This document shows positions 1 through 64,000 of a stretch of 64,000 bases of DNA, piece after piece. The first letter of the stretch is position 1; each line of letters begins with the position of its first letter. The position numbers and the translations under genes are program-made. Below the pieces are notes generated by a model. It made no database searches. It saw only the letters and a list, made by a program, of their open reading frames with translations, and had not been told where the DNA came from. The DNA is from Opitutus sp. GAS368 (lineage in GTDB: Bacteria; Verrucomicrobiota; Verrucomicrobiia; Opitutales; Opitutaceae): positions 3,145,001 to 3,209,000 of the forward strand of contig NZ_LT629735.1 of the NCBI RefSeq assembly GCF_900104925.1, read 5' to 3'.

Positions 1-60
1 CGACGGTGCGGCGGCGGAGCGTGTGGTAGCGGGACGCGCAGTAGGACATGGGCCTAAGGG

Positions 61-141
61 AAGTAACAAGTAACAAGGGGCAAGTGGCAAGAACCGGAAA
101 GGGCCGGCCTGATACTTGTTACTTGAGGCTTGTCACTTGCC
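61..141. repeat. Inverted repeat at the 3' end of rseP (family I)
   Basis: Two arms rich in the words AAGTAACAAG and CAAGTGGCAAG (61-91) and their complements CTTGTTACTTG and CTTGTCACTTGCC (114-141) face each other around a short GC-rich centre. The right arm contains the rseP stop codon (133-135), so the last two codons of that gene are shared with the repeat. It could form a transcript-end hairpin. Positions 1-60 show no recognisable gene. Confidence 0.6.
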
Positions 142-1599
142 GGCGGGTGCCGGTTCGGCGGCCTTCTTCTCCTGCACGGCGGCGGCCTCCTTGGTCTGGG
201 CGTCAGCCCGGTAATCGTTCACGAGTCGCCGGATGTCGCCGAACACCGTCACGTAGAGCATCATCACCAGCAGCAGGACCATGAAGACGCTCTGGGTCGT
301 CAGGATGAAATTCATCGGCAGCGGACGGCCGCGCAGCTTGGCGACGGTCGCGAGCAGGATGTGTCCGCCGTCGAGCACTGGGATGGGCAGCAGGTTGAAG
401 AACGCCAGGCTGATGTTGATCATCACGGTGAACCACAGGACGAAGTTCGCCGGATGGTCGGACTTGAGCGCGTCCCAGAAGCCGCGCCCGATCCCGATGA
501 AGCCGCTGAGGTTCTGCAGGCCGATGTCGCCCTGGGGGTGCAGCAGCGCGCCAAAGGTCTGCAGCGTGTTCGTCAGGATCATCTTCACCTGGGCCAGCGG
601 CGTCTGGTGAAGCAGCTGCCAGTTGGTGGTGAACTCCACGCCGCGGAAAAGCTGCGTGCTCTCGGCGCCCGGCGAAACGAACGGCAGGCGGGCCTCCGTC
701 GTCCCGCGCCGGACGGTCAGCACCTGCGCCGTGCCCTTGGTGGAGGAGAGCGCCGCGCTCAGCGAAGGCAGGCCCCAGACGGGCTTGCCGTCGACGGCGG
801 TGAGCTGATCCCCGGGCAGCAGGCCGAGGTGGGCGCCGGGGGTGTTCGGCTGCACGTTCTTGATCAGCACGGCATACGCCGCGTCAATGCCGACCTTGCG
901 GAAGTTCTCCTCGCCGGTGCGGATCGGGTTGATGGTGAAATCCCTGGTCACGCCGTTGCGCTCGATGGTGAAAACCGAGATCCGCTCGCCCGTGGCATCG
1001 GTGCGGGTGCCGAACACGATGCCGTTCAGCACATCCAGCCAGCTGTGCACCGCCGTGCCGTCGATCGCCAGGATGTTGTCCCCTTCGCGCAGGTCGGCCT
1101 TGGCCGCCGGGCTGGGGACGATGGTCTTGTCGGGCAGCGCCATCTTTTCGATGACGTAGCCGATGCGCGTGGAAGTGACATTCTCCGGCTCGGGGCGCCC
1201 GACGGACCAGAGGACGGTCGCCAGCCCGAAGGCGAAGATGACATTGAAGACGGCGCCCGCCACCAGCACCAGGACCTTGGTCGTGTAGCTGATGGGTGGC
1301 AGGTTCGCGACCTCCACCTCCGACTCGCCCTCGAGGGCCGGCATGTCGGCCAGTTGGGGCAGGGCCACGTAGCCCCCGAGCGGAATCCACGAGAGACGGT
1401 ATTCGACGCCATCCTTGGCCGTCCGTTTCCAGATGGCCGGTCCGAAGCCGATGGAGAAGCGGGTGACCTTCAGGCCGCGGCGCCGGGCCACGAGGAAATG
1501 GCCGAGTTCGTGAACGAAGATCGAACCGCCGAAGAAGACGATGATCAGGAAGATCGCCCAAAGGTTGCTGAACAGGGATGTGAGGAAATCGAAGGACAT
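133..1599 (-). CDS. rseP: RseP-type site-2 intramembrane zinc metalloprotease
   Basis: 488-aa polytopic inner-membrane protease of peptidase family M50. The HExxH zinc motif is HELGH at residues 30-34 in the first membrane helix, and the second metal-ligand motif (PVLDGGH) is in a C-terminal helix. Two PDZ-like segments lie between them (around residues 170-200 and 255-285). In known bacteria this enzyme cuts anti-sigma factors and signal-peptide remnants within the membrane; the local substrate is unknown. The gene is last in the uppS-cdsA-dxr-rseP operon, and its ATG shares one base with the dxr TGA (TGATG), implying translational coupling. The stop codon lies inside a repeat arm. Confidence 0.95.
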   Translation of the reverse strand: MSFDFLTSLFSNLWAIFLIIVFFGGSIFVHELGHFLVARRRGLKVTRFSIGFGPAIWKRTAKDGVEYRLSWIPLGGYVALPQLADMPALEGESEVEVANLPPISYTTKVLVLVAGAVFNVIFAFGLATVLWSVGRPEPENVTSTRIGYVIEKMALPDKTIVPSPAAKADLREGDNILAIDGTAVHSWLDVLNGIVFGTRTDATGERISVFTIERNGVTRDFTINPIRTGEENFRKVGIDAAYAVLIKNVQPNTPGAHLGLLPGDQLTAVDGKPVWGLPSLSAALSSTKGTAQVLTVRRGTTEARLPFVSPGAESTQLFRGVEFTTNWQLLHQTPLAQVKMILTNTLQTFGALLHPQGDIGLQNLSGFIGIGRGFWDALKSDHPANFVLWFTVMINISLAFFNLLPIPVLDGGHILLATVAKLRGRPLPMNFILTTQSVFMVLLLVMMLYVTVFGDIRRLVNDYRADAQTKEAAAVQEKKAAEPAPAGK

Positions 1600-2768
1600 C
1601 AGGAGGGAAAGGATTGGGCGACGCGCCGGGCCTCGGCATCGACGGCCAGGACCTGATCGAGCGTGGTGGGGTCGATCAGCTTTACCGTGGCCAGAGTGTG
1701 GTCAATAATCCGCGGAATCGCAAGAAAGGGGACCCGGTTCTGCAGGAAGGCCGCGACTGCCACCTCGTTAGCCGCGTTAAAAACCGCGGGAGCGGTGCCG
1801 CCGGCGGCCATGGATTCGCGGGCCAGCCGCAGGCAGGGGTAGCGGGTCTCGTCCACCGGCCGGAAATCGAGGGCGAAGGCCTGGTCGAGCGGCAGCGCCG
1901 TGTCGGTGCCGGTCGGGGCGCGCTCCGGGTAGAGGAGGGCGTGCTGGATGGGGAAGGTCATCGAGGGCGGGCAGAGCTGCGCGAGCATCGAGCCGTCGGT
2001 GAACTCAACCAGGGCGTGCACGATGCTCTGGGCGTGCAGCACGGCGTGGCACTGGTCCGCGCGCAGGCCGAACAGGCACTGGGCCTCGATCAGCTCGAGG
2101 CCCTTGTTGGCCAGCGTGGCCGAGTCGACGGTGATCTTCGGGCCCATGGCCCAGTTCGGGTGCTTCAGGGCGTCGGCCGGCGTCACCGCCGTCAGTTTCT
2201 CGAGCGGCCAGTCGCGGAAGGCGCCGCCCGAGGCGGTGAGCACCAGCCGGCGGACGTCGGCGGCGCGGTGCCCCTCGAGGCATTGAAAGACGGCATTGTG
2301 CTCGCTGTCGACGGGGAGCAGCCGGCTGCCGCTGGCCCGGGCCGCCGCCATCACGAACTTACCGGCGAGGACGAGGATTTCCTTCGAGGCGAGAGCGATG
2401 GTCTTTTTCGCCGCGATGGCGGCGAGCGTCGGCGCAAGCGCGGCGGTGCCGACGATGGCGACGAGCACGACATCCGCCTCGGGCAGGGTGGCGAGCTGGT
2501 TGAGTCCTTCCGCGCCGCCATGAAAAACCGTGCCGGCAGGAAAGGCGCCGCTGCCGCGCGCGGCGGCAAGGGCGGCCGGGTCGGCAAGACCGACATGGCG
2601 CACGCCGAACTGCCGGGCGATCTCGGCGAGCCGGGCGTGTTTGCCGTGCGCGGCGAGGCCGACGAGTTCGAGCCGGTCACGCTGTGCGGCGATGACCCGC
2701 AGCGTGCTCTCGCCAATCGAGCCGGTGGCACCGAGGAGGACGACGCGTTTGCGGGAAGGGATAGTCAC
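1599..2768 (-). CDS. dxr: 1-deoxy-D-xylulose 5-phosphate reductoisomerase
   Basis: 389-aa cytoplasmic enzyme of the MEP isoprenoid pathway, converting DXP to 2-C-methyl-D-erythritol 4-phosphate with NADPH. The Rossmann motif GATGSIG is at residues 13-19 and the metal-binding PVDSEHNA segment (D154, E156) is intact; length is typical. Its isoprenoid product feeds UppS, encoded two genes upstream. The only sensible start is GTG at 2768, since the NADPH-binding strand begins eight residues later. That start codon lies in the edge of a palindromic repeat (2767-2841), so the leader has no visible Shine-Dalgarno and may be folded. Confidence 0.97.
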   Translation of the reverse strand: MTIPSRKRVVLLGATGSIGESTLRVIAAQRDRLELVGLAAHGKHARLAEIARQFGVRHVGLADPAALAAARGSGAFPAGTVFHGGAEGLNQLATLPEADVVLVAIVGTAALAPTLAAIAAKKTIALASKEILVLAGKFVMAAARASGSRLLPVDSEHNAVFQCLEGHRAADVRRLVLTASGGAFRDWPLEKLTAVTPADALKHPNWAMGPKITVDSATLANKGLELIEAQCLFGLRADQCHAVLHAQSIVHALVEFTDGSMLAQLCPPSMTFPIQHALLYPERAPTGTDTALPLDQAFALDFRPVDETRYPCLRLARESMAAGGTAPAVFNAANEVAVAAFLQNRVPFLAIPRIIDHTLATVKLIDPTTLDQVLAVDAEARRVAQSFPS

Positions 2769-2841
2769 TGTAGGAGGGGCTTTATGCCCCGATTGATGAC
2801 GATGGGATAAACGAATCGCGGCATAAAGCCGCTCCTACAGT
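2767..2841. repeat. Palindromic repeat between cdsA and dxr (family D)
   Basis: The outer arms ACTGTAGGAG and CTCCTACAGT are perfect complements and enclose GGGGCTTTATGCCCC and GCGGCATAAAGCCGC. The element fills most of the 90-bp cdsA-dxr gap and overlaps the dxr GTG start codon. Related palindromes with GTGGGAGCGGG or TGTAGGAGCC ends occur at 62702-62751 and 61932-62004. Confidence 0.8.
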
Positions 2842-2858
2842 TTTGCTGATGCAGGCCA

Positions 2859-3710
2859 TCAGTTCACGAACAGGAAGATGAAATAGGCGACCGGGGCGGT
2901 GAGCAGCAGGCTGTCCGTCAGGTCGAACGCCCCGCCGATGCCCGGGATCAGGTGCCCCGTGTCCTTGGTGTCGGCGCGGCGCTTGATGGCGGACTCGATG
3001 AGGTCGGAAATGATGGCAATGACGGCCAGGGGAACGGCGATGGCCGCGGCGATCGGGGGCGTCAGGCTCTCGGGCAGGCGGGCGGAGGCAAAGAAGGCGA
3101 TGGCGGCGCCGACCCCCGCGGCGACCAGCACGCCGCCGACGGCGCCCTCCCAGGTTTTCTTGGGGCTGATCTCGGGCGCCAGCTTGTGCCGGCCGAGGGC
3201 GAGGCCGGTGAGCAGCGCGCCCACGTCGCAGAACTTGGAAACGGCGACCACCCAGAGGCAGAGGGCGAGGTTCTCGCCGCTGTCGGCGTCGCGCATGAGA
3301 ATCCGGACGAGGAAGTGCAGCAGGTAGGGGATGTAGAGGAGCCCGCCGACCGTGGCGGCGATGGTCTCGACGCGGCTGGCTGTGTTGCGTTCGCCCAGCA
3401 CGCGAATGCAGGAGACCACCAGGGCCAGCACCAGCAGGCCGGTGGCCAGGTTGGCGGCCAGATCGAGCACCTCGGGTTCCTCGGTGAAGTAGGCGAGGTA
3501 GTAGGGCCCGGCGACCATCAGGAGGGCGAACCCCAGGCCCATCCAGCGGAAGGGCCGGGCGCCCATCTTGGCGGTCAGGCCGTAGAATTCGTGGAGCGTC
3601 AGCGCGGCGAGCAACGCCAGCAGCGCCACCGCGGCATGGGCGCCGCCGAAATACAGGCTGCCGAGGATCACGACCCAGAGGATGACGGTGCTGAGAATGC
3701 GGGAAAGCAC
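2859..3710 (-). CDS. cdsA: Phosphatidate cytidylyltransferase (CDP-diglyceride synthase)
   Basis: 283-aa integral membrane enzyme making CDP-diacylglycerol from phosphatidic acid and CTP, the branch point of phospholipid synthesis. It has about eight hydrophobic segments, the conserved SPKKTWEGAVGG stretch and the C-terminal family signature as KRRADTKD followed by PGIGGAFDLTD. The usual HGG of the signature reads IGG here, a mild divergence. The start is GTG at 3710, 22 bp after the uppS stop, which suits operon transcription. Confidence 0.95.
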   Translation of the reverse strand: MLSRILSTVILWVVILGSLYFGGAHAAVALLALLAALTLHEFYGLTAKMGARPFRWMGLGFALLMVAGPYYLAYFTEEPEVLDLAANLATGLLVLALVVSCIRVLGERNTASRVETIAATVGGLLYIPYLLHFLVRILMRDADSGENLALCLWVVAVSKFCDVGALLTGLALGRHKLAPEISPKKTWEGAVGGVLVAAGVGAAIAFFASARLPESLTPPIAAAIAVPLAVIAIISDLIESAIKRRADTKDTGHLIPGIGGAFDLTDSLLLTAPVAYFIFLFVN

Positions 3711-3732
3711 GGGGCGAGTAGGCGCGGCGGGA

Positions 3733-4476
3733 TTATTTGGCGCCAGTCTTAATTTGCTCCGTGGTCAGACCGTAGCGACGCTCGCGGCGGCCGTATTCGT
3801 CGACGGCGGCTTGCAGGTCGGCCTGCCCGAAGTCCGGCCAGAGCACCGGCGTGAAGACCATCTCGGCGTAGGCGCACTGCAGGAGCAGGAAATTGCTGAC
3901 GCGTTGCTCGCCGGACGTGCGGATGAGCAGGTCGGGGTCGGGGAGTCCGCCGGTGTAGAGGTAGCGGCTGAAGCGTTCCCACGAGGCGTCGGTGGCCTTT
4001 TCCCGGCCGGCCTGCACGGCCTCCGCGTAGGCCCGCGCGGCGTCGGCGACCTCGTTACGCGAGCCGTAGTTGAGCGCGAGGACGAGGTTCCAGTCGGTGA
4101 AGTGCTTCGTGGCGTCCTTGACGCGGTCGAGCTCGCGCTGGACGTTGGCCGGGAGCGCGTCGGTCCGGCCGATGGTGTGGAGGCGGACCTTTTCCTTGAT
4201 GAGGTTGTTGAGCTCGCGCTTGAGGAAGTAGTCGAGCAGGCCCATCAGGCCCGAGACCTCGTCGGTGGGGCGCTTCCAGTTCTCGACCGAGAAGGCGTAG
4301 AGCGTGATGTAGCGGATGCCGATCTCGCGGGCGGCGTCGACGACGGTGCGGACGGTCTCGACGCCCCGGCGGTGGCCCTCGAGGCGGGGCAGCCCGCGCG
4401 CTTTCGCCCAGCGACCGTTGCCGTCCATGATGATGGCGACGTGCTGCGGGATTTTCGCGGGACCGGGAGACGACAT
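3733..4476 (-). CDS. uppS: Undecaprenyl diphosphate synthase (cis-prenyltransferase)
   Basis: 247-aa cytoplasmic enzyme that condenses IPP onto farnesyl diphosphate to make the C55 carrier for peptidoglycan and other envelope glycans. The catalytic Asp18 is in IMDGNGRWAK, followed by GHRRG and the C-terminal substrate signature PDLLIRTSGE. The frame stays open upstream to 4824, but homology begins at residue 9 counting from the ATG at 4476, and the extra sequence is antisense to phhB, so 4476 is chosen. It is first in the uppS-cdsA-dxr-rseP operon, a common bacterial order. Confidence 0.96.
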   Translation of the reverse strand: MSSPGPAKIPQHVAIIMDGNGRWAKARGLPRLEGHRRGVETVRTVVDAAREIGIRYITLYAFSVENWKRPTDEVSGLMGLLDYFLKRELNNLIKEKVRLHTIGRTDALPANVQRELDRVKDATKHFTDWNLVLALNYGSRNEVADAARAYAEAVQAGREKATDASWERFSRYLYTGGLPDPDLLIRTSGEQRVSNFLLLQCAYAEMVFTPVLWPDFGQADLQAAVDEYGRRERRYGLTTEQIKTGAK

Positions 4477-4602
4477 GCGAGGCGGCGATTTAGGTCGCCG
4501 GCAGCGGGTTTGACAAGCCGCCTTCGCAACAATTGCTACGGCGCGCCAAGGAGGGTAAAGGGCACGGCTTGCTTTCCGCCCGCGGGATTGCAGATTTCCC
4601 CC

Positions 4603-4899
4603 ATGGCAAGCCAACCCCTGACCCCGGCCGAGATCACCGCGGCGCTGCCGGCCCTGCCCGGCTGGAAGTTTGAGCGCGACGCGCTGGCCAAGGAATTCAA
4701 GTTCGGCAGCTTCAAGGAGGCGCTGTCGTTCATGGTGCGCGTGGGCTTCGAGGCTGAGATGATGGACCACCATCCCGACTGGACCAATGTCTACAACCGC
4801 GTCGCCATCCGGCTGAACACGCACGACGCCGGCGGCAAAGTCACCGCCAAGGACATCGCGCTGGCGAACAAGATTCAGGCGCTTTCCTGGACGGGCTGA
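4603..4899 (+). CDS. phhB: 4a-hydroxytetrahydrobiopterin dehydratase (PCD/DCoH family)
   Basis: 98-aa protein of the pterin-4a-carbinolamine dehydratase family. The catalytic signature is clear: MDHHPDWTNVYNRV (about residues 50-63) and the later NTHDAGG. In other bacteria it regenerates the pterin cofactor of phenylalanine hydroxylase; no hydroxylase is in this window, so the partner is unknown. It is divergent from uppS with a 126-bp gap that must hold both promoters. It is convergent with the TPR-like gene, 34 bp away. Confidence 0.93.
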   Translation: MASQPLTPAEITAALPALPGWKFERDALAKEFKFGSFKEALSFMVRVGFEAEMMDHHPDWTNVYNRVAIRLNTHDAGGKVTAKDIALANKIQALSWTG

Positions 4900-4933
4900 A
4901 CTGGAACACCCGCACCAAGGAACGCGGGCCGGA

Positions 4934-6181
4934 TCAAGGCCGGGCCGGTGGCGCGACAGGGATCTCGACCTCGCCTTGCTCCATGACGAACCGGAACGGG
5001 CGTGGCGTGTAGCCGGTGAGAACTCCGACCACGTTGACGATCGCGCCCGGGAGCGGAGGAGTGGACATGGCCGCCTTGAGGTCGATATGCAGGTCGGCCT
5101 GGCCGGCCTGCTGGTTGTCGTCGGTCAGCGCCACATCGAGCGAGTTGGCACGGGAGGCGATGACCTTCACCGCGGAGAACTGCAGACGCTTTCCGCCCTG
5201 CTGCCGCGACTGGATGTAGGCCCAGACCTTGTCGGCGGCGGCCCGGTTGGCGGGCGAGTCATCGCGGAAGCCGAGGATGTATTCGTCGTCGGAGAAGGAC
5301 AGCGTGGCGGGGTCGTTGGTCTCGACCGCCTGCACCGCGATTTCGGCCGGCGTGGGCGCCGGTTTCACGGCGAAATCCGCCGGCAGGCCCGGCTCCCGGA
5401 CGGCCGCGGCGAGCAGTTGCTCCCAGCCCTCCTCGCTGCCGTGGTAGCGCCGGTATTTGGCCAAGCCATAGACGGAAATGCTCTTTTCGGCGGCGTTCCC
5501 GGCCGCGTGCGCGAGGCTCGCGGCGCGGGCGATGTGCCAGAAGCCGGCCGGCTGCAGCGGCTTGCTTTCCAGTTCGGCGATACTGAACTGATAGACGTCC
5601 TGCAGGTTGGTGGGATCGGTATCCACCGCCACCCGGTAGTGGTCCACGGCCGCGAGATAGTCGCGGGACTGCAACGCGACGAATCCCGCGGCGCCCTGAA
5701 AAATGGCCGTCATTTGCCGGCGCAGATTTTCATAGTCACTGTCCGTGATCCCCTCCGGTCTGCTCCAGCCCGCCAGCGCGGCCAGCCCCTGCTTGGCATG
5801 GTCGCCGACGGCGGCCAATGCCGGCTTATCCCCGCTGGTGGCTCGCATCCGCTCGAGATAGGTGACGATCGTCAGCGCCCGCACATTGGTGGGATTCTCG
5901 TCCAACAGGCGGCGCGCGGTCTGTTCGGTGCCCGCGACATCGCCGGTCTGTTGGTGGGCGGCCATGGCCTGTTCGAAGGCATCGAGCCGCATCACGCTGC
6001 CGGGGTAGTTCACCACGAAGGCCTCCATGGCGGCGGCTTTCGCCGCCGGGGCCGCGGTGTTCAGCGCGGTCATGTAGGCGTTATATTCCGCGGGGTCCTT
6101 GATGACTTTCTGCTGCGCAGCGGCCGACGGGCCGGCGGCGAGGCCCAGGCAAACGAGGAGAAGGAGAGGAAGTCGCTTCAT
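4934..6181 (-). CDS. Exported TPR-like helical repeat protein, function unknown
   Basis: 415-aa protein with a signal peptide (MKRLPLLLLVCLGLAAG, cleavage near AAAQQ). The body is helical with degenerate TPR-like units, including DENPTNVRALTIVTYLERM and a YLAAVDHYRVAVDTDPTN motif, and a C-terminal beta-rich segment (GAIVNVVGVLTGYTP) of about 110 residues. The ATG at 6181 was chosen because it opens the signal peptide; the frame is open 21 codons further. It lies 66 bp downstream of the small lipoprotein gene on the same strand and may share its transcript. I do not recognise a specific function. Confidence 0.8.
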   Translation of the reverse strand: MKRLPLLLLVCLGLAAGPSAAAQQKVIKDPAEYNAYMTALNTAAPAAKAAAMEAFVVNYPGSVMRLDAFEQAMAAHQQTGDVAGTEQTARRLLDENPTNVRALTIVTYLERMRATSGDKPALAAVGDHAKQGLAALAGWSRPEGITDSDYENLRRQMTAIFQGAAGFVALQSRDYLAAVDHYRVAVDTDPTNLQDVYQFSIAELESKPLQPAGFWHIARAASLAHAAGNAAEKSISVYGLAKYRRYHGSEEGWEQLLAAAVREPGLPADFAVKPAPTPAEIAVQAVETNDPATLSFSDDEYILGFRDDSPANRAAADKVWAYIQSRQQGGKRLQFSAVKVIASRANSLDVALTDDNQQAGQADLHIDLKAAMSTPPLPGAIVNVVGVLTGYTPRPFRFVMEQGEVEIPVAPPARP

Positions 6182-6247
6182 GATGACTTGGTGAGGCCAG
6201 CCTGATCGGCAATGACCCGCAAGGGAACCGCAAACATGCCACAAGGC

Positions 6248-6982
6248 CTAAAACACCCGCACGAAGGAACGCGGGCCGGCGTCGATCGCGGTGATGGCGC
6301 CGCCGACCGGATGACGGGCGACCAGGCTGCCGCCGGCATCGAACTCACCCAGCGTGCGGCCGTCCGCCAGCGGGACGAAGTAATGCCGCGCATCGGAATC
6401 GTAGCCCAGCGAGACGGGCGACACGTCGCCCTGCAGCGGAACCGAGCCGAGTTCGCGCCCGTCAAAGGCAAAGGACCGCACGGTACCGCCGGTCAGCAGC
6501 AGCAACCGCCCCTGCCGCTGGTCGCAGGCCAGGCCGGTGATTGTTTCGGCCAGGCCGGCGAATTCCAGGTGCCGGACGAAGGCACCTGACTCGGCCAGCT
6601 CGACGACCGAGCGCCCGTCGGGATGCACGGCGAACAGGTGTCGGTCGCTCGAACGGACGGCCAGGTCGGCGGAGGCGAGCGTCTGCAGCGGCGGAGGCAG
6701 CGGCAGCTCGCGAAGGACTTTCCCGGAAGGCCGCTCAATGACGCGGATGACCTGCGCCGGGGCAATGCGGACAAAAAGATGGTCGGTGTTGTAGTCGTAG
6801 GCCAGGCCCAGGACCCGCTCGCCAGGCGCAACGATCCCGGTCAGGGCCGCGCGCGGCGGGCCCAGGTCATGCACGGCGGGGCTCGCGTCCGTGGTGAAGT
6901 AAACATGGTTCGGCCCGCGCGTGGCGCAGCCGCCGGCCGCCAGAATGAGCCAGCCGCCGAACGTGACGATAAACGCGCGCAC
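6248..6982 (-). CDS. Lipoprotein with beta-propeller-like repeats
   Basis: 244-aa protein with a lipoprotein signal peptide and lipobox LAAGGC (lipidated Cys19). The mature part has repeated short beta units with GLAYDYNTDHLFV, DRHLFAVHPDGRSVVEL and GLACDQRQGRLLLL, reminiscent of SMP-30/NHL or YncE-like propellers, although about four recognisable blades is short for a full propeller. The start is GTG at 6982, nine bases after the stop of the channel gene, so the two are probably cotranscribed. No catalytic residues can be assigned; a surface or periplasmic scaffold role is only a guess. Confidence 0.75.
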   Translation of the reverse strand: MRAFIVTFGGWLILAAGGCATRGPNHVYFTTDASPAVHDLGPPRAALTGIVAPGERVLGLAYDYNTDHLFVRIAPAQVIRVIERPSGKVLRELPLPPPLQTLASADLAVRSSDRHLFAVHPDGRSVVELAESGAFVRHLEFAGLAETITGLACDQRQGRLLLLTGGTVRSFAFDGRELGSVPLQGDVSPVSLGYDSDARHYFVPLADGRTLGEFDAGGSLVARHPVGGAITAIDAGPRSFVRVF

Positions 6983-6991
6983 GGCGGGGCG

Positions 6992-7567
6992 TCAGGAAAC
7001 GAGGACCTTCTCGATCCGGCGGTCGGGCACGAGCCACAGCACGGCGACGCAGGAATAGAGCGCGATGGAAATCCACGGCCACCAGCACGCAAGCGGTATG
7101 CCCAGCGCGTAGATGGCGAGCGAGATCCAGCCTTTGGTGTCAGGACCGATGGCCTTGGCCAGGGCGGAGTCGGCTTCGTGGCAGGCGAGCAGACAGCGCA
7201 CGAGGAGGGTGTAGGCGACGGCCGCCATGATCAGCACGCCGCCGTAAAGCGCGACGGTGAGCGGGGCAAAATGGTTCTCGCCCATCCAGCCGGTCACGAA
7301 CGGAAACAGCGACAGCCAGAACAGCAGGTGCAGGTTGGCCCAGAGGACGCCGCCCTTCACGTGCTTGACGGCCTGGAAAAGGTGATGGTGGTTGTTCCAG
7401 TAGATGCCCACGTAGACGAAGCTCAGGACGTAGCAGAGAAACACCGGCAGCAGCGGCTGCAGGGAGCTGAGATCGGTGCCACGGGGCACCTTCATCTCCA
7501 GGACCATGATGGTGATGATGATGGCGATCACCCCGTCGCTGAACGCCTCGAGCCGGCCTTTGTGCAT
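6992..7567 (-). CDS. TMEM175-family (DUF1211) potassium channel-like membrane protein
   Basis: 191-aa membrane protein with about six hydrophobic segments. The N-terminal helix carries the family motif FSDGV (residues 9-13, in RLEAFSDGVIAIIITIMVLE), which lines the pore in characterised bacterial TMEM175 homologues. The characteristic YWNNHHHLF segment follows around residues 57-65. The ATG at 7567 is used because the motif starts eight residues later; the longer open frame would be antisense to the moxR-like gene. It is divergent from that gene across 103 bp. Ion selectivity cannot be read from sequence alone. Confidence 0.9.
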   Translation of the reverse strand: MHKGRLEAFSDGVIAIIITIMVLEMKVPRGTDLSSLQPLLPVFLCYVLSFVYVGIYWNNHHHLFQAVKHVKGGVLWANLHLLFWLSLFPFVTGWMGENHFAPLTVALYGGVLIMAAVAYTLLVRCLLACHEADSALAKAIGPDTKGWISLAIYALGIPLACWWPWISIALYSCVAVLWLVPDRRIEKVLVS

Positions 7568-7670
7568 GGGCCATAACAAAGGCCGCCGGTCACCGGTGGG
7601 CAATCCGGATATCAGTCCCCCGGGACGGGAATCCGTTTGCGCCGGCCGGGCGTATTCGTAGCCTGAAACC

Positions 7671-8642
7671 ATGAGTGATTTTGCTCCCGCCGCCGAAGTC
7701 GCCGCCACGCGCGAGTCCCTGGAACGCCTCAAGGCCAACATGCGCCTTACCATCAAGGGCAAGGACGAGGTCATCGAGCAGTCCCTGGTCTGCCTGCTGG
7801 CCGGCGGCCACCTGCTGATCGAGGACCTGCCCGGCGTCGGCAAGACCACGCTGGCCTACTCGCTGGCCCGGTCGATGGACTGCGCGTTCTCCCGCATCCA
7901 GTTCACCAGCGACCTGCTGCCGACCGATGTCACCGGCGTGTCCATCTACGACGAGATGATGAAGGAGTTCATTTTCAAGTCCGGCCCGGTGTTCGCGAAC
8001 ATCGTGCTGGCGGACGAGATCAACCGCGCCACGCCGAAGACCCAGTCCGCGCTGCTCGAGGTCATGGACCGGAGCAAGGTGACGGTGGACGGCGAGGCCC
8101 ACGCCGTCGGCTCGCCCTTCATGGTCGTGGCCACGCAGAATCCGGTGGACTACGAGGGCACGTTTCCGCTGCCCGAGAGTCAGATGGACCGCTTCCTGAT
8201 GCGGCTCGCGATGGGTTATCCGCTGCCCGGCGACGAGCTGGAGATCCTGCGCTCGCCGAAGCTCGGCTACGACGCCATCGCGCTCAACCCGGTCGTCACC
8301 CGCTCGGACGTGCTCAAGATGCAGGCGCTGGCGGGCAAGGTCTTTGTCGAGGACAGCGTGCTGGACTACATCCTGAAGATCATCACGGCCACGCGCACCG
8401 AGGCGGAGTTCAAGGCCGGCGTCAGCGTGCGCGGCGGGCTGTCGCTCCGCATCGCCGCGCAGGCGCGCGCGCTGGTGCACGGCCGGGACTTTGTCATCCC
8501 CGACGACGTCCAGGAATCGGCCGGCCCGGTGCTGGCCCACCGCCTGTCGCTGGCCCGGCAGACCTCCGACGCCCTCGAGGAGCGCCGCACGGTGCTCGCG
8601 GCCCTGAAGCGGATCATCGGCGCCATTGCGGTGCCGGAATGA
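7671..8642 (+). CDS. MoxR-family AAA+ ATPase
   Basis: 323-aa AAA+ ATPase of the MoxR clade. Walker A is GVGKTT (residues 55-60), Walker B is LADEIN (D115, E116), and the lid domain is at the C-terminus. MoxR proteins act as chaperone-like ATPases for partner proteins encoded next to them, typically a DUF58 protein and membrane or von Willebrand factor A proteins. Here the DUF58 gene and a transglutaminase gene follow on the same strand, the standard three-gene arrangement. The substrate complex is unknown. Confidence 0.93.
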
Positions 8643-8645
8643 AAG

Positions 8646-8740
8646 TTCCAAACGCCAAACCGCCAAAGGCCAAACAGGTTAAAAGGGTCAAAGCTGTGAC
8701 AGTGAATCTTTTTGAGATTTGGCGTCTGGCATTTGGAATT
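8646..8740. repeat. Inverted repeat of CCAAACGCCAAA type (family G)
   Basis: The left arm (8646-8675) contains TTCCAAACGCCAAACCGCC and the right arm (8716-8740) contains GATTTGGCGTCTGGCATTTG, its imperfect complement. It lies in the 112-bp gap between the moxR-like and DUF58 genes. The same word is found at 14307-14414 and 36295-36386. Confidence 0.7.
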
Positions 8741-8754
8741 TGTCGAGGCGAGCG

Positions 8755-10035
8755 ATGAACCCCGCGTCTACGGCCATCACGTCCCCGGGCCTCGATTGGC
8801 AGGGCCCCGGCGCGCCGGACCGCCCCCGCGCGTTCGAGTGGCGCACGCTGCTCTGGGCGCTGGTGTTCCCGCCCAAGCGGCACCGCATCTCGCTGACCGT
8901 GCCCGGCCTGTTCCTGATGGTGCTGGCCGTCGGCATCGGCACGGCCGCCTACAACACGGCGAGCAACATCCTCTTCATCACGCTCTCGCTGCTGCTCGCC
9001 TGCCTGCTGCTCAGCGGCCTGTTGTCGTGGTTCAACTTCATGGGCATCTGCTGGCGTCTCCGGCCCCAGGGCCCGTGGCGCGCCGGCCACGAGACGCTTG
9101 TCACCGTCGAGGTCGAGAACCGCAAGGCCTGGCTGCCGACCTACAGCCTGTGGTTCGAGCTGGCCACGCAACCCCGCCACATGCCTGCGCCGGAAAAACC
9201 GGAGAAGGAAATGAAGATGCGCGAGTTCCTGGCGGCGGCGGAAAAATACATCACCCGCGGCCGGATCTTCCTGCGCGAGCGCCTCGAGCCCCGCGGCGCC
9301 GCCAGCGTCGACTGGGGCGTGAAGCCCACCCGGCGTGGCGAGGCTGTCGTCGAGCTCGGGGCGGTGGGCTCGCTGTTTCCCTTCGGCTTTTTGCGCAAGA
9401 ACATCGGCACCGCGCTGAAGCACACCGTCCTCGTCTGGCCGGCCCAGGTCGAATACCAGTGGACCGGCGCCGTGGCTGCGCACGCCGGCTCGTCGGGCCG
9501 GCGCACGGCGCGGGCCGGCACGGGCGACGACCTGCTCGCGCTCCGCAAATACGAAATGGGCGACTCGCACCGGCTCATCCACTGGAAGGCGAGCGCGCGG
9601 CTGGGCCAGCTGATGATCCGGCAGTTCGCCGCCGAGAGCCACGACGGCTACAGCCTGCGCCTTGACACCCCCGCGGCGGTCTGGACGCGACCCGAACAGT
9701 TCGAGCTGCTCTGCAGCTTCGCCGGCACGCTGGCCGAGGATCTGTATGCCGCCGGGCGCCTGCGCGGCATCAGCGTGAACGGCGGGCCGCTGATCGAAAC
9801 CCGGCGCATCCGCGACCTCGAGGCCCTGCTCGACGAGCTGGCCCGGCTGCAGCCGGTGCACGAGGGTAGGGCAAATCCTCCGGATGAGCCGCGGCTCGTC
9901 CGGGACGACTCGACCTACCATTCCCGCGCCGGGGTCGGCGCGGCTCCAGCAACCAAGAATCTCATCACCTTTGCGCCCGAAGGAGCGCGGGGAGTCACCG
10001 CCTATGTCGACGGCCGTCAAACCGCGTCAGCTTAA
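8755..10035 (+). CDS. DUF58-domain membrane protein
   Basis: 426-aa protein with two N-terminal membrane helices (about residues 50-95) and a DUF58 domain whose hallmark segment GDDLLALRKYEMGDSHRLIH and the following WKASARLGQLMIRQF is intact. DUF58 proteins have a vWA-like fold and partner with MoxR ATPases. ATG 8755 is chosen over an earlier ATG at 8719 that lies in repeat sequence. Near the C-terminus, 57 bases (9864-9920) match a palindromic repeat found next to the second RAYT gene; the insertion keeps the frame, and a conserved-looking tail (NLITFAPEGARGVTAYVDG) follows. The last 32 bases overlap the transglutaminase gene. Confidence 0.9.
   Translation: MNPASTAITSPGLDWQGPGAPDRPRAFEWRTLLWALVFPPKRHRISLTVPGLFLMVLAVGIGTAAYNTASNILFITLSLLLACLLLSGLLSWFNFMGICWRLRPQGPWRAGHETLVTVEVENRKAWLPTYSLWFELATQPRHMPAPEKPEKEMKMREFLAAAEKYITRGRIFLRERLEPRGAASVDWGVKPTRRGEAVVELGAVGSLFPFGFLRKNIGTALKHTVLVWPAQVEYQWTGAVAAHAGSSGRRTARAGTGDDLLALRKYEMGDSHRLIHWKASARLGQLMIRQFAAESHDGYSLRLDTPAAVWTRPEQFELLCSFAGTLAEDLYAAGRLRGISVNGGPLIETRRIRDLEALLDELARLQPVHEGRANPPDEPRLVRDDSTYHSRAGVGAAPATKNLITFAPEGARGVTAYVDGRQTASA
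9864..9920. repeat. Family B palindromic repeat inside the DUF58 gene
   Basis: The element begins GGGTAGGGCAAATCCTCCGG and ends CGACTCGACCTACCA. It matches the intergenic elements at 60418-60473 and 59884-59966 (shared core GAGCCGCGGCTC). It is 57 bases long, a multiple of three, so translation continues through it and encodes a proline/arginine/aspartate-rich linker. Confidence 0.85.
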
Positions 10036-12259
10036 CCTCGACGAGTTGCGGCGCCTGAAATGGCTGCTGGGCGGCGCCATGGCGCTGGTGTCACTGTGGA
10101 CGGTCTTTTTCCTCGATGTCGAGGCGCTCAGCCTGGTGAGCGTGGCGGGCGCCGCCATGCTGGCGGCGCTGGTCTGGCCGCAGCTGCCCGGCCGGGTGCC
10201 GCCCCTGGTCTGGAAGCTGGCGGTGCCAGCCATCATCGTGGCCATGGCGGCGGATTTTTATTTCAGCCCCGACACGCTGCCCGTGCTCATCCGGCTGGCC
10301 ATCCTGCTTGTGCTCTACCGCACCGTCTCCTACCGGCGGAAGCGCGAGGACCTGCAGCTCATCGTGCTCGGCATGTTCCTCGTGGTGGTGGCGGGCGTGC
10401 TCACGGTGTCGCTCGGTTTCGCCTTCCTGCTGCTGCTGTTCACGGCGTGCGCGTTGGGGTTTCTCTTTGTCATCAACCTGATCGACGCCTCGGAAACCGG
10501 CGGCCCGCGCACGCCCGAGGCCGAGACGGCGTGGACGCGCCTGGGCTGGGCCCGGTTTTTCACCCGGCTGCGCGCCGTCGCGGACTGGCGGCTGCTGACC
10601 TTCGCCGCGGTGCTCTTCGCCGCAGTCGTGGCGATGTCCGGGCTGCTCTTCCTCATCATCCCGCGCTTCGAGCTGGCGACGGGCTTCTTCCTCGACCGCT
10701 ACATCACGCGCAAGAGCCGCACCGGCTTCACGGACACGGTCAAGTTCGGCGACGTGAGCGAACTCATCCGCGACGAGAGCGTGGCCATGCGGGTGGACCT
10801 GACGGACACCACCGGGCTGCGCGAGGCACCCTACTGGCGACTGGTCGTGCTCGACGAATACACGCCGGAGGGCTTCCGGATCTCGGCCGGGCTCAAGGGC
10901 GAGCTGATCCGCGGCCAGCGGGTGACCCAGCAGCTCCGGGGCCGGCAGATGGGCCGGGAGATCGTCTCGGTCGGCGGCGTGTGGACCTTCTACATCGAGC
11001 CGGGCGTCAGCCGGTTCCTGCCGCTGCCCGGCAGCTTCGGCGCGCTCCGGATGCGCGACGTGTCGCCGCTGCAGGCCAGCGCGGGCCACCGCGTCGTGGC
11101 CTTGCGAACCGAGCCGATGACGATGACAGCGTTCCAGCTCGACGCGGTGGAACTGACCCCGGTGCTCGGCGATGCGCGGTTTCCGCAGCTGCTGAAGGCG
11201 GCGCAGGAAAACCCGCCGCCGGCTTCCGACCAGTTCCGCTATGACCCGCGGGTGAACCTGCGCGGTCCGGCGGGCGTGGCCAACGAGGCGGTGCTCCGGC
11301 GGGTCGTGGGGGAGATCACCGGCGGCGCGGCGCTGTCCGCGGCGGAATTCACCGCGCGGGCCATCGCCTGGCTGCAGGCCCGGCACGCCTACGCGCTGGC
11401 GGCGAAAATGCCGAAAGGCCCCGGCGACGACATCGTGCGCTGGCTTGATTCCAACGAGCCCGGCTTCTGCGAATACTTCGCGGCGAGCCTGACGGTGCTG
11501 GCGCGCGCGGCGGGCCACCCGGCGCGCGTCGTGGCCGGTTTCCACGGCGGCGTGCTGAACGGCTTCGAGAATTACTACATGGTGCGGAACTCCGACGCCC
11601 ACGCCTGGGCCGAGGTCTACGACGGCAAGGCCGCGTGGGTGCGCGCCGACCCGACCCCCGGCGCGGTGGCCACGGCGGCGCAGACGGCGGCGCAGGCGGC
11701 CCGGCAGGAACAGGACAGCAGCTGGTCGGCGCGCGTCGACAGCCTGCGCGTGCTCTGGTATCGGCGTATCGTCAATTTCGACTCGCGCGCCCAGGTGCAG
11801 ATGCTCGACCAGGTGAAGACCTTCACGACGGACTCGGGCACCGCGCTCCGGGCGCGTTTCGATGAGTTTTCCAAGCAGCTCAAGACCTGGCTGCTTCAGC
11901 CGTGGGACGCGGCGCGATTTGGACGCACCGTCGGGCTCGTGCTTGGGGCGGGTGCCCTCGGCTGGGGGTTGTGGCGGCTGGGCCGGTGGCTGTGGGAGCG
12001 CTGGCAGCTCTGGCGCCGGCCGCAGTCTTTCGACCCGGTCCGGCTGGCGGCGGGGCGGCAGCTCGCCCGCCTGCGCGAGCTGTCCGGAGAACAGGTGACG
12101 GAGGACGGAGGACAGAGAGCAAAGGACGGAGGAACGCTGATTACCGCAGTGGTGGCGGACTTGCGGCGGCTGCGCTACGGCCGGCGCGAGACGTGGCCCG
12201 AGCCGCACGGTGTCTTCAAGCGGGCCCGGCAGGCGCGGCGCGCGGTGCGCCGGCGTTGA
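10004..12259 (+). CDS. TgpA-like transmembrane transglutaminase-domain protein (DUF3488)
   Basis: 751-aa membrane protein. About six N-terminal helices (to residue 230, DUF3488-type) are followed by a periplasmic transglutaminase core with a complete triad: Cys489 in NEPGFCEYFA, His533 in SDAHAWAEVY and Asp549 in VRADPTPG. A C-terminal membrane helix and a cytoplasmic DUF4129-like tail follow. The ATG at 10004 is preceded by GGAG about ten bases upstream; the frame is open earlier but only inside the DUF58 gene. The gene overlaps DUF58 by 32 bases, so the MoxR-DUF58-transglutaminase set is probably one operon. The natural protein substrate is unknown. Confidence 0.92.
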   Translation: MSTAVKPRQLNLDELRRLKWLLGGAMALVSLWTVFFLDVEALSLVSVAGAAMLAALVWPQLPGRVPPLVWKLAVPAIIVAMAADFYFSPDTLPVLIRLAILLVLYRTVSYRRKREDLQLIVLGMFLVVVAGVLTVSLGFAFLLLLFTACALGFLFVINLIDASETGGPRTPEAETAWTRLGWARFFTRLRAVADWRLLTFAAVLFAAVVAMSGLLFLIIPRFELATGFFLDRYITRKSRTGFTDTVKFGDVSELIRDESVAMRVDLTDTTGLREAPYWRLVVLDEYTPEGFRISAGLKGELIRGQRVTQQLRGRQMGREIVSVGGVWTFYIEPGVSRFLPLPGSFGALRMRDVSPLQASAGHRVVALRTEPMTMTAFQLDAVELTPVLGDARFPQLLKAAQENPPPASDQFRYDPRVNLRGPAGVANEAVLRRVVGEITGGAALSAAEFTARAIAWLQARHAYALAAKMPKGPGDDIVRWLDSNEPGFCEYFAASLTVLARAAGHPARVVAGFHGGVLNGFENYYMVRNSDAHAWAEVYDGKAAWVRADPTPGAVATAAQTAAQAARQEQDSSWSARVDSLRVLWYRRIVNFDSRAQVQMLDQVKTFTTDSGTALRARFDEFSKQLKTWLLQPWDAARFGRTVGLVLGAGALGWGLWRLGRWLWERWQLWRRPQSFDPVRLAAGRQLARLRELSGEQVTEDGGQRAKDGGTLITAVVADLRRLRYGRRETWPEPHGVFKRARQARRAVRRR

Positions 12260-12262
12260 TCT

Positions 12263-12367
12263 TGGGGTAGGGCGCGGAAACACACCCTACCCCTGCGGGG
12301 CACCCCTCTTGATAGAGGGGATTCAAAGTATCTTAGCCACGCGGAACGGAGTCCGCGCCCTACCTTA
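12263..12367. repeat. Inverted repeat between convergent tgpA-like and mrdA genes (family B-like)
   Basis: A perfect 12-base inverted repeat, GTAGGGCGCGGA at 12267-12278 and TCCGCGCCCTAC at 12352-12363, encloses a smaller hairpin CCCTCTTGATAGAGGG (12304-12319). It lies between two gene ends and could serve both strands as a terminator or transcript-end structure. Confidence 0.7.
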
Positions 12368-12388
12368 CCGCCTCAAAGCGGGCGGCAA

Positions 12389-14293
12389 TCACTCGACCTT
12401 GAAATTCACCGGCGCCTGCGCCGGCGGGCGGTCGCGTTTTTCCTTCCAGGTTTCCAAAATGGCCTTCACCACCGGTGCGGCGTAGGTGCCGCCGTGGTAG
12501 CTGACGTCCGGTTCGGTGCCCTCCATCACCACCGCGACGGCGATCTGGGGATTTTCAATGGGCGCAAAGGCGACCATCCAGGCCAGGTCGATGCGGCCCT
12601 TTTGCGCCGTGCCGGTCTTGGCCCCGCCACTCAGGCCCTCGACCTTGGCCAGCCGGGCGGTGCCGACCTGGTAGCATTGTGCGAGGCCTTGCAGGATGAT
12701 GTTGTAATCGGAAGGGGACAGGCCGATGGCCTCGGTGTGCTGGGCCGGGCGCTGTGGATCGTGGAGCAGCGTGGGCTTGGTCTCGGTCTCGCCGCGGGCG
12801 AAGGAGGCGACCATGCAGGCGACCTGCAGCGGATTCACCAGTGTGTCGCCCTGACCGATCACCGTGTTGGCCGTGTCGCCCGGCGTCCACCGCGCGTGCA
12901 TGTTTTCCTTTTTCCAGGCGGGGCTCGCGACGTGCGGACTGGAGAACTCATACGGCAGCTCGATGCCCGTCTTGTGGTCGAAGCCGAAGCGGTGCGCCTC
13001 GGCGGCCAGCAGCTCCGGCCCCATCTCAAGGCCGTAGGTGTAGAAGAAGACATTGCAGGAACGCGTGATGGCCCGCACGATGTCGACGTTGTCGCCATGG
13101 ATCTCGTCGCAGGCAAACCGCCGGTTGCCGATCATGAGATAACCGGGGCACTTGACCCGGGAGGTGCCCGGGTCGACCGCGCCGGAGCGCAGGGCGGCGG
13201 TGGCGCTGATGATCTTGAAGGTCGAGCCCGGGGGATATTGGCCCTGGATGGCGCGGTTGAACCAGCCCCCGGATTCCTGGATTTCCTTGAAGGTGGCGGA
13301 GGACAGCCGGGGCACGAAATCGTTGAGGTCGAAGTCGGGCTTGGAGGCGAGCACGAGCACCTCGCCGGTGCGGATGTCGAGGGCGACCGCCGCGCCCGTG
13401 CGACCCTCCATGGCCTGCTCGGCGGCCTGCTGGAGCTCGATGTCGAGGCTGGTGACAAGATTCTTCCCCTGCACCGGCAGGCGCTTCTCGATGGGCAGGT
13501 CCACCTTGTAGCCGGCCGGGTCGACCAGGTAAATCGAGCCACCGGTCTCGCCCTGCAGCTCCGTGTCGAAGGTCTTCTCCAGGCCGGACTGGCCGGTGGA
13601 ACCCTTCATCTTGAAAGTCATGAGATCCTCCCCGGGGAAATCCTCGACCTCCGGGTCATTGTCGGTGCTGGTGTAGCCTAGGGCATGCGCGGCCGCATTG
13701 TGATAGGGGTAGTAGCGGTGGCTGGTGGCAAAGACCTGCAGGGGCGACTTGACCGGCAGGCGCTCGATTAGCCGGGCGTATTCCTCGGGGGCCAGGTCAT
13801 CGAGGAGCAGATAAGGCAGCAGCAGCGTCTGGTTGACGTGGCGGTTGAGGTCGTCCGTGCGGACCGTCTCGTGGCGGTTGAGGATGAAGTTGATCTTGTC
13901 GAGGTAGTGCTGCGCGACGCTCGCGCGGGCGATGCGGGCCAGCTGGTCGCCGTCGGGACGCTCGGCCGCGGGCAGCTTGGCGTAGTTGGCCTTCACGACC
14001 TTGAACTCGTTGCGGAACTCCGCGCGCAGGTCGGCCAGGTTGAGCACGACGGAGAAGCGGGCGCGGTTGTCGACCAGCACGTTGCCGTCGCGGTCGAGGA
14101 TGCGGCCGCGCGGGCCGGGCACGACGACCCGCCGCTGGTTCTGCAGCCGCTCGCGCTCGCTGTATTTAAGGGTGCGGAAGAGCTGCTGGAACGCCATGCC
14201 GCCGACCAGCACGAGCATCAGGCCGGCCACGATCCCGTGGAACAGCAGCAGGCGCGGATTGCGGGCGCGGTGGGATTCGATCGTGCGGCTCAT
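12389..14293 (-). CDS. mrdA: Penicillin-binding protein 2, elongasome D,D-transpeptidase
   Basis: 634-aa class B PBP. It has an N-terminal membrane anchor (residues 16-38), the PBP dimer domain (about 60-270) and the transpeptidase domain with STFK (Ser357, Lys360), SCN (412-414) and GGAKTGTAQ near the C-terminus. It crosslinks peptidoglycan during lateral growth together with RodA and the MreBCD scaffold. It is the last gene of mreB-mreC-mreD-mrdA; rodA, often next, is absent because a convergent gene follows. The gap to mreD carries a family G repeat. Confidence 0.96.
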   Translation of the reverse strand: MSRTIESHRARNPRLLLFHGIVAGLMLVLVGGMAFQQLFRTLKYSERERLQNQRRVVVPGPRGRILDRDGNVLVDNRARFSVVLNLADLRAEFRNEFKVVKANYAKLPAAERPDGDQLARIARASVAQHYLDKINFILNRHETVRTDDLNRHVNQTLLLPYLLLDDLAPEEYARLIERLPVKSPLQVFATSHRYYPYHNAAAHALGYTSTDNDPEVEDFPGEDLMTFKMKGSTGQSGLEKTFDTELQGETGGSIYLVDPAGYKVDLPIEKRLPVQGKNLVTSLDIELQQAAEQAMEGRTGAAVALDIRTGEVLVLASKPDFDLNDFVPRLSSATFKEIQESGGWFNRAIQGQYPPGSTFKIISATAALRSGAVDPGTSRVKCPGYLMIGNRRFACDEIHGDNVDIVRAITRSCNVFFYTYGLEMGPELLAAEAHRFGFDHKTGIELPYEFSSPHVASPAWKKENMHARWTPGDTANTVIGQGDTLVNPLQVACMVASFARGETETKPTLLHDPQRPAQHTEAIGLSPSDYNIILQGLAQCYQVGTARLAKVEGLSGGAKTGTAQKGRIDLAWMVAFAPIENPQIAVAVVMEGTEPDVSYHGGTYAAPVVKAILETWKEKRDRPPAQAPVNFKVE

Positions 14294-14306
14294 TATCGTG
14301 AAAATC

Positions 14307-14414
14307 TCAAACGCCGGTGGCCAAAGGCCAAATCGGAATCAAGCAAAGGGAAGGGGAAACAAGGATTCCGCAACCACGCATGTTTGGTGTCTGGGATTTG
14401 GCGTTTGGAGTTTG
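14307..14414. repeat. Inverted repeat in the mreD-mrdA gap (family G)
   Basis: The left arm has CTCAAACGCCGGTGGCCAAA and the right arm GGATTTGGCGTTTGGAGTTT, imperfect complements separated by about 60 bases. It fills the 127-bp gap between mreD and mrdA. Confidence 0.7.
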
Positions 14415-14420
14415 CGGGCG

Positions 14421-14954
14421 CTAGATCTGTACCCGTCTTCCGGTTTCGGGGTGGATCGCCACCAGCGCCATCGCGCGGTCCTGCAGCGCGAGGAACCACG
14501 GGGTGATGAGCAGCAGGAAAAGCTGCGAGGCGAGCAGGTCGACGAAGACCCGCAGCCAGGCCGCGCCCGGCCGTGGGTTGCCGCCGACCAGGAGGAAGGA
14601 GAGCGCGATGACGAGGAACAGGTTGGCGAACAACGCCACGACGATGCCGAATACCGCGCCCTCGCGCGGGAAGCGCTGGCGGCCATAGAGCAGGGTGGCG
14701 TGGACGAGGCCGAGCAGCAGCATGCTCGTGCCGAAGGGAACGGGCTCCACCGCGTCGATCATCAGTCCCGTCAGCAGGATGGCGATGAGGCCGTGCTTCC
14801 GGTCCAGCCGGAGCGACGAATAGACGACAAACAGCCCTCCGACGTAAAGGTGCACCGCCGAGCTGGTGAGGTGGCTGTTGGCCAGCCCGACCAGCCACCA
14901 CAACAGCAGGTTGGCCCCGACGACGATCAGCCAGCGCGGGTCGTATTTACGCAT
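14421..14954 (-). CDS. mreD: Rod shape-determining protein MreD
   Basis: 177-aa hydrophobic protein with about five membrane helices and no catalytic motif, as usual for MreD. Identification rests on size, topology and its position between mreC and mrdA. It is thought to link MreC to the elongasome in the inner membrane. The start is ATG 14954; the 63-bp gap to mreC contains a family C palindrome. Confidence 0.88.
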   Translation of the reverse strand: MRKYDPRWLIVVGANLLLWWLVGLANSHLTSSAVHLYVGGLFVVYSSLRLDRKHGLIAILLTGLMIDAVEPVPFGTSMLLLGLVHATLLYGRQRFPREGAVFGIVVALFANLFLVIALSFLLVGGNPRPGAAWLRVFVDLLASQLFLLLITPWFLALQDRAMALVAIHPETGRRVQI

Positions 14955-14965
14955 GGGGAGAATAA

Positions 14966-14996
14966 CTGTAGCGGCGCTCTATGACCGCCGCTACAG
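14966..14996. repeat. Palindromic repeat in the mreC-mreD gap (family C)
   Basis: Compact hairpin whose arms are CTGTAGCGGC and GCCGCTACAG around a short centre. Copies of the same family are at 28731-28840 and 62025-62049. Confidence 0.8.
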
Positions 14997-15017
14997 GATA
15001 AGCGTGGCAGGACGTCA

Positions 15018-15890
15018 TCACAGGTCCTCCGGGTTGAGCGGCACGAGCACGGTGACCTCGGTCAGGGACCCGAGGCGCTCGTCGAGCGCCACCTCGCCGA
15101 TCTTAAAGAGGCCGTCCGCGCTAGGCTCCAGGCTGGTGACGTCGCCGATGACCAGGCCCGGGGGAAAGACGCCGCCGAGGCCCGAGGTCACCAGGCGGCG
15201 GGGGGCGGTCGGGCTGGCCGTGATGTCCAGCGGCACGAACTCCAGGGTGCCGCGCGGGGAGCTGAAGGATTTGTTGAGGCCGCCCTGGTAGCTGATGGGG
15301 CGGTTGTCGCCCGACACGGTGGCGGCGACCCGGAAGGACTGGCTGGTGATCAGATCCACGACCGCGGTGTAGCGGTGCACCTCGATCACCCGGCCGACGA
15401 CGCCGCCGGCGAAGACGACCGGCGCGCCGACGGGGATGCCGTAGTTCTCGCCCTTGCGGATGATCAGGCGGGACCACCAGCCGGATTCATCGCGCCGGGC
15501 CACGCGGGCGGGCTCGAAGCGGAAGCTCGGCATCGAGGGCAGCTTGAGCAGGTTCTCAAGCCGGAGGATCTCGGCGTCGAGCTCCTTGTTCTGCTGCACG
15601 CTGTATTCATACTGGGCGATGAGCCCGGAGAGGTCCTTGCCGGCCTTGAGCAGCTCGTCCTTCGAGTGCAGCCGGTTCGACCAGAAGGTCTGCAGGTCCT
15701 GCACGTAGGAGTCGGCGACGATGAGCGGCGCCTGGATGGCGAAGAAGGTGGCGCGCGTGACCGTCTTCAGCACGAGCGGCAGCAGCAGCCAGACCAGCAG
15801 GATCACGCCCAGCGTGAAAAAGGGACGGGCCTGGTCGAAGCGTTTCGGGAGCACGGCGTTTAGGTAGGCGGGAACAGCGGACTGTGACAA
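15018..15890 (-). CDS. mreC: Rod shape-determining protein MreC
   Basis: Up to 290 aa: one membrane helix (about residues 24-45), a periplasmic coiled coil (around 80-115) and a beta-rich C-terminal MreC domain (SGWWSRLIIRKGENYGIPVG, later VVGRVIEVH). MreC organises the elongasome in the periplasm and contacts PBP2. The start is uncertain: the longest frame begins with TTG at 15890, while GTG at 15854 would give MLPKRFDQARPFF and 278 aa, the more usual beginning. It lies between mreB and mreD; the mreB-mreC gap is filled by a family E repeat. Confidence 0.93.
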   Translation of the reverse strand: MSQSAVPAYLNAVLPKRFDQARPFFTLGVILLVWLLLPLVLKTVTRATFFAIQAPLIVADSYVQDLQTFWSNRLHSKDELLKAGKDLSGLIAQYEYSVQQNKELDAEILRLENLLKLPSMPSFRFEPARVARRDESGWWSRLIIRKGENYGIPVGAPVVFAGGVVGRVIEVHRYTAVVDLITSQSFRVAATVSGDNRPISYQGGLNKSFSSPRGTLEFVPLDITASPTAPRRLVTSGLGGVFPPGLVIGDVTSLEPSADGLFKIGEVALDERLGSLTEVTVLVPLNPEDL

Positions 15891-15910
15891 GCCTGCGCCG
15901 GCGGATAGGG

Positions 15911-15984
15911 AGGTGGAACCCGGCCTCCGGACGGGTTGATGTGGCGTGCGCCCTGAAAACCCGCCCGGAGGTCGGGTTCCACCT
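15911..15984. repeat. Inverted repeat in the mreB-mreC gap (family E)
   Basis: The left arm AGGTGGAACCCGGCCTCCGG runs on to 15937, and the right arm (15958-15984, ending GGTCGGGTTCCACCT) is its near-complement. The last base is the first base of the mreB stop triplet as read on this strand. One 27-base arm recurs almost exactly inside the M23 peptidase gene (35197-35223) and another lies upstream of manC (62756-62782). Confidence 0.8.
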
Positions 15985-17009
15985 TAAAAGTCCGCGGCGA
16001 TGCGGTGGAGCTCGTCGATGTTGGTCAGGAACACGCCGGTGCCGTTGGCCACGGCGGAGAGCGGGTCGTCGGACACGGTGACCGGCAGGCCGGTCTTCTC
16101 GGAGAGCAATTTGTCGATGCCGCGGATGAGGGAGCCGCCGCCGGCCATCACGAAGCCGCGGTCGACCAGGTCGGCGGAAAGCTCGGGCGGGCAGCGTTCG
16201 AGGGCGGCGCGGACGGCCTCGACGATGGCGCCGACGGTGTCGGCCATGGCCTCGCGGATTTCCTGGGAGGTGATGTGGATCGTCTTGGGCAGGCCGGCGA
16301 CGGAGTCGCGGCCCTTGACCTCCATGGCCAGCTCGGTCTCGAGCGGGTAGGCGGAGCCGATGGTGACCTTGATCTCTTCCGCCGTACGCTCGCCGATCAG
16401 CAGGTTGTAGGCGCGCTTCATGTAGTTGATGATGGCGAGGTCGAACTCGTCGCCGGCGACGCGGATGGACTTGGAAAACACGATGCCGGAGAGCGAGATG
16501 ATCGCGATCTCCGTGGTGCCGCCGCCGATGTCGACGATCATGTTGGCGGCGGGCTCGTCGACCGGCAGGCCGACGCCGAGCGCCGCGGCCATGGGCTCGA
16601 GGATGGTGATGACCTCGCGGGCGCCGGCGTGGGTGGCGGACTCCTTGACGGCGCGCTTCTCGACCTCGGTGATGCCGGAGGGGATGGCGACGACGACGCG
16701 GGGCGACACGACCTTGGAATTGTTGTGCACCTTCTTGATGAAGTAGCGGAGCATCGCCTCGGTGATGTCGAAGTCGGCGATCACGCCGTCCTTCATCGGG
16801 CGGATGGCCGTGATGTTGCCCGGGGTGCGGCCGAGCATCTTCTTGGCGTCGTCCCCGACCGCGAGGACCTTGCGCGAGGCGGTGTGGACTGCCACGACGC
16901 TGGGCTCGCGGAGGACGATGCCCTTGTCCTTGACGTAGACGAGGGTGTTGGCCGTGCCCAAGTCGATGCCGATGTCGTTGGAGAAAAGTCCCAGCAGTTG
17001 GTTGAACAT
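15984..17009 (-). CDS. mreB: Actin-like rod shape protein MreB
   Basis: 341-aa bacterial actin. The phosphate-1 motif is [15 protein letters not shown] (about residues 14-28), phosphate-2 is [12 protein letters not shown], and the adenosine motif [11 protein letters not shown] is near the C-terminus. MreB forms membrane-associated filaments that position wall synthesis, implying a rod or elongated cell or at least an elongasome. It is first in the mreB-mreC-mreD-mrdA operon. A TTGACA box lies 50 bases upstream of the ATG. Confidence 0.98.
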
Positions 17010-17310
17010 TGTGGCGGTGGCGGGGGGTTGGGGAATACAAGCGGGCCGCCGCGGAAATTGTCAAAAGCAAACTCGTTGAACCAGCGACCTTTCGGCGAGC
17101 CGCTTGGTGCGCCGGCGGGCCGGAGGGCGCGGCAAAAAGACCGCGGCCTGGCTCTCCGGCTGGCCGCCTGTTTCGCTCGGGGTGACTTCAGGGTGGACTG
17201 ACCAGCCACCCGGAGCTATTGGATGCGTGCGCTCCGGCGGCATTCCATGCCCGACGTTCCCCGTGAATGTCCCACCTCCAGACAATTCCACCGAATCGAT
17301 CATCCTGAAG
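17010..17310. other. Divergent promoter region of mreB and the PEGA/TPR lipoprotein gene
   Basis: This 301-bp stretch separates two divergent genes. It holds the candidate mreB promoter (17034-17064). Towards the lipoprotein it contains no clear sigma-70 box. The lipoprotein frame is open across much of it (from 17104), but that stretch encodes an arginine- and proline-rich sequence without a signal peptide and is treated as noncoding. No repeat or hairpin stood out. Confidence 0.5.
17034..17064 (-). promoter_or_regulatory. Candidate sigma-70 promoter for mreB
   Basis: Read on the minus strand, TTGACA (17064-17059) matches the -35 consensus. TGTATT (17039-17034) is a weak -10 at 19-base spacing; TTGTAT shifted by one gives 18. 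Predicted transcription would start about 20 bases before the mreB ATG. Only the -35 box is convincing. Confidence 0.4.
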
Positions 17311-20300
17311 ATGGCACTCGGCATGTCCGGCCTGGTGGTCGGCGCGACACTCGTGCTCATGTCCGGCTGCGCGACGATCGCCACCAGTGACAATCAGCCG
17401 GTGGCCTTCAACTCGGATCCCCCGGGGGCGGAGGTCTCGATCAACGGAGTTCCGCAAGGCATCACGCCCATGACCATCATGCTGGATCGACGGGCGGGAG
17501 ACCAGATGGTTCAGATCCACAAGGATGGCTACCAGGATCAGCAGTTCAAACTGCAGAAGCACGTCGCGGGCATGACTTACGGCAACATCCTCATGGGAGG
17601 CATTGTCGGCGTGGCCGTCGATGCCGCCTCTGGGAAAGCCCGGAAGTTTCAGGACGCGGTGCAGGTGAAGCTGGTTCCTCTCGGCGAAGCGGGGGCCTTG
17701 ATTGTGGAGGGCAATGCCCCGGCGGAGCAGAAAAAAGCGACGGCCAAGCAGAAAAAAGCCGCCGCCATCAGAATGAAAACCGCCGGCGGCCGGGAGCAGG
17801 CCATGACCGGCGGAAGAGGAGACACTTCGACCGTTCAGGAGCTGGGGAAACCCGATACGCCCGCCCGCCCGCCGACCGGCTTCTATGCGGCCGACCAGCT
17901 GGATTTCGACATTCTGGACGGCGTGACGATCGATTCGCGGCGTGGCAGCATCACGCTCTTTGGCCATCGGACCGGAAGCGGGAATCTGCGGGCCGTTCCC
18001 TATCTCGACTTTCTCGCCGCCGCGGTCGAATGCAACAATCCTACCTTCAGCCTCGAGTGGACACCGGATTCGAGACGGTCGATCGACCAGGCGTTCAACA
18101 TGGCCGACCAGGACCTGACCGATCGGCTCGCCGGCACCTTTGATCGCAGTGGCCGTTTGACCGCGCGTGGGGAGTGGTGGTATCGATTGTTTGGCGTCAA
18201 CGTCCGCGCGGGGATGGACAAGATGAGCCTGTGGATGGCGGTATTTCCGGTCGCGGGTTATCCCGATGCCGGGCGGGTAATGCGGGCGGTCGATGAGGTT
18301 GAACGCACGGCGGGCACGCCGGCAGAAAAGGTGAAGGTGCGGCACGATGACATGTCCGTCCCGCAGATTCCCCTCGAGCATCTCATCTCCATCGCCACCG
18401 GATTGGCGGTGCGGATGGACGAGGGGGATAACCTCCAGACCATGGCACAGTATTTTAACGGGGGCGAAGTGTCGGCCGAGACGTGGAACCAGGCGCGCGA
18501 AACGGTGTGGTCGTGGATCTTTCAGGGCATCGCCGTCGCCTACAGGCTGGACCGGTATCGTTACGTCAACCATTACCAGTCGCTGGAGCGTTCGGGAGTC
18601 GATTACGGGATGGCTGCCGAGAAGACGCTGAACCTGTCCCAGGACGACACGGTCGAGGTGCAGAGGAACGCTTTCCACGCCCTGGTCAGCAGCCGGACCT
18701 TCATCCACGTCCCACCCGACATCATGCGGGAAGTCCTCGGGGTGAGCCCGGTCGTGGTGCCGGTGTATGACGGGCTGCCCGCGAATTCGCTCCTGGGGAA
18801 GGTGGCGTTTGACGCGGATGTCTTCGGAAAAAACCTGATGGACATGCCGGAGATAAAGCCGGACGTGCCCGGTTACCGCACCTACTTCGAATGGCGCCAG
18901 ACGGTCGACCGGGCGCCGGCGACGGAGGGGCACACCTGGCTCGGGCCCGATGGCTTCGAGCTGGTCGAATCGGCTGATGGCGGGACGGTCCGGTTCGGGA
19001 AAACGCCGGTCCGGATATACATGGAGCGCTACGATCGCGGCGCGGGGATGTCCGGCCGGCAGAGCGTGGAGGATCCGCTGCTCCGGCAGTATGCCGATGA
19101 GCTGACCGCACTCTATGAGCCGCTGGCCGCCAAATTCCCCGTCCTCCTCGATCTGCGAGAGAGCATGAAGGTCATGGCGGTTGCCGAATGGCTGAAGCAG
19201 AAGGGAATCAGGCTGTCGTTCCCGGCGGAGGGACGCGGGAACTGGAGCCCGCCGGCCCGCTATCCCGGGGTGATCCACATGGAGATGGCGATCAAGCAGG
19301 CTTCCATCGGCGAAGTGATCAGCGCCTCGGGTGGAATCGACTACCGCGTCGGCCAGCACCTGCGACTCATCCAGCAGCGGCTCGACGAGCAGCCGGGACC
19401 GCCGCCGGCTAACGGGGTGACGCTGGGTTATGATCCCGCTTCCGGCAGCGTGTCCTTGGTGCGCCCGCCCAAGCTTGAAGACAACCAGTCCAAAGTGGCC
19501 AGCGAAACCCCGGCTGCGGCATCGCGTCCGGAATTCACCGATGTCACTCGTGATGGCAGTTCCAGTAAGACGAGAACCGCGCCGGCCGCAGCAGCCCCCG
19601 CGCCGCCCACCCCCGAGGAGGAGGCACTCCGTCTGTGGAAAGCCCACGACTTGGCGGGTGCCGAGCTGCGCTACCGCCGGCTGATCGATGCGGCCGGCGG
19701 GGACGTGCGGCGGGCCGCCCACTTCCGCGTCTTGCTGGCGGAAATCCTCCACGAAGAGGGGAACGACGAAGCAGCCATCAAGCAGTTGCACGAGGCGGTC
19801 CGCCTGGCTCCAGATCTGCCGGACTATCCGTTGCTTTTGGGCCAGTCGCTCGCCCAGAGTGGCGATGTGGCCGGAGCCAAGAAGGCGGTGATCAAAGCAC
19901 TCTCGCTCGATCCGGACAACCAGGCCGCGGCAGACCTGCTCCGCAAGCTCCAGGACCAAACCTCCGGGACCGCCGTCACGTCCGCGCCTTCGACCCCCGC
20001 TGGTGCCGCTCCACAGCCAGTGAGCGACGGGACTCGGGTGCCCCTGACACCTTTTCCCCAAGCCCTGGCTGCGGCCTCGGATGGTACGCTCGAGAGGCTC
20101 AAGGCCGGATCCGGACTGCCGGATATCCATGTGACGCCCGTAAAACTGAGCGGTGGTTCCACCCAGCCGGCACGCGCGACGGTCATCCGACAGGAGATAA
20201 CCGATTTGCAAAAGAAAATGGATGACAGCGTTGCACGCGAGCAGGAGAAGCAGAAGGAGGCCGACCAATTGCAGGCGGCGATGGCTGCCGCGAAGGACGA

Positions 20301-20499
20301 CGAGTTGAAGCGCAGCGAATTGGAAGCGAAAGCGGCGCAGCTCAAGGTTGAGCGCTTGCAGGCCGAGCGGGAGGCGACCCAACTCAAGGAGGAGATCGAG
20401 AAACGCAAGAAACTGCTGATCGACACCGAGGTCGAGGAGTCACCGCCGGCGCAGGACCAACCGAAGCCTCCGCCTGCCGAGACGCCGAAATCACCATGA
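17311..20499 (+). CDS. Large PEGA-domain and TPR lipoprotein, function unknown
   Basis: 1062-aa lipoprotein; ATG 17311 gives a signal peptide with lipobox LMSGC (Cys20). A PEGA-like beta domain (FNSDPPGAEVSINGVPQGITP) follows at about residues 32-75. Next is a long region of about 550 residues that I do not recognise, beginning DILDGVTIDSRRGSITLFGH. A proline/alanine linker, two or three TPR units (about 770-880, with EALRLWKAHDLAGAELRYRR and LAPDLPDYPLLLGQSLAQ) and a charged coiled coil (about 960-1040) complete it. Its stop overlaps the FecR-domain gene start by four bases (ATGA), so the two products probably work together at the envelope. The signal peptide favours 17311; ATG 17323 is possible. 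Confidence 0.8.
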   Translation: MALGMSGLVVGATLVLMSGCATIATSDNQPVAFNSDPPGAEVSINGVPQGITPMTIMLDRRAGDQMVQIHKDGYQDQQFKLQKHVAGMTYGNILMGGIVGVAVDAASGKARKFQDAVQVKLVPLGEAGALIVEGNAPAEQKKATAKQKKAAAIRMKTAGGREQAMTGGRGDTSTVQELGKPDTPARPPTGFYAADQLDFDILDGVTIDSRRGSITLFGHRTGSGNLRAVPYLDFLAAAVECNNPTFSLEWTPDSRRSIDQAFNMADQDLTDRLAGTFDRSGRLTARGEWWYRLFGVNVRAGMDKMSLWMAVFPVAGYPDAGRVMRAVDEVERTAGTPAEKVKVRHDDMSVPQIPLEHLISIATGLAVRMDEGDNLQTMAQYFNGGEVSAETWNQARETVWSWIFQGIAVAYRLDRYRYVNHYQSLERSGVDYGMAAEKTLNLSQDDTVEVQRNAFHALVSSRTFIHVPPDIMREVLGVSPVVVPVYDGLPANSLLGKVAFDADVFGKNLMDMPEIKPDVPGYRTYFEWRQTVDRAPATEGHTWLGPDGFELVESADGGTVRFGKTPVRIYMERYDRGAGMSGRQSVEDPLLRQYADELTALYEPLAAKFPVLLDLRESMKVMAVAEWLKQKGIRLSFPAEGRGNWSPPARYPGVIHMEMAIKQASIGEVISASGGIDYRVGQHLRLIQQRLDEQPGPPPANGVTLGYDPASGSVSLVRPPKLEDNQSKVASETPAAASRPEFTDVTRDGSSSKTRTAPAAAAPAPPTPEEEALRLWKAHDLAGAELRYRRLIDAAGGDVRRAAHFRVLLAEILHEEGNDEAAIKQLHEAVRLAPDLPDYPLLLGQSLAQSGDVAGAKKAVIKALSLDPDNQAAADLLRKLQDQTSGTAVTSAPSTPAGAAPQPVSDGTRVPLTPFPQALAAASDGTLERLKAGSGLPDIHVTPVKLSGGSTQPARATVIRQEITDLQKKMDDSVAREQEKQKEADQLQAAMAAAKDDELKRSELEAKAAQLKVERLQAEREATQLKEEIEKRKKLLIDTEVEESPPAQDQPKPPPAETPKSP

Positions 20500-21389
20500 A
20501 CACGAACGTCATTCTCATGAAGCCAACCTCACGGTGGAATCCGGCGTGGCGGACCGTCTGCCTGCTTTTCGCTCTGTGGCTTTCTCCGGCCACGGTTTCC
20601 GCCGAGGCGATTCCAGCCTTGCTGGCGGTGCCGGCCGGCCTGAACCCGAAGGTCCAATCCCGGCTGGTCCGGGAACGCGCATCGCTGGAGCAGGAACGCC
20701 AAGTCTTCCTGGAGGATGCCCGGCGCTTCAATACCCGGCCGGCCGAGGCCCAGACCGACGCCGAATTCGCCGCCTTGGGGCAGCGCCGGGCCACACACAT
20801 CAGCCGGACGGTCGCGTTCAATCGGGAGGTGGTTGCGGCCTCGGCGGAGAGCAAAGCCTCCGCCGGTCAGGAAGCGGCAATCTGCCGGCTGGGCGAGATG
20901 CGCGGAGAGGTGCATGTCATCGCGCCGGATGGCCACGAAATCGCCCCCGCCACCGCTGCCGGCATGCCACTCATGCTCAATTCCCAAATCCGGACCGGCG
21001 CAGACGGTCACGTCACGCTCAAGTTTCCCGACGCGTCGTCCGTGACGCTCGGACCGCGCACCACCTTCTATCTGGACGTGGATACCAACACCACGTCGAA
21101 GGGGATCATCGCGCGCATCAGGCAGGGGATCATGAAATTTATCCGGCCGTATCAGCCCGGTCACGCCGAATCGCTCCGGATCGGGGTGCCGACCGCCATT
21201 TGCGCTGTGCGTGGCACCGAACTTGAGGCAAATGTGGAACCCGATGGGACGGGATATGTGAAACTCTTCACCGGTAAACTGGACATTACCGGGACCAAGA
21301 CGGGTGCGACTTTCCCGCTGGAGGCCGGCCAGATGGTGACTCTGAATGCGGATGGAACGATCGGACGACCGGTGCCGCTGAAACAATAG
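20496..21389 (+). CDS. Exported FecR-domain protein
   Basis: 297-aa protein with a signal peptide (cleavage near TVSAEA at about residue 35; an alternative ATG seven codons downstream is possible). A charged helical segment (about 50-125) is followed by a FecR/LysM-associated beta domain, about 130-240, with GEVHVIAPDG, FPDASSVTLGPRTTFYLDVD and the family hallmark PTAICAVRGTEL. In classical FecR this domain is the periplasmic sensor of iron-dicitrate signalling, but free-standing exported versions without a sigma factor, as here, have unknown roles. It is coupled by ATGA overlap to the PEGA/TPR lipoprotein. Confidence 0.85.
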   Translation: MNTNVILMKPTSRWNPAWRTVCLLFALWLSPATVSAEAIPALLAVPAGLNPKVQSRLVRERASLEQERQVFLEDARRFNTRPAEAQTDAEFAALGQRRATHISRTVAFNREVVAASAESKASAGQEAAICRLGEMRGEVHVIAPDGHEIAPATAAGMPLMLNSQIRTGADGHVTLKFPDASSVTLGPRTTFYLDVDTNTTSKGIIARIRQGIMKFIRPYQPGHAESLRIGVPTAICAVRGTELEANVEPDGTGYVKLFTGKLDITGTKTGATFPLEAGQMVTLNADGTIGRPVPLKQ

Positions 21390-21451
21390 ATCGCTCGCAA
21401 GCGGCTGCGGGCTTGACCGAGGGTGACCTTGGCCGAGTTAATAGCCGCGAG

Positions 21452-23761
21452 ATGCACGGGATTGATTTCATCAAGGATCTGGCGGTCGTCATGCTCGTGG
21501 CCGGCCTGGTGGGCTGGGCCTGCCACCGGATCGGGCTGTCCGTCGTTGTCGGCTTCCTGGCCGCGGGCATCGTCATCGGCCCCCACACGCCGCCCTTCTC
21601 GCTGGTCACGAACATCACGAGCATCGAGACGCTCGCGCAGGTGGGCCTGATCTTCCTCATGTTCTCCATCGGCATGGGCCTGAGCCTCCGCAAGCTCCGG
21701 CGCCTGGGCCTTTCGCTCGTGCTGGCCACCTTCACGGGCGCCCTGGTGATGTATATCCTGACGCGGGCGCTGGGCGGCGCGCTGGGCCTCAACCCGGTGG
21801 AGACGACCTTCCTGGCGGCGATGCTCATGGTGTCCAGCTCGGCCATCATCAACAAGGTCCTGCACGAGGCCGGCGCGACCCACGAGAAGTCCGGCCAGCT
21901 GGCGATGGGCGTCTCGGTTCTCGAGGACATGGTCGCGATCGTGATGCTGACCGTCCTGAGCTCGGTGGCCTCGCTGGGCGGCGCCAAGGCGTCGGTCGGC
22001 GGCACGCTGGGCCTGCTCGGGGCCTTCATCGTGCTGGCGGGCATCGGCGGCATGCTGCTGGTGCCCTGGCTGCTCAAGAAGATGAGCCTGACGGCCGGCG
22101 AGGAGCTGCCGACCATCGTGGTGGCGGGGCTGCTCTTCGTGCTGGCCTTCCTGGCGGACAAGGCGGGCTTCTCGCTCGCGCTCGGGGCCTTCATGCTCGG
22201 GGCCATCGTGGCGGAGACGCCGCACAAGACGCAGATCGGCCGCGCCTTCGAGGGCATGCGCGACGTGTTCAGCGCGGTGTTCTTCGTGTCCATCGGGATG
22301 CTGATCGACCTGCCGGCGGTGGCCGACTCCTGGCTGCTCATCATCGGCGTGGGCGCCTTCGTGCTGGTGGCCCGGCCGGTGGCCGTGACCACCGGCATGC
22401 TGCTGATCGGCGGCTCGACGCGGGAGTCGCTGCGGGTCGGCCTGTCGGTCACGCCGCTCGGTGAGTTTTCCTTCATCATCGCCCAGATGGGCGTGGCGGC
22501 GGGGGCGATCCCGGCAAAATACCAGGCGCTGGCCGTCGGCGTGTCGCTCATCACCACGCTGTTCGGGCCGCTGCTGACGAAGCGCTCCGAGGCCATCAGC
22601 GGCTGGGTGGCCGCGCGCCAGCCGCTGTGGCTGGCGGACTGGGAGGGCTATTACCACCGCTGGCTGGAGAAGATGCAGCAGCGCGAGCGCAAGAACCTGC
22701 TCTGGCAGATGAGCAAGAAGCGCTTCATCCAGATCGGCGTCGAGGCCCTGCTGGTCACCGGCCTGCTGGTGTTCTCCGAGCAGGTGTTCGGGCTGGTGCG
22801 CGACTACCTGCCGGTGGACCACAGCTTCCCCCGCGGCGCCGAGATCCTGTTCTGGAGCGTGCTGGGTCTGCTGGCGCTCGCGCCGCTGATCGCCATCTGG
22901 CGCAACCTTTCCGCGCTCGCGCTGCTTTACGCCCAGGTCAGCACGCAGGGTCACCCCCAGGCCGCCCGGCTCGCCCCGGTGGTCGAGGCGGGCCTGAAAG
23001 GCGCCGCGGCCCTGCTGCTGCTACTCTGGCTCAGCGCCATCCTGCCGGTCAGCGGCGTGTCGCGCTGGCTGCCGGTGCTGGCCGTGGCAATCCTGCTCAC
23101 CGGTTTCTTCGTCCTGCGGCGCCGGTTGATCTACTGGCACAGCGTGCTGGAGGTGGAGCTCACGGTGATGTTGAACCAGGGCGACCAGAAGTTCACGGGC
23201 ACCACGGCGCCATGGATGGCGGCGCACAGCGAGTGGAACCTGACGCTCGGCGACTGCGTGCTGCCCGACCTGGCGGACGTCCGCGGCCGGACGCTGAGCG
23301 ACCTGGCGTTGCGCACGAAATTCGGCTGCACGGTGGCCGGTGTGGAGCGGTCCGGCGTGATGGTGGGCAACCCGACCGGCGACATGATCCTTTACCCGCG
23401 CGACAAGGTGCTGCTGCTCGGCGATCCGCAACAGGTGGCGGCCGGCAAGGAGTTTCTCCAGCAGGCCTCGGGCACACCCATTGTGTCCAATTTCGACGAG
23501 GTGCGCATGGAGGCGATCGAGCTGCCGCCCGACTGCGGGCTGCACGGCCAGAGCCTGGCCGAGGTTGCGCTGAGCCGCGTCTACGGCCTGCAGGTCGCCG
23601 GCATCCGCCGCGCCGGGTTGCGCATTCCCAATCCGCGCGGCGAGGAGAGGCTCTTCACCGGTGACGAGCTCCTCGTGCTTGGCAGCCCGGACCAGATCTC
23701 GACCTTCAAGGCCAGCCTCCGCAACGAGGGAGGGGCGCGACCCTACCCGCAGCAGGCGTGA
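21452..23761 (+). CDS. Kef-type cation:proton antiporter with two TrkA-C domains
   Basis: 769-aa inner-membrane transporter of the CPA2 (KefB/KefC-like) family. The first 385 residues hold about 12 helices with VGFLAAGIVIGPHTP and ALGAFMLGAIVAET. A further membrane region follows (about 430-560), then two TrkA-C-like regulatory domains (about 590-675 and 685-765, each ending in a KVLLLGDPQQ or ELLVLGSPDQ strand). The NAD-binding TrkA-N domain of classical KefC is missing. ATG 21452 is preferred to TTG 21413 because the first helix begins soon after. It probably exports K+ or Na+ in exchange for protons. Confidence 0.9.
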   Translation: MHGIDFIKDLAVVMLVAGLVGWACHRIGLSVVVGFLAAGIVIGPHTPPFSLVTNITSIETLAQVGLIFLMFSIGMGLSLRKLRRLGLSLVLATFTGALVMYILTRALGGALGLNPVETTFLAAMLMVSSSAIINKVLHEAGATHEKSGQLAMGVSVLEDMVAIVMLTVLSSVASLGGAKASVGGTLGLLGAFIVLAGIGGMLLVPWLLKKMSLTAGEELPTIVVAGLLFVLAFLADKAGFSLALGAFMLGAIVAETPHKTQIGRAFEGMRDVFSAVFFVSIGMLIDLPAVADSWLLIIGVGAFVLVARPVAVTTGMLLIGGSTRESLRVGLSVTPLGEFSFIIAQMGVAAGAIPAKYQALAVGVSLITTLFGPLLTKRSEAISGWVAARQPLWLADWEGYYHRWLEKMQQRERKNLLWQMSKKRFIQIGVEALLVTGLLVFSEQVFGLVRDYLPVDHSFPRGAEILFWSVLGLLALAPLIAIWRNLSALALLYAQVSTQGHPQAARLAPVVEAGLKGAAALLLLLWLSAILPVSGVSRWLPVLAVAILLTGFFVLRRRLIYWHSVLEVELTVMLNQGDQKFTGTTAPWMAAHSEWNLTLGDCVLPDLADVRGRTLSDLALRTKFGCTVAGVERSGVMVGNPTGDMILYPRDKVLLLGDPQQVAAGKEFLQQASGTPIVSNFDEVRMEAIELPPDCGLHGQSLAEVALSRVYGLQVAGIRRAGLRIPNPRGEERLFTGDELLVLGSPDQISTFKASLRNEGGARPYPQQA

Positions 23762-23808
23762 GGCAGGAATGCAGGGTCGTCGTTAGCCGGCGGACCACGT
23801 TTTTCCTT

Positions 23809-23872
23809 GTAGGGTCGGCGCTTGTCGCCGGACCGGGCGCGGGAACGGTCCGCCGCCGCGCGGCGACCCTAC
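23809..23872. repeat. Palindromic repeat beside RAYT 1 (family A)
   Basis: Arms GTAGGGTCGGCGCTTGTCGC and GCGGCGACCCTAC surround CCGGACCGGGCGCGGGAACGG. A degraded partial copy (GCAGGGTCGTCGTTAGCCGG) precedes it at 23771. Full copies of this family are at 30012-30065, 35835-35886 and 62239-62303. It sits at the convergent junction of the antiporter gene and the RAYT gene. Confidence 0.85.
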
Positions 23873-23995
23873 GGTAAATCCGTCTCCGGTGGTGATCCTT
23901 CGCGCGACTTGATCGCTCAAGCCCAGCCAGGCTGCAGGCACGGCCTGCTTTCCTTGTAGTCCGGTCAGGAAGCGAAATACTGATGGTTGTGGGCA

Positions 23996-24436
23996 TCATA
24001 GCCACCAAGACCACGGGGTTGCCAATGGACACAGCCCGGCGCGGTAGGGGTTCATGAAGATGTAGAAACCATAGTCATCGATGGCTTCGACGCTTCGAAG
24101 CTGGTGCTCGAATCCGTCGTGCTGCCAACGCCAGGTTGCCTGACCCAGATTGCGGGCCAGGGCTTTGAATTTGCCCATTACCTGCCCGACATGCAGGCCA
24201 TCCCCGAGAGCGAAGAGAAAGTGAACGTGATCGGGCATGATGGTTGCGGCCAGCAGTTCGATGTCACCCGACGAGTGGAGGGATTCAAGGGAGTTGGCTA
24301 CCGTTCGTCCGGTTTCCTCCGTAGTCAGAATGGCCGCCCGCTCTTTCGTGCAAACGGTGATGAAGTAGTAGGCTCCATGAGCGGTCTTACGGCCGAAGCG
24401 CAGACGGGAGGTTTCGCGTTTGGGTGGGGTCGCCAT
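23996..24436 (-). CDS. REP-associated tyrosine transposase (RAYT, Y1/IS200-like)
   Basis: 146-aa single-domain Y1 transposase. The HUH-type metal motif is in ATIMPDHVHFLF, preceded by the family start RKTAHGAYYFITVCTKERAA; the closing motif FIFMNPYRAGLC is present, and a catalytic tyrosine should lie in the helix before it. RAYTs are domesticated relatives of IS200/IS605 transposases that act on REP palindromes. Family A palindromes lie on both sides (23809-23872 and 24452-24484). No accessory TnpB gene or IS ends were seen. Confidence 0.9.
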   Translation of the reverse strand: MATPPKRETSRLRFGRKTAHGAYYFITVCTKERAAILTTEETGRTVANSLESLHSSGDIELLAATIMPDHVHFLFALGDGLHVGQVMGKFKALARNLGQATWRWQHDGFEHQLRSVEAIDDYGFYIFMNPYRAGLCPLATPWSWWL

Positions 24437-24451
24437 GCGAACACAGCAAGG

Positions 24452-24484
24452 TGGTCGCGGTCCGCCGACAAGCGGCGACCCTAC
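24452..24484. repeat. Half family A repeat upstream of RAYT 1
   Basis: Half element ending GCCGACAAGCGGCGACCCTA, matching the right arm of the full palindromes of this family. With the element at 23809 it brackets the RAYT gene. Confidence 0.75.
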
Positions 24485-24496
24485 AGGAAATAACGT

Positions 24497-24524
24497 AAAA
24501 AAAGCGCGCCGGGTGAGGCGCGCT
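24497..24524 (-). terminator. Rho-independent terminator after tatA
   Basis: On the minus strand the perfect 8-bp stem AGCGCGCC / GGCGCGCT with a 6-base loop is followed directly by seven T residues. It lies 25 bases after the tatA stop and should end the dnaG-rpoD-tatA transcript. Confidence 0.9.
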
Positions 24525-24548
24525 GGGTGCTGACCGGACGAAGCCGGC

Positions 24549-24776
24549 TCAGTTGTTGCCGGGCTTCGCCGCGTCGTCGGGCTTCTTGGCGGCGGGCTTT
24601 TCGCCGTCTTCTTCTTCCTTGGCGGCCTTCTTGAATTCCTTGACGGACTGGCCGAGGCCCTTGGCGAGCGCGGGCAGCTTGGCGCCGCCGAAGAGCAGCA
24701 GGATGATGACCAGGATGATCATCAGTTCCGGGCCGCCGAGACCGAAGACCGCGAGGAGGGGGAGAGGGAGGGACAT
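24549..24776 (-). CDS. tatA: Sec-independent translocase protein TatA/E
   Basis: 75-aa protein with one N-terminal membrane helix (about residues 10-30), the conserved hinge [17 protein letters not shown] and an amphipathic helix with [11 protein letters not shown], then a charged Lys/Asp/Pro tail. It forms the pore-like oligomer of the twin-arginine pathway that exports folded proteins. No tatC is in the window. It lies 51 bp downstream of rpoD on the same strand and is followed by a strong terminator. The start ATG 24776 fits the family. Confidence 0.93.
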
Positions 24777-24827
24777 GGTGTTCGAGGGTTAGGCCCGGGG
24801 GGTGGGCAAGTAAAGGCGGAAAGCGAC

Positions 24828-26792
<1,965 letters not shown>

Positions 26793-26851
26793 AACGTAAG
26801 TAAGGTATCCCGTGGAGAGTTACGGTCAAACAGTGCGGAAATTAGGGCGGA

Positions 26852-28720
26852 TCACGAACCCAGGGAAAGCTTCGGCGGATTGCGGAGCTGTTGGGTGATT
26901 TCGGCGCGCTGTTTCAAGAGGGAAAGTAAGTCAGATTCAACATCCGTGCCTTTGGAGGCTATTTCAAGTTCTATTTGCCTCAGCCGGGGCTCGAGAAAAC
27001 GCCGCTGCAACGAACGCAATCCCTCGTTGGCGATCTTGGCCAGATCGTCGTCCGCGGCGACCTCGAAAAGCAGGGAGGCGACCAGGGCCTTTTCCTCCTC
27101 TGTCTCAAGGAGTTGGTCGAGGTTTTCCCGCCCGGCCCAGCCGTTGTGGGCGGCTTCGGCGAGGATGCGGTCCAGCAGGCTGCCGGCGGCATGCGAAACG
27201 TCGATCCACTCGTGCGGCAACTGGCCGGCGAGCGCGTGCAAGAGCGATTCGTGGTGGAGGCAAAGGAACAGCAGGTGTGCCTCGGTGGCCTTGCCGTGTG
27301 CGTCCGCGGCGGGCTTCGCGGCCGGTGCGGGCGCAGCGTTGGGATGGGCGAAACGCCCGCCGCTCTGCCGCGCCTGGAAGGCCCGCAGGTCGCGCTCCAG
27401 CGCGCCGGGCGCCACGCGCAGGAACCCGGCGATCTCGCTGAGAAACGACGTGCGCGTCACGTCCGAGTCCGTCTGCACGATGATCTCGAACAGCGCCGTG
27501 GCGGCGCGGGACTTCTGCTCGGCCGATGCCGCGGCGGGATTCGGCAGGAGCGAGCGGCACGCGAAATCCATCGCGGACAGCGAGCCGCGCTTCACCTTGT
27601 CGTAGGCGGCCAGGCCCTTATCGAGGAACAGCAGGTCCGGATCGAGCTTCTCCGCGCCGGCGAGCATGAGGAAGCGCACCTCGAGCCCGGCCTTGAGCGC
27701 CATCGGGAGGAAGCGCAGCGCGGCCTTCTGTCCGGCGCTGTCGCTGTCGAAGAAGCACTCGACCTGCGGGTGGTAGCGGCGCAACAGCGCCAGCTGGCCC
27801 TCGGTGATCGACGTGCCCTGCGGCGCGATGGCGGTCTTGAGGCCGACGCTCCAGCAACGCAGCGCGTCGAGCTGGCCCTCGACGAGGACGAACGGATGGC
27901 CTTCGCCGGCGTGCGAGCGGGCGCGGTCCAGGTTGAAGAGCAGGTTGCTCTTCGAGAAGATCGGGGTCTCGGGCGAGTTGACGTATTTCGCCTCGCGCGC
28001 GGGGTCGTCGGCCGGCGTCAGCTCGAGCTGGCGCGCCGTGAACGCCACCACGCGGCCCTGGTGGTCACGGATCGGAATCATCAGCCGGCCGCGGAAGCGC
28101 GGGCGCAGCGCACCGAGCGTGAGGACGGCGCCGTCGCGGGTGAAGAACAGCCCGCACTGGCGCAAAGCGTCCTCGGAGAACTTCCGCTTGAGCAGCGCGG
28201 CGGCCAGGCCGGAGTCCTCCGGCGGCGCGAAGCCGATCTTGAAGTCCTCGGCCAGCTCGGGCGTGAACTTCCGGTTCTTCACCCAGTAGTCGCGGATGAA
28301 TTCGCCGTGCGGTGTCGCCGCGAGGAAGGCCTGGCGGTAATAGTCGGCCGCGAGGTCGTGGATCTCGAAGATCTCCTGGCGCAGCGAACGCGTCTCCTTC
28401 GACGGTCCGCCGGAGCCCTCCTCGTATTCGAGCGTCACGCCGAAGCGCTGGGCGATGGCCTCGACGGCCTCGGTGAACTGCAGGCCTTCGGTCTCCTGCA
28501 CGAAGCTGATGACATCGCCCGATTTCCCGCAACCGAAGCATTTGTAGAATCCCTTGTCGGCCGCGACGTTGAACGACGGGGTCTTCTCGGAATGGAAGGG
28601 GCACAGGCCCTTGAACCGCCCGCCGCCCGCCTTCTTGAGGGCCACGACCCGCACCACGACGTCGTGGATGTTCACCCGGTTCTTCAGGTCGCGCAGGCTG
28701 GTGGCTTTGATGACGGGCAC
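26852..28720 (-). CDS. dnaG: DNA primase
   Basis: 622-aa primase. The CHC2 zinc finger has Cys40, His43, Cys61 and Cys64 (CPFHSEKTPSF, YKCFGCGKSGDV). The catalytic Toprim domain (about 255-340) has LVEGQLDALR and the metal-binding FDSDSAGQKA, and a C-terminal domain should bind the replicative helicase. It makes RNA primers for lagging-strand synthesis. The start is GTG 28720, as no in-frame ATG precedes the zinc finger sensibly. It is upstream of rpoD on the same strand; a family C double hairpin lies just before the gene. Confidence 0.97.
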   Translation of the reverse strand: MPVIKATSLRDLKNRVNIHDVVVRVVALKKAGGGRFKGLCPFHSEKTPSFNVAADKGFYKCFGCGKSGDVISFVQETEGLQFTEAVEAIAQRFGVTLEYEEGSGGPSKETRSLRQEIFEIHDLAADYYRQAFLAATPHGEFIRDYWVKNRKFTPELAEDFKIGFAPPEDSGLAAALLKRKFSEDALRQCGLFFTRDGAVLTLGALRPRFRGRLMIPIRDHQGRVVAFTARQLELTPADDPAREAKYVNSPETPIFSKSNLLFNLDRARSHAGEGHPFVLVEGQLDALRCWSVGLKTAIAPQGTSITEGQLALLRRYHPQVECFFDSDSAGQKAALRFLPMALKAGLEVRFLMLAGAEKLDPDLLFLDKGLAAYDKVKRGSLSAMDFACRSLLPNPAAASAEQKSRAATALFEIIVQTDSDVTRTSFLSEIAGFLRVAPGALERDLRAFQARQSGGRFAHPNAAPAPAAKPAADAHGKATEAHLLFLCLHHESLLHALAGQLPHEWIDVSHAAGSLLDRILAEAAHNGWAGRENLDQLLETEEEKALVASLLFEVAADDDLAKIANEGLRSLQRRFLEPRLRQIELEIASKGTDVESDLLSLLKQRAEITQQLRNPPKLSLGS

Positions 28721-28730
28721 GGTGCATTAG

Positions 28731-28840
28731 CTGTAGCGGCGGTCTGTGACCGCCGCCGAGCACAAAATGGGCGGTGTCTTGCTGTAGCGGCGCTCTATGA
28801 GCGCCGTCTCGATCCCGGCGGTCGCAGACCGCCGCTACAG
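28731..28840. repeat. Tandem family C palindromes in front of dnaG
   Basis: The first hairpin is CTGTAGCGGCGGTCTGTGAC with CGCCG (28731-28757). The second, larger one starts GCTGTAGCGGCGCTCTATGA (28782) and ends GCAGACCGCCGCTACAG (28839). The pair fills the divergent region between dnaG and the DUF362-like gene, where both promoters would be expected. Confidence 0.8.
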
Positions 28841-28942
28841 GGTTTGCCTGCGGAAATTCTCTCCCAGATTAAACTTTTAACCGAAGTTGGGGTCTGTCAC
28901 GGTTCGCGCCCGGTCCATCCGGTCCACCGCGCGCCCATCCAC

Positions 28943-29998
28943 ATGCGTTCCCTCCTGTCGAAAACCGCCCTGATTCTTGCCCTCGTGTCCCTGTCCGGTG
29001 CCGCGGCCCGCGCCGCCGAGCCGGCTGCGCCGACCGCCCCCGTCTGGGAGCACAAGCTCTCTGATTTCAGCGACGCAGACTACCGCTACGCCGTCGAGCA
29101 GGTCCTGCAGGACTACGAGACCACCACCGGCCGCCACCTCGTGCCCGGCGCGAAAAAGAAGGTCGGTCTCAAGATCTACGCCGACTCCGGCCCCGGCCTG
29201 GCCACGCCGTTCGGCCTGGTGCGCGCCATCATCGCCTCGCTGGAAAAGCGCGGCTTTGAAAGGCAGAACATCTTCCTCGTCGGCCTGAACCCGCTCCGCC
29301 TCCGCCTCACCGGCTACCTGCCGTCGTTCGCAACCGGCATCCTGCCGTTCCCGGGCCATCCGGTCTACGTGCTCGAGTCGGGCAAGTTCTACGATCCGGC
29401 CTGGTTCTACGACAGCCCGCTGCCCTCGCGCTTCGACCCGATCTCGAACGACCAGGCCGTGAAGAACGCCGCCGGCGGCAAGTCCATCACCACCACCGAG
29501 GAGGACCGCAAGAGCTTCCTCGCCACGCCGTTGTTCCTCGACGCCGACTTCTGGATCAACCTGCCGGTCTACACCGACCATCCGGTGCTCGGCATCAACG
29601 GCGCGCTGGTCAACGCCACGCTCTGGAACGCCTCGAACACCTTCCGCTTCTTCAAGAGCCCGGCCACCGCGCCCGCCGCTGTCGCCGAGATGGCCGCCAT
29701 CCCCGAGCTGCGCGAGAGCTGGGCGCTCAACATCGCCAGCCTGCAGCTCTACCAGTTCATCGGTGGCCCGTATTTCAACTCCCTCTACACCGCCTCCGAG
29801 CCGCGCCTGCTCATGACCACCGACCCGGTGCTGCTCGACTCGATCATGCTCGAGCGCATCAACGCCGTGCGGAAACGCAACGGCTTCGATCCCGTGACGG
29901 AGGACGACGCCCGCATGCTCGACTTCGCCCAGCAGCTCGGCGTCGGCTCGACCGACACGGCGCACGTCACCTGGCGCAAGATCAACGACGGGAAGTGA
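28943..29998 (+). CDS. Exported DUF362-like protein
   Basis: 351-aa protein with a signal peptide (MRSLLSKTALILALVSLSG, cleavage near ARAAEP). The central segment DADFWINLPVYTDHPVLGI followed by NGALVNATLWN resembles the DUF362 core, in which INLPxxKxH is followed by GALKN; here the usual Lys-x-His is Thr-Asp-His. A later DPVLLDSIMLERINAVRKRN also fits that family. No iron-sulfur cysteines are present. ATG 28943 opens the signal peptide; the longer open frame upstream is antisense to dnaG. The gene stands alone, convergent with the PH-domain gene across a family A repeat. Confidence 0.7.
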   Translation: MRSLLSKTALILALVSLSGAAARAAEPAAPTAPVWEHKLSDFSDADYRYAVEQVLQDYETTTGRHLVPGAKKKVGLKIYADSGPGLATPFGLVRAIIASLEKRGFERQNIFLVGLNPLRLRLTGYLPSFATGILPFPGHPVYVLESGKFYDPAWFYDSPLPSRFDPISNDQAVKNAAGGKSITTTEEDRKSFLATPLFLDADFWINLPVYTDHPVLGINGALVNATLWNASNTFRFFKSPATAPAAVAEMAAIPELRESWALNIASLQLYQFIGGPYFNSLYTASEPRLLMTTDPVLLDSIMLERINAVRKRNGFDPVTEDDARMLDFAQQLGVGSTDTAHVTWRKINDGK

Positions 29999-30011
29999 AG
30001 GGTTTTCCAAT

Positions 30012-30065
30012 GTAGGGTCGGCGCTTGCCGCCGGACCTCGGTCCGCCGACTAGCGGCGACCCTAC
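30012..30065. repeat. Family A palindrome between convergent genes
   Basis: Full element with arms GTAGGGTCGGCGCTTGCCGC and GCGGCGACCCTAC around CCGGACCTCGGTCCG. It occupies nearly all of the 70-bp gap between two gene ends and could act as a bidirectional transcript end. Confidence 0.85.
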
Positions 30066-30068
30066 AGG

Positions 30069-31067
30069 TTAATTCAACGCCACGCGCAGGGCCCGGGCCT
30101 CGGCGGCGAGCTCGCGCGCCGCGGCCAGCACGTCGGCATCGGTCGATGAGGCGGTCTCCACTGGCGCGACATGAACCGCGGCCAGCGCCGCGCGCTGCAT
30201 TTCCTCCGGATCGCCGAGGCCGCTGTCGCGGAAGCGCCGCAGCCGCTCCTGGATCAGGTCGCGGATCTCATGGGCATTGTCCACGCCGTGGAAATAGCCG
30301 ATGTGCAGCGAGTCTTCGTGCCGTTGCCGGCCGGGGGCCACGTCGCCGCCGCCGGCGGACTGGACCTTCAGGTCGGCCAGGCCGAGCACGCGCTGCAGCG
30401 GGCCCTGCGAGACCTCGACCTGTTGGAGGTTGGCAAAGCTCATGGTGATCTCCTGCACGCGGGCGACGCCAGTGCGGATGCGCAGGCTGCGATCGGTGAC
30501 CATATACCACCGCATCTCGAAATCGAGCCGGCGGATGGCGTAGGTGAGGGGCAGTTGCAGCAGGTAGAGGGTGAGACCGAGGATCTTCAGCGCCCAGAGG
30601 ATGGGAAACGCCCAGGGCGGCAGCATGATCGCGAGCTCGACGAAGACCTGGAGGAATCCGTCCCAGCCGCCGACGCGTACGCGCCGCCGGACCGGCTTCT
30701 TCGCGGCATTCGGGGCCGCCGGGGCCGCGGGCTTGAGTCCGGTTTGCTGCGTGGCCTTGAGGGCCGTGAGGGCCTGGTCCGCCTGCTCGACCAAGGTGGC
30801 CGGGTGACCGGCCACCGCCCGGGCCGTGGCGGCGCGGCGGGCCTTCTCGATGCGCGCGGTTTCCTCGACGCTGACAAACACGAAGGCCCAGAACACGATG
30901 CCGGCGAAGGCGAGCACCTGGGTGACGCTCCACGCGAACAGGCGGAGCCGGTAGAAATTCTTCCCGGCGCGGAAGACGCGGAGCGAGGCCGGGTCGCCCT
31001 GCGGGGCGTGCGGCTCGGGCGGGACCTTGAGCCAGCGCAGGACGAAGGTGCTGTAGCGATTATACAT
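30069..31067 (-). CDS. Membrane protein with bacterial PH (bPH2, DUF304) domain, long form
   Basis: 332-aa protein. Two membrane regions (about residues 42-66 and 150-180) are separated by an alanine-rich cytoplasmic or periplasmic linker. A bPH2-like domain follows (about 185-280) with RWYMVTDRSLRIRTGVARVQ, ITMSFANLQQVEVSQGPLQR and LGLADLKVQSAGG, the usual family strands. The C-terminus is a short alanine-rich helix. Bacterial PH-like domains of this type are usually membrane-associated with unknown ligands. It is downstream of a second, shorter PH protein on the same strand with a repeat of about 190 bp between them. Confidence 0.82.
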   Translation of the reverse strand: MYNRYSTFVLRWLKVPPEPHAPQGDPASLRVFRAGKNFYRLRLFAWSVTQVLAFAGIVFWAFVFVSVEETARIEKARRAATARAVAGHPATLVEQADQALTALKATQQTGLKPAAPAAPNAAKKPVRRRVRVGGWDGFLQVFVELAIMLPPWAFPILWALKILGLTLYLLQLPLTYAIRRLDFEMRWYMVTDRSLRIRTGVARVQEITMSFANLQQVEVSQGPLQRVLGLADLKVQSAGGGDVAPGRQRHEDSLHIGYFHGVDNAHEIRDLIQERLRRFRDSGLGDPEEMQRAALAAVHVAPVETASSTDADVLAAARELAAEARALRVALN

Positions 31068-31081
31068 CAGAGGGGAATTTG

Positions 31082-31271
31082 ACCACGGATGACACGGATT
31101 AACACGGATGGGAACAGGAGGAAACGGAGGGAACAGAGGTGGGATAATTCAGAAGCCAGAAAGCCGGGAGCCAGGTTCATGGTTTCCTGGTTTCTAAATA
31201 CCTCGGTTATCTCTGTTACCTCCTGTGAAAATGATTTGTTGGGCTTGGGATTTATCCGTGTCCATCCGTGG
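31082..31271. repeat. Long inverted repeat between the two PH genes (family H)
   Basis: Left end ACCACGGATGACACGGAT and right end ATCCGTGTCCATCCGTGGT are complements except for one or two bases. Inner segments GGAACAGAGG and CCTCGGTTATCTCTGTTACC pair a second time, and an AGCCAGAAAGCCGGGAGCC motif lies near the centre. The 190-base element is AT-richer than the genes. A related half element is at 63937-63960. Confidence 0.75.
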
Positions 31272-31278
31272 TTAAAAA

Positions 31279-31824
31279 TCAGGAGCGCCTGGACAGCGCT
31301 TCGCGGACGGCGCGGAGCTCGGCGGCGGTCTCGCGCAACGCGGCGGCGAGTTCGCCCTGGCCACCGGTGGGGGCGAACGGAACGGCGCCCAGCGCTGCGG
31401 TCACCGGGGCGAGGTGGTGGGCGTGGTCCTTCACGCCGCGCATGCGGGAGTAAAGGAAGTCGCGCAGCGCCTCGAATTCCTTGATGCCCTCGATGGTCAT
31501 CTCGGCGGAGGAGTTGCCGGAAGCGGTCTGAACGAGGATGCGGGCGAGGCCGAGCCAGCGCTCGACGACATTGGAGCGCAGGTGGATGTCCTGGATACGC
31601 GCGTAGTTCACGATGATCTCGCGGCGGAAGAGGATGCCCCAGCTCATCGAGATGCCGTCGTCGGTGAATTTGTAGCGCATCGTGCTGTAGCGGAACCACA
31701 GGTAGGGCGCGATGATCGGGAACAGCGGCGGGATGAGGAGGGAGCTGAGCAGGTAATAGGTCCACAGCGCCTTCTCGGGGCGCTCGAGGGACTGGATGTG
31801 CCGGTCGGCGGCGGGGTCGGTCAT
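31279..31824 (-). CDS. Membrane protein with bacterial PH (bPH2, DUF304) domain, short form
   Basis: 181-aa protein. A hydrophobic hairpin (about residues 20-48, ALWTYYLLSSLLIPPLFPII) precedes a bPH2 domain (about 48-125) with STMRYKFTDDGISMSWGILF, IIVNYARIQDIHLRSNVVER and LGLARILVQTASGNSS. The C-terminal helix GELAAALRETAAELRAVREA resembles the end of the longer PH protein encoded next, suggesting the two form a hetero-oligomer. The start is ATG 31824. Confidence 0.82.
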   Translation of the reverse strand: MTDPAADRHIQSLERPEKALWTYYLLSSLLIPPLFPIIAPYLWFRYSTMRYKFTDDGISMSWGILFRREIIVNYARIQDIHLRSNVVERWLGLARILVQTASGNSSAEMTIEGIKEFEALRDFLYSRMRGVKDHAHHLAPVTAALGAVPFAPTGGQGELAAALRETAAELRAVREALSRRS

Positions 31825-31910
31825 GCGCGGAGAAAAGCCGGTCGGGCCGGACGGCGCAAGCGCGTCGCAGTTGCACGAACGGGGTTAATTTCCACCCATC
31901 CAGCCAAAGC

Positions 31911-31942
31911 CAAACAAAAGGCGCGCCGTGATGGGCGCGCCT
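31911..31942 (-). terminator. Rho-independent terminator after the TIG-like lipoprotein gene
   Basis: On the minus strand the perfect 9-bp stem AGGCGCGCC / GGCGCGCCT with a six-base loop is followed by TTTTGTTTG. It lies 22 bases beyond the lipoprotein stop codon. Confidence 0.85.
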
Positions 31943-31964
31943 AAAAGAGGAATGCGTGATTTTC

Positions 31965-32885
31965 TTACTTCGCCGTGACCGTGACGGCGACGGAGCTTTC
32001 GCCGGCGCTGCTGGTGAAGAACAGCGAGCCGTTGCCGGGCTTGCCGCCTTGCACGGGCACGGTGACGCTGGTGCTGTTGGCCGGGACCATCACCTCGGGC
32101 ATGATCACGCTCTCGGGCACGTCGGTGCGGACGTCGATCAGCATGCCGCCGGCGGGCGCCGGGCTCGGGATGGTGAAGGTCAGCGCCTGCGACTCGCCCT
32201 GGCGGAGGACCAGCGCGGCGGGCGAAACCTGGAAGCTGATGGCGTCGACGCGGAACGTGCCGACGTCGAGGTTGCCGGTGACGGAATTCATGACGGACAG
32301 CTTGTAGGTCTTGCCGGCGGCCACGGCGGGGACGAAGAAGCTGAGCGAACTAGGCGACTCGAAGACGGTGCGGGTGGGCGTGGAGTCAAAGTAGACCAGG
32401 TCGGCGGTGGTGAAACCGGCGCCGAGGACGCTGACGCGCGAGCCGACCGGGGCGCGGGTGGCCTCGGAGCGGATGACGTAGCGGCCGGCGATGTTCATCG
32501 TCTGCAGCTCCGAATACATTTCCGTGGGCACGCCACCGGCGTTCTCCTTGGAGGTGAATTCGCAGATGAAGTAGTAGGTGGCGGACGCCCGGCCGGCGGG
32601 GATCTGGTATTCAAACTCCCAGATGTCGGTGCCGACGGAGCTCTTGGTCATCTTGTAGGCCTGGCCGTCGATGATGATGCGCGGGGCGATGCTGGCCGGG
32701 TCGATCTGGCCGTTCGTGGGCCGGAAGCTCGCCGTGATGGTGTAGATCTGCGACGGGTTGGCGGGGACTTTGTCCGGCGTCAGGTTGGTGATGGTGAGAT
32801 TGCAGCCGGTAAGGACCAGCAGCGTCGCCATGGCGGCCAGGGCCGACAAAATTCTGCTCGCGTGAAGGAAGGGAGTCTTGTGCAT
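31965..32885 (-). CDS. Lipoprotein with TIG/Ig-like beta domains
   Basis: 306-aa protein with a lipoprotein signal (lipobox VLTGC, Cys28). The mature part is beta-rich: an N-terminal domain (about 30-145), a TIG/IPT-like domain (about 150-215, RAPVGSRVSVLGAGFTTADL, YFDSTPTRTVF) and a C-terminal domain ending SVAVTVTAK. Serine/threonine-rich Ig-like strands suggest a structural or adhesive role on the cell surface or in the periplasm. It is monocistronic, with its own terminator, and divergent from hemW across 64 bp. No function can be assigned. Confidence 0.78.
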   Translation of the reverse strand: MHKTPFLHASRILSALAAMATLLVLTGCNLTITNLTPDKVPANPSQIYTITASFRPTNGQIDPASIAPRIIIDGQAYKMTKSSVGTDIWEFEYQIPAGRASATYYFICEFTSKENAGGVPTEMYSELQTMNIAGRYVIRSEATRAPVGSRVSVLGAGFTTADLVYFDSTPTRTVFESPSSLSFFVPAVAAGKTYKLSVMNSVTGNLDVGTFRVDAISFQVSPAALVLRQGESQALTFTIPSPAPAGGMLIDVRTDVPESVIMPEVMVPANSTSVTVPVQGGKPGNGSLFFTSSAGESSVAVTVTAK

Positions 32886-32949
32886 TTGGGTAAATTGACC
32901 GCCGGGGCCGCGTAGGCCGTTGGCTGATCGTAAATTGACTCATTTCATA

Positions 32950-34152
32950 ATGGTCCAGTTCCCCTCAGGGCAAGAAAAAGCTCAGACGCCGCCGCCCTCG
33001 CCGCTCGGCGTCTATCTGCACGTGCCCTTCTGCGCGTCGACGTGCGACTTCTGCGCGTTCTACCAAACCGTGCCGAAGGGTGACGCGGTGCGGCGTTATG
33101 TCGATGCCGTGGAAGCGGAAGCGGCGCTCGTTCCCTGGGACTCGCGGCGTGCGGCCACGGCGTTCTGGGGCGGCGGCACACCCGGCCTGCTCAAGCCCGC
33201 GGAACTCGAGCAGCTCGGCCGCATCATGCTGCTCTACGCCGGGCAGCCGGCGGAGTGGACCGTCGAGCTCGCCCCGGCCACCGTGACGGCGGACCGCCTC
33301 GCGGTGCTCAGGCAGCTCGGCGTGACGCGCGTTTCGATGGGCGTGCAGAGTTTCAACGCCGGCCTGCTCGACGCCCTCGGCCGGCAGCACACGCCCGAGC
33401 AGGTCTACCGGGCCTATGAGCTGATCCGCGCCCAGGGCTTCGCCAGCGTGAACCTGGACCTGATGTTCGCGCTGCCCGGCCAGAGCGAGGAGCAATGGCG
33501 CGCCGACCTCACCGAGGCGCTGCGGCTCGCGCCCGACCACCTCTCGACTTACTGCCTGACCTTCGAGGAGGACACGGCGCTGTGGATCAAGCTCTCCCAG
33601 GGCAAGGTGAAGCTGGATGCGGACAAGGAGGCGGCGTTCTACGTGAAGACCTGGGAGTTTCTCGAGTCGTCCGGCTACGCCCAGTATGAGGTGTCGAACT
33701 TCGCGCGCAAAGGCCACGCGTGCGTCCACAACCTCAACACCTGGAACATGCACGAATGGGTGGGCCTCGGCCCGTCGGGGGCGTCGCAGCACGCCGGCTG
33801 GCGCGCCGCCAACCCGTCCGACCTGACCCAATGGCACGCCGACCTCGCCGCCGGCCGCCGCGCCACCACGGACCGGGTGGCCCTGACCAACGACCTGCTG
33901 GCGGCCGACTCGGTGATCTTCGGGTTGCGGATGAACGAGGGCGTGTCGCTGCCGCGGCTGCGCCGGCGCTTCCCGACGCCCGGCTGGAACGGGTTGGAGG
34001 AACTGTTGCCCAAGTTTCTGTTCGGCGGGTTGCTCGTGGCGACCGTCGAGGGTCGCATCAGCCTGACCCCGCGCGGGCGCCTGCTGGCCGATGCGATCGG
34101 TGCGGATATCCTTGAGGCTTTCGAATCTGCTGCGAAGGTGGGGGTCAAATGA
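32950..34152 (+). CDS. hemW: Radical SAM protein HemW (coproporphyrinogen III oxidase-like)
   Basis: 400-aa radical SAM protein. The iron-sulfur cysteines are C28, C32 and C35 in PFCASTCDFCAF, followed by WGGGTPGLL and GVTRVSMGVQSFN. The HemN-type C-terminal domain is present (VSNFARKGHACVHNLNTWN, WVGLGPSGAS). The CxxxCxxC spacing lacks the additional Cys typical of true HemN, so a haem chaperone (HemW) role is favoured over the oxidase. ATG 32950 was chosen over an open frame starting at 32920. The stop overlaps the next gene by four bases (ATGA). Confidence 0.9.
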   Translation: MVQFPSGQEKAQTPPPSPLGVYLHVPFCASTCDFCAFYQTVPKGDAVRRYVDAVEAEAALVPWDSRRAATAFWGGGTPGLLKPAELEQLGRIMLLYAGQPAEWTVELAPATVTADRLAVLRQLGVTRVSMGVQSFNAGLLDALGRQHTPEQVYRAYELIRAQGFASVNLDLMFALPGQSEEQWRADLTEALRLAPDHLSTYCLTFEEDTALWIKLSQGKVKLDADKEAAFYVKTWEFLESSGYAQYEVSNFARKGHACVHNLNTWNMHEWVGLGPSGASQHAGWRAANPSDLTQWHADLAAGRRATTDRVALTNDLLAADSVIFGLRMNEGVSLPRLRRRFPTPGWNGLEELLPKFLFGGLLVATVEGRISLTPRGRLLADAIGADILEAFESAAKVGVK

Positions 34153-34634
34153 TCCGCCCCTGCCTGCTTCTTGCCCTGCTGGCCGCCCTGTTGACGTCGG
34201 GCTGCCAGACGAAGCCGCCTTCGGCGATGGACCAGCCGATGGTCGCGCGTTTTTTCCTGGAGGTCCGGCCGGGCACGCCCGGCACGGCGGTGCAGCTGCC
34301 GGTCAGCCGGGTCGTCCTGAACGTCAACCCCAAGCCGGTGCTCGTGGAATACGACATCGCCGATGTGAATTTTGCCAAGGTGGACCTGGGCTGGTGCCTT
34401 TACTTCCAGTTCACCGCCGCCGCCGCGCGCGATCTCTACCGGCTGAGCGCGTCCAACCTGGGCGGGCGGCTGGTGCTGATGCTCAACAATGCCCCGGTCG
34501 GGGCCCGCCGCCTCGACCAGCCGATCGCGGACGGGAACCTGCTGATCTTCGTCGAGGTGCCGAACGAGGAGCTGCCGCCCATCGCGGAGCGCCTCAAGCG
34601 CACGGCGGCGGCGATCGCCAAGAAAAACCGGTGA
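34149..34634 (+). CDS. Small lipoprotein coupled to hemW
   Basis: 161-aa protein with a lipoprotein signal (lipobox LTSGC, Cys19). The mature part contains a beta-rich region with RFFLEVRPGTPGTAVQLPVS and LGGRLVLMLNNAPVGARRLD, recalling the ligand-free SecD-like P1 or DUF-type fold, but I cannot name the family. It is translationally coupled to hemW by an ATGA overlap, so expression is linked even if function is not. Confidence 0.78.
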   Translation: MIRPCLLLALLAALLTSGCQTKPPSAMDQPMVARFFLEVRPGTPGTAVQLPVSRVVLNVNPKPVLVEYDIADVNFAKVDLGWCLYFQFTAAAARDLYRLSASNLGGRLVLMLNNAPVGARRLDQPIADGNLLIFVEVPNEELPPIAERLKRTAAAIAKKNR

Positions 34635-34692
34635 TTTTCGCCGCACGCCATTGGGATGTTGATGACAAGCGGCCAGAACCAAGGCGGGGTTA

Positions 34693-34806
34693 GCCACAAA
34701 GAGGCACAAAAAATGTGTGTGGCGACGGTGGAGGTTTGCGTCGCGCCGATAGGCGCACGGAAGGCTTTCGCCGACAGGCAGAATTCTTTTTGCGCCTTTT
34801 TGCGGC
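34693..34806. repeat. Inverted repeat upstream of and entering the M23 peptidase reading frame
   Basis: The left arm GCCACAAAGAGGCACAAAA and the right arm TTTTGCGCCTTTTTGCGGC pair with four mismatches of transition type. A nested palindrome, GTCGCGCCGATAGGCGCAC, lies between. The repeat is open in the frame of the downstream peptidase, which explains the odd N-terminal sequence of the longest version. Confidence 0.7.
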
Positions 34807-35822
34807 CAAAATGGATCGGCCTGGTTGCCTTGGGTTTGGTGACAGCGAACTTCGCCTCGGCCCAGCGCATCGAGTTCAGCTGGCCGACACCCAACAAGGC
34901 GTGGGAACAGGGTCGCGATTATGAGGCCTGGGTGCAGCCGACCGTCTCGGGCGAGCCCGAGTCCGGCCTCTTCGGCTGCGTGCGCCGCGGCGGCGGACAG
35001 TTCCACGAGGGGCTCGACATCCGCGCGACCAGCCGCGACCGGCACGGCGAGCCCACGGATCCGATCACGGCCGCGATGGACGGCGTGGTGCGCTACGTGA
35101 ACGCCTCGCCCGGCAACAGCAATTACGGGCGCTACATCGTCCTCGAGCACCCGGACCTCACCCCGGCGGTCTACACCCTCTACGCGCACTTGGCCAAGGT
35201 GGAACCCGGCCTCCGGCCGGGTTTGGTTGTGACGCGCGGGCAGGTCATCGCCACCATGGGCCGCAGCGAGGGCAGCACGGCCATCCCGAAGGAGCGGGCC
35301 CACCTGCACTTTGAGATCGGGCTGGTGATGACGCACGATTTCGCCTCGTGGTATGGCACGAAGAAATTCGGCAGCGCCAACGAGCACGGCCTCTACAACG
35401 GCATGAACCTGATGGGCTTTGACCCGAACGACTTCCTCCGCGAGTGGCGGCGGCGGCGCGTCGACAATTTCCAGGAGTATCTCGACAAGCTGCGCTCCGT
35501 GGTGCGCGTGCGGGTGGCGACCAGCCGCACGCCGGATTTCATCACGCGCTATCCCTCGCTGCTGCGGAAGCCGCTGCCGCTGGGCCTCGTGGCCGGCTGG
35601 GAGGTGGAGTGCAACTCCACCGGCCTGCCGTTTGCGTGGACGCCGCTCACGGCGGCGGAGCTCGCGGGCCAGCGGGACGGCACGGCGCGGATTGTGTCGG
35701 TGGACGCGGCGTTGCTGCGTGCGACCCGGTGCAGGTCACTCGCCAAAGCCACGAGTGGCGGCGGCTACACGCCCGGCACCGACCTCAGCACGATGTTGCA
35801 GCAGGTGTTCGGGCTGCGGTGA
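34800..35822 (+). CDS. Exported M23-family peptidase (LytM/peptidoglycan endopeptidase type)
   Basis: 340-aa from TTG 34800, which opens a signal peptide (RPKWIGLVALGLVTANFASA then QRIEF). The frame extends to ATG 34656, but those 48 codons are repeat sequence. The M23 domain has the zinc motif HEGLD (HxxxD) and the later HLHFE, with the typical NYGRYIVLEHPD and YTLYAHL segments. It is expected to cut peptide cross-bridges of peptidoglycan in the periplasm. A 27-base stretch (35197-35223, encoding VEPGLRPGL) is nearly identical to a family E intergenic repeat arm. The C-terminal 130 residues are unassigned. Confidence 0.85.
   Translation: MRPKWIGLVALGLVTANFASAQRIEFSWPTPNKAWEQGRDYEAWVQPTVSGEPESGLFGCVRRGGGQFHEGLDIRATSRDRHGEPTDPITAAMDGVVRYVNASPGNSNYGRYIVLEHPDLTPAVYTLYAHLAKVEPGLRPGLVVTRGQVIATMGRSEGSTAIPKERAHLHFEIGLVMTHDFASWYGTKKFGSANEHGLYNGMNLMGFDPNDFLREWRRRRVDNFQEYLDKLRSVVRVRVATSRTPDFITRYPSLLRKPLPLGLVAGWEVECNSTGLPFAWTPLTAAELAGQRDGTARIVSVDAALLRATRCRSLAKATSGGGYTPGTDLSTMLQQVFGLR
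35197..35223. repeat. Family E repeat arm inside the M23 gene
   Basis: 27 bases beginning AGGTGGAACCCGGCCTCCGG match the arm at 15911-15937 at 26 of 27 positions. The length is nine codons and the frame is kept. Confidence 0.75.
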
Positions 35823-35834
35823 GTTCTGGTTTGT

Positions 35835-35886
35835 GCAGGGTCGCCGCTCGCCGGCGGACCGGTCCGGCGCCAAGCACCGACCCTAC
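35835..35886. repeat. Family A palindrome between convergent genes
   Basis: Element starting GCAGGGTCGCCGCTCGCCGG and ending CCAAGCACCGACCCTAC in the gap between the M23 peptidase and TPR protein gene ends. The core CGGACCGGTCCGG is a perfect palindrome. Confidence 0.8.
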
Positions 35887-35891
35887 AGGAA

Positions 35892-36266
35892 TCAGCTCTG
35901 CGGTTTCAGTTTCCGGAGCAGCTTGCGGAATTCCGGGTCGGCCTTGAGGATTTCCAAGTCAGGATCCTGCTGCATCCAGTCGAGGTCGTCGTAGCCGAGC
36001 GACACGGCCTTGCGGAGCGAACGGAGGGCGTCGGGGCGCTTTTTGCAGAGGGCGAGGGAGCAGGCCAGGTTGTAGTGGGCCGTGGCGTTGTCCGGCTCGA
36101 GGCGCACCAGCTTGCGGTCCATCTTCAGGCCGTCCGCGATGCGGCCGACCTTGGTGTAGAGGCCGCCGAGCAGGCCGACGACGTCCACGTAGTCCGGGCA
36201 GCGGCGGTGCACCGCCTCGAAAAACTCGATTTCAAACTGGGGATCCGGTTTGGGTTTGATGGACAT
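35892..36266 (-). CDS. Small TPR protein
   Basis: 124-aa protein with two TPR-like units (about residues 33-100). VDVVGLLGGLYTKVGRIADG is followed by LVRLEPDNATAHYNLACSLA and RSLRKAVSLGYDDLDWMQQD, with a C-terminal DPEFRKLLRKL of the kind often closing such proteins. No signal peptide is seen, so it is probably cytoplasmic and mediates protein contacts. ATG 36266 is used; 17 more open codons upstream are repeat-derived (family G). Confidence 0.8.
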   Translation of the reverse strand: MSIKPKPDPQFEIEFFEAVHRRCPDYVDVVGLLGGLYTKVGRIADGLKMDRKLVRLEPDNATAHYNLACSLALCKKRPDALRSLRKAVSLGYDDLDWMQQDPDLEILKADPEFRKLLRKLKPQS

Positions 36267-36294
36267 GACTTTTAGGAAATCCCTACGGCCCAAC

Positions 36295-36386
36295 GACCAA
36301 ACGCCAAAGAAAAGCAAACGGCAAAATCCAAGGTTCGAATTTGGCCTTGGGGGCTTTGTTTGGCGTTTGGGCTTTGGAGTTTGGTC
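36295..36386. repeat. Inverted repeat between the fur-like and TPR genes (family G)
   Basis: Left arm GACCAAACGCCAAAGAAAAG and right arm TTTGGCGTTTGGGCTTTGGA, continuing to GAGTTTGGTC. The outermost GACCAAAC/GTTTGGTC pairing is perfect. The right end overlaps the fur-like stop codon (36385-36387). Confidence 0.75.
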
Positions 36387-36852
36387 ATTTCTTCAAACGG
36401 TTCGGGCAGCGGCCGGACTGGCGGAAGGCGATGCACTGCGCGCTGACCTGCAGGCGTTGCGAGACGGGCTTGAGGCCGAGCTTGAGCGAGACGGTGCTGC
36501 CATACCATTCCATGAACGGAGCGCTGATTTCGAAGATCTTGTCACAGTCCACGCAGACCACCTGCGCGACCTGGGTGTTCCCGTTGCCGGCGGGCAGGTA
36601 GTATTTCTCGCCGGAGCCGATATCCACCTCCCGCAGGATGTGGCTCCCGGTCATCAGGGGCAGGGTGCGGTAGACGGTAGCGCGCGACACGGAGTCGTCG
36701 ATCTTCCGGGCGCAGTCGAGCAGCTGCTCGGCGGTGAAGTGCTCTTTCTGGCCGAACGCGGCGTTGAAGATCGCCAGGCGCTGGTCGGTCACGCGCAGGC
36801 CCTTGTCGGCGAGGTAGGCTTGGAATTTTTCGCGGGCGGCTTCGACACTCAC
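36385..36852 (-). CDS. Divergent Fur-family transcriptional regulator
   Basis: 155-aa Fur-like protein. The winged helix includes GLRVTDQRLAIFNAAFG and the recognition helix SVSRATVYRTLPLM (about 54-67). The structural zinc pair Cys100-x2-Cys103 (VCVDCDKIFE) is present and a second cysteine pair is Cys140 and Cys149 with wide spacing (CIAFRQSGRC). The His-rich HHDH motif that normally precedes the first pair is absent (GNTQVAQVV instead), so regulatory metal binding must differ or be lost. The start is GTG 36852. It is divergent from priA across a structured repeat. Its regulon is unknown. Confidence 0.85.
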   Translation of the reverse strand: MSVEAAREKFQAYLADKGLRVTDQRLAIFNAAFGQKEHFTAEQLLDCARKIDDSVSRATVYRTLPLMTGSHILREVDIGSGEKYYLPAGNGNTQVAQVVCVDCDKIFEISAPFMEWYGSTVSLKLGLKPVSQRLQVSAQCIAFRQSGRCPNRLKK

Positions 36853-37166
36853 TGACGGGAATGTCGTCGCGGGCGGCTCCGCCTGTCAAAAGGAAAGTGG
36901 GGGGAGAGTTTTTGACCACCAATGGGTTTCGCCAACGGCGAAACCTACACTCACCCCTTCGCCTGATCGGCTCCGGGGTTTGATTTGGTGTCGGCTAATC
37001 GCCGACAGGGAGATCGCCAGCGATCAGCAGGCGCCAAAACCAACTTTGGCGACGATTAGTCGCCAAGCACATGTAAGGTTTCGCCGTTGGCGAAACCCAT
37101 TAGTGGTTAACAAGGTTTGGCTGAAAACACGTTGCTTCGCCCCCTTGTCCGGCCTCACTTGGGGCG
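36853..37166. other. Divergent fur-like/priA intergenic region
   Basis: A 314-bp gap almost filled by the compound inverted repeat at 36912-37110. The remaining 55 bases on each side would have to hold the promoters. No clear -35/-10 pair or Fur box was recognised. Confidence 0.5.
36912..37110. repeat. Compound MITE-like inverted repeat with nested hairpins (family F)
   Basis: Terminal arms of about 35 bases (left core TGGGTTTCGCCAACGGCGAA, right core TTCGCCGTTGGCGAAACCCA) are near-perfect complements. Between them are TCGGCTAATCGCCGA (36991), GATCGCCAGCGATC (37012) and TTGGCGACGATTAGTCGCCA (37046). The whole is 199 bp without an open reading frame. Confidence 0.85.
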
Positions 37167-39398
37167 ATGATCGTGGGCGTCCAGCCGCTGGCGGGTTTCG
37201 ACAAGCTCCTGCACTACACCGTGCCGGAGACCTTGCGCGCCGCCGTGCGCGTGGGGTCGCTGGTGCGCGTGCCCATCATGAACCGCTCGCACCTGGCCCT
37301 CGTGCTGGAGAAGGACACGATTCCCGACGTGCCGCCGGCCAAGCTTAAGGCCCTGAGCGGCATCCTGCACGAATTCCCGGCGCTGACGCCCGACCTGCTT
37401 GAGCTGGCGCGCTGGATGCACAGCTACTATGCGGCGCGGATGGAGAGTGTGCTGGAGGCCATGATCCCCGCGGCGGTGCGCGACGGCTCGCGGCTCAAGT
37501 CCGAGAAATACCTCGAGGTGGTCCGCCTGCTGGCGCCGGACGAGCACGCGGCCCTGGCCAGGAAGGCCCCCAAGCAGGCGAAGCTCTACGATTTCCTGAG
37601 GCAGCAGTTTCAGCCGCAGAAGAAATCGCTCGTGCTGGCCCGGCTCGGGTCGACCGCCGCGGTCGTCAACGCCCTGGTCCAGCACGGCCTCATCCGCGAG
37701 GAGGAGCGCCACGTCGAGCGCGTGGCCTACGCCGACAACTGGACGGGCGGCGAGATCGTCACCGGCCTGCCGCCGAAGCTCAACGACGAGCAGGCCGCCG
37801 TGGTGTTCTCCGTCGCCGAGAGCCTGGAGAAGAGGAAATTTGCCGTGCACCTGCTGCATGGCGTGACCGGCTCGGGCAAGACCGAGGTCTACCTCCGCGC
37901 GGTCGAGCAGGTGCTCGCGGCCGGCGGCAGCGCCATCTATCTCGTGCCCGAGGTCGCGCTGACGCCGCAGACGGTGGCGCGGCTGCGCGGGCGCTTCGAG
38001 TCGGCCGGACACAAGACGGTGGTCTGGCACAGCCACCTCGGCGAGGGCGAGCGGTTGGACGGCTGGACGGCCTTGGCGTCGGGTCAGGCCAGGGTGGTCG
38101 TCGGCGCGCGGTCGGCGGTGTTCGCGCCGGTAAAGGATTTGCGGCTCATCGTCGTGGATGAGGAGCACGAGCCGGCCTACAAGCAGGACGAGACGCCGCG
38201 CTACCACGGGCGCGACGTGGCCGTCTACCGGGCCAAGCTCGCGCATGCGGTCTGCCTGCTCGGCTCGGCGACGCCCTCGCTCGAGTCGTTCGCCAACGTG
38301 AAGGGCGGCAAATACCGGCTCAACACGCTGACGAAACGCGTGGACGACAAAAAGATGCCGGACATCCAGATCGTGGACATGCGCATCGAGGTGATGCGAT
38401 CACGCGGCATGGTGACCTTGTCGCGGCTGCTGGTGGACCACATGCACCAGCGTTTCGCCCGAAAGGAGCAGATCATCCTTTTCATCAACCGCCGCGGTTA
38501 CTCGTCGAGCATGCAGTGCCGGAAGTGCGGCCACGTGGAGGAATGCCCGCATTGCAGCGTGGCGATGACCTACCACCGGGCCGACGAAACCCTGAAGTGC
38601 CACCTGTGCGGCCACCAGCGAGGCGCGCCCGTGGCGTGCCCGGCGTGCGCGGCGCCCGACATCCGCTGGCGCGGCCTTGGCACGCAGCGCGTCGAGGAGG
38701 CGGTGCGGCGCGTGCTGCCGCGCGCCCGGCTGGAGCGCATGGACACCGACACGATGTCCAAGAAGCACCGGTTCCGGCAGATCCTCGGCGACTTCCGGGC
38801 CGGCAAGATCGACATTCTGATCGGCACGCAGATGATCGGCAAGGGGCTGGACTTTCCCAACGTCACGCTCGTCGGCCTCGTGGACGCCGACCTGTCCATG
38901 CACGTGCCGGACTTCCGGGCCAACGAGCGCACGTTCCAGCTGCTCGTGCAGGTGGCCGGCCGCGCCGGGCGCGGCGACCGGGCGGGGGAGGTGGTCGTGC
39001 AGACATTCACGCCGAAGGCCGACGCCATCCAGTTCGCCAAGCGGGCGGACTTCGACGGTTTCGCCGAGGCGGAGCTGGCCGTGCGCAAGAAGTTCGCCTA
39101 TCCGCCCTACCGGCACCTCGTCCACCACCTCTTCCGCGGGCCGAACCCGGAGAAGATCCGGTTCTTTGCCGACCACTGGGTGAAACAAGTCGAGAAAACC
39201 CTGGGCGACGCCGTCGAGATCCGCGGGCCGGTGCCTTCGCCCATCGAGAAGGTGAAGGACGAGTATCGCTTCCAGGTCTGGTATTTCTGCGCCGGGGCCA
39301 CGAAGGTCGTGCCAGAGCTGGTGAAACTGCAAACGACGGTCAACTGGCCCGACGACGTCACCCAGGTGCTCGACGTTGACCCAATGAACCTGTTCTGA
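37167..39398 (+). CDS. priA: Primosomal protein N' (replication restart helicase PriA)
   Basis: 743-aa helicase. An N-terminal 3'-DNA-binding domain (about 1-100) precedes helicase lobes with GVTGSGKTEVYL (Walker A, about 232-243), VVDEEHEPAYKQDETPRYHG (DEEH box, about 330), and the zinc-binding region with paired cysteines from about residue 450 (QCRKCGHVEECPHC, CHLCGH, CPAC). The motor end has GTQMIGKGLDFPNVTLVG and VAGRAGRGDRAG. It reloads the replisome at stalled forks. The ATG at 37167 directly follows the structured repeat region. Confidence 0.97.
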   Translation: MIVGVQPLAGFDKLLHYTVPETLRAAVRVGSLVRVPIMNRSHLALVLEKDTIPDVPPAKLKALSGILHEFPALTPDLLELARWMHSYYAARMESVLEAMIPAAVRDGSRLKSEKYLEVVRLLAPDEHAALARKAPKQAKLYDFLRQQFQPQKKSLVLARLGSTAAVVNALVQHGLIREEERHVERVAYADNWTGGEIVTGLPPKLNDEQAAVVFSVAESLEKRKFAVHLLHGVTGSGKTEVYLRAVEQVLAAGGSAIYLVPEVALTPQTVARLRGRFESAGHKTVVWHSHLGEGERLDGWTALASGQARVVVGARSAVFAPVKDLRLIVVDEEHEPAYKQDETPRYHGRDVAVYRAKLAHAVCLLGSATPSLESFANVKGGKYRLNTLTKRVDDKKMPDIQIVDMRIEVMRSRGMVTLSRLLVDHMHQRFARKEQIILFINRRGYSSSMQCRKCGHVEECPHCSVAMTYHRADETLKCHLCGHQRGAPVACPACAAPDIRWRGLGTQRVEEAVRRVLPRARLERMDTDTMSKKHRFRQILGDFRAGKIDILIGTQMIGKGLDFPNVTLVGLVDADLSMHVPDFRANERTFQLLVQVAGRAGRGDRAGEVVVQTFTPKADAIQFAKRADFDGFAEAELAVRKKFAYPPYRHLVHHLFRGPNPEKIRFFADHWVKQVEKTLGDAVEIRGPVPSPIEKVKDEYRFQVWYFCAGATKVVPELVKLQTTVNWPDDVTQVLDVDPMNLF

Positions 39399-39418
39399 GT
39401 TCGGTCGCGCTGCTCGCT

Positions 39419-41653
39419 TTAGGGGGCGGTCAGGGTGAACGGGGCCGAGAGCGCGGCGTTGGAATCGCCGCCGACAAAGACGTCGAAGGCCCCAGGCTCG
39501 GGACCGAACGTCATGTCGGCCCGGCAGAACGCAAGGTCGGCGGGGGCGAGCCGGAAGCTGACTTCGCGGGATTCGCCGGCGGCGAGCGCGATCTTCTCGA
39601 ATCCCTTCAGTTCACGGACCGGCCGCGTGACTGAGCCCACGCGGTCGCGCACGTAGAGTTGCACGACCTCCTCGCCGGCGCGCGCCCCGGCATTGCGGAC
39701 GCGGGCGGTGACGATGAGCGCGGGGCCGCCGGGCTGGAGCACGGGCGCACTCAACCTGAGCGAGTCGTAGGCGAAGGTGGTGTAGCTCAGCCCAAAGCCG
39801 AAGCGGAAGCGCGGCGTGTTGGGGGTGTCGATGTAGTGGGAAAAATACTTGCCCTCCGGGTCCGTGGGCGTGGGCCGGCCGGAATTCTTGTGGGCATAGA
39901 ACAGCGGGATCTGGCCGACGGAGCGCGGCCACGTCACGGGCAACTTGCCGGAGGGATTATAGGCGCCGGTGAGGACATCGGCCAGCCCGGGACCACCCAT
40001 CGAGCCGGGGTGCCAGCCGACGAGGATGGCGTCGACCAGCGGGTCGACGGCCTCGAGGAGGAGCGGTCGCCCGGCCATCAGAAGGAGGACGACGGGTTTG
40101 CCGGTCGCGTGCAGTTCGCGCAACAGCGCCAGCTGCGGTCCGGAGAGGTCGAGCGAGGCGCGGCTGGTGCTTTCGCCGCTCTGGTTCGCGGTTTCGCCAA
40201 GCGCAGCAACGATGACATCGGCGCCGGCCGCGGCCTGGCGCGCGGCGGCAAAGCCGGAGGTGTCATCGCCCGTGGTCAGACAGCCTTGGGCGTAACGGAG
40301 CCGGGCACCCGGGAAAGCTTCGGCCAGCGCGGCGCGGAGGGTCACGACCTCGCTTCTCTCGCCGAGGCCGCTCCAGCAGCCGAGCTGGTCCCCGGCACTG
40401 TCCGCCAGCGGGCCGACAACGGCCACGGTGATCCCGCCGGCCTTGAGCGGCAGCACGCCGTTGTTTTTCAGGAGCACCGCGGAGCGGCGGGCAAGGTCCC
40501 GGGCGGCTTCGCGGTGGGCAGGGGCGAACAGCAGCGCTTTCTCCTGCGCCTCGTCGCAGTTGCGGTAGGGGTCCTCGAAAAGGCCGAGGCGGAACTTCGC
40601 GGCCAGCACCGCGCCGACGGCGGCGTCCAGCCGGGCCACCGGCACGGCGCCGCTGCGGACCAGTTCCGCCAGGTGCTTTTCGTAGCCCTGGGCCTCCATG
40701 TCGACATCGAGGCCGGCGAGGAAGGACTGGCGCGCGGCGTCGCGCAGGTCGGCGACGTTGCCGTGTTCGAGCATTTCGCTGATGCCCTGCCAGTCGGAGA
40801 TGACGAAGCCGCGGAAGCCCCACTCGCCGCGGAGCACGCGGTCGAGCAGGAAGGCGTTGGCCGTGCAGGGGGTGCCGTCGAGGTCGTTGAAGCCCGCCAT
40901 GAAGGTTGCGACGCCGGCGTCCACCGCGGCGCGGAAGGGCGGGAAATAAACGTCGCGCAGGACGCGCTCGGTCACGTCGGTGGTGAAGTAGTCGCGGCCC
41001 GCCTGGACGGCGCCGTAGGCGGCGAAGTGCTTGGCGCAGGCGAGAATGGTGCCGGGCGCGCCAAGCCGGTCGGTCTGGAAGCCGCGGACGCGCGCGCGCG
41101 CGATGGTGGAGCCGAGGAAAGGATCCTCACCGGCGCTCTCGGCGATGCGGCCCCAGCGCGGATCGCGGGCGATGTCGACCATCGGGGCGAAGGTCCAGTG
41201 TATCCCGGTCGCGGACGCCTCGATGGCGGCGATGCGCTCGGCCTGCTCGATGGCGCCGAGATCCCACGAGGCCGCCGTGCCGAGCGGAATGGGGAAGATC
41301 GTCCGGCAGCCATGGACCACATCGAGGGCGAAGAGCATCGGGATGTGCAGCCGGGACGATTCGACGGCGAGCTTCTGCCACTCGCGCGTCTTGGCCGCGC
41401 CATGGACATTCAGCATGCTGCCGGCGCCGCCGGCCTTGATCAGCGGGACGAGCTCGGCCTGCGAGCCCGGGCCGGTCAGAGTGTCGCGGCCGGAATACTG
41501 GACCAGCTGGCCGACCTTTTCCTCCAGGGTCATCCGGGAGAGGAGGTCGCGAACGCGGTCCTCGACGGGCAAGGTGGTGGGAGCGGTGGCGGGGCGGGCG
41601 ATCGGTAGGAGAACCAACATGCTGAGGGAGGGGAGAAGCAGGCGGAGATGCAT
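39419..41653 (-). CDS. GH3 beta-glucosidase, exported
   Basis: 744-aa glycoside hydrolase family 3 enzyme with a signal peptide (MHLRLLLPSLSMLVLLPIA). The N-terminal barrel has the nucleophile Asp287 in FVISDW, the KHF motif (ACAKHFAAYG, about 206-214) and DPRWGRIAES. The (alpha/beta)6 sandwich and a C-terminal fibronectin-III-like domain (GARAGEEVVQLYVRD) follow, giving BglX-like architecture. It should release glucose from beta-linked oligomers, here probably sophoro-oligosaccharides. It is the last gene of the glucan locus, 17 bp after the GH31 gene. Confidence 0.93.
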   Translation of the reverse strand: MHLRLLLPSLSMLVLLPIARPATAPTTLPVEDRVRDLLSRMTLEEKVGQLVQYSGRDTLTGPGSQAELVPLIKAGGAGSMLNVHGAAKTREWQKLAVESSRLHIPMLFALDVVHGCRTIFPIPLGTAASWDLGAIEQAERIAAIEASATGIHWTFAPMVDIARDPRWGRIAESAGEDPFLGSTIARARVRGFQTDRLGAPGTILACAKHFAAYGAVQAGRDYFTTDVTERVLRDVYFPPFRAAVDAGVATFMAGFNDLDGTPCTANAFLLDRVLRGEWGFRGFVISDWQGISEMLEHGNVADLRDAARQSFLAGLDVDMEAQGYEKHLAELVRSGAVPVARLDAAVGAVLAAKFRLGLFEDPYRNCDEAQEKALLFAPAHREAARDLARRSAVLLKNNGVLPLKAGGITVAVVGPLADSAGDQLGCWSGLGERSEVVTLRAALAEAFPGARLRYAQGCLTTGDDTSGFAAARQAAAGADVIVAALGETANQSGESTSRASLDLSGPQLALLRELHATGKPVVLLLMAGRPLLLEAVDPLVDAILVGWHPGSMGGPGLADVLTGAYNPSGKLPVTWPRSVGQIPLFYAHKNSGRPTPTDPEGKYFSHYIDTPNTPRFRFGFGLSYTTFAYDSLRLSAPVLQPGGPALIVTARVRNAGARAGEEVVQLYVRDRVGSVTRPVRELKGFEKIALAAGESREVSFRLAPADLAFCRADMTFGPEPGAFDVFVGGDSNAALSAPFTLTAP

Positions 41654-41670
41654 GGCGGGAGCAGGGAAAC

Positions 41671-43836
41671 TCAGGGTGTGAGGGTGAGCGTGACCGGCTG
41701 GCCGTCGCGCCCGGTGGCCTCGATGGTGCCGGAATCGGTGACAAGCTGGACCACCACGGGGCGCGACGGCCGCGGGCGGAAGCCCTCGGTGTGATCGACT
41801 GTGACCGTAACGGTCCGGCCCTCGCGAACGGCGCGGTAGGTCGTGAGAAGAAAATCACCCTTTTGGTAGCCGTAACCGTCGCCCGCATCCTCGTAGAGGC
41901 GGCCGGCGGCGCGGCCCTGGCCGTCGAGCGAGACCAGCAAGGTCAGCGGGTCAAGGGAGGTTTCGGCCGTGCTCTGGATCACGCGGCCCAGCGGCACGAT
42001 GGCGCCTTCCCGGATGCGAAGGTCGGGGTGGTATTTGTCCTTGGTGGAATTTTCCCCGACGAGGGAGACGGTGCGCCAGTTCCCGTGCGGCAAGGCGGGC
42101 TGGGCGGCCCACTTCGGCACGACGAGCAGATCGTCGCCGACGAGAAAGACCCGGTCCTCGGCGCGCAGGGCGGGGTCCTTCGGGTCGGCAAAGAATACCG
42201 GGCGCATGACCGGCTGGCCGGTGCGTGAGCTCTCCTCGAAGAGCGTGTAGTAATAAGGCAGGAGGCGGTAGCGGCGCTGCAGGGCGGTGCGGGCGACCGC
42301 CTCGACCTCGGGTCCGAAAGCCCAGGGTTCCTTGGGCGGCGTGGACTTCTCGGCGTGGGCGCGGCAAAACGGGAAGAACGCACCGACCGCGACCCAATTG
42401 CCCCAGAGTTCGGGCTCGGCCGTGCCGGTGAAGCCACCGAGATCGGGTCCGTTGAACGGCTGGCCGGAGAGCCCGAGGTTCAGCGTCATCGGGATCGCCA
42501 TGCGGAAATGCTCCCACGTCGACATGTTGTCACCGGTCCAGGTCGCCGCGTAGCGCTGGCCGCCGAGGAAGTTGGCGCGCGTGAGCACGAAGGGGCGCTT
42601 GCCGGGGTTGGCGGCCATGATGCCCTCGCGCGAGGCGCACGCCATCAGCATGCCGTAGACATTGTGGTAGCGGGCGTGCGTGCCGGGGGCGATGTCGCCG
42701 CCGCCGCGGTGCCAGTTGTGCGGCGGCATCGTGCCGCCGGGGACGTTGAAGACGGCGGGCTCGTTCATGTCGTTCCAGACTCCGTCCACGCCCGCTGCCA
42801 TGAAATTCTTGTAGAGGCCGGCCCACCAGGCGCGCGTCTCGGGGCGGGTGAAATCGGGGAAACGGCACTCGCCGGGCCAGACGTCGCCGGCGTAGGGCGC
42901 GTCAAAGGCGCCGTGGACCCACACGTCGGCGGCCGTGCCGGAGGTGTAGGTGGCGTCGGCCGGATCGGCCTTCACGCCGGGATCGATCATCCAGACGCTT
43001 TTGAAGCCGTGCTCGTGCAGGTAGGCGTTGAGGCCGCGCGGATCGGGAAACTCCTTCGGGCTGAACGTAAACACGCGGAAGCCGTCCATGTAGTCGATGT
43101 CCATCCAGAGGACGTCGCAGGGAATCTGCCGCGCGCGGAAGCTGTCGGCGATCTCCCGCACGCGCGCGGCGGGCTGGTAGGACCAGCGGCACTGCTGGTA
43201 GCCGAGGGCCCAGAGCGGCGGCAGGGGCATGTGGCCGGTGAGGCGGGCGAGTTCGCCCAGGACCGCCTGCGGGGAATCGCGGTCGATGACGAGGATGGGG
43301 AATGAGGGGCCGTCGCTGGAGAACTCGATGGAGCCGTTGAGGCTGAGCTCGGTGCCCCAGGTCGTGTCGGCGAGCACGCCAAAGGCCGAGCCGTCGGCGC
43401 GGACGGCGAGCACCCATGGGTGGGACTGGTAGAGTCTCAGGCCGGCGTTTTTCTCGTAGCGAAAGTTGTCGGTGTTCCAAAGCGTGACGGTCCGCCCGTT
43501 GCGCTGGAGCGGGCCGGTGACCTCGCCCGTGCCGTAAAGGCTGGTGCCGGTCTCGATGGCGATGGTGGCGCGGGTGCGGTTTTCGCTGAAGCTGAACTGC
43601 GGCGTCACGCGCCAGCCCGCCGGTAAGGCGCCGCCCGGCCGCGCCGGTTCCAGCAGCGCGAAGGAGTGCGGCACGCGCGCGGGCGGCAGGTCGGCCGGCA
43701 GGAAGAACGCGAGGCCGTCGCCGAGCGTCGCGGCGGTGCCGGTGGCGCGCGGGGCAAAGGTCTCCGCGCAGAGCGGAACGGCGAGGATCGCCAGGAGGGC
43801 CAGGGCAGACCGGGGGAGCAGATTACTGATCTTCAT
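41671..43836 (-). CDS. GH31 alpha-glycosidase, exported
   Basis: 721-aa family 31 hydrolase with a signal peptide (cleavage near PLCAET). An N-terminal beta domain (30-190) is followed by the catalytic barrel with nucleophile Asp356 in DGVWNDMNEPAVF and acid/base Asp436 in TWTGDNMSTW; WMDIDYMDGFRVF also fits alpha-glucosidase-type members. It hydrolyses alpha-glycosidic bonds, which is unexpected in a locus whose other enzymes are for beta-glucan. It lies eight bases after the GH144-type gene and 17 before GH3, so cotranscription is very likely. The substrate (alpha-1,6 branch or other) is not determined by sequence. Confidence 0.92.
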   Translation of the reverse strand: MKISNLLPRSALALLAILAVPLCAETFAPRATGTAATLGDGLAFFLPADLPPARVPHSFALLEPARPGGALPAGWRVTPQFSFSENRTRATIAIETGTSLYGTGEVTGPLQRNGRTVTLWNTDNFRYEKNAGLRLYQSHPWVLAVRADGSAFGVLADTTWGTELSLNGSIEFSSDGPSFPILVIDRDSPQAVLGELARLTGHMPLPPLWALGYQQCRWSYQPAARVREIADSFRARQIPCDVLWMDIDYMDGFRVFTFSPKEFPDPRGLNAYLHEHGFKSVWMIDPGVKADPADATYTSGTAADVWVHGAFDAPYAGDVWPGECRFPDFTRPETRAWWAGLYKNFMAAGVDGVWNDMNEPAVFNVPGGTMPPHNWHRGGGDIAPGTHARYHNVYGMLMACASREGIMAANPGKRPFVLTRANFLGGQRYAATWTGDNMSTWEHFRMAIPMTLNLGLSGQPFNGPDLGGFTGTAEPELWGNWVAVGAFFPFCRAHAEKSTPPKEPWAFGPEVEAVARTALQRRYRLLPYYYTLFEESSRTGQPVMRPVFFADPKDPALRAEDRVFLVGDDLLVVPKWAAQPALPHGNWRTVSLVGENSTKDKYHPDLRIREGAIVPLGRVIQSTAETSLDPLTLLVSLDGQGRAAGRLYEDAGDGYGYQKGDFLLTTYRAVREGRTVTVTVDHTEGFRPRPSRPVVVQLVTDSGTIEATGRDGQPVTLTLTP

Positions 43837-43844
43837 GAAAGGGT

Positions 43845-46091
43845 TTACTTGTCGGGTTGGAAACCGATGGCGCGGAGGGCGGGGGCGATCTCAGGGTTGG
43901 CCATGAAATTCCGCCAGACCAGGCCGGTGCGGTAATTCTCGATCATCACGACGATCGGCGCCTGGTTCAAGGCCATGTAGTCGGGGTCGAAGCGGTTCTG
44001 GGTCTCGTTGAAGCCGTCATAGAACCCGCCGGGACCCCAGATTTTCGGGCCGAGGTCGCGGTAGAAGTGGCGCAGTGCGGCCATCGACTCGTCGGGCGTG
44101 TAGGGCATCGAGGCGAGCGAGGCCATGACGTTGATGGTGCCGTTGTCGTCGCGCGGCAGGGCCCGGCCGCCGCCGCTGTTCACGCCGGCCGAACGGCCCC
44201 AGCAATCGGCGCCGTAGCCGGCGTATTTCCGGGGATTGTCGATGGCGTAGGCCTGCTGGATGAGCGCGATGGCGCGGTTGTTCTTGAAGTAGTTCGTGTA
44301 GCGGTCGCGGAGGCCGCGCGGGTCGAAGCCCATGAAGGAGAAATGCGTGAAGAACAGGTCGGCGCCGTTGCCCTCGCCGACCTCGAGCTTGATGCCGTAG
44401 TAGCTGTGCTCGTTGGTGAAATGGTCGCCCTCGGTCGTGCGGCTCCAGCCCTGGCGGTAGCGCACATGGCGGTCGGACTGCCCGGCCCAGCCGGTGTGCC
44501 ACATGCTGGCGGGCACGGGATGCGTGGGCGAGGCGATGGCGAGAAGATAGATGATCATCGTCTCGTTCCAGCCGATGAGCGGGTGGTTGATATGGAAGCC
44601 GTAGTCGGGCGACCAATGCCAGTAGAGCACGTCGCTGTCGGGTTGCTGGCGATACCAGTCCCACTCGACCTCGCGCCAGAGCCGGGTGGCGGTGTCGCGG
44701 ATCTCGCGCTCGGCCGGCGTGTCGCGATCGAAATACTGGCGGGCGGCGAGCAGGCCCTGGATCATGAAGGCTGTCTCGACCAGATCGCCGCCGTTGTCGT
44801 ATTTGCCGAAAACAGGCATGACCTTGCCGGTGCGGCCGTCGAGGAAGTGCGCCCAGGCCCCGTGGAAGCGGTCGGCCTTGGCGAGGAAGCGCACGATCTG
44901 CAGCATGCGGCCGGCGCCCTGCTCGCGGGTGATGAACTGGCGGTCCGTGGCCACGAGGAGGGCCATGACACCGAAGCCGTTGCCACCCACGGCCATCATG
45001 TTCGGATCGCCGGGCGTGATTTCCGGGGCCAGGCCGGCGTTGGGATGGCCGGCCTCCCAATAATAACGGAAGCAGCCCTCCTGCACCATCGTGAGGAGCT
45101 CGTCGTCGCTGAACTTGCGGGTGGTCGCCCCCGCGGCGTCCGAAAGCGCCGATTCGCTGCCCGCCACGTTGATGGCGCTGACCTTGTAGTAAGCCGGCAC
45201 CCCGGGCTTGCCGGTGAAGTCCTCGTAGCGCGTCCAGCTGCCGCGCTGGGTGCCGACGGCGGTGAAGTTCTTCCCGTCCCATGAGCGGTAGATGCGGTAG
45301 GCGAGCAGGTCGTCCGCGTTGCTGGCCCGCCAGGAAAGGTCGCAATGCTGCTCATAGCCCTTGGCCGCAAGGCCGGCTGGCGCGGCGGGCGTCGTCGTGC
45401 CGGCCGCGGCACCATCGATGATCATGAGATCATCCAGGTAGAGGGTGTGCGGCACGCCGTCATCGAGTCCTTGCGTGAACGTGACGCTGACCGCGTCGCG
45501 CAACCGGAACACACGGTCGCTGGTGTCATGAAAAATCGGATCGGTCCGGCCGAGGGGCAGTTTGACGCGGACCCACTGTCCGGCCGGAATGCGGGCACCG
45601 TCCCGCACGAGCGTGAGCGAATCCGACCCCAGGCCGGTGCGATCCTGCAGGAAAATCCGCGGCGAGTTGGCCTCGGTGATCTCGGTGTCGGCGTAGCACC
45701 AGAACGCGAGGGTGTCGCCCTGCAGCTCGAATTTGCGCCATTCATGCCACGGTGGCCGGAGGATGACGCTCCAGTCGCCGCCCGGGGCGGACTTCCATTT
45801 GAGGCGAAGCGCATTGGGCGGGCTGACGCAATGGTCGCTCGTGGCGGGGATGCGGTGGTTGACTTCCTCGAGCGTGCTCGGGGCGACGACGTAGGTCTCG
45901 CTGTGTGCGTAGGGGCCGTCTGTTGCGGCGTTATCGAAGAGCACGTGCTGGTCATAGAACGCCGCCTGCACGGTCAGAGCGCCAAGCAGGGCGAGCACGC
46001 CGAGGATCGCGCGGCGGAACCGGCGGAGGCCGTCCGGATCGAGGGGGAGGGGCGGATGCGGGAGAGTATTTTTAAGCAGGGAGGTATTCAT
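43845..46091 (-). CDS. Glucoamylase-like family protein, probable GH144 endo-beta-1,2-glucanase
   Basis: 748-aa from ATG 46091. An N-terminal hydrophobic anchor (about 28-43) is followed by a jelly-roll carbohydrate-binding-like domain (about 45-215), a fibronectin-III-like domain (about 225-320) and an (alpha/alpha)6 catalytic domain of the PF10091/GH144 type (325-748). It contains GFGVMALLVATDRQFITREQ, HINHPLIGWNETMI and the closing ENYRTGLVWRNFM. Characterised GH144 enzymes cut beta-1,2-glucan to short sophoro-oligosaccharides. The neighbouring GH94 and GH3 genes support that reading, but family assignment from motifs alone leaves room for another glucan. Confidence 0.82.
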   Translation of the reverse strand: MNTSLLKNTLPHPPLPLDPDGLRRFRRAILGVLALLGALTVQAAFYDQHVLFDNAATDGPYAHSETYVVAPSTLEEVNHRIPATSDHCVSPPNALRLKWKSAPGGDWSVILRPPWHEWRKFELQGDTLAFWCYADTEITEANSPRIFLQDRTGLGSDSLTLVRDGARIPAGQWVRVKLPLGRTDPIFHDTSDRVFRLRDAVSVTFTQGLDDGVPHTLYLDDLMIIDGAAAGTTTPAAPAGLAAKGYEQHCDLSWRASNADDLLAYRIYRSWDGKNFTAVGTQRGSWTRYEDFTGKPGVPAYYKVSAINVAGSESALSDAAGATTRKFSDDELLTMVQEGCFRYYWEAGHPNAGLAPEITPGDPNMMAVGGNGFGVMALLVATDRQFITREQGAGRMLQIVRFLAKADRFHGAWAHFLDGRTGKVMPVFGKYDNGGDLVETAFMIQGLLAARQYFDRDTPAEREIRDTATRLWREVEWDWYRQQPDSDVLYWHWSPDYGFHINHPLIGWNETMIIYLLAIASPTHPVPASMWHTGWAGQSDRHVRYRQGWSRTTEGDHFTNEHSYYGIKLEVGEGNGADLFFTHFSFMGFDPRGLRDRYTNYFKNNRAIALIQQAYAIDNPRKYAGYGADCWGRSAGVNSGGGRALPRDDNGTINVMASLASMPYTPDESMAALRHFYRDLGPKIWGPGGFYDGFNETQNRFDPDYMALNQAPIVVMIENYRTGLVWRNFMANPEIAPALRAIGFQPDK

Positions 46092-46151
46092 GGTGAAGTG
46101 GCGAAGCATTGTTCCACGTTGGTGTGGGAGGCTTCCGGCGCCGCGTGCGCG

Positions 46152-47579
46152 TCACGCCGCGCTCGCGGGGGTGGCGGCTGCCGCCGTCTGACGGGCCTTC
46201 AGCAGGCCCTTGATCTCGTAGGCGCGGGCCTCGGTGAGCGGATACTTGAACACCAGCCACACGCTGAAGAGGCAGAGCGCCGGCGGCAGGCCGATCTCCC
46301 AGGCGCGCAGCCAGAACAGGGTCGCGTCGCTTTGCGTGTGGGCGCCCTCGGCGAAGCCGGTGAGGCGCTGCAGGTAGCCGCTGAGGACGGTGGCGATCGA
46401 GACGGCGACCTTCCACCACCAGTTGTAGACGGCGAAGTAGATGCCCTCGCGGCGGATGCCGGTGGCGAGCTCATCCTCGTCGCAGATGTCGGCGATCATG
46501 GCGTTCACGAGGGAGAAGCCGATCACCATGCCGAGCGAGAGGCAGACGGTCGGGATCATCGTCAGGTAGGGCAGCGCCGGGTTGTAGCAGATGATCTTCG
46601 AGAGGTTGCCGCCGATGATGAGCGCGAGGGCGAAGATCACCGTGAAGCGCTTGCCGTAGCGTTTCGAGAGCCACGCCATCGGGAAGGCGCCGAGAAGGCC
46701 GGTGACGGCCCAGAGCGTGCCGTTGTAGGCCATGAGGGAGGACGCCGCGCTGGTGTTGCCGCCGTAGAGGTAGAAGATCGTGATGTAGTTGTTGAAGCCC
46801 ATCACGAGCTGGAAGGCGACGATCAGCAGCACGAACGCCGACACCAGGCGCACAAAGGTGCCGTTGCGGTAGGTGGTCTTGAAGCTCTCGACGATCGGCA
46901 CGCGGGCCTGGGCGCGGGCCTGGTGGAGCTTGCCCTCCTTGCAGACCAGCGCGCACCACATCGCCGCGCCGGTCAGGATCACGGCCATGCCGAGGCAGAT
47001 CCACTTGATGCCGTTGACGGTGTCGCCGCCGAAGAACGGGCGGTTGGCCAGGTAGTAGACCCACGGCAGGGTGAGAGCGCCGATGTTGCCGATGAAACTG
47101 GCGTAGGCGAAGAGGTTGGTCTTCTCGTGGTAGTCCGAGGTCATCTCCATGCCGAGCGCGCCTTGGGGGATCGCGTAGACCGGGACAACGGTGTAGAAGA
47201 ACAGCGACGTGACAACGAAGTAGCCGAACATCCACTCCTTGCTCCAGTCGCGCGGCACCATCCACAGCATTGCGAACGCGATGCCGATCAGCAGGCCGCC
47301 CGCGATGAGGAACGGGATGCGCCGGCCGAAGCGCGAGCGGGAGTTGTCGGACATGTTGCCGATGAACGGATCGATGACGGCGTCCCACAGCCGGGGGAAC
47401 GCCGAGGCCCAGCCGATCCAGATCGCGCTCACGCCGAGGCCGACGATGTAGACGAGATTCGTGAGCTGCATGACGGAGTTCACCGCCACGATGGTGACGA
47501 CCGCCCCCATGCCGTAGGCGATCTTCTGCGACACCGGAATGCGGTCTTCCGGGGCCGTGACGTGGTTTTGGTGGGGCAT
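46152..47579 (-). CDS. GPH-family (MelB-like) sugar:cation symporter
   Basis: 475-aa membrane protein with about 12 helices of the glycoside-pentoside-hexuronide family. The cytoplasmic loop motif IDPFIGNMSDNSRSRFGRRI and GALGMEMTSDYHEKTNLFAY are typical. It should import di- or oligosaccharides across the inner membrane with Na+ or H+. Located between the GH94 phosphorylase and the GH144-type glucanase, it most likely delivers sophorose-type oligomers to the cytoplasmic phosphorylase. Gaps are 77 bp upstream and 60 bp downstream. Confidence 0.9.
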   Translation of the reverse strand: MPHQNHVTAPEDRIPVSQKIAYGMGAVVTIVAVNSVMQLTNLVYIVGLGVSAIWIGWASAFPRLWDAVIDPFIGNMSDNSRSRFGRRIPFLIAGGLLIGIAFAMLWMVPRDWSKEWMFGYFVVTSLFFYTVVPVYAIPQGALGMEMTSDYHEKTNLFAYASFIGNIGALTLPWVYYLANRPFFGGDTVNGIKWICLGMAVILTGAAMWCALVCKEGKLHQARAQARVPIVESFKTTYRNGTFVRLVSAFVLLIVAFQLVMGFNNYITIFYLYGGNTSAASSLMAYNGTLWAVTGLLGAFPMAWLSKRYGKRFTVIFALALIIGGNLSKIICYNPALPYLTMIPTVCLSLGMVIGFSLVNAMIADICDEDELATGIRREGIYFAVYNWWWKVAVSIATVLSGYLQRLTGFAEGAHTQSDATLFWLRAWEIGLPPALCLFSVWLVFKYPLTEARAYEIKGLLKARQTAAAATPASAA

Positions 47580-47656
47580 CGTGAGGGGTCTGGAGGGAGG
47601 TTGGGCCCTTTGGCCGCGGACGGAAAGCGTGGAAGCAGCGGGAGGACGACGCGGGA

Positions 47657-50600
47657 TCAGAGCTCGATCTCCACGCGATTGCCTTCCGCGGCCAGCAACG
47701 GGGCGAGGACGGCGCCGGCCACGCGGAGGCCGCCGGGGCGGTAAGGATTGGGCTCGCGGCTCACACCGGTGAGCAGCGTGCCGTTGACGCAGATGGCGCG
47801 CGGCGCGCTGGTTCCCTGTCGGACGGAAAACACCAGCTGCACCGGCCGGCCCAGCAGGTGGGTGTCGGCCGTGAGGCCGTCGAGGCTGCGCGGCAGCACG
47901 GGGTCGAAGATGACGTCGCCGAAGGATTCGCGCAGGCCGAGCAGGCAGGCGCGGACCTTGTGCAGGTAGAGCCCGGGGCCGCTCGAGTAGAGCCGCCAGC
48001 CGGCCCGGACAGGCACGCGCCCGGCGCGGAGCTCAGGCCAGCGGGCGGATGCCTCGGGACGGTTCGCGAAGTCCGCGTCGGAACTGGAGAAATAGACGTT
48101 GCCCTGGCGGGCGACGGCGCCGGGCACGACGCGGGCCAGCCCGACGGGATTGACGACCTGCAGGGCCTGCCAGAGCCGCTCGGCGTCGCCGAGCCGGGCC
48201 ATGGCCTCGGCGTAGCGAAGGTGGGCGTGGACGTATTGGAGGCCGACCTCGCGCCCGACGTTGGCGGCGGTGTCGGCGCGCTTGAACAGCCGCTCGAGGC
48301 CGCCTTGGTAGGTGGCGGGCTCGCTCATGAGGCGCACACCGTCGGTGAAGCGCAGCTCCGATTCGATGAGCCGCGCGTGGTGGCGCGCCTCGTCGGGCGT
48401 GAAGAGTTCCGCGAGGATGGAGCGGGTCATGGGCAGCAGCCGGTAGCGGATGCCGGTGACCCGGTCCGACGGGTGGAGCAGGGGGCGGAACCGGCCGTCG
48501 GCCTCGTGGACGAGGAAGCCGGCGACGGTGCCGCCGGGCATCGCATGGGCGAGGAAATCGGCGCGCATGCGGCCCAGCAGAGTATCGAGACGCGCGGCGC
48601 GCGCGGTTTCGCCCGCACAACGGCTGACCTCCGCGAGCTGGCGGAACGCGTGGAAGGCGAGGCCCACCGTCCAGGCGCTGACCATGCGCGTCCGCATGGC
48701 GGGATCGGCCGGCTGCAGGGTGTCGTCCCAGTCGCCGTCGCCGTAGTTGACGAGGGCGGTGCCGGGCACGAAGCGCGCCTCGCAATGGGCGATCACGCGG
48801 TCACAGTGGGCCCAAAGGGTGTCGGCAGGGCCGGTGGCGGTGAAAGTGGCGGGATCGGTATAACCGAGTTCTGTCCGGAGGAAGGCGAGGTCGTTGCTCG
48901 CCTCAAGGTAGTCGCAGAGCGCCTTGACCGGCCAGAAGCATACGTCGCCGTGGCTGTGGGCCTGCTGGATGAACCGGAAGGGCGGGAACATGAACCACTG
49001 CGGCCAGCAGCCGGCAACGGCGGGCTCCTTGGGGTGGTGCGCGTATTGCTGCTCGAAGACCGCGGTGAGGATGCGGCGGACGGTGGCAAACTCACCGGCG
49101 GCGAGAAGCCATTCGACCGAGCCCTGGCAGACATCGCGGACGCCCCAGGCGGCGCCGCCGTATTGCTCCAAGCCGTGCGGGGCGGAAAAGTGGATGGCGG
49201 CGTTGTGGGTGAACCACGGAAGAATCTCGTCGAGCCGGGCGACGCCAGCGTCGGCGGAGCCGTGCAACCGCAGCGGGGCGGCGGGCGGGCGGGCGGGCGG
49301 GCGGGCGGCGTCGTATTCGCCGCGGACACGGGCCACGGCGCCGGGCAGGGCGGTGCCGCCGTCGGTGGTGCCCAGCAGGCAGAACGCGCAGCGGTCCACG
49401 GGCTTGGTTTGAAATGCGGCGTAGGGGCCCTGCCGGGCGACGCCGTCGACGTGGATGAGTTCATCGCCGCCGTGGGCGGCCAGCGAATCGGCGGAGGCGG
49501 CGGCGAGCGCGAAGCAGGTGCCCGGCAGGTGCCGGGCGGTGAAACTCGAGGCGGCCGGCCGGGCGAAGATGCAGCCGTCGTCATGCACCTCGATCTCGCC
49601 CGCGGATTCGAACTCGTTCGCCCCGAGCGCGAGCTGGTGGGTGACCAGGAACTCGGCGGGCGGGCCGGAAAGCACCTGCAACTCGAGAAACGAGGCCGGT
49701 TCGCGGCCGGAACACCAGGCGCGCGCGACAATGACGCGGTCATCGAGCCGGTAGATCCAGCGGACGGCGCCGGTTTCCATCGCGAAGGCGGAGGGAACGC
49801 CCAACTGCTGCCAGGCTCCACCCCGACGCAGAAAGACGCGCTGGCCGGAAGCGCGGGCGACGTTGAGGTGATTGCGCACGACGCTCAACAGGCGGGCAAG
49901 GCTCGGGTTGCCGAGGTAGGCCTGGGCGGCGAAAATGCCGGCAGCATAGCAGGTGAAACCAAACTGGCGGTCGTCGACCCAGGCGGCCTCGCCGCTGCGC
50001 AGGATGTGGCCGTGCGGCCGTGCGACGGAGGCCTCCTTGTCGCGGGAGACGACGTGAGTTCCCTCGCTGTGGAAAAAGGAGAGCAGCCGGCCGGCGCTGT
50101 CGGTCTCCTCGTGCCGGCGGGAGCCGGGGAACCACGCTGACCAGTCGGCGGCGGTGGGCCGGGTGCCATGCACCCAGGGTGCGGCGGTAAAGATGCTGCT
50201 GCCGCCGGCCGGCGGCGCGACGGGAGCGTCGGCGCCGAGCCAGGTGACGGGCAGCAGGTCGTGAAGGAGGGAGACATCGGCGGCGGAGGAGGCGGCCGGG
50301 TGGTCCTCAAGGTAGGCGGCCACGAACACGATCTCGGTCGTGGCGCCGGGCGCGAGGGTGACGGACCGGCTCTGGAGACCGGCGAGGGCGAACTCGTATT
50401 GCAGGCGCTGCGAAGGCAGGGTGTGATGGCGGACGGCGGCGGGCTCGCCGGTGAGGCGGTGGTCGGCGCCGAAAAACTGCCAGCCGTCGGTGCAATAGGC
50501 GGCGGCGGCGGGCGCGCAGGCGGTGGCAAGCCAGGGATGACGGCCACCGGCCATCGGCTGGTTCTGGCGGGCGAGAATGACGTGACCAAGACGGGCGTCG

Positions 50601-51112
50601 GTCACGGGCAGGAGGTCGAGATATTGGGAGACGTAGGCCTCATTGTTGCGCACGGCCGCTTCGTCGGCGAGACCGAGGTCCTGCGCGTGCAGCAAGTCGA
50701 CATGTTGTGGAACGGGGCCGGTATTCTTGAGCCGGATGCGCCAGGCCCAGCCGGATTTGGCGGGATGAAGCCCGAAGGACGTGGTGCAGCCGAGCGTGCT
50801 CCCCGCGGGTGAGTGGCGCCAGGTGGCAATGCGACCGTCAGTGGAAAAGCCGGGGCCAGGACCGGCGAGCGGGGCCCAGCCCGCGGGGTGGCCGTTCGCA
50901 TCGGTCCAGCGTACGAGCAGGCGGAAGAGGCCGTCCTCGGCCGGCCCGGGCAGCAGCTGATTGAGCAGCGTCTCGCGGTGCCGCAGGGCGTGGAGGACGC
51001 CGGTGGGCAGCAGCCGGGCGCGCAGGCCGGAGGCGGCGGCGAGTTCCACGATGGCGAAATCAGCGGCGGTGCGCAGGCGTTGGATCGTGGCGATGACTGG
51101 ACGGCTGTCCAT
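47657..51112 (-). CDS. Long GH94 phosphorylase, probable 1,2-beta-oligoglucan phosphorylase
   Basis: 1151-aa cytoplasmic protein (no signal peptide). The C-terminal half is a GH94 (alpha/alpha)6 barrel with WGVRDVCQGSVEWLLAAGEF (about 656-675) and the catalytic aspartate segment NYGDGDWDDTLQ (789-800). The N-terminal half is beta-sandwich. Cellobiose-type GH94 enzymes are about 800 aa, whereas 1,2-beta-oligoglucan phosphorylases (EC 2.4.1.333) are about 1100, which fits. It would cleave sophoro-oligosaccharides with phosphate to glucose 1-phosphate. A run of six CGGG tetranucleotides (49282-49305) lies inside the gene, encoding a Pro/Ala/Arg linker. The GH144 neighbours support the assignment. 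Confidence 0.85.
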   Translation of the reverse strand: MDSRPVIATIQRLRTAADFAIVELAAASGLRARLLPTGVLHALRHRETLLNQLLPGPAEDGLFRLLVRWTDANGHPAGWAPLAGPGPGFSTDGRIATWRHSPAGSTLGCTTSFGLHPAKSGWAWRIRLKNTGPVPQHVDLLHAQDLGLADEAAVRNNEAYVSQYLDLLPVTDARLGHVILARQNQPMAGGRHPWLATACAPAAAAYCTDGWQFFGADHRLTGEPAAVRHHTLPSQRLQYEFALAGLQSRSVTLAPGATTEIVFVAAYLEDHPAASSAADVSLLHDLLPVTWLGADAPVAPPAGGSSIFTAAPWVHGTRPTAADWSAWFPGSRRHEETDSAGRLLSFFHSEGTHVVSRDKEASVARPHGHILRSGEAAWVDDRQFGFTCYAAGIFAAQAYLGNPSLARLLSVVRNHLNVARASGQRVFLRRGGAWQQLGVPSAFAMETGAVRWIYRLDDRVIVARAWCSGREPASFLELQVLSGPPAEFLVTHQLALGANEFESAGEIEVHDDGCIFARPAASSFTARHLPGTCFALAAASADSLAAHGGDELIHVDGVARQGPYAAFQTKPVDRCAFCLLGTTDGGTALPGAVARVRGEYDAARPPARPPAAPLRLHGSADAGVARLDEILPWFTHNAAIHFSAPHGLEQYGGAAWGVRDVCQGSVEWLLAAGEFATVRRILTAVFEQQYAHHPKEPAVAGCWPQWFMFPPFRFIQQAHSHGDVCFWPVKALCDYLEASNDLAFLRTELGYTDPATFTATGPADTLWAHCDRVIAHCEARFVPGTALVNYGDGDWDDTLQPADPAMRTRMVSAWTVGLAFHAFRQLAEVSRCAGETARAARLDTLLGRMRADFLAHAMPGGTVAGFLVHEADGRFRPLLHPSDRVTGIRYRLLPMTRSILAELFTPDEARHHARLIESELRFTDGVRLMSEPATYQGGLERLFKRADTAANVGREVGLQYVHAHLRYAEAMARLGDAERLWQALQVVNPVGLARVVPGAVARQGNVYFSSSDADFANRPEASARWPELRAGRVPVRAGWRLYSSGPGLYLHKVRACLLGLRESFGDVIFDPVLPRSLDGLTADTHLLGRPVQLVFSVRQGTSAPRAICVNGTLLTGVSREPNPYRPGGLRVAGAVLAPLLAAEGNRVEIEL
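49282..49308. repeat. (CGGG)6 tetranucleotide tract inside the GH94 gene
   Basis: Six consecutive CGGG units followed by CGG. On the coding strand it encodes repeating Pro-Pro-Ala-Arg around residue 605. Gain or loss of one unit would shift the frame upstream of the catalytic half. Confidence 0.8.
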
Positions 51113-51197
51113 GGTGGTGAAGTGGCGCGGCCCGCGCTGGAGGAGAAAGGCCGACGGTGGCCAGGCGCAAGATCCTAGCCGGGAAAACGCGACGGAG

Positions 51198-51228
51198 GGA
51201 GGCCGGCGGGTTCGGACCGCCGGCCTCC
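51198..51228 (-). terminator. Strong hairpin between the TonB receptor and GH94 genes
   Basis: Perfect 12-bp stem GGAGGCCGGCGG / CCGCCGGCCTCC with a 7-base loop, 17 bases after the receptor stop codon. There is no T tract, so it may be an attenuator or an RNA-stabilising structure at the end of the receptor message rather than an intrinsic terminator. Confidence 0.6.
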
Positions 51229-51244
51229 GGATTAACCGGTTCGT

Positions 51245-54097
51245 TTAGAACGAGAGAGTCACCGAGGCGGTGATTTTTCTCGGGGCGACCATATTATAGT
51301 CCATCGGCTGGGACTGGCTCGAGCCGTAGCCCGCGTAGTTCAGGAAGACGAGGGTGTCTTTCCCGAACAGGTTGTCCACGTTGACCTGGAACTTGGCGTG
51401 GATCTTGGAATCCATGGCATTGAAGACCGTGGAATACCGGGCGAGCACCGAATAGGTGGTGTAGCTGGGTGACAGCGTGCGCTGTCCGTTGACCGAGTCC
51501 CAGGGATTGCCGTATTGCTGCCCCAAGGAAGTCACACCCGCGCCGAGTTCGAGCCCCTTCAGGCTGTTTTCCGTGAAGGAGTAGGTCCCGAACGCGTTGA
51601 AGATGTACTTCACCAGGTGGCCGGTGGTGACCGGCACGGCCACCGCCGCGATCCGGCCTTGGGCATTGGTCAGGTCCGAAGCCAGTTTCGTGCTGGCGGG
51701 GGAGGAGCCGCCGGCGGCAGCCTGCCAGATCGACAGGTTCTGCGCGAAGTAGGCGGCCGCGTTCGGACCGTCATTCGTCTTCTCGCCCTTCGGGGCGGAA
51801 TAGTGCAACTGCAGCCGGAAGTTCTTCGTCGGGTTTGCCGTCACCTCGAATTCGAAGCCGGTGTATTTCACATCGTAGGTGTCCGCATACGACATGTTGG
51901 CGTGGTAGGTGCCTGCGCCGCCCGTTACATTGCCGGCCGGCCCGATGGCGGTGGTGGTGCCGCCCGCCGCGAAGTAGTCGTTCCAGATGCCTTGGAAATC
52001 GGGGCTGTCGCCGCCAATGATGTCGTGCGAGGTGTCGTTATACCAATTCGCCGAGGCATAGTATTTGCCGTCCTTGGTGGAAACGCGCAGGCCGATATTC
52101 TTGCCCTTGCCGAACGACGGGCCAAACACCTTGCCGAAAAGGCTGGGGGCCAGGCCACCGGCCGCCGGCTGGTAGTTTTCGGACAGGTTGCCGACCACGC
52201 CGAGCCACTCGGTGACATAGCCCACGAACCCGGCGGAGTAGGTGTTGCCCGAGCCGCTGGAGATCGTCGGCGTGTTGCTGGTGCCGCGCAGGCCGACCTT
52301 CCAGTTGTCGTAGGAGTCGTGCCGCAGGCCGAGGGAGATGTTCAGGCGGTCGTCCCAGAGGCGCGTCTGCGAGAATCCGCCGAAGTATTTGATGGTCTGC
52401 TTCGAGTTGAAGTCATACCAGTTGAACGGGAGCGGAACGTAGGCGATGTTCTGGCCGTTGACGGCGGTCGGGACATTGAGCGCGGCCTGGGGGTTGTCCC
52501 AATAGACGCGGCCCCACAGCATGGTCTGGGTCCAGTTGTTCGGGTCGTAGTTGTTCAGAACCTGCGCCTGATACTGGCGCGCATTGTATTCCGTCTCCTG
52601 CTGGCCAGCCGACACACTGAAGAGCTGCTTGATCGGGATATTCCTCACCGTGGTGTCGAAGTGATAAGAATACTGGCCGCGGACCTCTTTCACGGAGTGA
52701 TCCTGGGTCTGGGCATCGAGGAAGAAATCCGAGAACAGTTTGCCGTAATTCGGATTCGTCTGGCCGTTCGGCAGCTGCTTGTTGAGGTCGTAGGCCACGC
52801 CATAGCCGTTGCCACCGCCGGCGCCCTCGAAGTTCTTCGCCTTGGCGTCGTCAACATAGCGATAGCCGGAGATCGCAAACTCGCTGTTGTCGTTGATCTG
52901 GTGCTCGAAGCTCAGGGTCATGTTCAGGTTTTCGGGCTTGAGGAGTCCGTCGGCCGGACTCACGGCGAAACTCTTGCTGGGCAGCGCCATGATGTTCGTG
53001 CCGGCCGGATTGGCCAGGTAGTAGGTGAAGGGCGTGGGCCGCAGGTAGGCGCCCCAGTTGACGTCACCCGTTCCCATGGAACGCGTGCCTCCGCCCCAGT
53101 TGAACAGGCCGACGCTCGGGGTCCAGACTTGGTAGTTTTGCGGACCGCCCCAGGCACCCATCGTCGTGACGCCGGGAGCGCCGGGCGTGTTGATCGGATT
53201 GGACCCGGAGTTGGCGATGGCCGCGCCCCACGTGGCGGCACTGGTGTTCTTGTCCCACAACGAGGTGCCGTCCTGGATGGTTTGGGCGAATACGGTCTTT
53301 TCCTCCTTCCAGCCTTCGATCTCGAACCGCACCTGCGTGTGGTCGGAGAACTTCCAGGTGGCGGCCAGGTCGACGGCCTTCTTCTTGTGGTTGTCGCCGT
53401 CCTTCCAGCCTTTTTCATTGGCGACCAGGGCGTTGAGCCGTAGCGCGAGATGCTTGTCGAAGCCGACCTCGTTGGCGTCAAACGTGGCCCGATAGCCGCC
53501 ATAGTTGCTGGTGGTGAAGACCGCATCATAGAAGTCCTTATCGAACCGCGCCTGCTTGGTGTAGGTGGCCATGCTGCCGCCGATGTCACCGATGCCGAAC
53601 AGGATCGAGTTGGGGCCGCTGTCGAACTCGATGCGGTCGACATTGTAGGTGTCCTGCACCATGAACGTCGGGAAGTAGTTCTTGGTGGGCGGATTGCCGC
53701 CTTGCACATGGCTGTCGCCACGGATGCTGATCGACCAGAAGTTGAACACTTCGCCGCCCGACGCGCCGGAGATGCCGTTGCGGAAATCCGTCGGAATGGC
53801 GTTCAGGGACCACTTCAGGGCGTCCTGCACGTTGGTGAGGGACAGATCGTTGATGAACTCCCGTGTGATCGACGACATGGCTGCCGGTGTTATCCGGATG
53901 GGCGAGTTCTGCCGGCCGCCGGACAGGGAATCGACGGCGATGTAGCCGTTGTCCTTCTCGGTGTTGACGGTGAACGTCTCCAGCACGAGCGGTTTTTCGT
54001 TGTCAGCGGCCGCCGGGGGAGGCGAAGCCGTCTGGGCCATTAGCGAGGCTGTGGTGGCCAGCGCCAACGCGATTAGCTTTGGTGTGTATGTTTTCAT
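51245..54097 (-). CDS. TonB-dependent outer-membrane receptor of the glucan locus
   Basis: 950-aa outer-membrane protein with a signal peptide (MKTYTPKLIALALATTASLM, cleavage at AQTA). A TonB-box-like LETFTV segment is at about residues 39-44. The plug domain (about 55-200) has VDRIEFDSGPNSILFGIGDI, and the C-terminus is a barrel of about 22 predicted strands ending in ITASVTLSF with the terminal Phe. There is no carboxypeptidase-like extension and no SusD gene. It presumably imports large glucan fragments. It lies 73 bp after the large GH144-type gene and before GH94 on the same strand. Confidence 0.93.
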   Translation of the reverse strand: MKTYTPKLIALALATTASLMAQTASPPPAAADNEKPLVLETFTVNTEKDNGYIAVDSLSGGRQNSPIRITPAAMSSITREFINDLSLTNVQDALKWSLNAIPTDFRNGISGASGGEVFNFWSISIRGDSHVQGGNPPTKNYFPTFMVQDTYNVDRIEFDSGPNSILFGIGDIGGSMATYTKQARFDKDFYDAVFTTSNYGGYRATFDANEVGFDKHLALRLNALVANEKGWKDGDNHKKKAVDLAATWKFSDHTQVRFEIEGWKEEKTVFAQTIQDGTSLWDKNTSAATWGAAIANSGSNPINTPGAPGVTTMGAWGGPQNYQVWTPSVGLFNWGGGTRSMGTGDVNWGAYLRPTPFTYYLANPAGTNIMALPSKSFAVSPADGLLKPENLNMTLSFEHQINDNSEFAISGYRYVDDAKAKNFEGAGGGNGYGVAYDLNKQLPNGQTNPNYGKLFSDFFLDAQTQDHSVKEVRGQYSYHFDTTVRNIPIKQLFSVSAGQQETEYNARQYQAQVLNNYDPNNWTQTMLWGRVYWDNPQAALNVPTAVNGQNIAYVPLPFNWYDFNSKQTIKYFGGFSQTRLWDDRLNISLGLRHDSYDNWKVGLRGTSNTPTISSGSGNTYSAGFVGYVTEWLGVVGNLSENYQPAAGGLAPSLFGKVFGPSFGKGKNIGLRVSTKDGKYYASANWYNDTSHDIIGGDSPDFQGIWNDYFAAGGTTTAIGPAGNVTGGAGTYHANMSYADTYDVKYTGFEFEVTANPTKNFRLQLHYSAPKGEKTNDGPNAAAYFAQNLSIWQAAAGGSSPASTKLASDLTNAQGRIAAVAVPVTTGHLVKYIFNAFGTYSFTENSLKGLELGAGVTSLGQQYGNPWDSVNGQRTLSPSYTTYSVLARYSTVFNAMDSKIHAKFQVNVDNLFGKDTLVFLNYAGYGSSQSQPMDYNMVAPRKITASVTLSF

Positions 54098-54170
54098 GTT
54101 TGCTCGAATTTAGGAGCGGTTTTTTGGGGTTGGGCTAACAGGGAAAAACGGAAGGGCGGGGATTGTAGGA

Positions 54171-56888
54171 TCAAATGAGGCGGACCCGGCCGAGCTGGTA
54201 GACGCCGGCGCGCAAGGGATGGTAGGACCAGTTGAGCTTGAGCGTGGGCTCCCACTCCTTGGTGCCTTCGGAAATGGCCGCCGGGGTCAGACCGAATTCG
54301 AGGCCGGTTTTGGGCATAAGGCCGAGGCTCGCCCAAGGAATGACGGCCTCGATGGTGTAGCCATGGGCCGTCGGGGTGATGCTCGCCTCGTTGGGCGCAT
54401 GGTGATACAGTTCCTGCGCGCCGATGCCGACCCGGTAAGTGAACTGGTAATCGCCAGGGCCGGTCCACACGAGACCGTCGCCCGCGGAGTCGATGAAAAG
54501 CTCGACGATGCGGTTGCGGCCCACCGGCACCTCATAACCGGCCGGGGCATCGGTAACGTCGGCGTGGAAATGCAGGGCGGCGGCGTCCCAGGTGACGGCA
54601 AAGCGGAATTCGAGCGGCGCATCGCCCGGCCGGACGTCGGCGTCGGAGTCCTTGAACCCGAGACCCGCCACCGTCTGCCAGTCCCATAGGTCGCGGGGCA
54701 AAGCCTGTTCCACGGCCCGGGCGAAGCGTGGCGGCGGGGGCGGCGGGGTCCCGGCGAGCTCGCGCTGGGCGATGAGGGAGGTATTGGGACCGAACGCGGC
54801 CTCGCCAAACTCGGCGATGGCCGCGCGACCGGTCCGCACGAGCGGATCCTGCTGGAAGGCCTGCCGGATGGCGTCATGGACGAGCAGATTGGCGGCGGTG
54901 ATGAGGCAGGCGGCGGCGGCTTCCGGCGTGGCAGGAGATGGGGCGGGCGTCGCAAAGGTCTCGCGCGGGAATTGGTCGAGCTGCAGCACCGCGAGCAGCG
55001 GGCTGGCGGGGACTTTCTCCGCGGTGAGGCTGGCGTAAGCGAGCTGGGAGGCGGAGGCGCCGGACAGGATCGCCCGTTCGTCGAGCCACAGGCCGGGCAG
55101 CAAGGCCCCGGCGGCGTCGGCCGGCGCAAGGACCTGGACGTTTCCGAGCGTCAGCGTCGCGCGGTCCAAGCTGCGCCAGTCCGCGGCCGGGCGGGTGCCC
55201 GCGGCGATTTCGAGGAAAACTGCGAGCCGGGACGCGGCTGCGAGCTCGGGCCCGGGGGCGGGCAGGGACTTCCAGTCGATGCGATCCAGTTGACGCGTCG
55301 CCTCGGGGGCGAGGGCGGGGATCGCCTGACGGAGGGTGATGAGCGCCGCGGCATATTGCGCGGTTTCCACCGTCCCGACCGGGACCGGGCCGGCGGCGAG
55401 CCGGGTGCCGGCGTCCGCGAGCATCTCGTTGGCGTTGACCAGGCCCAGCAACTGGGCGGAGAGCAGGGCGGTGAGCTGCAGCCCGGCCGCGGCCGGCTGC
55501 GCCTGGAGGGAGTGCCAGGCGGCGGTGGCCCGGGCGAGCAGCCCGGCCTCCTGCTCCGGGTCCAGCGTGCGCGCCGTGGAAAGGAATCCGGCCTTGGCGA
55601 GGGAAAGCTTCGCCTCCGGCGATTGCATGAAGAGACGCCAGACGAGCCCCGTGCGGAGGTTCTCGGCCTGCAGCACCGAGATGCCGAGGTCGATGCCCAG
55701 CACGTCGGCATTCACCCAGCCGGTCTGGGGATTGAAGGCGTCGACGAAGCCATAGTGTTTCCACAGCCGGTCGCCGTAGACGGTGCGGAGGTGGTGGAGC
55801 ACGGCGAGGGTTTCGCGGGGGGCAAAGGGCAGGGAGCCCGCCGTGGCGCAGGGCACGATCGTGCCATCGAGCGCGTTGTAGCGCAGGGTCCGCGGCGGAC
55901 CGCCCCAGGCCTTGTAGCCGGTGGCGGAATCGGAGGCGGTCAGGCCCCAGAGATTTTCGCCCCAGGCGGGGAATTCGGGCCGGAGATCAAGGCTGAACTG
56001 GCGCTGCGCGAGGGTGGCCAGCCGGGTGTTCTGGAAAAAATCGACGAAGGCGTCGCGACGGCCGCGCAGGTCCATGAAGGCCTGGGGAAACTGGTTCACG
56101 AAAAGCGGCGGTTCCTGCAGGTAGACGTAATCGCCGTAGCGCCCGACGGGACTGCGGCGCCAGGTCTGCCAGTAGCCGGCCTCCAGCGGCCGCGGGGAAG
56201 AGCCGAGGGCGAGCAGGCTCATCAGCACATGCTCGGAATACTGGTTCCAGCGGTAGCGGGAAAACCCCGTTTCATCATGCCAGGCCAGCGAGACCAGCGG
56301 CCCGCCGTTGCGGAACCACGGCCAGTCGACGTCGTCCAGCAGGCGGTTGACCAGCGCCGTGACCGCGGGATCGGCGAAATATTCGCGGGCCACGATCGCC
56401 CCGGCGTAGAGCAGGGCGGAATCGATGGAGGAAACTTCGCAATTCCAGGCGCGGGCCCCGGTGTCCATTTCCATGAAATGGTAGAAGAAGCCGTGCTGGC
56501 GGGGTGCCCGGGCGGCGAGGAAGTCCAGCATGGTCCGGACGTGTTCCAAGGCCTCGCCGCGGGAAACCCAGCCGCGTTCCACGGCGATCGGCCAGGCTGC
56601 GAGAGAAAACCCCGAGGCGGCGATACTGGCCTTGCCCTCGCTGGGGGAACCGTCGGCGCGGGCGCGGTCCCGGACCAAGCCGGTGCGGGGATGCGATTGC
56701 TCGACGAAGAACCGGAAGCCCGCGCGCTCGATATCGTCGAGCAGCCGGTCATCGGCCGGGCTCAGCGCCACCGTCGATGACGCCGCGGGCCCTGCGCCCG
56801 TTGCGGTCGCGCCTTGCAAGAACAAGGCAATGCACGCGGCGCCCAGCGGGGATACCGCGAAAGAGCGGAGGGGCATGCCTAAGAGCAT
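54171..56888 (-). CDS. Large glucoamylase-like (GH144-type) protein with C-terminal CBM9-like domain
   Basis: 905-aa from ATG 56888 (ATG 56876 or TTG 56903 are alternatives), with a hydrophobic signal sequence. The PF10091/GH144-type (alpha/alpha)6 domain (about 45-430) has GFRFFVEQSHPRTGLVRDRA, ETGFSRYRWNQYSEHVLMSL and AENLRTGLVWRLFM. A helical region of about 280 residues with no recognised family follows, then a CBM9/DOMON-like beta domain (about 750-905) with ALHFHADVTDAPAGYEVPVG and YTIEAVIPWASLGL. It probably binds and cuts glucan at the cell surface or in the periplasm. It is the first enzyme gene after lacI, 317 bp away. Confidence 0.78.
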   Translation of the reverse strand: MLLGMPLRSFAVSPLGAACIALFLQGATATGAGPAASSTVALSPADDRLLDDIERAGFRFFVEQSHPRTGLVRDRARADGSPSEGKASIAASGFSLAAWPIAVERGWVSRGEALEHVRTMLDFLAARAPRQHGFFYHFMEMDTGARAWNCEVSSIDSALLYAGAIVAREYFADPAVTALVNRLLDDVDWPWFRNGGPLVSLAWHDETGFSRYRWNQYSEHVLMSLLALGSSPRPLEAGYWQTWRRSPVGRYGDYVYLQEPPLFVNQFPQAFMDLRGRRDAFVDFFQNTRLATLAQRQFSLDLRPEFPAWGENLWGLTASDSATGYKAWGGPPRTLRYNALDGTIVPCATAGSLPFAPRETLAVLHHLRTVYGDRLWKHYGFVDAFNPQTGWVNADVLGIDLGISVLQAENLRTGLVWRLFMQSPEAKLSLAKAGFLSTARTLDPEQEAGLLARATAAWHSLQAQPAAAGLQLTALLSAQLLGLVNANEMLADAGTRLAAGPVPVGTVETAQYAAALITLRQAIPALAPEATRQLDRIDWKSLPAPGPELAAASRLAVFLEIAAGTRPAADWRSLDRATLTLGNVQVLAPADAAGALLPGLWLDERAILSGASASQLAYASLTAEKVPASPLLAVLQLDQFPRETFATPAPSPATPEAAAACLITAANLLVHDAIRQAFQQDPLVRTGRAAIAEFGEAAFGPNTSLIAQRELAGTPPPPPPRFARAVEQALPRDLWDWQTVAGLGFKDSDADVRPGDAPLEFRFAVTWDAAALHFHADVTDAPAGYEVPVGRNRIVELFIDSAGDGLVWTGPGDYQFTYRVGIGAQELYHHAPNEASITPTAHGYTIEAVIPWASLGLMPKTGLEFGLTPAAISEGTKEWEPTLKLNWSYHPLRAGVYQLGRVRLI

Positions 56889-56965
56889 TGCGGTCCGGTG
56901 CAAAGGGGTAGTGGTGTGTCTTGGCCGGGACGAAAAGCCCCGACCGGGGGTGATGTCAGGTTGAA

Positions 56966-56979
56966 TGACAACGTTTGCA
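56966..56979. promoter_or_regulatory. Candidate LacI operator 1
   Basis: TGACAACGTTTGCA, two mismatches from the ideal palindrome TGCAAACGTTTGCA with the central CG conserved, as usual for LacI-family operators. It lies 78 bases upstream of the large GH144-type gene start. Confidence 0.6.
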
Positions 56980-57133
56980 TCGCAAGCTAAAAAAATGCGG
57001 CAACGCTTCGACGACCGGCCACAGTGCCCGGATTACCCTGGATCCAATCCCTCTCTCAAATACCTGCAATCCAGCCTATCTGGGGCATCGAACCCATCCG
57101 GCCTTAGGTGATTACCCACGGCCGGTAATAAAA

Positions 57134-57147
57134 TGAAATCGTTTGCA
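57134..57147. promoter_or_regulatory. Candidate LacI operator 2
   Basis: TGAAATCGTTTGCA, also two mismatches from TGCAAACGTTTGCA and sharing the CGTTTGCA half exactly with site 1. The centre-to-centre distance to site 1 is 168 bases, about 16 helical turns. Confidence 0.55.
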
Positions 57148-57205
57148 GGTGAGCCAGGGCAAGCCGCAGGCCGGTGCTCATTTGGGCGGGTTCATCCACC
57201 GGCGC

Positions 57206-58294
57206 CTATTTGCGGTCGGTCGGTCGGAGGGGCCGGGTTGAGTCGCGGATCATCATGGGCGCAGGCATGTCGTCGGATACCATCCGGCGCAAACGTCCTG
57301 GATCATTGGCCGCCTCGACAATCAGACCCACGGCGCGCTCGGCCAGGTCGGCCAGGGGTTGGCGGATGGTGGTGAGGGCCGGCTGGCAGGCCGTGGCCCA
57401 GATGCCGTCGTCAAAACCGACAATCGAGATATCATCCGGGCATCGCACGCCGGCCAGGTGGGCGGCATGCACCGCCCCGAAGGCGATCTCGTCATTGGCG
57501 CAGCAGATGGCGGTCGGCCGTTCGGGGCCCTCCAGGAACCGGGCAATGCCGGTGCGGCCGGTCTCGGCGCTGAAAGACCCGCTGTAGATCCATTCCGGCC
57601 GGGGCATGGCTCCCGCCGTCTGCAGCATCTCGAGGTAACCCTGCTTGCGCTCGTGCGCATCGCGCGAGCCTTCGGGACCGAGCAGCAGGCCGATGCGCCG
57701 GTGACCCAGTTGCAGGAGCAGGCTGGCCACGGAGCGGGCGCCGGCGAGGTTGTCCACGCCCACGACCGGCACGCCCAGGTCGCGCACGCTGGTGTTTTCG
57801 GGCAGGGTGGACTTGGTCAGCACGAAAGGGCGGCGGAAGCCCCGGAGCTGTTCCAGCTCCATTTTGCTGAGCGGTTCGGCCAGGTAGATGATCCCGGAGG
57901 AATCGAGGCTCAGGTGCTGCATGGCCTCCCGGAAATTGGCGCTTTCGTTGCGGCGCATGGTGGAGATTTGCACGCCCCAGCCCCGGGCGGCGGCGGCGTG
58001 CAGGGTGCCCGCCATGAACCGGCCGTAGTATTCCGAAAAGAAAATATTCTCATCCAGCGGCACGACCAGCGTCAGGGTGGCGTTGGCCCCCTTGCGCAGG
58101 ATGCGCGCGCCGGGATTGGGGGAGAAATGCTGCTTTTCCGCCAGGTCCATGATCTGTTTCCGGCGGTCGGGGCGGACCAGGTGCGCGGTTTCCGGCCGCA
58201 GGGCGCGGGAGACCGTGGAGGGCGAGACACCCAGGCTGGCGGCAATCTGCACGATGCCTGTCTTGTCGAGGCGCGGTGCGCGATAGCGGGGCAT
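57206..58294 (-). CDS. LacI-family transcriptional regulator of the glucan locus
   Basis: 362-aa regulator. The N-terminal helix-turn-helix is GIVQIAASLGVSPSTVSRAL (13-32) with hinge helix, followed by a periplasmic-binding-like ligand domain (about 70-350) with VVGVDNLAGARSVASLLLQL and ICCANDEIAFGAVHAAHLAG. It should repress the downstream glycosidase, receptor and transporter genes and be released by a sugar, possibly sophorose. Candidate sites with a central CG lie at its own start (58294) and upstream (58330), suggesting autoregulation. It is on the same strand as the locus. Confidence 0.93.
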   Translation of the reverse strand: MPRYRAPRLDKTGIVQIAASLGVSPSTVSRALRPETAHLVRPDRRKQIMDLAEKQHFSPNPGARILRKGANATLTLVVPLDENIFFSEYYGRFMAGTLHAAAARGWGVQISTMRRNESANFREAMQHLSLDSSGIIYLAEPLSKMELEQLRGFRRPFVLTKSTLPENTSVRDLGVPVVGVDNLAGARSVASLLLQLGHRRIGLLLGPEGSRDAHERKQGYLEMLQTAGAMPRPEWIYSGSFSAETGRTGIARFLEGPERPTAICCANDEIAFGAVHAAHLAGVRCPDDISIVGFDDGIWATACQPALTTIRQPLADLAERAVGLIVEAANDPGRLRRMVSDDMPAPMMIRDSTRPLRPTDRK

Positions 58295-58307
58295 GACAAC
58301 GTATGCT
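58294..58307. promoter_or_regulatory. Candidate LacI operator 3, at the lacI start codon
   Basis: TGACAACGTATGCT matches TGACAACGTTTGCA (site 1) at 12 of 14 positions but is a weaker palindrome. Its first base pairs with the first base of the lacI ATG. Confidence 0.45.
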
Positions 58308-58329
58308 GGAACGAATTTCCCTCACGGCA

Positions 58330-58343
58330 AGCAAACGTGTGCA
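58330..58343. promoter_or_regulatory. Candidate LacI operator 4, upstream of lacI
   Basis: AGCAAACGTGTGCA differs from TGCAAACGTTTGCA at two positions. It lies 36 bases before the lacI start codon, a suitable place for autoregulation. Confidence 0.55.
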
Positions 58344-58412
58344 GGCCGCGTCCGGGCTTCCGGCGCCTTGGAGGGCGGAACCCGTCGCGGGCATTCCGCA
58401 CGGGGGTGGAAA

Positions 58413-58450
58413 TTCAGTGTTTATTAGTGCGCATTAGTGTCCATTAGTGG
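58413..58450. repeat. Short direct repeats of ATTAGTG type
   Basis: TTATTAGTGCGCATTAGTG and TCCATTAGTGGG give three ATTAGTG words in phase about every 11-12 bases, just before the mpl start. This looks like one half of a family H type element such as that at 31082. Confidence 0.55.
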
Positions 58451-58458
58451 GCGGGGAA

Positions 58459-59880
58459 ATGCGGATTTACTTCATGGGCATATGCGGGACGGCGATGGGC
58501 AACGCCGCGTTGCTCGCGCGCGCCGCCGGCCACGAGGTGCTCGGCGCCGACAGCGGCGTCTACCCGCCCATGAGCACCGTGCTGGCCGCGGCGGGCATCA
58601 CACTCCACGAGGGCTACGATCCCGTGCGGCTGGAAAAGCTGGCCCCCGAGCTGGTCGTCGTCGGCAACGCCATGTCGCGCGGCAACGCCGAGGTCGAGTG
58701 GCTGCTCGACACCCGCGCCATCCCCTTTGTCTCGCTCCCGGCTTTTCTCTACGATGCCGTCCTGTCGGTCCGCCGCAACATCGTCATCGCCGGCACGCAC
58801 GGCAAGACGACCACCACCGCGCTGACGGCCTTCCTGCTGCGCGCGAACGGCCGTGACCCCGGCTTCCTGATTGGCGGCGTGCCGCTCGACCCGCCGGTGG
58901 GCAACCACCTCGGCACGGCGGGCGACCCGTTCGTCATCGAGGGCGACGAATACGACAGCGCCTTCTTCGACAAGCGCAGCAAGTTCATCCACTACGCGCC
59001 GCACATCGCCGTGCTGAACAACCTCGAGTTCGACCACGCCGACATCTTCCGCGACCTGCCGGACGTGCAGCGGACGTTCCTGCACCTGACCCGCATCGTG
59101 CCGCGCAACGGCTGGGTCGTGCTCAACGGCGACGATGCCAACCTCAAGGCCCTCGGCCCGCTGGCGTGGACGCGCGTGGTGCGCGTCGGCCTCGAAGAGG
59201 GCAACGACCTCCGCATCGCCGGCTTTCGCGAGTCGGCCGAGGGCGTCTCTTTCCGGCTGATCTGGCAGGGCAAACCCTGGGCCGAGGTGAAGTGGACCCT
59301 GTCCGGCATCTTCAACGCCCGCAACGCCGCCATGGCCGCGCTCGCGGCCGGTCTGGCGCTTTTCCCCGACGACCCGACCAAGCTCAAGCTCGACGCCCTG
59401 GCGAAATTCCGCGGGGTGAAACGCCGTCAGGAGCTCCTGGTCGATACGCCCAGGCTGAAGGTGGTCGAGGATTTCGGCCACCACCCGACGGCGCTGGCCG
59501 AGACGTTGCAGTCGTTCCGCGCGCGGTTCCCGGGCCACATCATCCACGCGGCCTTCGAGCCGCGCAGCAACACGTCGCGCACGAAGGTCCTGCAGGCGGC
59601 TTTCCTGCGGGCGCTGGCGCTGGGCGACGAGATTTATATCGGCGCCATCGCGCGGCCGGAGAAACTGAAGCCGGAGGAGCGGTTCGACGTGGAGGCGGTC
59701 ATCCAGCACCTGGCGACGCAGGGCGTGGACGCCTACACGGCGCCGACCCACGCCGCGCTGCTCGACATCCTGCAGGGCAAGGTCGCGGAGGAGACGGAGC
59801 GGCCCCAGGTCGTCGTCTTCTTCACCAACGGTTCGTTCGACGGGATTATCGGGAAGTTCGTGAAAGGCGTCACAGGGTAA
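58459..59880 (+). CDS. mpl: UDP-N-acetylmuramate:L-alanyl-gamma-D-glutamyl-meso-diaminopimelate ligase
   Basis: 473-aa Mur-ligase-family enzyme that reattaches recycled murein tripeptide to UDP-MurNAc. The N-terminal MRIYFMGICGTAMGNAALLA is typical of Mpl, the ATP loop is AGTHGKTTTTALTAF (112-120 core), and VEDFGHHPTALAETL and AAFEPRSNTSR are in the C-terminal domain. ATG 58459 with GGGGAAA just before it is preferred to GTG 58447. Its presence implies meso-diaminopimelate peptidoglycan and recycling. It is divergent from lacI. Confidence 0.95.
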   Translation: MRIYFMGICGTAMGNAALLARAAGHEVLGADSGVYPPMSTVLAAAGITLHEGYDPVRLEKLAPELVVVGNAMSRGNAEVEWLLDTRAIPFVSLPAFLYDAVLSVRRNIVIAGTHGKTTTTALTAFLLRANGRDPGFLIGGVPLDPPVGNHLGTAGDPFVIEGDEYDSAFFDKRSKFIHYAPHIAVLNNLEFDHADIFRDLPDVQRTFLHLTRIVPRNGWVVLNGDDANLKALGPLAWTRVVRVGLEEGNDLRIAGFRESAEGVSFRLIWQGKPWAEVKWTLSGIFNARNAAMAALAAGLALFPDDPTKLKLDALAKFRGVKRRQELLVDTPRLKVVEDFGHHPTALAETLQSFRARFPGHIIHAAFEPRSNTSRTKVLQAAFLRALALGDEIYIGAIARPEKLKPEERFDVEAVIQHLATQGVDAYTAPTHAALLDILQGKVAEETERPQVVVFFTNGSFDGIIGKFVKGVTG

Positions 59881-59883
59881 GGA

Positions 59884-59966
59884 GGGTAGGGCGAGTCCTC
59901 CGGACGAGCCGCGACCACCTCTATTCGGGCGGAAAGATGGCTCATCCAAAGGATTTGCCCTACCCA
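59884..59966. repeat. Family B palindrome upstream of RAYT 2
   Basis: Arms GGGTAGGGCGAGTCCTCCGG and AAGGATTTGCCCTACCC, with GACGAGCCGCGACC near the first arm. It lies between mpl and the RAYT gene and pairs with the element at 60418. Confidence 0.8.
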
Positions 59967-59976
59967 ATATAGCTGC

Positions 59977-60423
59977 GTGCCGAATTTGCCGCAGCGTCAG
60001 CGACTCTATCATGCGATCTCCCCTTGGGTGGCAGACACCTCACTTTATTTCGTGACCTTTTGCACGATACCTCGCGGAAAGAACCAACTTTGTGTGCCAG
60101 AAGTCGGGGAAAGGTTGCTGGCGTCGGCTGCCCACTATCATGTGGCGACTCGGTGGTGGATCAGGTTGTTTTTGCTGATGCCCGATCATGTGCATGCCTT
60201 GATGGCAGTGTCCAAAGGCGATTCATTGCCAGAGGCCGTGCGTATGTGGAAGGGATATCAAACCAAGAAGTTCGGTATCGAGTGGCAGGCGGGTTTTTTT
60301 GACCATCGTCTCCGTTCTGCTGAATCGGAGCAGGAAAAGGCGGATTATATTCGGATGAATCCCGTGCGAGCCGGATTGGTGCTGAAGCCGGAGGATTGGC
60401 CGTATTTTTGGCCCAAAGGGTAG
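59977..60423 (+). CDS. REP-associated tyrosine transposase (RAYT), second copy
   Basis: 148-aa Y1 transposase with SLYFVTFCTIPRGKNQL, the HUH-type motif LLMPDHVHALMAV and the closing YIRMNPVRAGLVLKPEDWPY. It shares family but only limited sequence with the RAYT at 23996. Base composition is visibly lower in GC than the neighbours. The start is GTG 59977; no upstream ATG is in frame. Family B palindromes flank it, and its stop codon is inside the downstream one. No IS ends or TnpB gene were seen. Confidence 0.9.
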   Translation: MPNLPQRQRLYHAISPWVADTSLYFVTFCTIPRGKNQLCVPEVGERLLASAAHYHVATRWWIRLFLLMPDHVHALMAVSKGDSLPEAVRMWKGYQTKKFGIEWQAGFFDHRLRSAESEQEKADYIRMNPVRAGLVLKPEDWPYFWPKG

Positions 60424-60473
60424 GGCGAGTCGTCTCGACGAGCCGCGGCTCATCCGGAGGATTCGCCCTACCA
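60418..60473. repeat. Family B palindrome downstream of RAYT 2
   Basis: Element beginning GGGTAGGGCGAGTCGTCTCG and ending GGAGGATTCGCCCTACCA, with core GAGCCGCGGCTC. It contains the RAYT stop codon (60421-60423). A partial copy (CGGTTCGTCCGGAGGGCTCG) follows at 60481-60500 and reaches the rimO stop. Confidence 0.85.
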
Positions 60474-60506
60474 ATTCAAACGGTTCGTCCGGAGGGCTCG
60501 TCCTGC

Positions 60507-61922
60507 CTACTGCGCCTGCTTGGCGACCTTGAAGGCCGCGGGCTTTTCGCCCTTCGGCAGGGCGAGCAAATCGTAGTCCTGATAACCGGTGATCTTCACC
60601 TCGACGAATTCACCGACGGGCAGCTCGCGCGGCACGTAGACGCGGCCGTCGATGTCCGGCGCGTCGGCCTCGCCGCGGGCGACGCCGGGCTCCTCGACCA
60701 GAACCTTGAGCGTCTTGCCGACATAGGACTTGGACACTTCGGCGGCGATTTGCCGCTGCAGGCCCATCAGCGTGTGCCAGCGGGCTTCCTTCACCTTGGG
60801 GAGAATCTGGTCGGGCATCTTGGCGCCGCGCGTGCCTTCCTCCTGGGAGTAGCGAAACACGCCGAGGCGCTCGAATTTCGTCTGCTTGATGAAGGTGCAG
60901 AGCTCGGCGATATCGGCCTCGGTCTCGCCGGGGAAGCCGACGATAAAGGTGGTGCGGATGGCGATGCCCGGGATGCCGGCGCGGATGCGCTTGAGCAGGT
61001 CGCGGATGTAGTCACCGCTGGTCTCGCGCTGCATGCGCCCGAGCATGTGGTCGCTGATGTGCTGCAGCGGGATGTCGATATAGCGGGCGACCTTCGGGCA
61101 CTCGGCGATGGTCTTGATCAGCTCGTCGCTCCAATGGGCCGGGTGCGTGTAGAGCAGGCGGATCCAGAAGTCGCCCTCGATGGCGTTGAGCTCGCGAAGG
61201 AGGGTGGTGAGCGCGGTCCCGCGCGAGGAATCGACCGGCGTGCGGGGATTCGGGCGCTGCTCCCAGGTGTCCATGCCGAAAAAGGTCGTGTCCTGCGAGA
61301 TGAGGTTGAGTTCCTTGACGCCCTCCCTAACCAGCTGGCGCGCCTCGGCGACGACGCTGGCGACGGTGCGGCTGCGGTGGCGGCCGCGGATCTGCGGGAT
61401 GATGCAGAAGGTGCACGGGTGGTTGCAGCCTTCCGCGATCTTCATGTAGGCAAAATGCTTCGGCGTGAGCCGGAAGCGCGGTGTGTCGAAGTCCGGGATG
61501 TAGGTGGACTTGCCCTCGATGAAATTGGCCGGCGCCTCGTCCTGGCCGCGCTCCTTGGCGTAGATGCCCTCGATGATCGGCGCGACCTTCGTGATCTGGT
61601 CGAGGCCGATGAAGGCGTCGACCTCGTCGTGCAGCGACGACGAGAGGTCCTTCGAGAACCGCTGCGACATGCAGCCGGCGACGATGAGCTTCTGTTCCTT
61701 GCGGCGCTTGGTCATCCCGCGGCTCTGGTGGACCTCGAGGATGTGGCCGATCGATTCCTCCTTGGACGAGTCGATGAACGAGCAGGTGTTGACGATGACG
61801 ACGTCGGCCTTCTCGGCGTCGGGGATCACGGCCATGCCGGCCTGATGCAGGTGGCCGACCATGATCTCGCTATCCACGAGATTCTTCGCGCAACCGAGGG
61901 AGATGAGACTGACCTTGATCAT
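60507..61922 (-). CDS. rimO: Ribosomal protein S12 methylthiotransferase RimO
   Basis: 471-aa radical SAM methylthiotransferase. The UPF0004 domain supplies Cys11, Cys47 and Cys84 for the second cluster (SLGCAKNLVDSE, NTCSF, AGCMSQRF), the SAM cluster is Cys166, Cys170 and Cys173 in EGCNHPCTFCII, and a TRAM domain is at the C-terminus. SLGCAKN and the IPQIRGRHRSR segment favour RimO over MiaB. It modifies Asp88-type residues of S12. The start is ATG 61922, with a 24-bp-arm inverted repeat (61932-62004) immediately upstream. Confidence 0.95.
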   Translation of the reverse strand: MIKVSLISLGCAKNLVDSEIMVGHLHQAGMAVIPDAEKADVVIVNTCSFIDSSKEESIGHILEVHQSRGMTKRRKEQKLIVAGCMSQRFSKDLSSSLHDEVDAFIGLDQITKVAPIIEGIYAKERGQDEAPANFIEGKSTYIPDFDTPRFRLTPKHFAYMKIAEGCNHPCTFCIIPQIRGRHRSRTVASVVAEARQLVREGVKELNLISQDTTFFGMDTWEQRPNPRTPVDSSRGTALTTLLRELNAIEGDFWIRLLYTHPAHWSDELIKTIAECPKVARYIDIPLQHISDHMLGRMQRETSGDYIRDLLKRIRAGIPGIAIRTTFIVGFPGETEADIAELCTFIKQTKFERLGVFRYSQEEGTRGAKMPDQILPKVKEARWHTLMGLQRQIAAEVSKSYVGKTLKVLVEEPGVARGEADAPDIDGRVYVPRELPVGEFVEVKITGYQDYDLLALPKGEKPAAFKVAKQAQ

Positions 61923-61931
61923 GGATCGAAA

Positions 61932-62004
61932 TGTAGGAGCCTGCTTGCAGGCGATGGGATGTTACGCGAGACGGTAAAGAATCGCCTGCAAGCAGGCTCC
62001 TACA
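61932..62004. repeat. Perfect inverted repeat upstream of rimO (family D-like)
   Basis: Two perfectly complementary 24-base arms (61932-61955 and 61981-62004), each containing GGAGCCTGCTTGCAGGC or its complement, with a 25-base loop. The arm nearer rimO ends 10 bases before its ATG. Confidence 0.85.
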
Positions 62005-62024
62005 AGGAAAGGCTGAATAAAAAA

Positions 62025-62049
62025 CGGCGGTCATAGACCGCCGCTACAG
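62025..62049. repeat. Family C half palindrome
   Basis: CGGCGGTCATAGACCGCCG with a CTACAG end, matching the arm of the elements at 14966 and 28731. It lies just beyond the 3' end of the 34-aa basic protein gene and could act as its transcript end. Confidence 0.75.
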
Positions 62050-62068
62050 ATCAGAGGCGGGAGAAAGC

Positions 62069-62173
62069 TTACTTCTTGGCCTTGGCGATCTTGGCCTTCA
62101 GGGCGGCATTGCGACGCTTGTGGTAAGCGAGGCGGCGTTTCTTTTTGATGTGCTTGTTGGTTTGTTGACCCAT
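62069..62173 (-). CDS. 34-aa very basic protein, function unknown
   Basis: 34 residues from ATG 62173 (MGQQTNKHIKKKRRLAYHKR, then Ala/Lys-rich to the end), with about 15 Lys/Arg and no acidic residue. The frame is open upstream to 62290 but that part is family A repeat and unlikely to be translated. Size and composition resemble small ribosome-associated or rRNA-binding proteins, but no family is recognised with certainty. Synonymous third-position G/C bias in the coding part fits a real gene. It stands alone between repeats, rimO side and rhodanese side. Confidence 0.65.
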   Translation of the reverse strand: MGQQTNKHIKKKRRLAYHKRRNAALKAKIAKAKK

Positions 62174-62238
62174 GGTGAGATGAATTGAGGGGAACTTGTC
62201 CTGAAAGCCCGGGCCGGAGTCAAGCGGTGGATTGAAAC

Positions 62239-62303
62239 GTAGGGCCGGTGCTAGTCGCCGGGCCGTTTGGCAAGAGGGGTCCGCCGGCAAGCGGCGACCC
62301 TAC
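62239..62303. repeat. Family A palindrome
   Basis: Arms GTAGGGCCGGTGCTAGTCGC and GGCAAGCGGCGACCCTAC around GGGCCGTTTGG. It lies between the rhodanese stop and the 34-aa protein gene; the longer form of that frame would read into it. Confidence 0.8.
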
Positions 62304-62321
62304 AAGGGCCTCCAGCACCAT

Positions 62322-62642
62322 TCAATACCGCGCCAAACCCGGGTCGATTTGCTCGGCCCAGGCGTCGATGCCGCCCGCGACGTTGGTGACCTGCGCGAAG
62401 CCGTTGGCCCGCAGGAACTGGGTGACCCGCAGGCTGCGGCCGCCATGATGGCAAATCACCAGGATGGGCTGGTCGCGGGGCAGGGAGGAAACGTTTTCCG
62501 GGATCTGCCGCATCGGGATGTGCCGGCTGCCGGTCACGGCGCAGATCTGGACCTCAAACGGCTCGCGGACGTCGAGAAGCAGAGCTCCGTCGCCCAGCTT
62601 TTGGGCGGCAGTGGCGACGTCGGTTTCGAGCGGGATGTCCAT
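62322..62642 (-). CDS. Single-domain rhodanese-like protein
   Basis: 106-aa protein with a complete rhodanese fold and active-site Cys64 in ICHHGGRSL (CxxGxRS loop). GDGALLLDVREPFEV and GGIDAWAEQIDP match the family ends. It may transfer sulfur to cyanide or to an unknown thiol acceptor. ATG 62642 is chosen because the fold begins there; another ATG 16 codons upstream lies closer to the repeat region. It is convergent with nothing and transcribed towards the 34-aa protein gene. Confidence 0.88.
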   Translation of the reverse strand: MDIPLETDVATAAQKLGDGALLLDVREPFEVQICAVTGSRHIPMRQIPENVSSLPRDQPILVICHHGGRSLRVTQFLRANGFAQVTNVAGGIDAWAEQIDPGLARY

Positions 62643-62701
62643 GGCGGGCCGCGGAACATGGTGCCGAAGGAGCGAAAAGCAACACGGCATGTTTTGGCAG
62701 A

Positions 62702-62751
62702 GTGGGAGCGGGTTTAGCCCGCGACAGGTCGGGGCATAAAGCCCCTCCCAC
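62702..62751. repeat. Family D palindrome upstream of manC
   Basis: Arms GTGGGAGCGGGTTTAGCCCG and GGCATAAAGCCCCTCCCAC around GCGACAGGTCG. Compare 2767-2841, which shares GGCATAAAGCC and CTCC ends. Confidence 0.8.
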
Positions 62752-62755
62752 CACC

Positions 62756-62782
62756 AACCCGTCCGGAGGCCGGGTTCCACCT
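62756..62782. repeat. Family E repeat arm upstream of manC
   Basis: AACCCGTCCGGAGGCCGGGT with TCCACCT to 62782, complement of the arm at 15911-15937. It abuts the family D element. Confidence 0.75.
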
Positions 62783-62827
62783 CAATATGCCGTTGACCCC
62801 GACAGGGTCGGGGATGTCGTTAGCGGC

Positions 62828-63916
62828 ATGTCCGAACGTTTTGTCGTGATCATGGCCGGCGGCCGCGGAGAGCGGTTCTGGCCCCAAAGCCGCGAAGCCA
62901 CCCCCAAGCACCTGCTGCCCATCGTCGGCGACAAGCCGATGCTGGCCCAGACCGTGGACCGGGTCGCCGGCATCGTGCCGCCCGCGAACATCTTCGTCAT
63001 CACCACGCAGGCCCAGCTGGCGGGCTGTCGCGCCGCCTGCACCGGCCTGCCCGCGGCCAATATCGTCGCCGAGCCCATGGGCCGCGACACCGCCGCCGCG
63101 ACCGGCCTGGCGATGCTGCTGGTCAAGCAGCGCAACCCCGCGGCGGCGTTCGCCATGCTGCCGGCGGACCATGTCATCCACGACACCGCCGAATACGCGA
63201 AGCTGCTCAACGTCGCGTTTGAGTCCGCCGAGTGCGCCGACGTGCTCGTGACTCTCGGCATCAAGCCGGCCACGCCCGAGACTGGTTTCGGCTACATCCA
63301 GCAGGCAGGCCCGTGGAAAAAAGTCGGCGGCCGCGACGTGATGGCCGTAAAGCGCTTCGTGGAGAAGCCGAATCTGGAGACGGCCAGGGGTTACCTCGCC
63401 TCGGGCGAATACTTCTGGAATGCCGGTATGTTCGTCTGGCGCGTGCCGGTCGTTGAGGCGGCCTTCAAGGCGCATGCGGCGGAACTCTACGCCGGGCTGG
63501 CGCAGCTCGAGGCCGCGGCCAAGACGGCCGGGGGCTGGACCAGGGCGCTGTCGGAAATCTATCCGACGCTGAAGAAAATCTCCGTGGACTATGCGCTGAT
63601 GGAGAAGTCGACCAACGTGGTCGTGGTGCCGGCGACGTTTGATTGGGATGACGTCGGCGCGTGGCCGGCGATCGCCAAGCATTTCACGCCGGACGCCGCC
63701 GGCAACGTCCTGCGCGGACTGGCGATGGTCGAGGGCGGCGCCAACAACATCGTCGTCTCGACCGACGGCCACCTGACCGGCGTGGTGGGTGTCAGCGACC
63801 TCGTCGTGGTGCACACCGCCGAGGCCACGCTCGTGTGCCCCAAGGACAAGGCGCAGGAGATCAAGGCGCTGCTCGAGCGCCTGAAGTCGGATCCGGCGAA
63901 GAAGAAGTTCCTCTGA
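62828..63916 (+). CDS. manC: Mannose-1-phosphate guanylyltransferase
   Basis: 362-aa nucleotidyltransferase making GDP-mannose from mannose 1-phosphate and GTP. The nucleotide-binding signature is MAGGRGERFWPQ (9-20) with SREATPKHLLP directly after, and VAEPMGRDTAAATGLAML, RFVEKPNLETA and FDWDDVGAWPA are conserved. The C-terminal phosphomannose isomerase domain of bifunctional ManC is absent, which matches the single-domain form. GDP-mannose feeds surface polysaccharide or glycoprotein pathways. ATG 62828 is chosen. It follows a double repeat. Confidence 0.95.
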   Translation: MSERFVVIMAGGRGERFWPQSREATPKHLLPIVGDKPMLAQTVDRVAGIVPPANIFVITTQAQLAGCRAACTGLPAANIVAEPMGRDTAAATGLAMLLVKQRNPAAAFAMLPADHVIHDTAEYAKLLNVAFESAECADVLVTLGIKPATPETGFGYIQQAGPWKKVGGRDVMAVKRFVEKPNLETARGYLASGEYFWNAGMFVWRVPVVEAAFKAHAAELYAGLAQLEAAAKTAGGWTRALSEIYPTLKKISVDYALMEKSTNVVVVPATFDWDDVGAWPAIAKHFTPDAAGNVLRGLAMVEGGANNIVVSTDGHLTGVVGVSDLVVVHTAEATLVCPKDKAQEIKALLERLKSDPAKKKFL

Positions 63917-63935
63917 CCAGCAGAGTCCGAAAACC

Positions 63936-63960
63936 ACGAATGGGCACGAATGAACACGAA
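63936..63960. repeat. Partial family H element at the window end
   Basis: ACCACGAATGGGCACGAATG continuing AACACGAATT: three CACGAAT words at 10-11 base spacing, like the ACACGGAT words at 31082. The second arm would be beyond the window. Confidence 0.5.
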
Positions 63961-64000
63961 TTGAGGACCGATTCGAACCGGAGCACCTTGGTTGTCATTC

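Follow-up and report, generated by a model that had tools for sequence, protein, structure and literature searches.

In the polysaccharide utilisation loci of Bacteroidota, a SusC/SusD system is encoded together with co-located glycoside hydrolases, and the activity that defines glycoside hydrolase family GH144 is the hydrolysis of β-1,2-glucan with inversion. β-1,2-Glucans are involved in infection by bacteria, in symbiosis and in osmoregulation (PMC12102758), and little is known about the bacteria that feed on them. Among described gene clusters, the one around IALB_1185 of Ignavibacterium album comprises, according to the introduction of PMC8861115, two GH144 enzymes, a GH3 enzyme and a GH94 protein resembling 1,2-β-oligoglucan phosphorylase (SOGP), but the discussion of the same paper describes a cluster without a β-glucosidase homologue, which contradicts that GH3. 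The cluster further includes an ABC transporter, a GH35 transglucosylase and a TonB-dependent transporter that the authors proposed without biochemical evidence (PMC8861115). In Listeria innocua, lin1839-1841 encode SOGP, a GH3 enzyme (Lin1840) and a Sopn-binding ABC subunit (PMC12369401, PMC4757417).

The locus described here lies in a 64,000-nucleotide stretch of the Opitutus sp. GAS368 genome (Opitutaceae, Verrucomicrobiota), which we call the window, and judging from its sequence it is very probably an operon under LacI control that serves to feed on β-1,2-glucans from outside the cell. All eight open reading frames that an initial annotation had placed between positions 39419 and 58294 were found there, and all are on the minus strand, running from LacI to GH3. 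The features of the locus and its borders are as follows:

58447-59880, plus strand: Mur ligase gene, bordering the eight-gene run on one side
58294-58307, minus strand: weak operator-like site (2 mismatches) over the LacI start
57206-58294, minus strand: LacI-family regulator, 362 aa (Peripla_BP_3, 111.9 bits)
57134-57147, minus strand: weak operator-like site (2 mismatches) between the LacI and GH144 genes
56966-56979, minus strand: 14-bp operator TGCAAACGTTGTCA, an imperfect palindrome 62 bp upstream of the TTG start of the large GH144 gene
54171-56903, minus strand: large GH144 β-1,2-glucanase, 910 aa from a TTG start (905 aa from the Met at codon 6)
51245-54097, minus strand: TonB-dependent receptor without SusD partner, 950 aa (Plug PF07715, 29.9 bits)
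47657-51112, minus strand: GH94 protein of the SOGP type, 1151 aa (SOGP_N, SOGP_2nd, SOGP_4th and GH94 domains)
46152-47579, minus strand: GPH-family sugar:cation symporter of the inner membrane, 475 aa (MFS_2, 187.5 bits)
43845-46109, minus strand: second GH144 protein, of the BDI_3064 kind, 754 aa (PF10091; 748 aa from the Met at codon 7)
41671-43836, minus strand: GH31 α-glucosidase-type enzyme, secreted, 721 aa (PF01055, 399.3 bits)
39419-41653, minus strand: GH3 β-glucosidase, secreted, 744 aa (PF00933, 221.7 bits)
37167-39398, plus strand: priA, bordering the run on the other side

From the first GH144 gene to GH3, the intergenic gaps computed from the coordinates are 73, 132, 77, 42, 8 and 17 bp, sizes (8-132 bp) that fit with one predicted operon. 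A 522-aa open reading frame at 58444-60012 on the minus strand has no Pfam match and was rejected as an antisense shadow of the Mur ligase gene.

The operon's kind is already known, and the window's locus is a variant of it. It shares with the I. album cluster the two GH144 enzymes, GH3, the SOGP-like GH94 and a TonB-dependent transporter, and it differs in having a GPH symporter, a GH31 enzyme, a LacI regulator with operator and a CBM9-bearing GH144 (cluster content as given in PMC8861115). With L. innocua it has in common SOGP and a Lin1840-type GH3; import there is by an ABC system, and the relevant passages of PMC12369401 and PMC4757417 name neither a TonB receptor nor a GH144. At the level of titles, our literature search found none about a verrucomicrobial β-1,2-glucan locus.

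That β-1,2-glucan is the substrate class, as the initial annotation had proposed, is supported by the predicted pocket of the GH94 protein and by the catalytic residues of the GH144 pair. The GH94 protein matches SOGP_N (PF21958, 195.5 bits), SOGP_2nd (PF21250, 155.8 bits) and SOGP_4th (PF21270, 38.6 bits), all above cut-off, and its only match in the PDB at E<=0.001 is LpSOGP (5h3z, 631.8 bits). In the alignment, all 17 pocket residues of LpSOGP taken from PMC5309861 are identical in the window's protein, including H924 and S1006, which that paper names as counterparts of phosphate-site residues and not as contacts; across 18 rows of relatives, 14 of these positions do not vary. On the sole PDB match and the pocket residues we rejected a cellobiose or laminaribiose phosphorylase, the alternative that had been raised at the outset, and SOGP specificity is strongly supported by these sequence features. 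The enzyme is probably cytosolic because no signal peptide was seen.

Profile searches bore out the GH144-type identity of the other two enzymes by finding PF10091 in both, and in each the acid and the candidate base are conserved. The large protein (PF10091, 214.1 bits) is helical in its middle region and ends in a CBM9-like domain (CBM9_1, 26.1 bits), and its best PDB match is XcSGL (8xul, 215.5 bits). Its E224, D161, F268 and Y330 correspond in the alignment to E211, E142, F268 and Y330 of CpSGL and are invariant across 10 aligned rows; D135 and D139 of CpSGL are lost, with V157 and a gap in their place. The acid E, the F and the Y are conserved throughout clan GH-S, with CpSGL E142 as the acidic base candidate, and D135 and D139 are not (PMC12102758). 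The large protein therefore carries all four residues expected of GH144 in this clan, and the 754-aa protein was scored on its acid and base motifs alone. In fold family, acid and base-candidate positions and the clan-defining F and Y, the large enzyme resembles CpSGL and XcSGL, and it differs from them in its helical extension and CBM9-like domain; the tail of XcSGL is annotated as disordered (PMC12102758). An AlphaFold model from 10 rows (mean pLDDT 62, weak in the catalytic part) recovered GH144 structures and CBM9 in Foldseek. Placement in one of the newer families was rejected: XcSGL belongs to GH144 (PMC12102758), the Group 3 protein PgSGL3 (8xuk) scored just 45.9 bits, and the Group 1 protein EeSGL1 (8xuj) was reached by fold alone, in a comparison that comprised no Group 2 structure.

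Both GH144 proteins had been taken for endo-β-1,2-glucanases, and this probably holds for the large one. Residues 53-747 of the 754-aa protein align with residues 7-699 of BDI_3064 of Parabacteroides distasonis (5z06, 645 bits), including the N-terminal domain that is joined to the GH144 barrel as in β-1,2-glucooligosaccharide sophorohydrolase. An exo GH144 of this architecture releases sophorose (PMC8861115, PMC11842490). The motifs GWNE (acid) and DNGGDLVE (base) are present, and D438, D442, E445 and E516 are kept in 21 of 21 rows (in the row alignments of the locus enzymes, L005, L006, L014, L015 and L021 were excluded as duplicates of other loci). Given this alignment over its whole length with BDI_3064, which we take to be the sophorose-releasing enzyme of those papers, it is probably not an endo-enzyme, and release of sophorose is its probable activity; BDI_3064 comes from another phylum, and the likeness concerns full-length architecture and catalytic motifs, not exo determinants. 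The pair would thus probably consist of one endo- and one exo-enzyme.

In the PDB, the GH3 enzyme matches 3u48 (JMB19063, 681.2 bits) and Lin1840 (507.7 bits). Aligned to 3u48, it has the residues that mark the Lin1840 clade, namely the Asp nucleophile D287, the Glu acid/base E494 and the subsite +1 Arg R593, all of them in 48 of 48 rows; Lin1840 uses this arginine for sophorose (PMC4757417). Signal-peptide-like N-termini, judged by eye, are found on both GH144 proteins (weakest in the large one), GH31 and GH3, which suggests that much of the digestion would be periplasmic and hydrolytic. No cytosolic β-glucosidase for the sophorose left by SOGP is encoded in the locus, where a GH3 without signal peptide is absent, so the operon is not strictly self-contained; an unlinked GH3 of this kind elsewhere in the genome is a candidate for the role. 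The self-contained route of import and phosphorolysis proposed initially was therefore too strong a claim; SOGP would act on the chains that reach the cytosol.

As for transport, the GPH symporter scores 157.8 bits against TIGR00792, below the cut-off of 231. The TonB-type receptor beside glycoside hydrolases recalls the SusC/SusD loci of Bacteroidota, but the SusD lipoprotein that accompanies the receptor there was not found at this locus by Pfam. The initial annotation had remarked on this absence, which we reject as a feature of the locus in particular: the whole genome has 47 TonB plugs and no SusD-like_3 (PF14322, the only SusD model scanned).

The LacI-family protein is the probable repressor of the operon; its ligand-binding part is clearly of this family, and its DNA-binding part scores 24.8 bits against PF00356, slightly below the cut-off of 27. 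The window holds 3 operator sites with at most 2 mismatches versus 0.20 expected, and the site at 56966-56979 is the sole one in the 4.15-Mb genome that has no more than 1 mismatch; a promoter scan gave one site versus 1.4 expected, on the opposite strand. Among the 13 LacI matches listed, five (L133, L134, L135, L136 and L141) share the identical helix-turn-helix VSPSTVSRALRPETAHLV, whereas L137, L140 and L131 deviate from it at 1-3 positions, L132 reads ISVSTVSRALRPETAHLV, and L142 and L144, both of whose stretches are without the operator, are more divergent; L130 and L138 were not displayed in register.

We surveyed 372 genomes of the order (the window's included), of which 14 have a close SOGP (at least 1100 bits). 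When either C or T is allowed at position 7, the operator is present in 11 of these 14 versus 6 of the 358 others (excluding the window's genome, Fisher p 1.8e-13, a value that is too small because related genomes are not independent), and a reversed-pattern control hit 2 of 372. Every one of the 18 sites found in these 11 genomes is next to genes of the β-1,2-glucan locus. Three of the distal sites are each followed by an additional GH144 gene, and one more is located between the gene of a TonB receptor and a fragment of a GH144 gene; in three genomes, further GH144 genes on other contigs are reached via the operator. It is missing in G023, G094 and G187, of which G094 has a 2-mismatch site upstream of its TonB receptor, and the examined stretches of G023 and G187 contain none with at most 2 mismatches. 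Near the four sites inspected in the six operator-bearing genomes without close SOGP, there was no locus homologue. A palindromic operator before the operon, conserved together with the regulator, points to control by LacI through predicted binding.

This single operator also bears on whether the operon might be for a different glycan, for example sophorosides of plants or yeasts or β-1,3-glucan, with the β-1,2-glucanases acting on side structures. Lin1840-type GH3 enzymes accept laminaribiose as well (PMC4757417, PMC12369401), and the GH31 hints at α linkages, but GH144 and SOGP are two β-1,2-specific families tied by one operator, and Pfam detected no β-1,3- or β-1,4-endo-glucanase family in the operon, so that we consider such a diet highly improbable.

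Within the stretches examined in the 14 genomes with close SOGP (window included), LacI and a TonB receptor relative were each present in 13, GPH in 12, the exo-GH144 in 8, a different GH144 in 11 (in one case a fragment at the edge of its stretch), some GH3 in 11 and GH31 in 5; the stretch of G023 has nothing of the locus but SOGP and GPH. As a separate observation, the model predicted for the c1 protein from 6 rows was poor (pLDDT 55), and a 220-aa ORF of L134 from the same cluster was excluded from the c1 count.

The operon could in principle recycle the cell's own osmoregulated periplasmic glucan, which OpgG and a GT2 glucan synthase would make and which the operon would degrade when osmolarity changes. 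The genome has one OpgG (PF04349, 616 bits) with both catalytic aspartates kept and an adjoining GT2 protein, but the TonB receptor and the first glucanase with its carbohydrate-binding module suggest an outward role, and among 20 further genomes of the genus just 1 has a full-length SOGP, which makes recycling rather improbable in our view. This rarity within the genus also counts against the main reading. We rejected this OpgG as a maker of α-1,6-cyclised glucohexadecaose, since W76, D343 and R477 of XccOpgD, the indicators given in PMC11228985, are replaced by Y, L and V.

The GH31 enzyme, which the initial annotation had listed without a role, is a real member of the β-1,2-glucan feeding locus by our sequence comparisons. 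Its closest solved structure is 5djw (902.5 bits), presumably BT_3299, and D356 and D436, which we take to be catalytic, are kept in 10 of 10 rows. BT3299 was placed in a mannan regulon and guessed to be an α-mannosidase (PMC3878776); a search for literature on BT_3299 together with α-glucosidase found nothing. An unrelated α-glucosidase gene that entered the operon by chance would agree with the few close-SOGP loci that have GH31, with its presence in 2 of 80 loci found with exo-GH144 (one of the two, L006, on a contig exactly as long as that of G064), and with G184, an SOGP genome whose GH31 (986 bits) lies on a different contig apart from SOGP. We nevertheless regard chance as unlikely. The window's GH31 and the four relatives that score at least 1087 bits each lie within an SOGP locus, whereas none of ten relatives of 808-996 bits has SOGP or GH144 nearby in the stretches covered. 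The former five group in a single clade, with 94% of 200 bootstrap trees (93/98), that was not starred by the program's rule; L006 was left out of this tree as the same record as L130. In G064, moreover, exo-GH144, GH31 and LacI follow one another behind an operator, and SOGP and GH31 co-occur with a Fisher p of 2.6e-6 (own genome excluded), which kinship makes too small.

α-1,6-Cyclised β-1,2-glucan is the ring sugar of some plant-associated and photosynthetic Proteobacteria. It is possible, if doubtful, that operons of the form with GH31 are adapted to this glycan, with the GH31 clade removing the α-1,6 feature after GH144 has opened the ring and leaving a β-1,2 chain for GH3 and SOGP. In the literature as far as it was accessible to us, no enzyme was found named for this step.

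In the proposed sequence of events, the repressor would leave the operator once a sugar inducer appears. At the outer membrane or beyond it, the CBM9-bearing GH144 would break the glucan down to oligosaccharides, a chemistry predicted from family and residues, and the TonB receptor would import these. In the periplasm, the exo-GH144 would take sophorose off the non-reducing ends, GH3 would hydrolyse sophorose as well as short chains, yielding glucose, and GH31 may take off an α-linked feature of the glucan. Sugars would then enter the cytosol via the GPH symporter, and SOGP, whose specificity is strongly supported by its residues, would phosphorolyse chains of at least 3 units to glucose 1-phosphate and sophorose; for the last sophorose, a cytosolic β-glucosidase encoded elsewhere would be needed.

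New here is the 14-bp LacI-type operator, a way to find the genes of a β-1,2-glucan diet by sequence alone. The link to GH31 offers a concrete and cheap handle on how α-1,6-cyclised β-1,2-glucans are degraded and, if the proposed role is true, an α-1,6 linkage would set apart two diets among neighbouring Opitutales.

All eight genes of the putative beta-1,2-glucan locus lie where the initial annotation had placed them, on the minus strand at window positions 39419-58294, in the order LacI, large GH144 (910 aa; 54171..56903), TonB receptor, GH94, GPH symporter, second GH144 (754 aa; 43845..46109), GH31 and GH3. From the large GH144 to the GH3 gene, the coordinates leave intergenic gaps of 73, 132, 77, 42, 8, and 17 bp, and the flanks are plus-strand housekeeping genes (priA on one side, a Mur ligase on the other) of a single-contig genome of 4,150,783 bases. 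The GH94 protein (1151 aa) had been proposed to be a long 1,2-beta-oligoglucan phosphorylase (SOGP), and comparison with the solved LpSOGP (PDB 5h3z) argues for this assignment: It carries three SOGP domains (Pfam), LpSOGP (631.8 bits) is the one PDB structure that it matches at E ≤ 0.001, and all 17 pocket residues named in the excerpt of PMC5309861 are identical, including the acid D760 (D797 in the window protein). The Y141/R907 pair, described there as hindering cellobiose-type binding in LpSOGP, is likewise retained. When 18 rows from relatives are compared, 14 of these 17 positions never vary, and variation is confined to positions 157 (N in 16, S in 2), 160 (Y in 13, F in 5), and 652 (G in 17, S in 1).

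The reading of the large GH144 as a beta-1,2-glucanase also appears sound at its catalytic residues: Its best PDB match is XcSGL (8xul, 215.5 bits; classed as GH144 according to the excerpt of PMC12102758), and it retains the acid E224, the base candidate D161, F268, and Y330. These are invariant among 10 close rows; in a wider set of 14 rows, the D161 position carries D in all but one, which has E. Counterparts of CpSGL D135 and D139 are not kept; their mutation also harms CpSGL, and neither is conserved through the clan (PMC12102758, in part). The C-terminus is CBM9-like (Pfam; Foldseek matches to 1i82). The second GH144, whose nearest named relatives are mostly Opitutaceae or Opitutae in keeping with a safe placement of the host in Opitutaceae (Verrucomicrobiota), is probably of the sophorose-releasing exo type because its whole length aligns with BDI_3064 (5z06, 645 bits), which we take to be the enzyme with this activity.

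Clear signal peptides were seen by eye on GH3, GH31, and the second GH144 and a weaker one on the large GH144, while the same inspection of the SOGP N-terminus showed none. SOGP leaves sophorose behind. The nucleophile, acid/base, and Lin1840-type arginine of GH3 are conserved in 48 of 48 rows; Lin1840 uses this arginine for sophorose, and JMB19063, the best PDB match of our GH3, is placed in the same clade (PMC4757417, in part). Three homologous loci (L129, L134, and L138) encode a GH3 without signal peptide, adjoining SOGP in L134. None was found at the window locus; the genome encodes another such GH3 elsewhere (G000:C1:2452377-2454599; 41% identical).

Among 372 genomes of the order, scored in a first pass with at most two candidates each, SOGP reaches at least 1100 bits in 14 (window included), 733-751 bits in 3 more, and a split or partial match in 2. 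We examined 20 kb around each of these 14 genes (for our own genome the window, for G262 a further 12-kb stretch as well) and found LacI and a TonB receptor in 13 each, the GPH symporter in 12, exo-GH144 in 8, an additional GH144 in 11 (in one case a fragment at the stretch edge), some GH3 in 11, and GH31 in 5. Across the phylum, 26 of 387 sampled genomes (window included) have an SOGP match at E up to 1e-100. Since only 1 of 20 other genomes of the genus has a full SOGP, the operon is an accessory trait. SOGP identity within the family is 54-78%. The TonB receptors at this position fall into two lineages, 46-62% versus 36-41% identical to that of the window (51245-54097; receptor alignment A2), and the receptor seems to have been exchanged.

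Six of the 14 related loci encode, after the GPH gene, a secreted protein of approximately 1,065 aa without clear family.

Genes for the approximately 1,065-aa protein
L133:14279-17473
L129:8362-11568
L135:3984-7163
L136:3-2939
L137:13337-16522
L138:13661-16861

This protein combines an F5/8-type C domain with a six-hairpin barrel; PF17389 scores 29.2 bits in L133 (above cut-off) and 21.6 in L129 (below), and the PDB yielded nothing better than E 0.29. We regard it as a candidate new beta-1,2-glucan enzyme.

The core of TGCAAACGTTGTCA is common to 10 of 18 upstream stretches examined and marks a 14-bp LacI-type site before the large GH144 gene.

Predicted operator in the window
56966-56979, match to TGCAAACGTTGTCA

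Two further sites with two mismatches each lie upstream of it and over the LacI start, giving 3 observed versus 0.20 expected in the window at up to 2 mismatches; with 0-1 mismatch, the site occurs once in the whole genome. The pattern TGCAAAYGTTGTCA is present in 17 of the 372 genomes, split as 11/14 SOGP genomes versus 6/358 others (Fisher p 1.8e-13 with the window's genome left out, a value too small given relatedness), and a reversed control pattern in 2. All 18 sites in the 11 SOGP genomes adjoin locus genes. Four lie away from the main locus, three of them (G361, G215, and G207) heading a further GH144 gene with provisional start codon and the fourth (G293) flanked by a GH144 fragment and a TonB receptor. 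That fragment (L190:7712-8575) shows only the C-terminal part in one frame and may be broken or misassembled. Near 4 inspected sites, of the 6 in genomes without close SOGP, no homologue was found. Of the 13 matches printed, 5 have exactly the regulator's helix-turn-helix stretch and 3 a nearly identical one; in L142 and L144 this stretch is more divergent, SOGP is distant, and no operator site is present.

GH31 (closest PDB match 5djw, 902.5 bits) occurs at E up to 1e-150 in 10 of the 372 genomes, window included, with at most three candidates scored per genome; a class-wide sample of 384 genomes added five relatives at E up to 1e-200. The five proteins of at least 1087 bits, window included, all lie inside SOGP loci, and the stretches of 15-20 kb examined around ten relatives of 808-996 bits contain no SOGP or GH144 (one of these genomes, G184, has SOGP on a different contig). 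In a tree that kept two rows with very long branches, the five SOGP-locus proteins group together as a single clade (93/98; recovered in 94% of bootstrap trees); the program's own rule gives this clade no star. SOGP and GH31 co-occur (p 2.6e-6, own genome left out), and in G064 the exo-GH144, GH31, and LacI genes follow one another behind an operator at L130:19686. GH31 is therefore part of the beta-1,2-glucan diet in some species. The alpha-1,6 linkage with which XccOpgD closes its product is an alpha-bond known from beta-1,2-glucans (excerpt of PMC11228985), and GH31 may serve this closure. A more distant GH31 (344 bits) stands with three GH144 genes, GH3, and an SOGP-like gene in the Bacteroidales UBA6207 stretch L031 and may represent an association of GH31 with beta-1,2-glucan genes that arose independently.

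Because its genome contains an OpgG/GT2 gene pair (G000:C1:3650543-3654773; L146:9543-13773), the verrucomicrobial host probably produces osmoregulated periplasmic glucan itself. GH186 enzymes occur chiefly in Proteobacteria (PMC11228985, in part). Among the papers listed for Verrucomicrobia with GH144 or with osmoregulated periplasmic glucan, no title concerned a verrucomicrobial beta-1,2-glucan locus. The closest described system is the Ignavibacterium album cluster, which, as far as the excerpt of PMC8861115 describes it, shares the enzyme logic of our operon but differs in transporter, whereas the operon has its own regulator and operator plus GH31.
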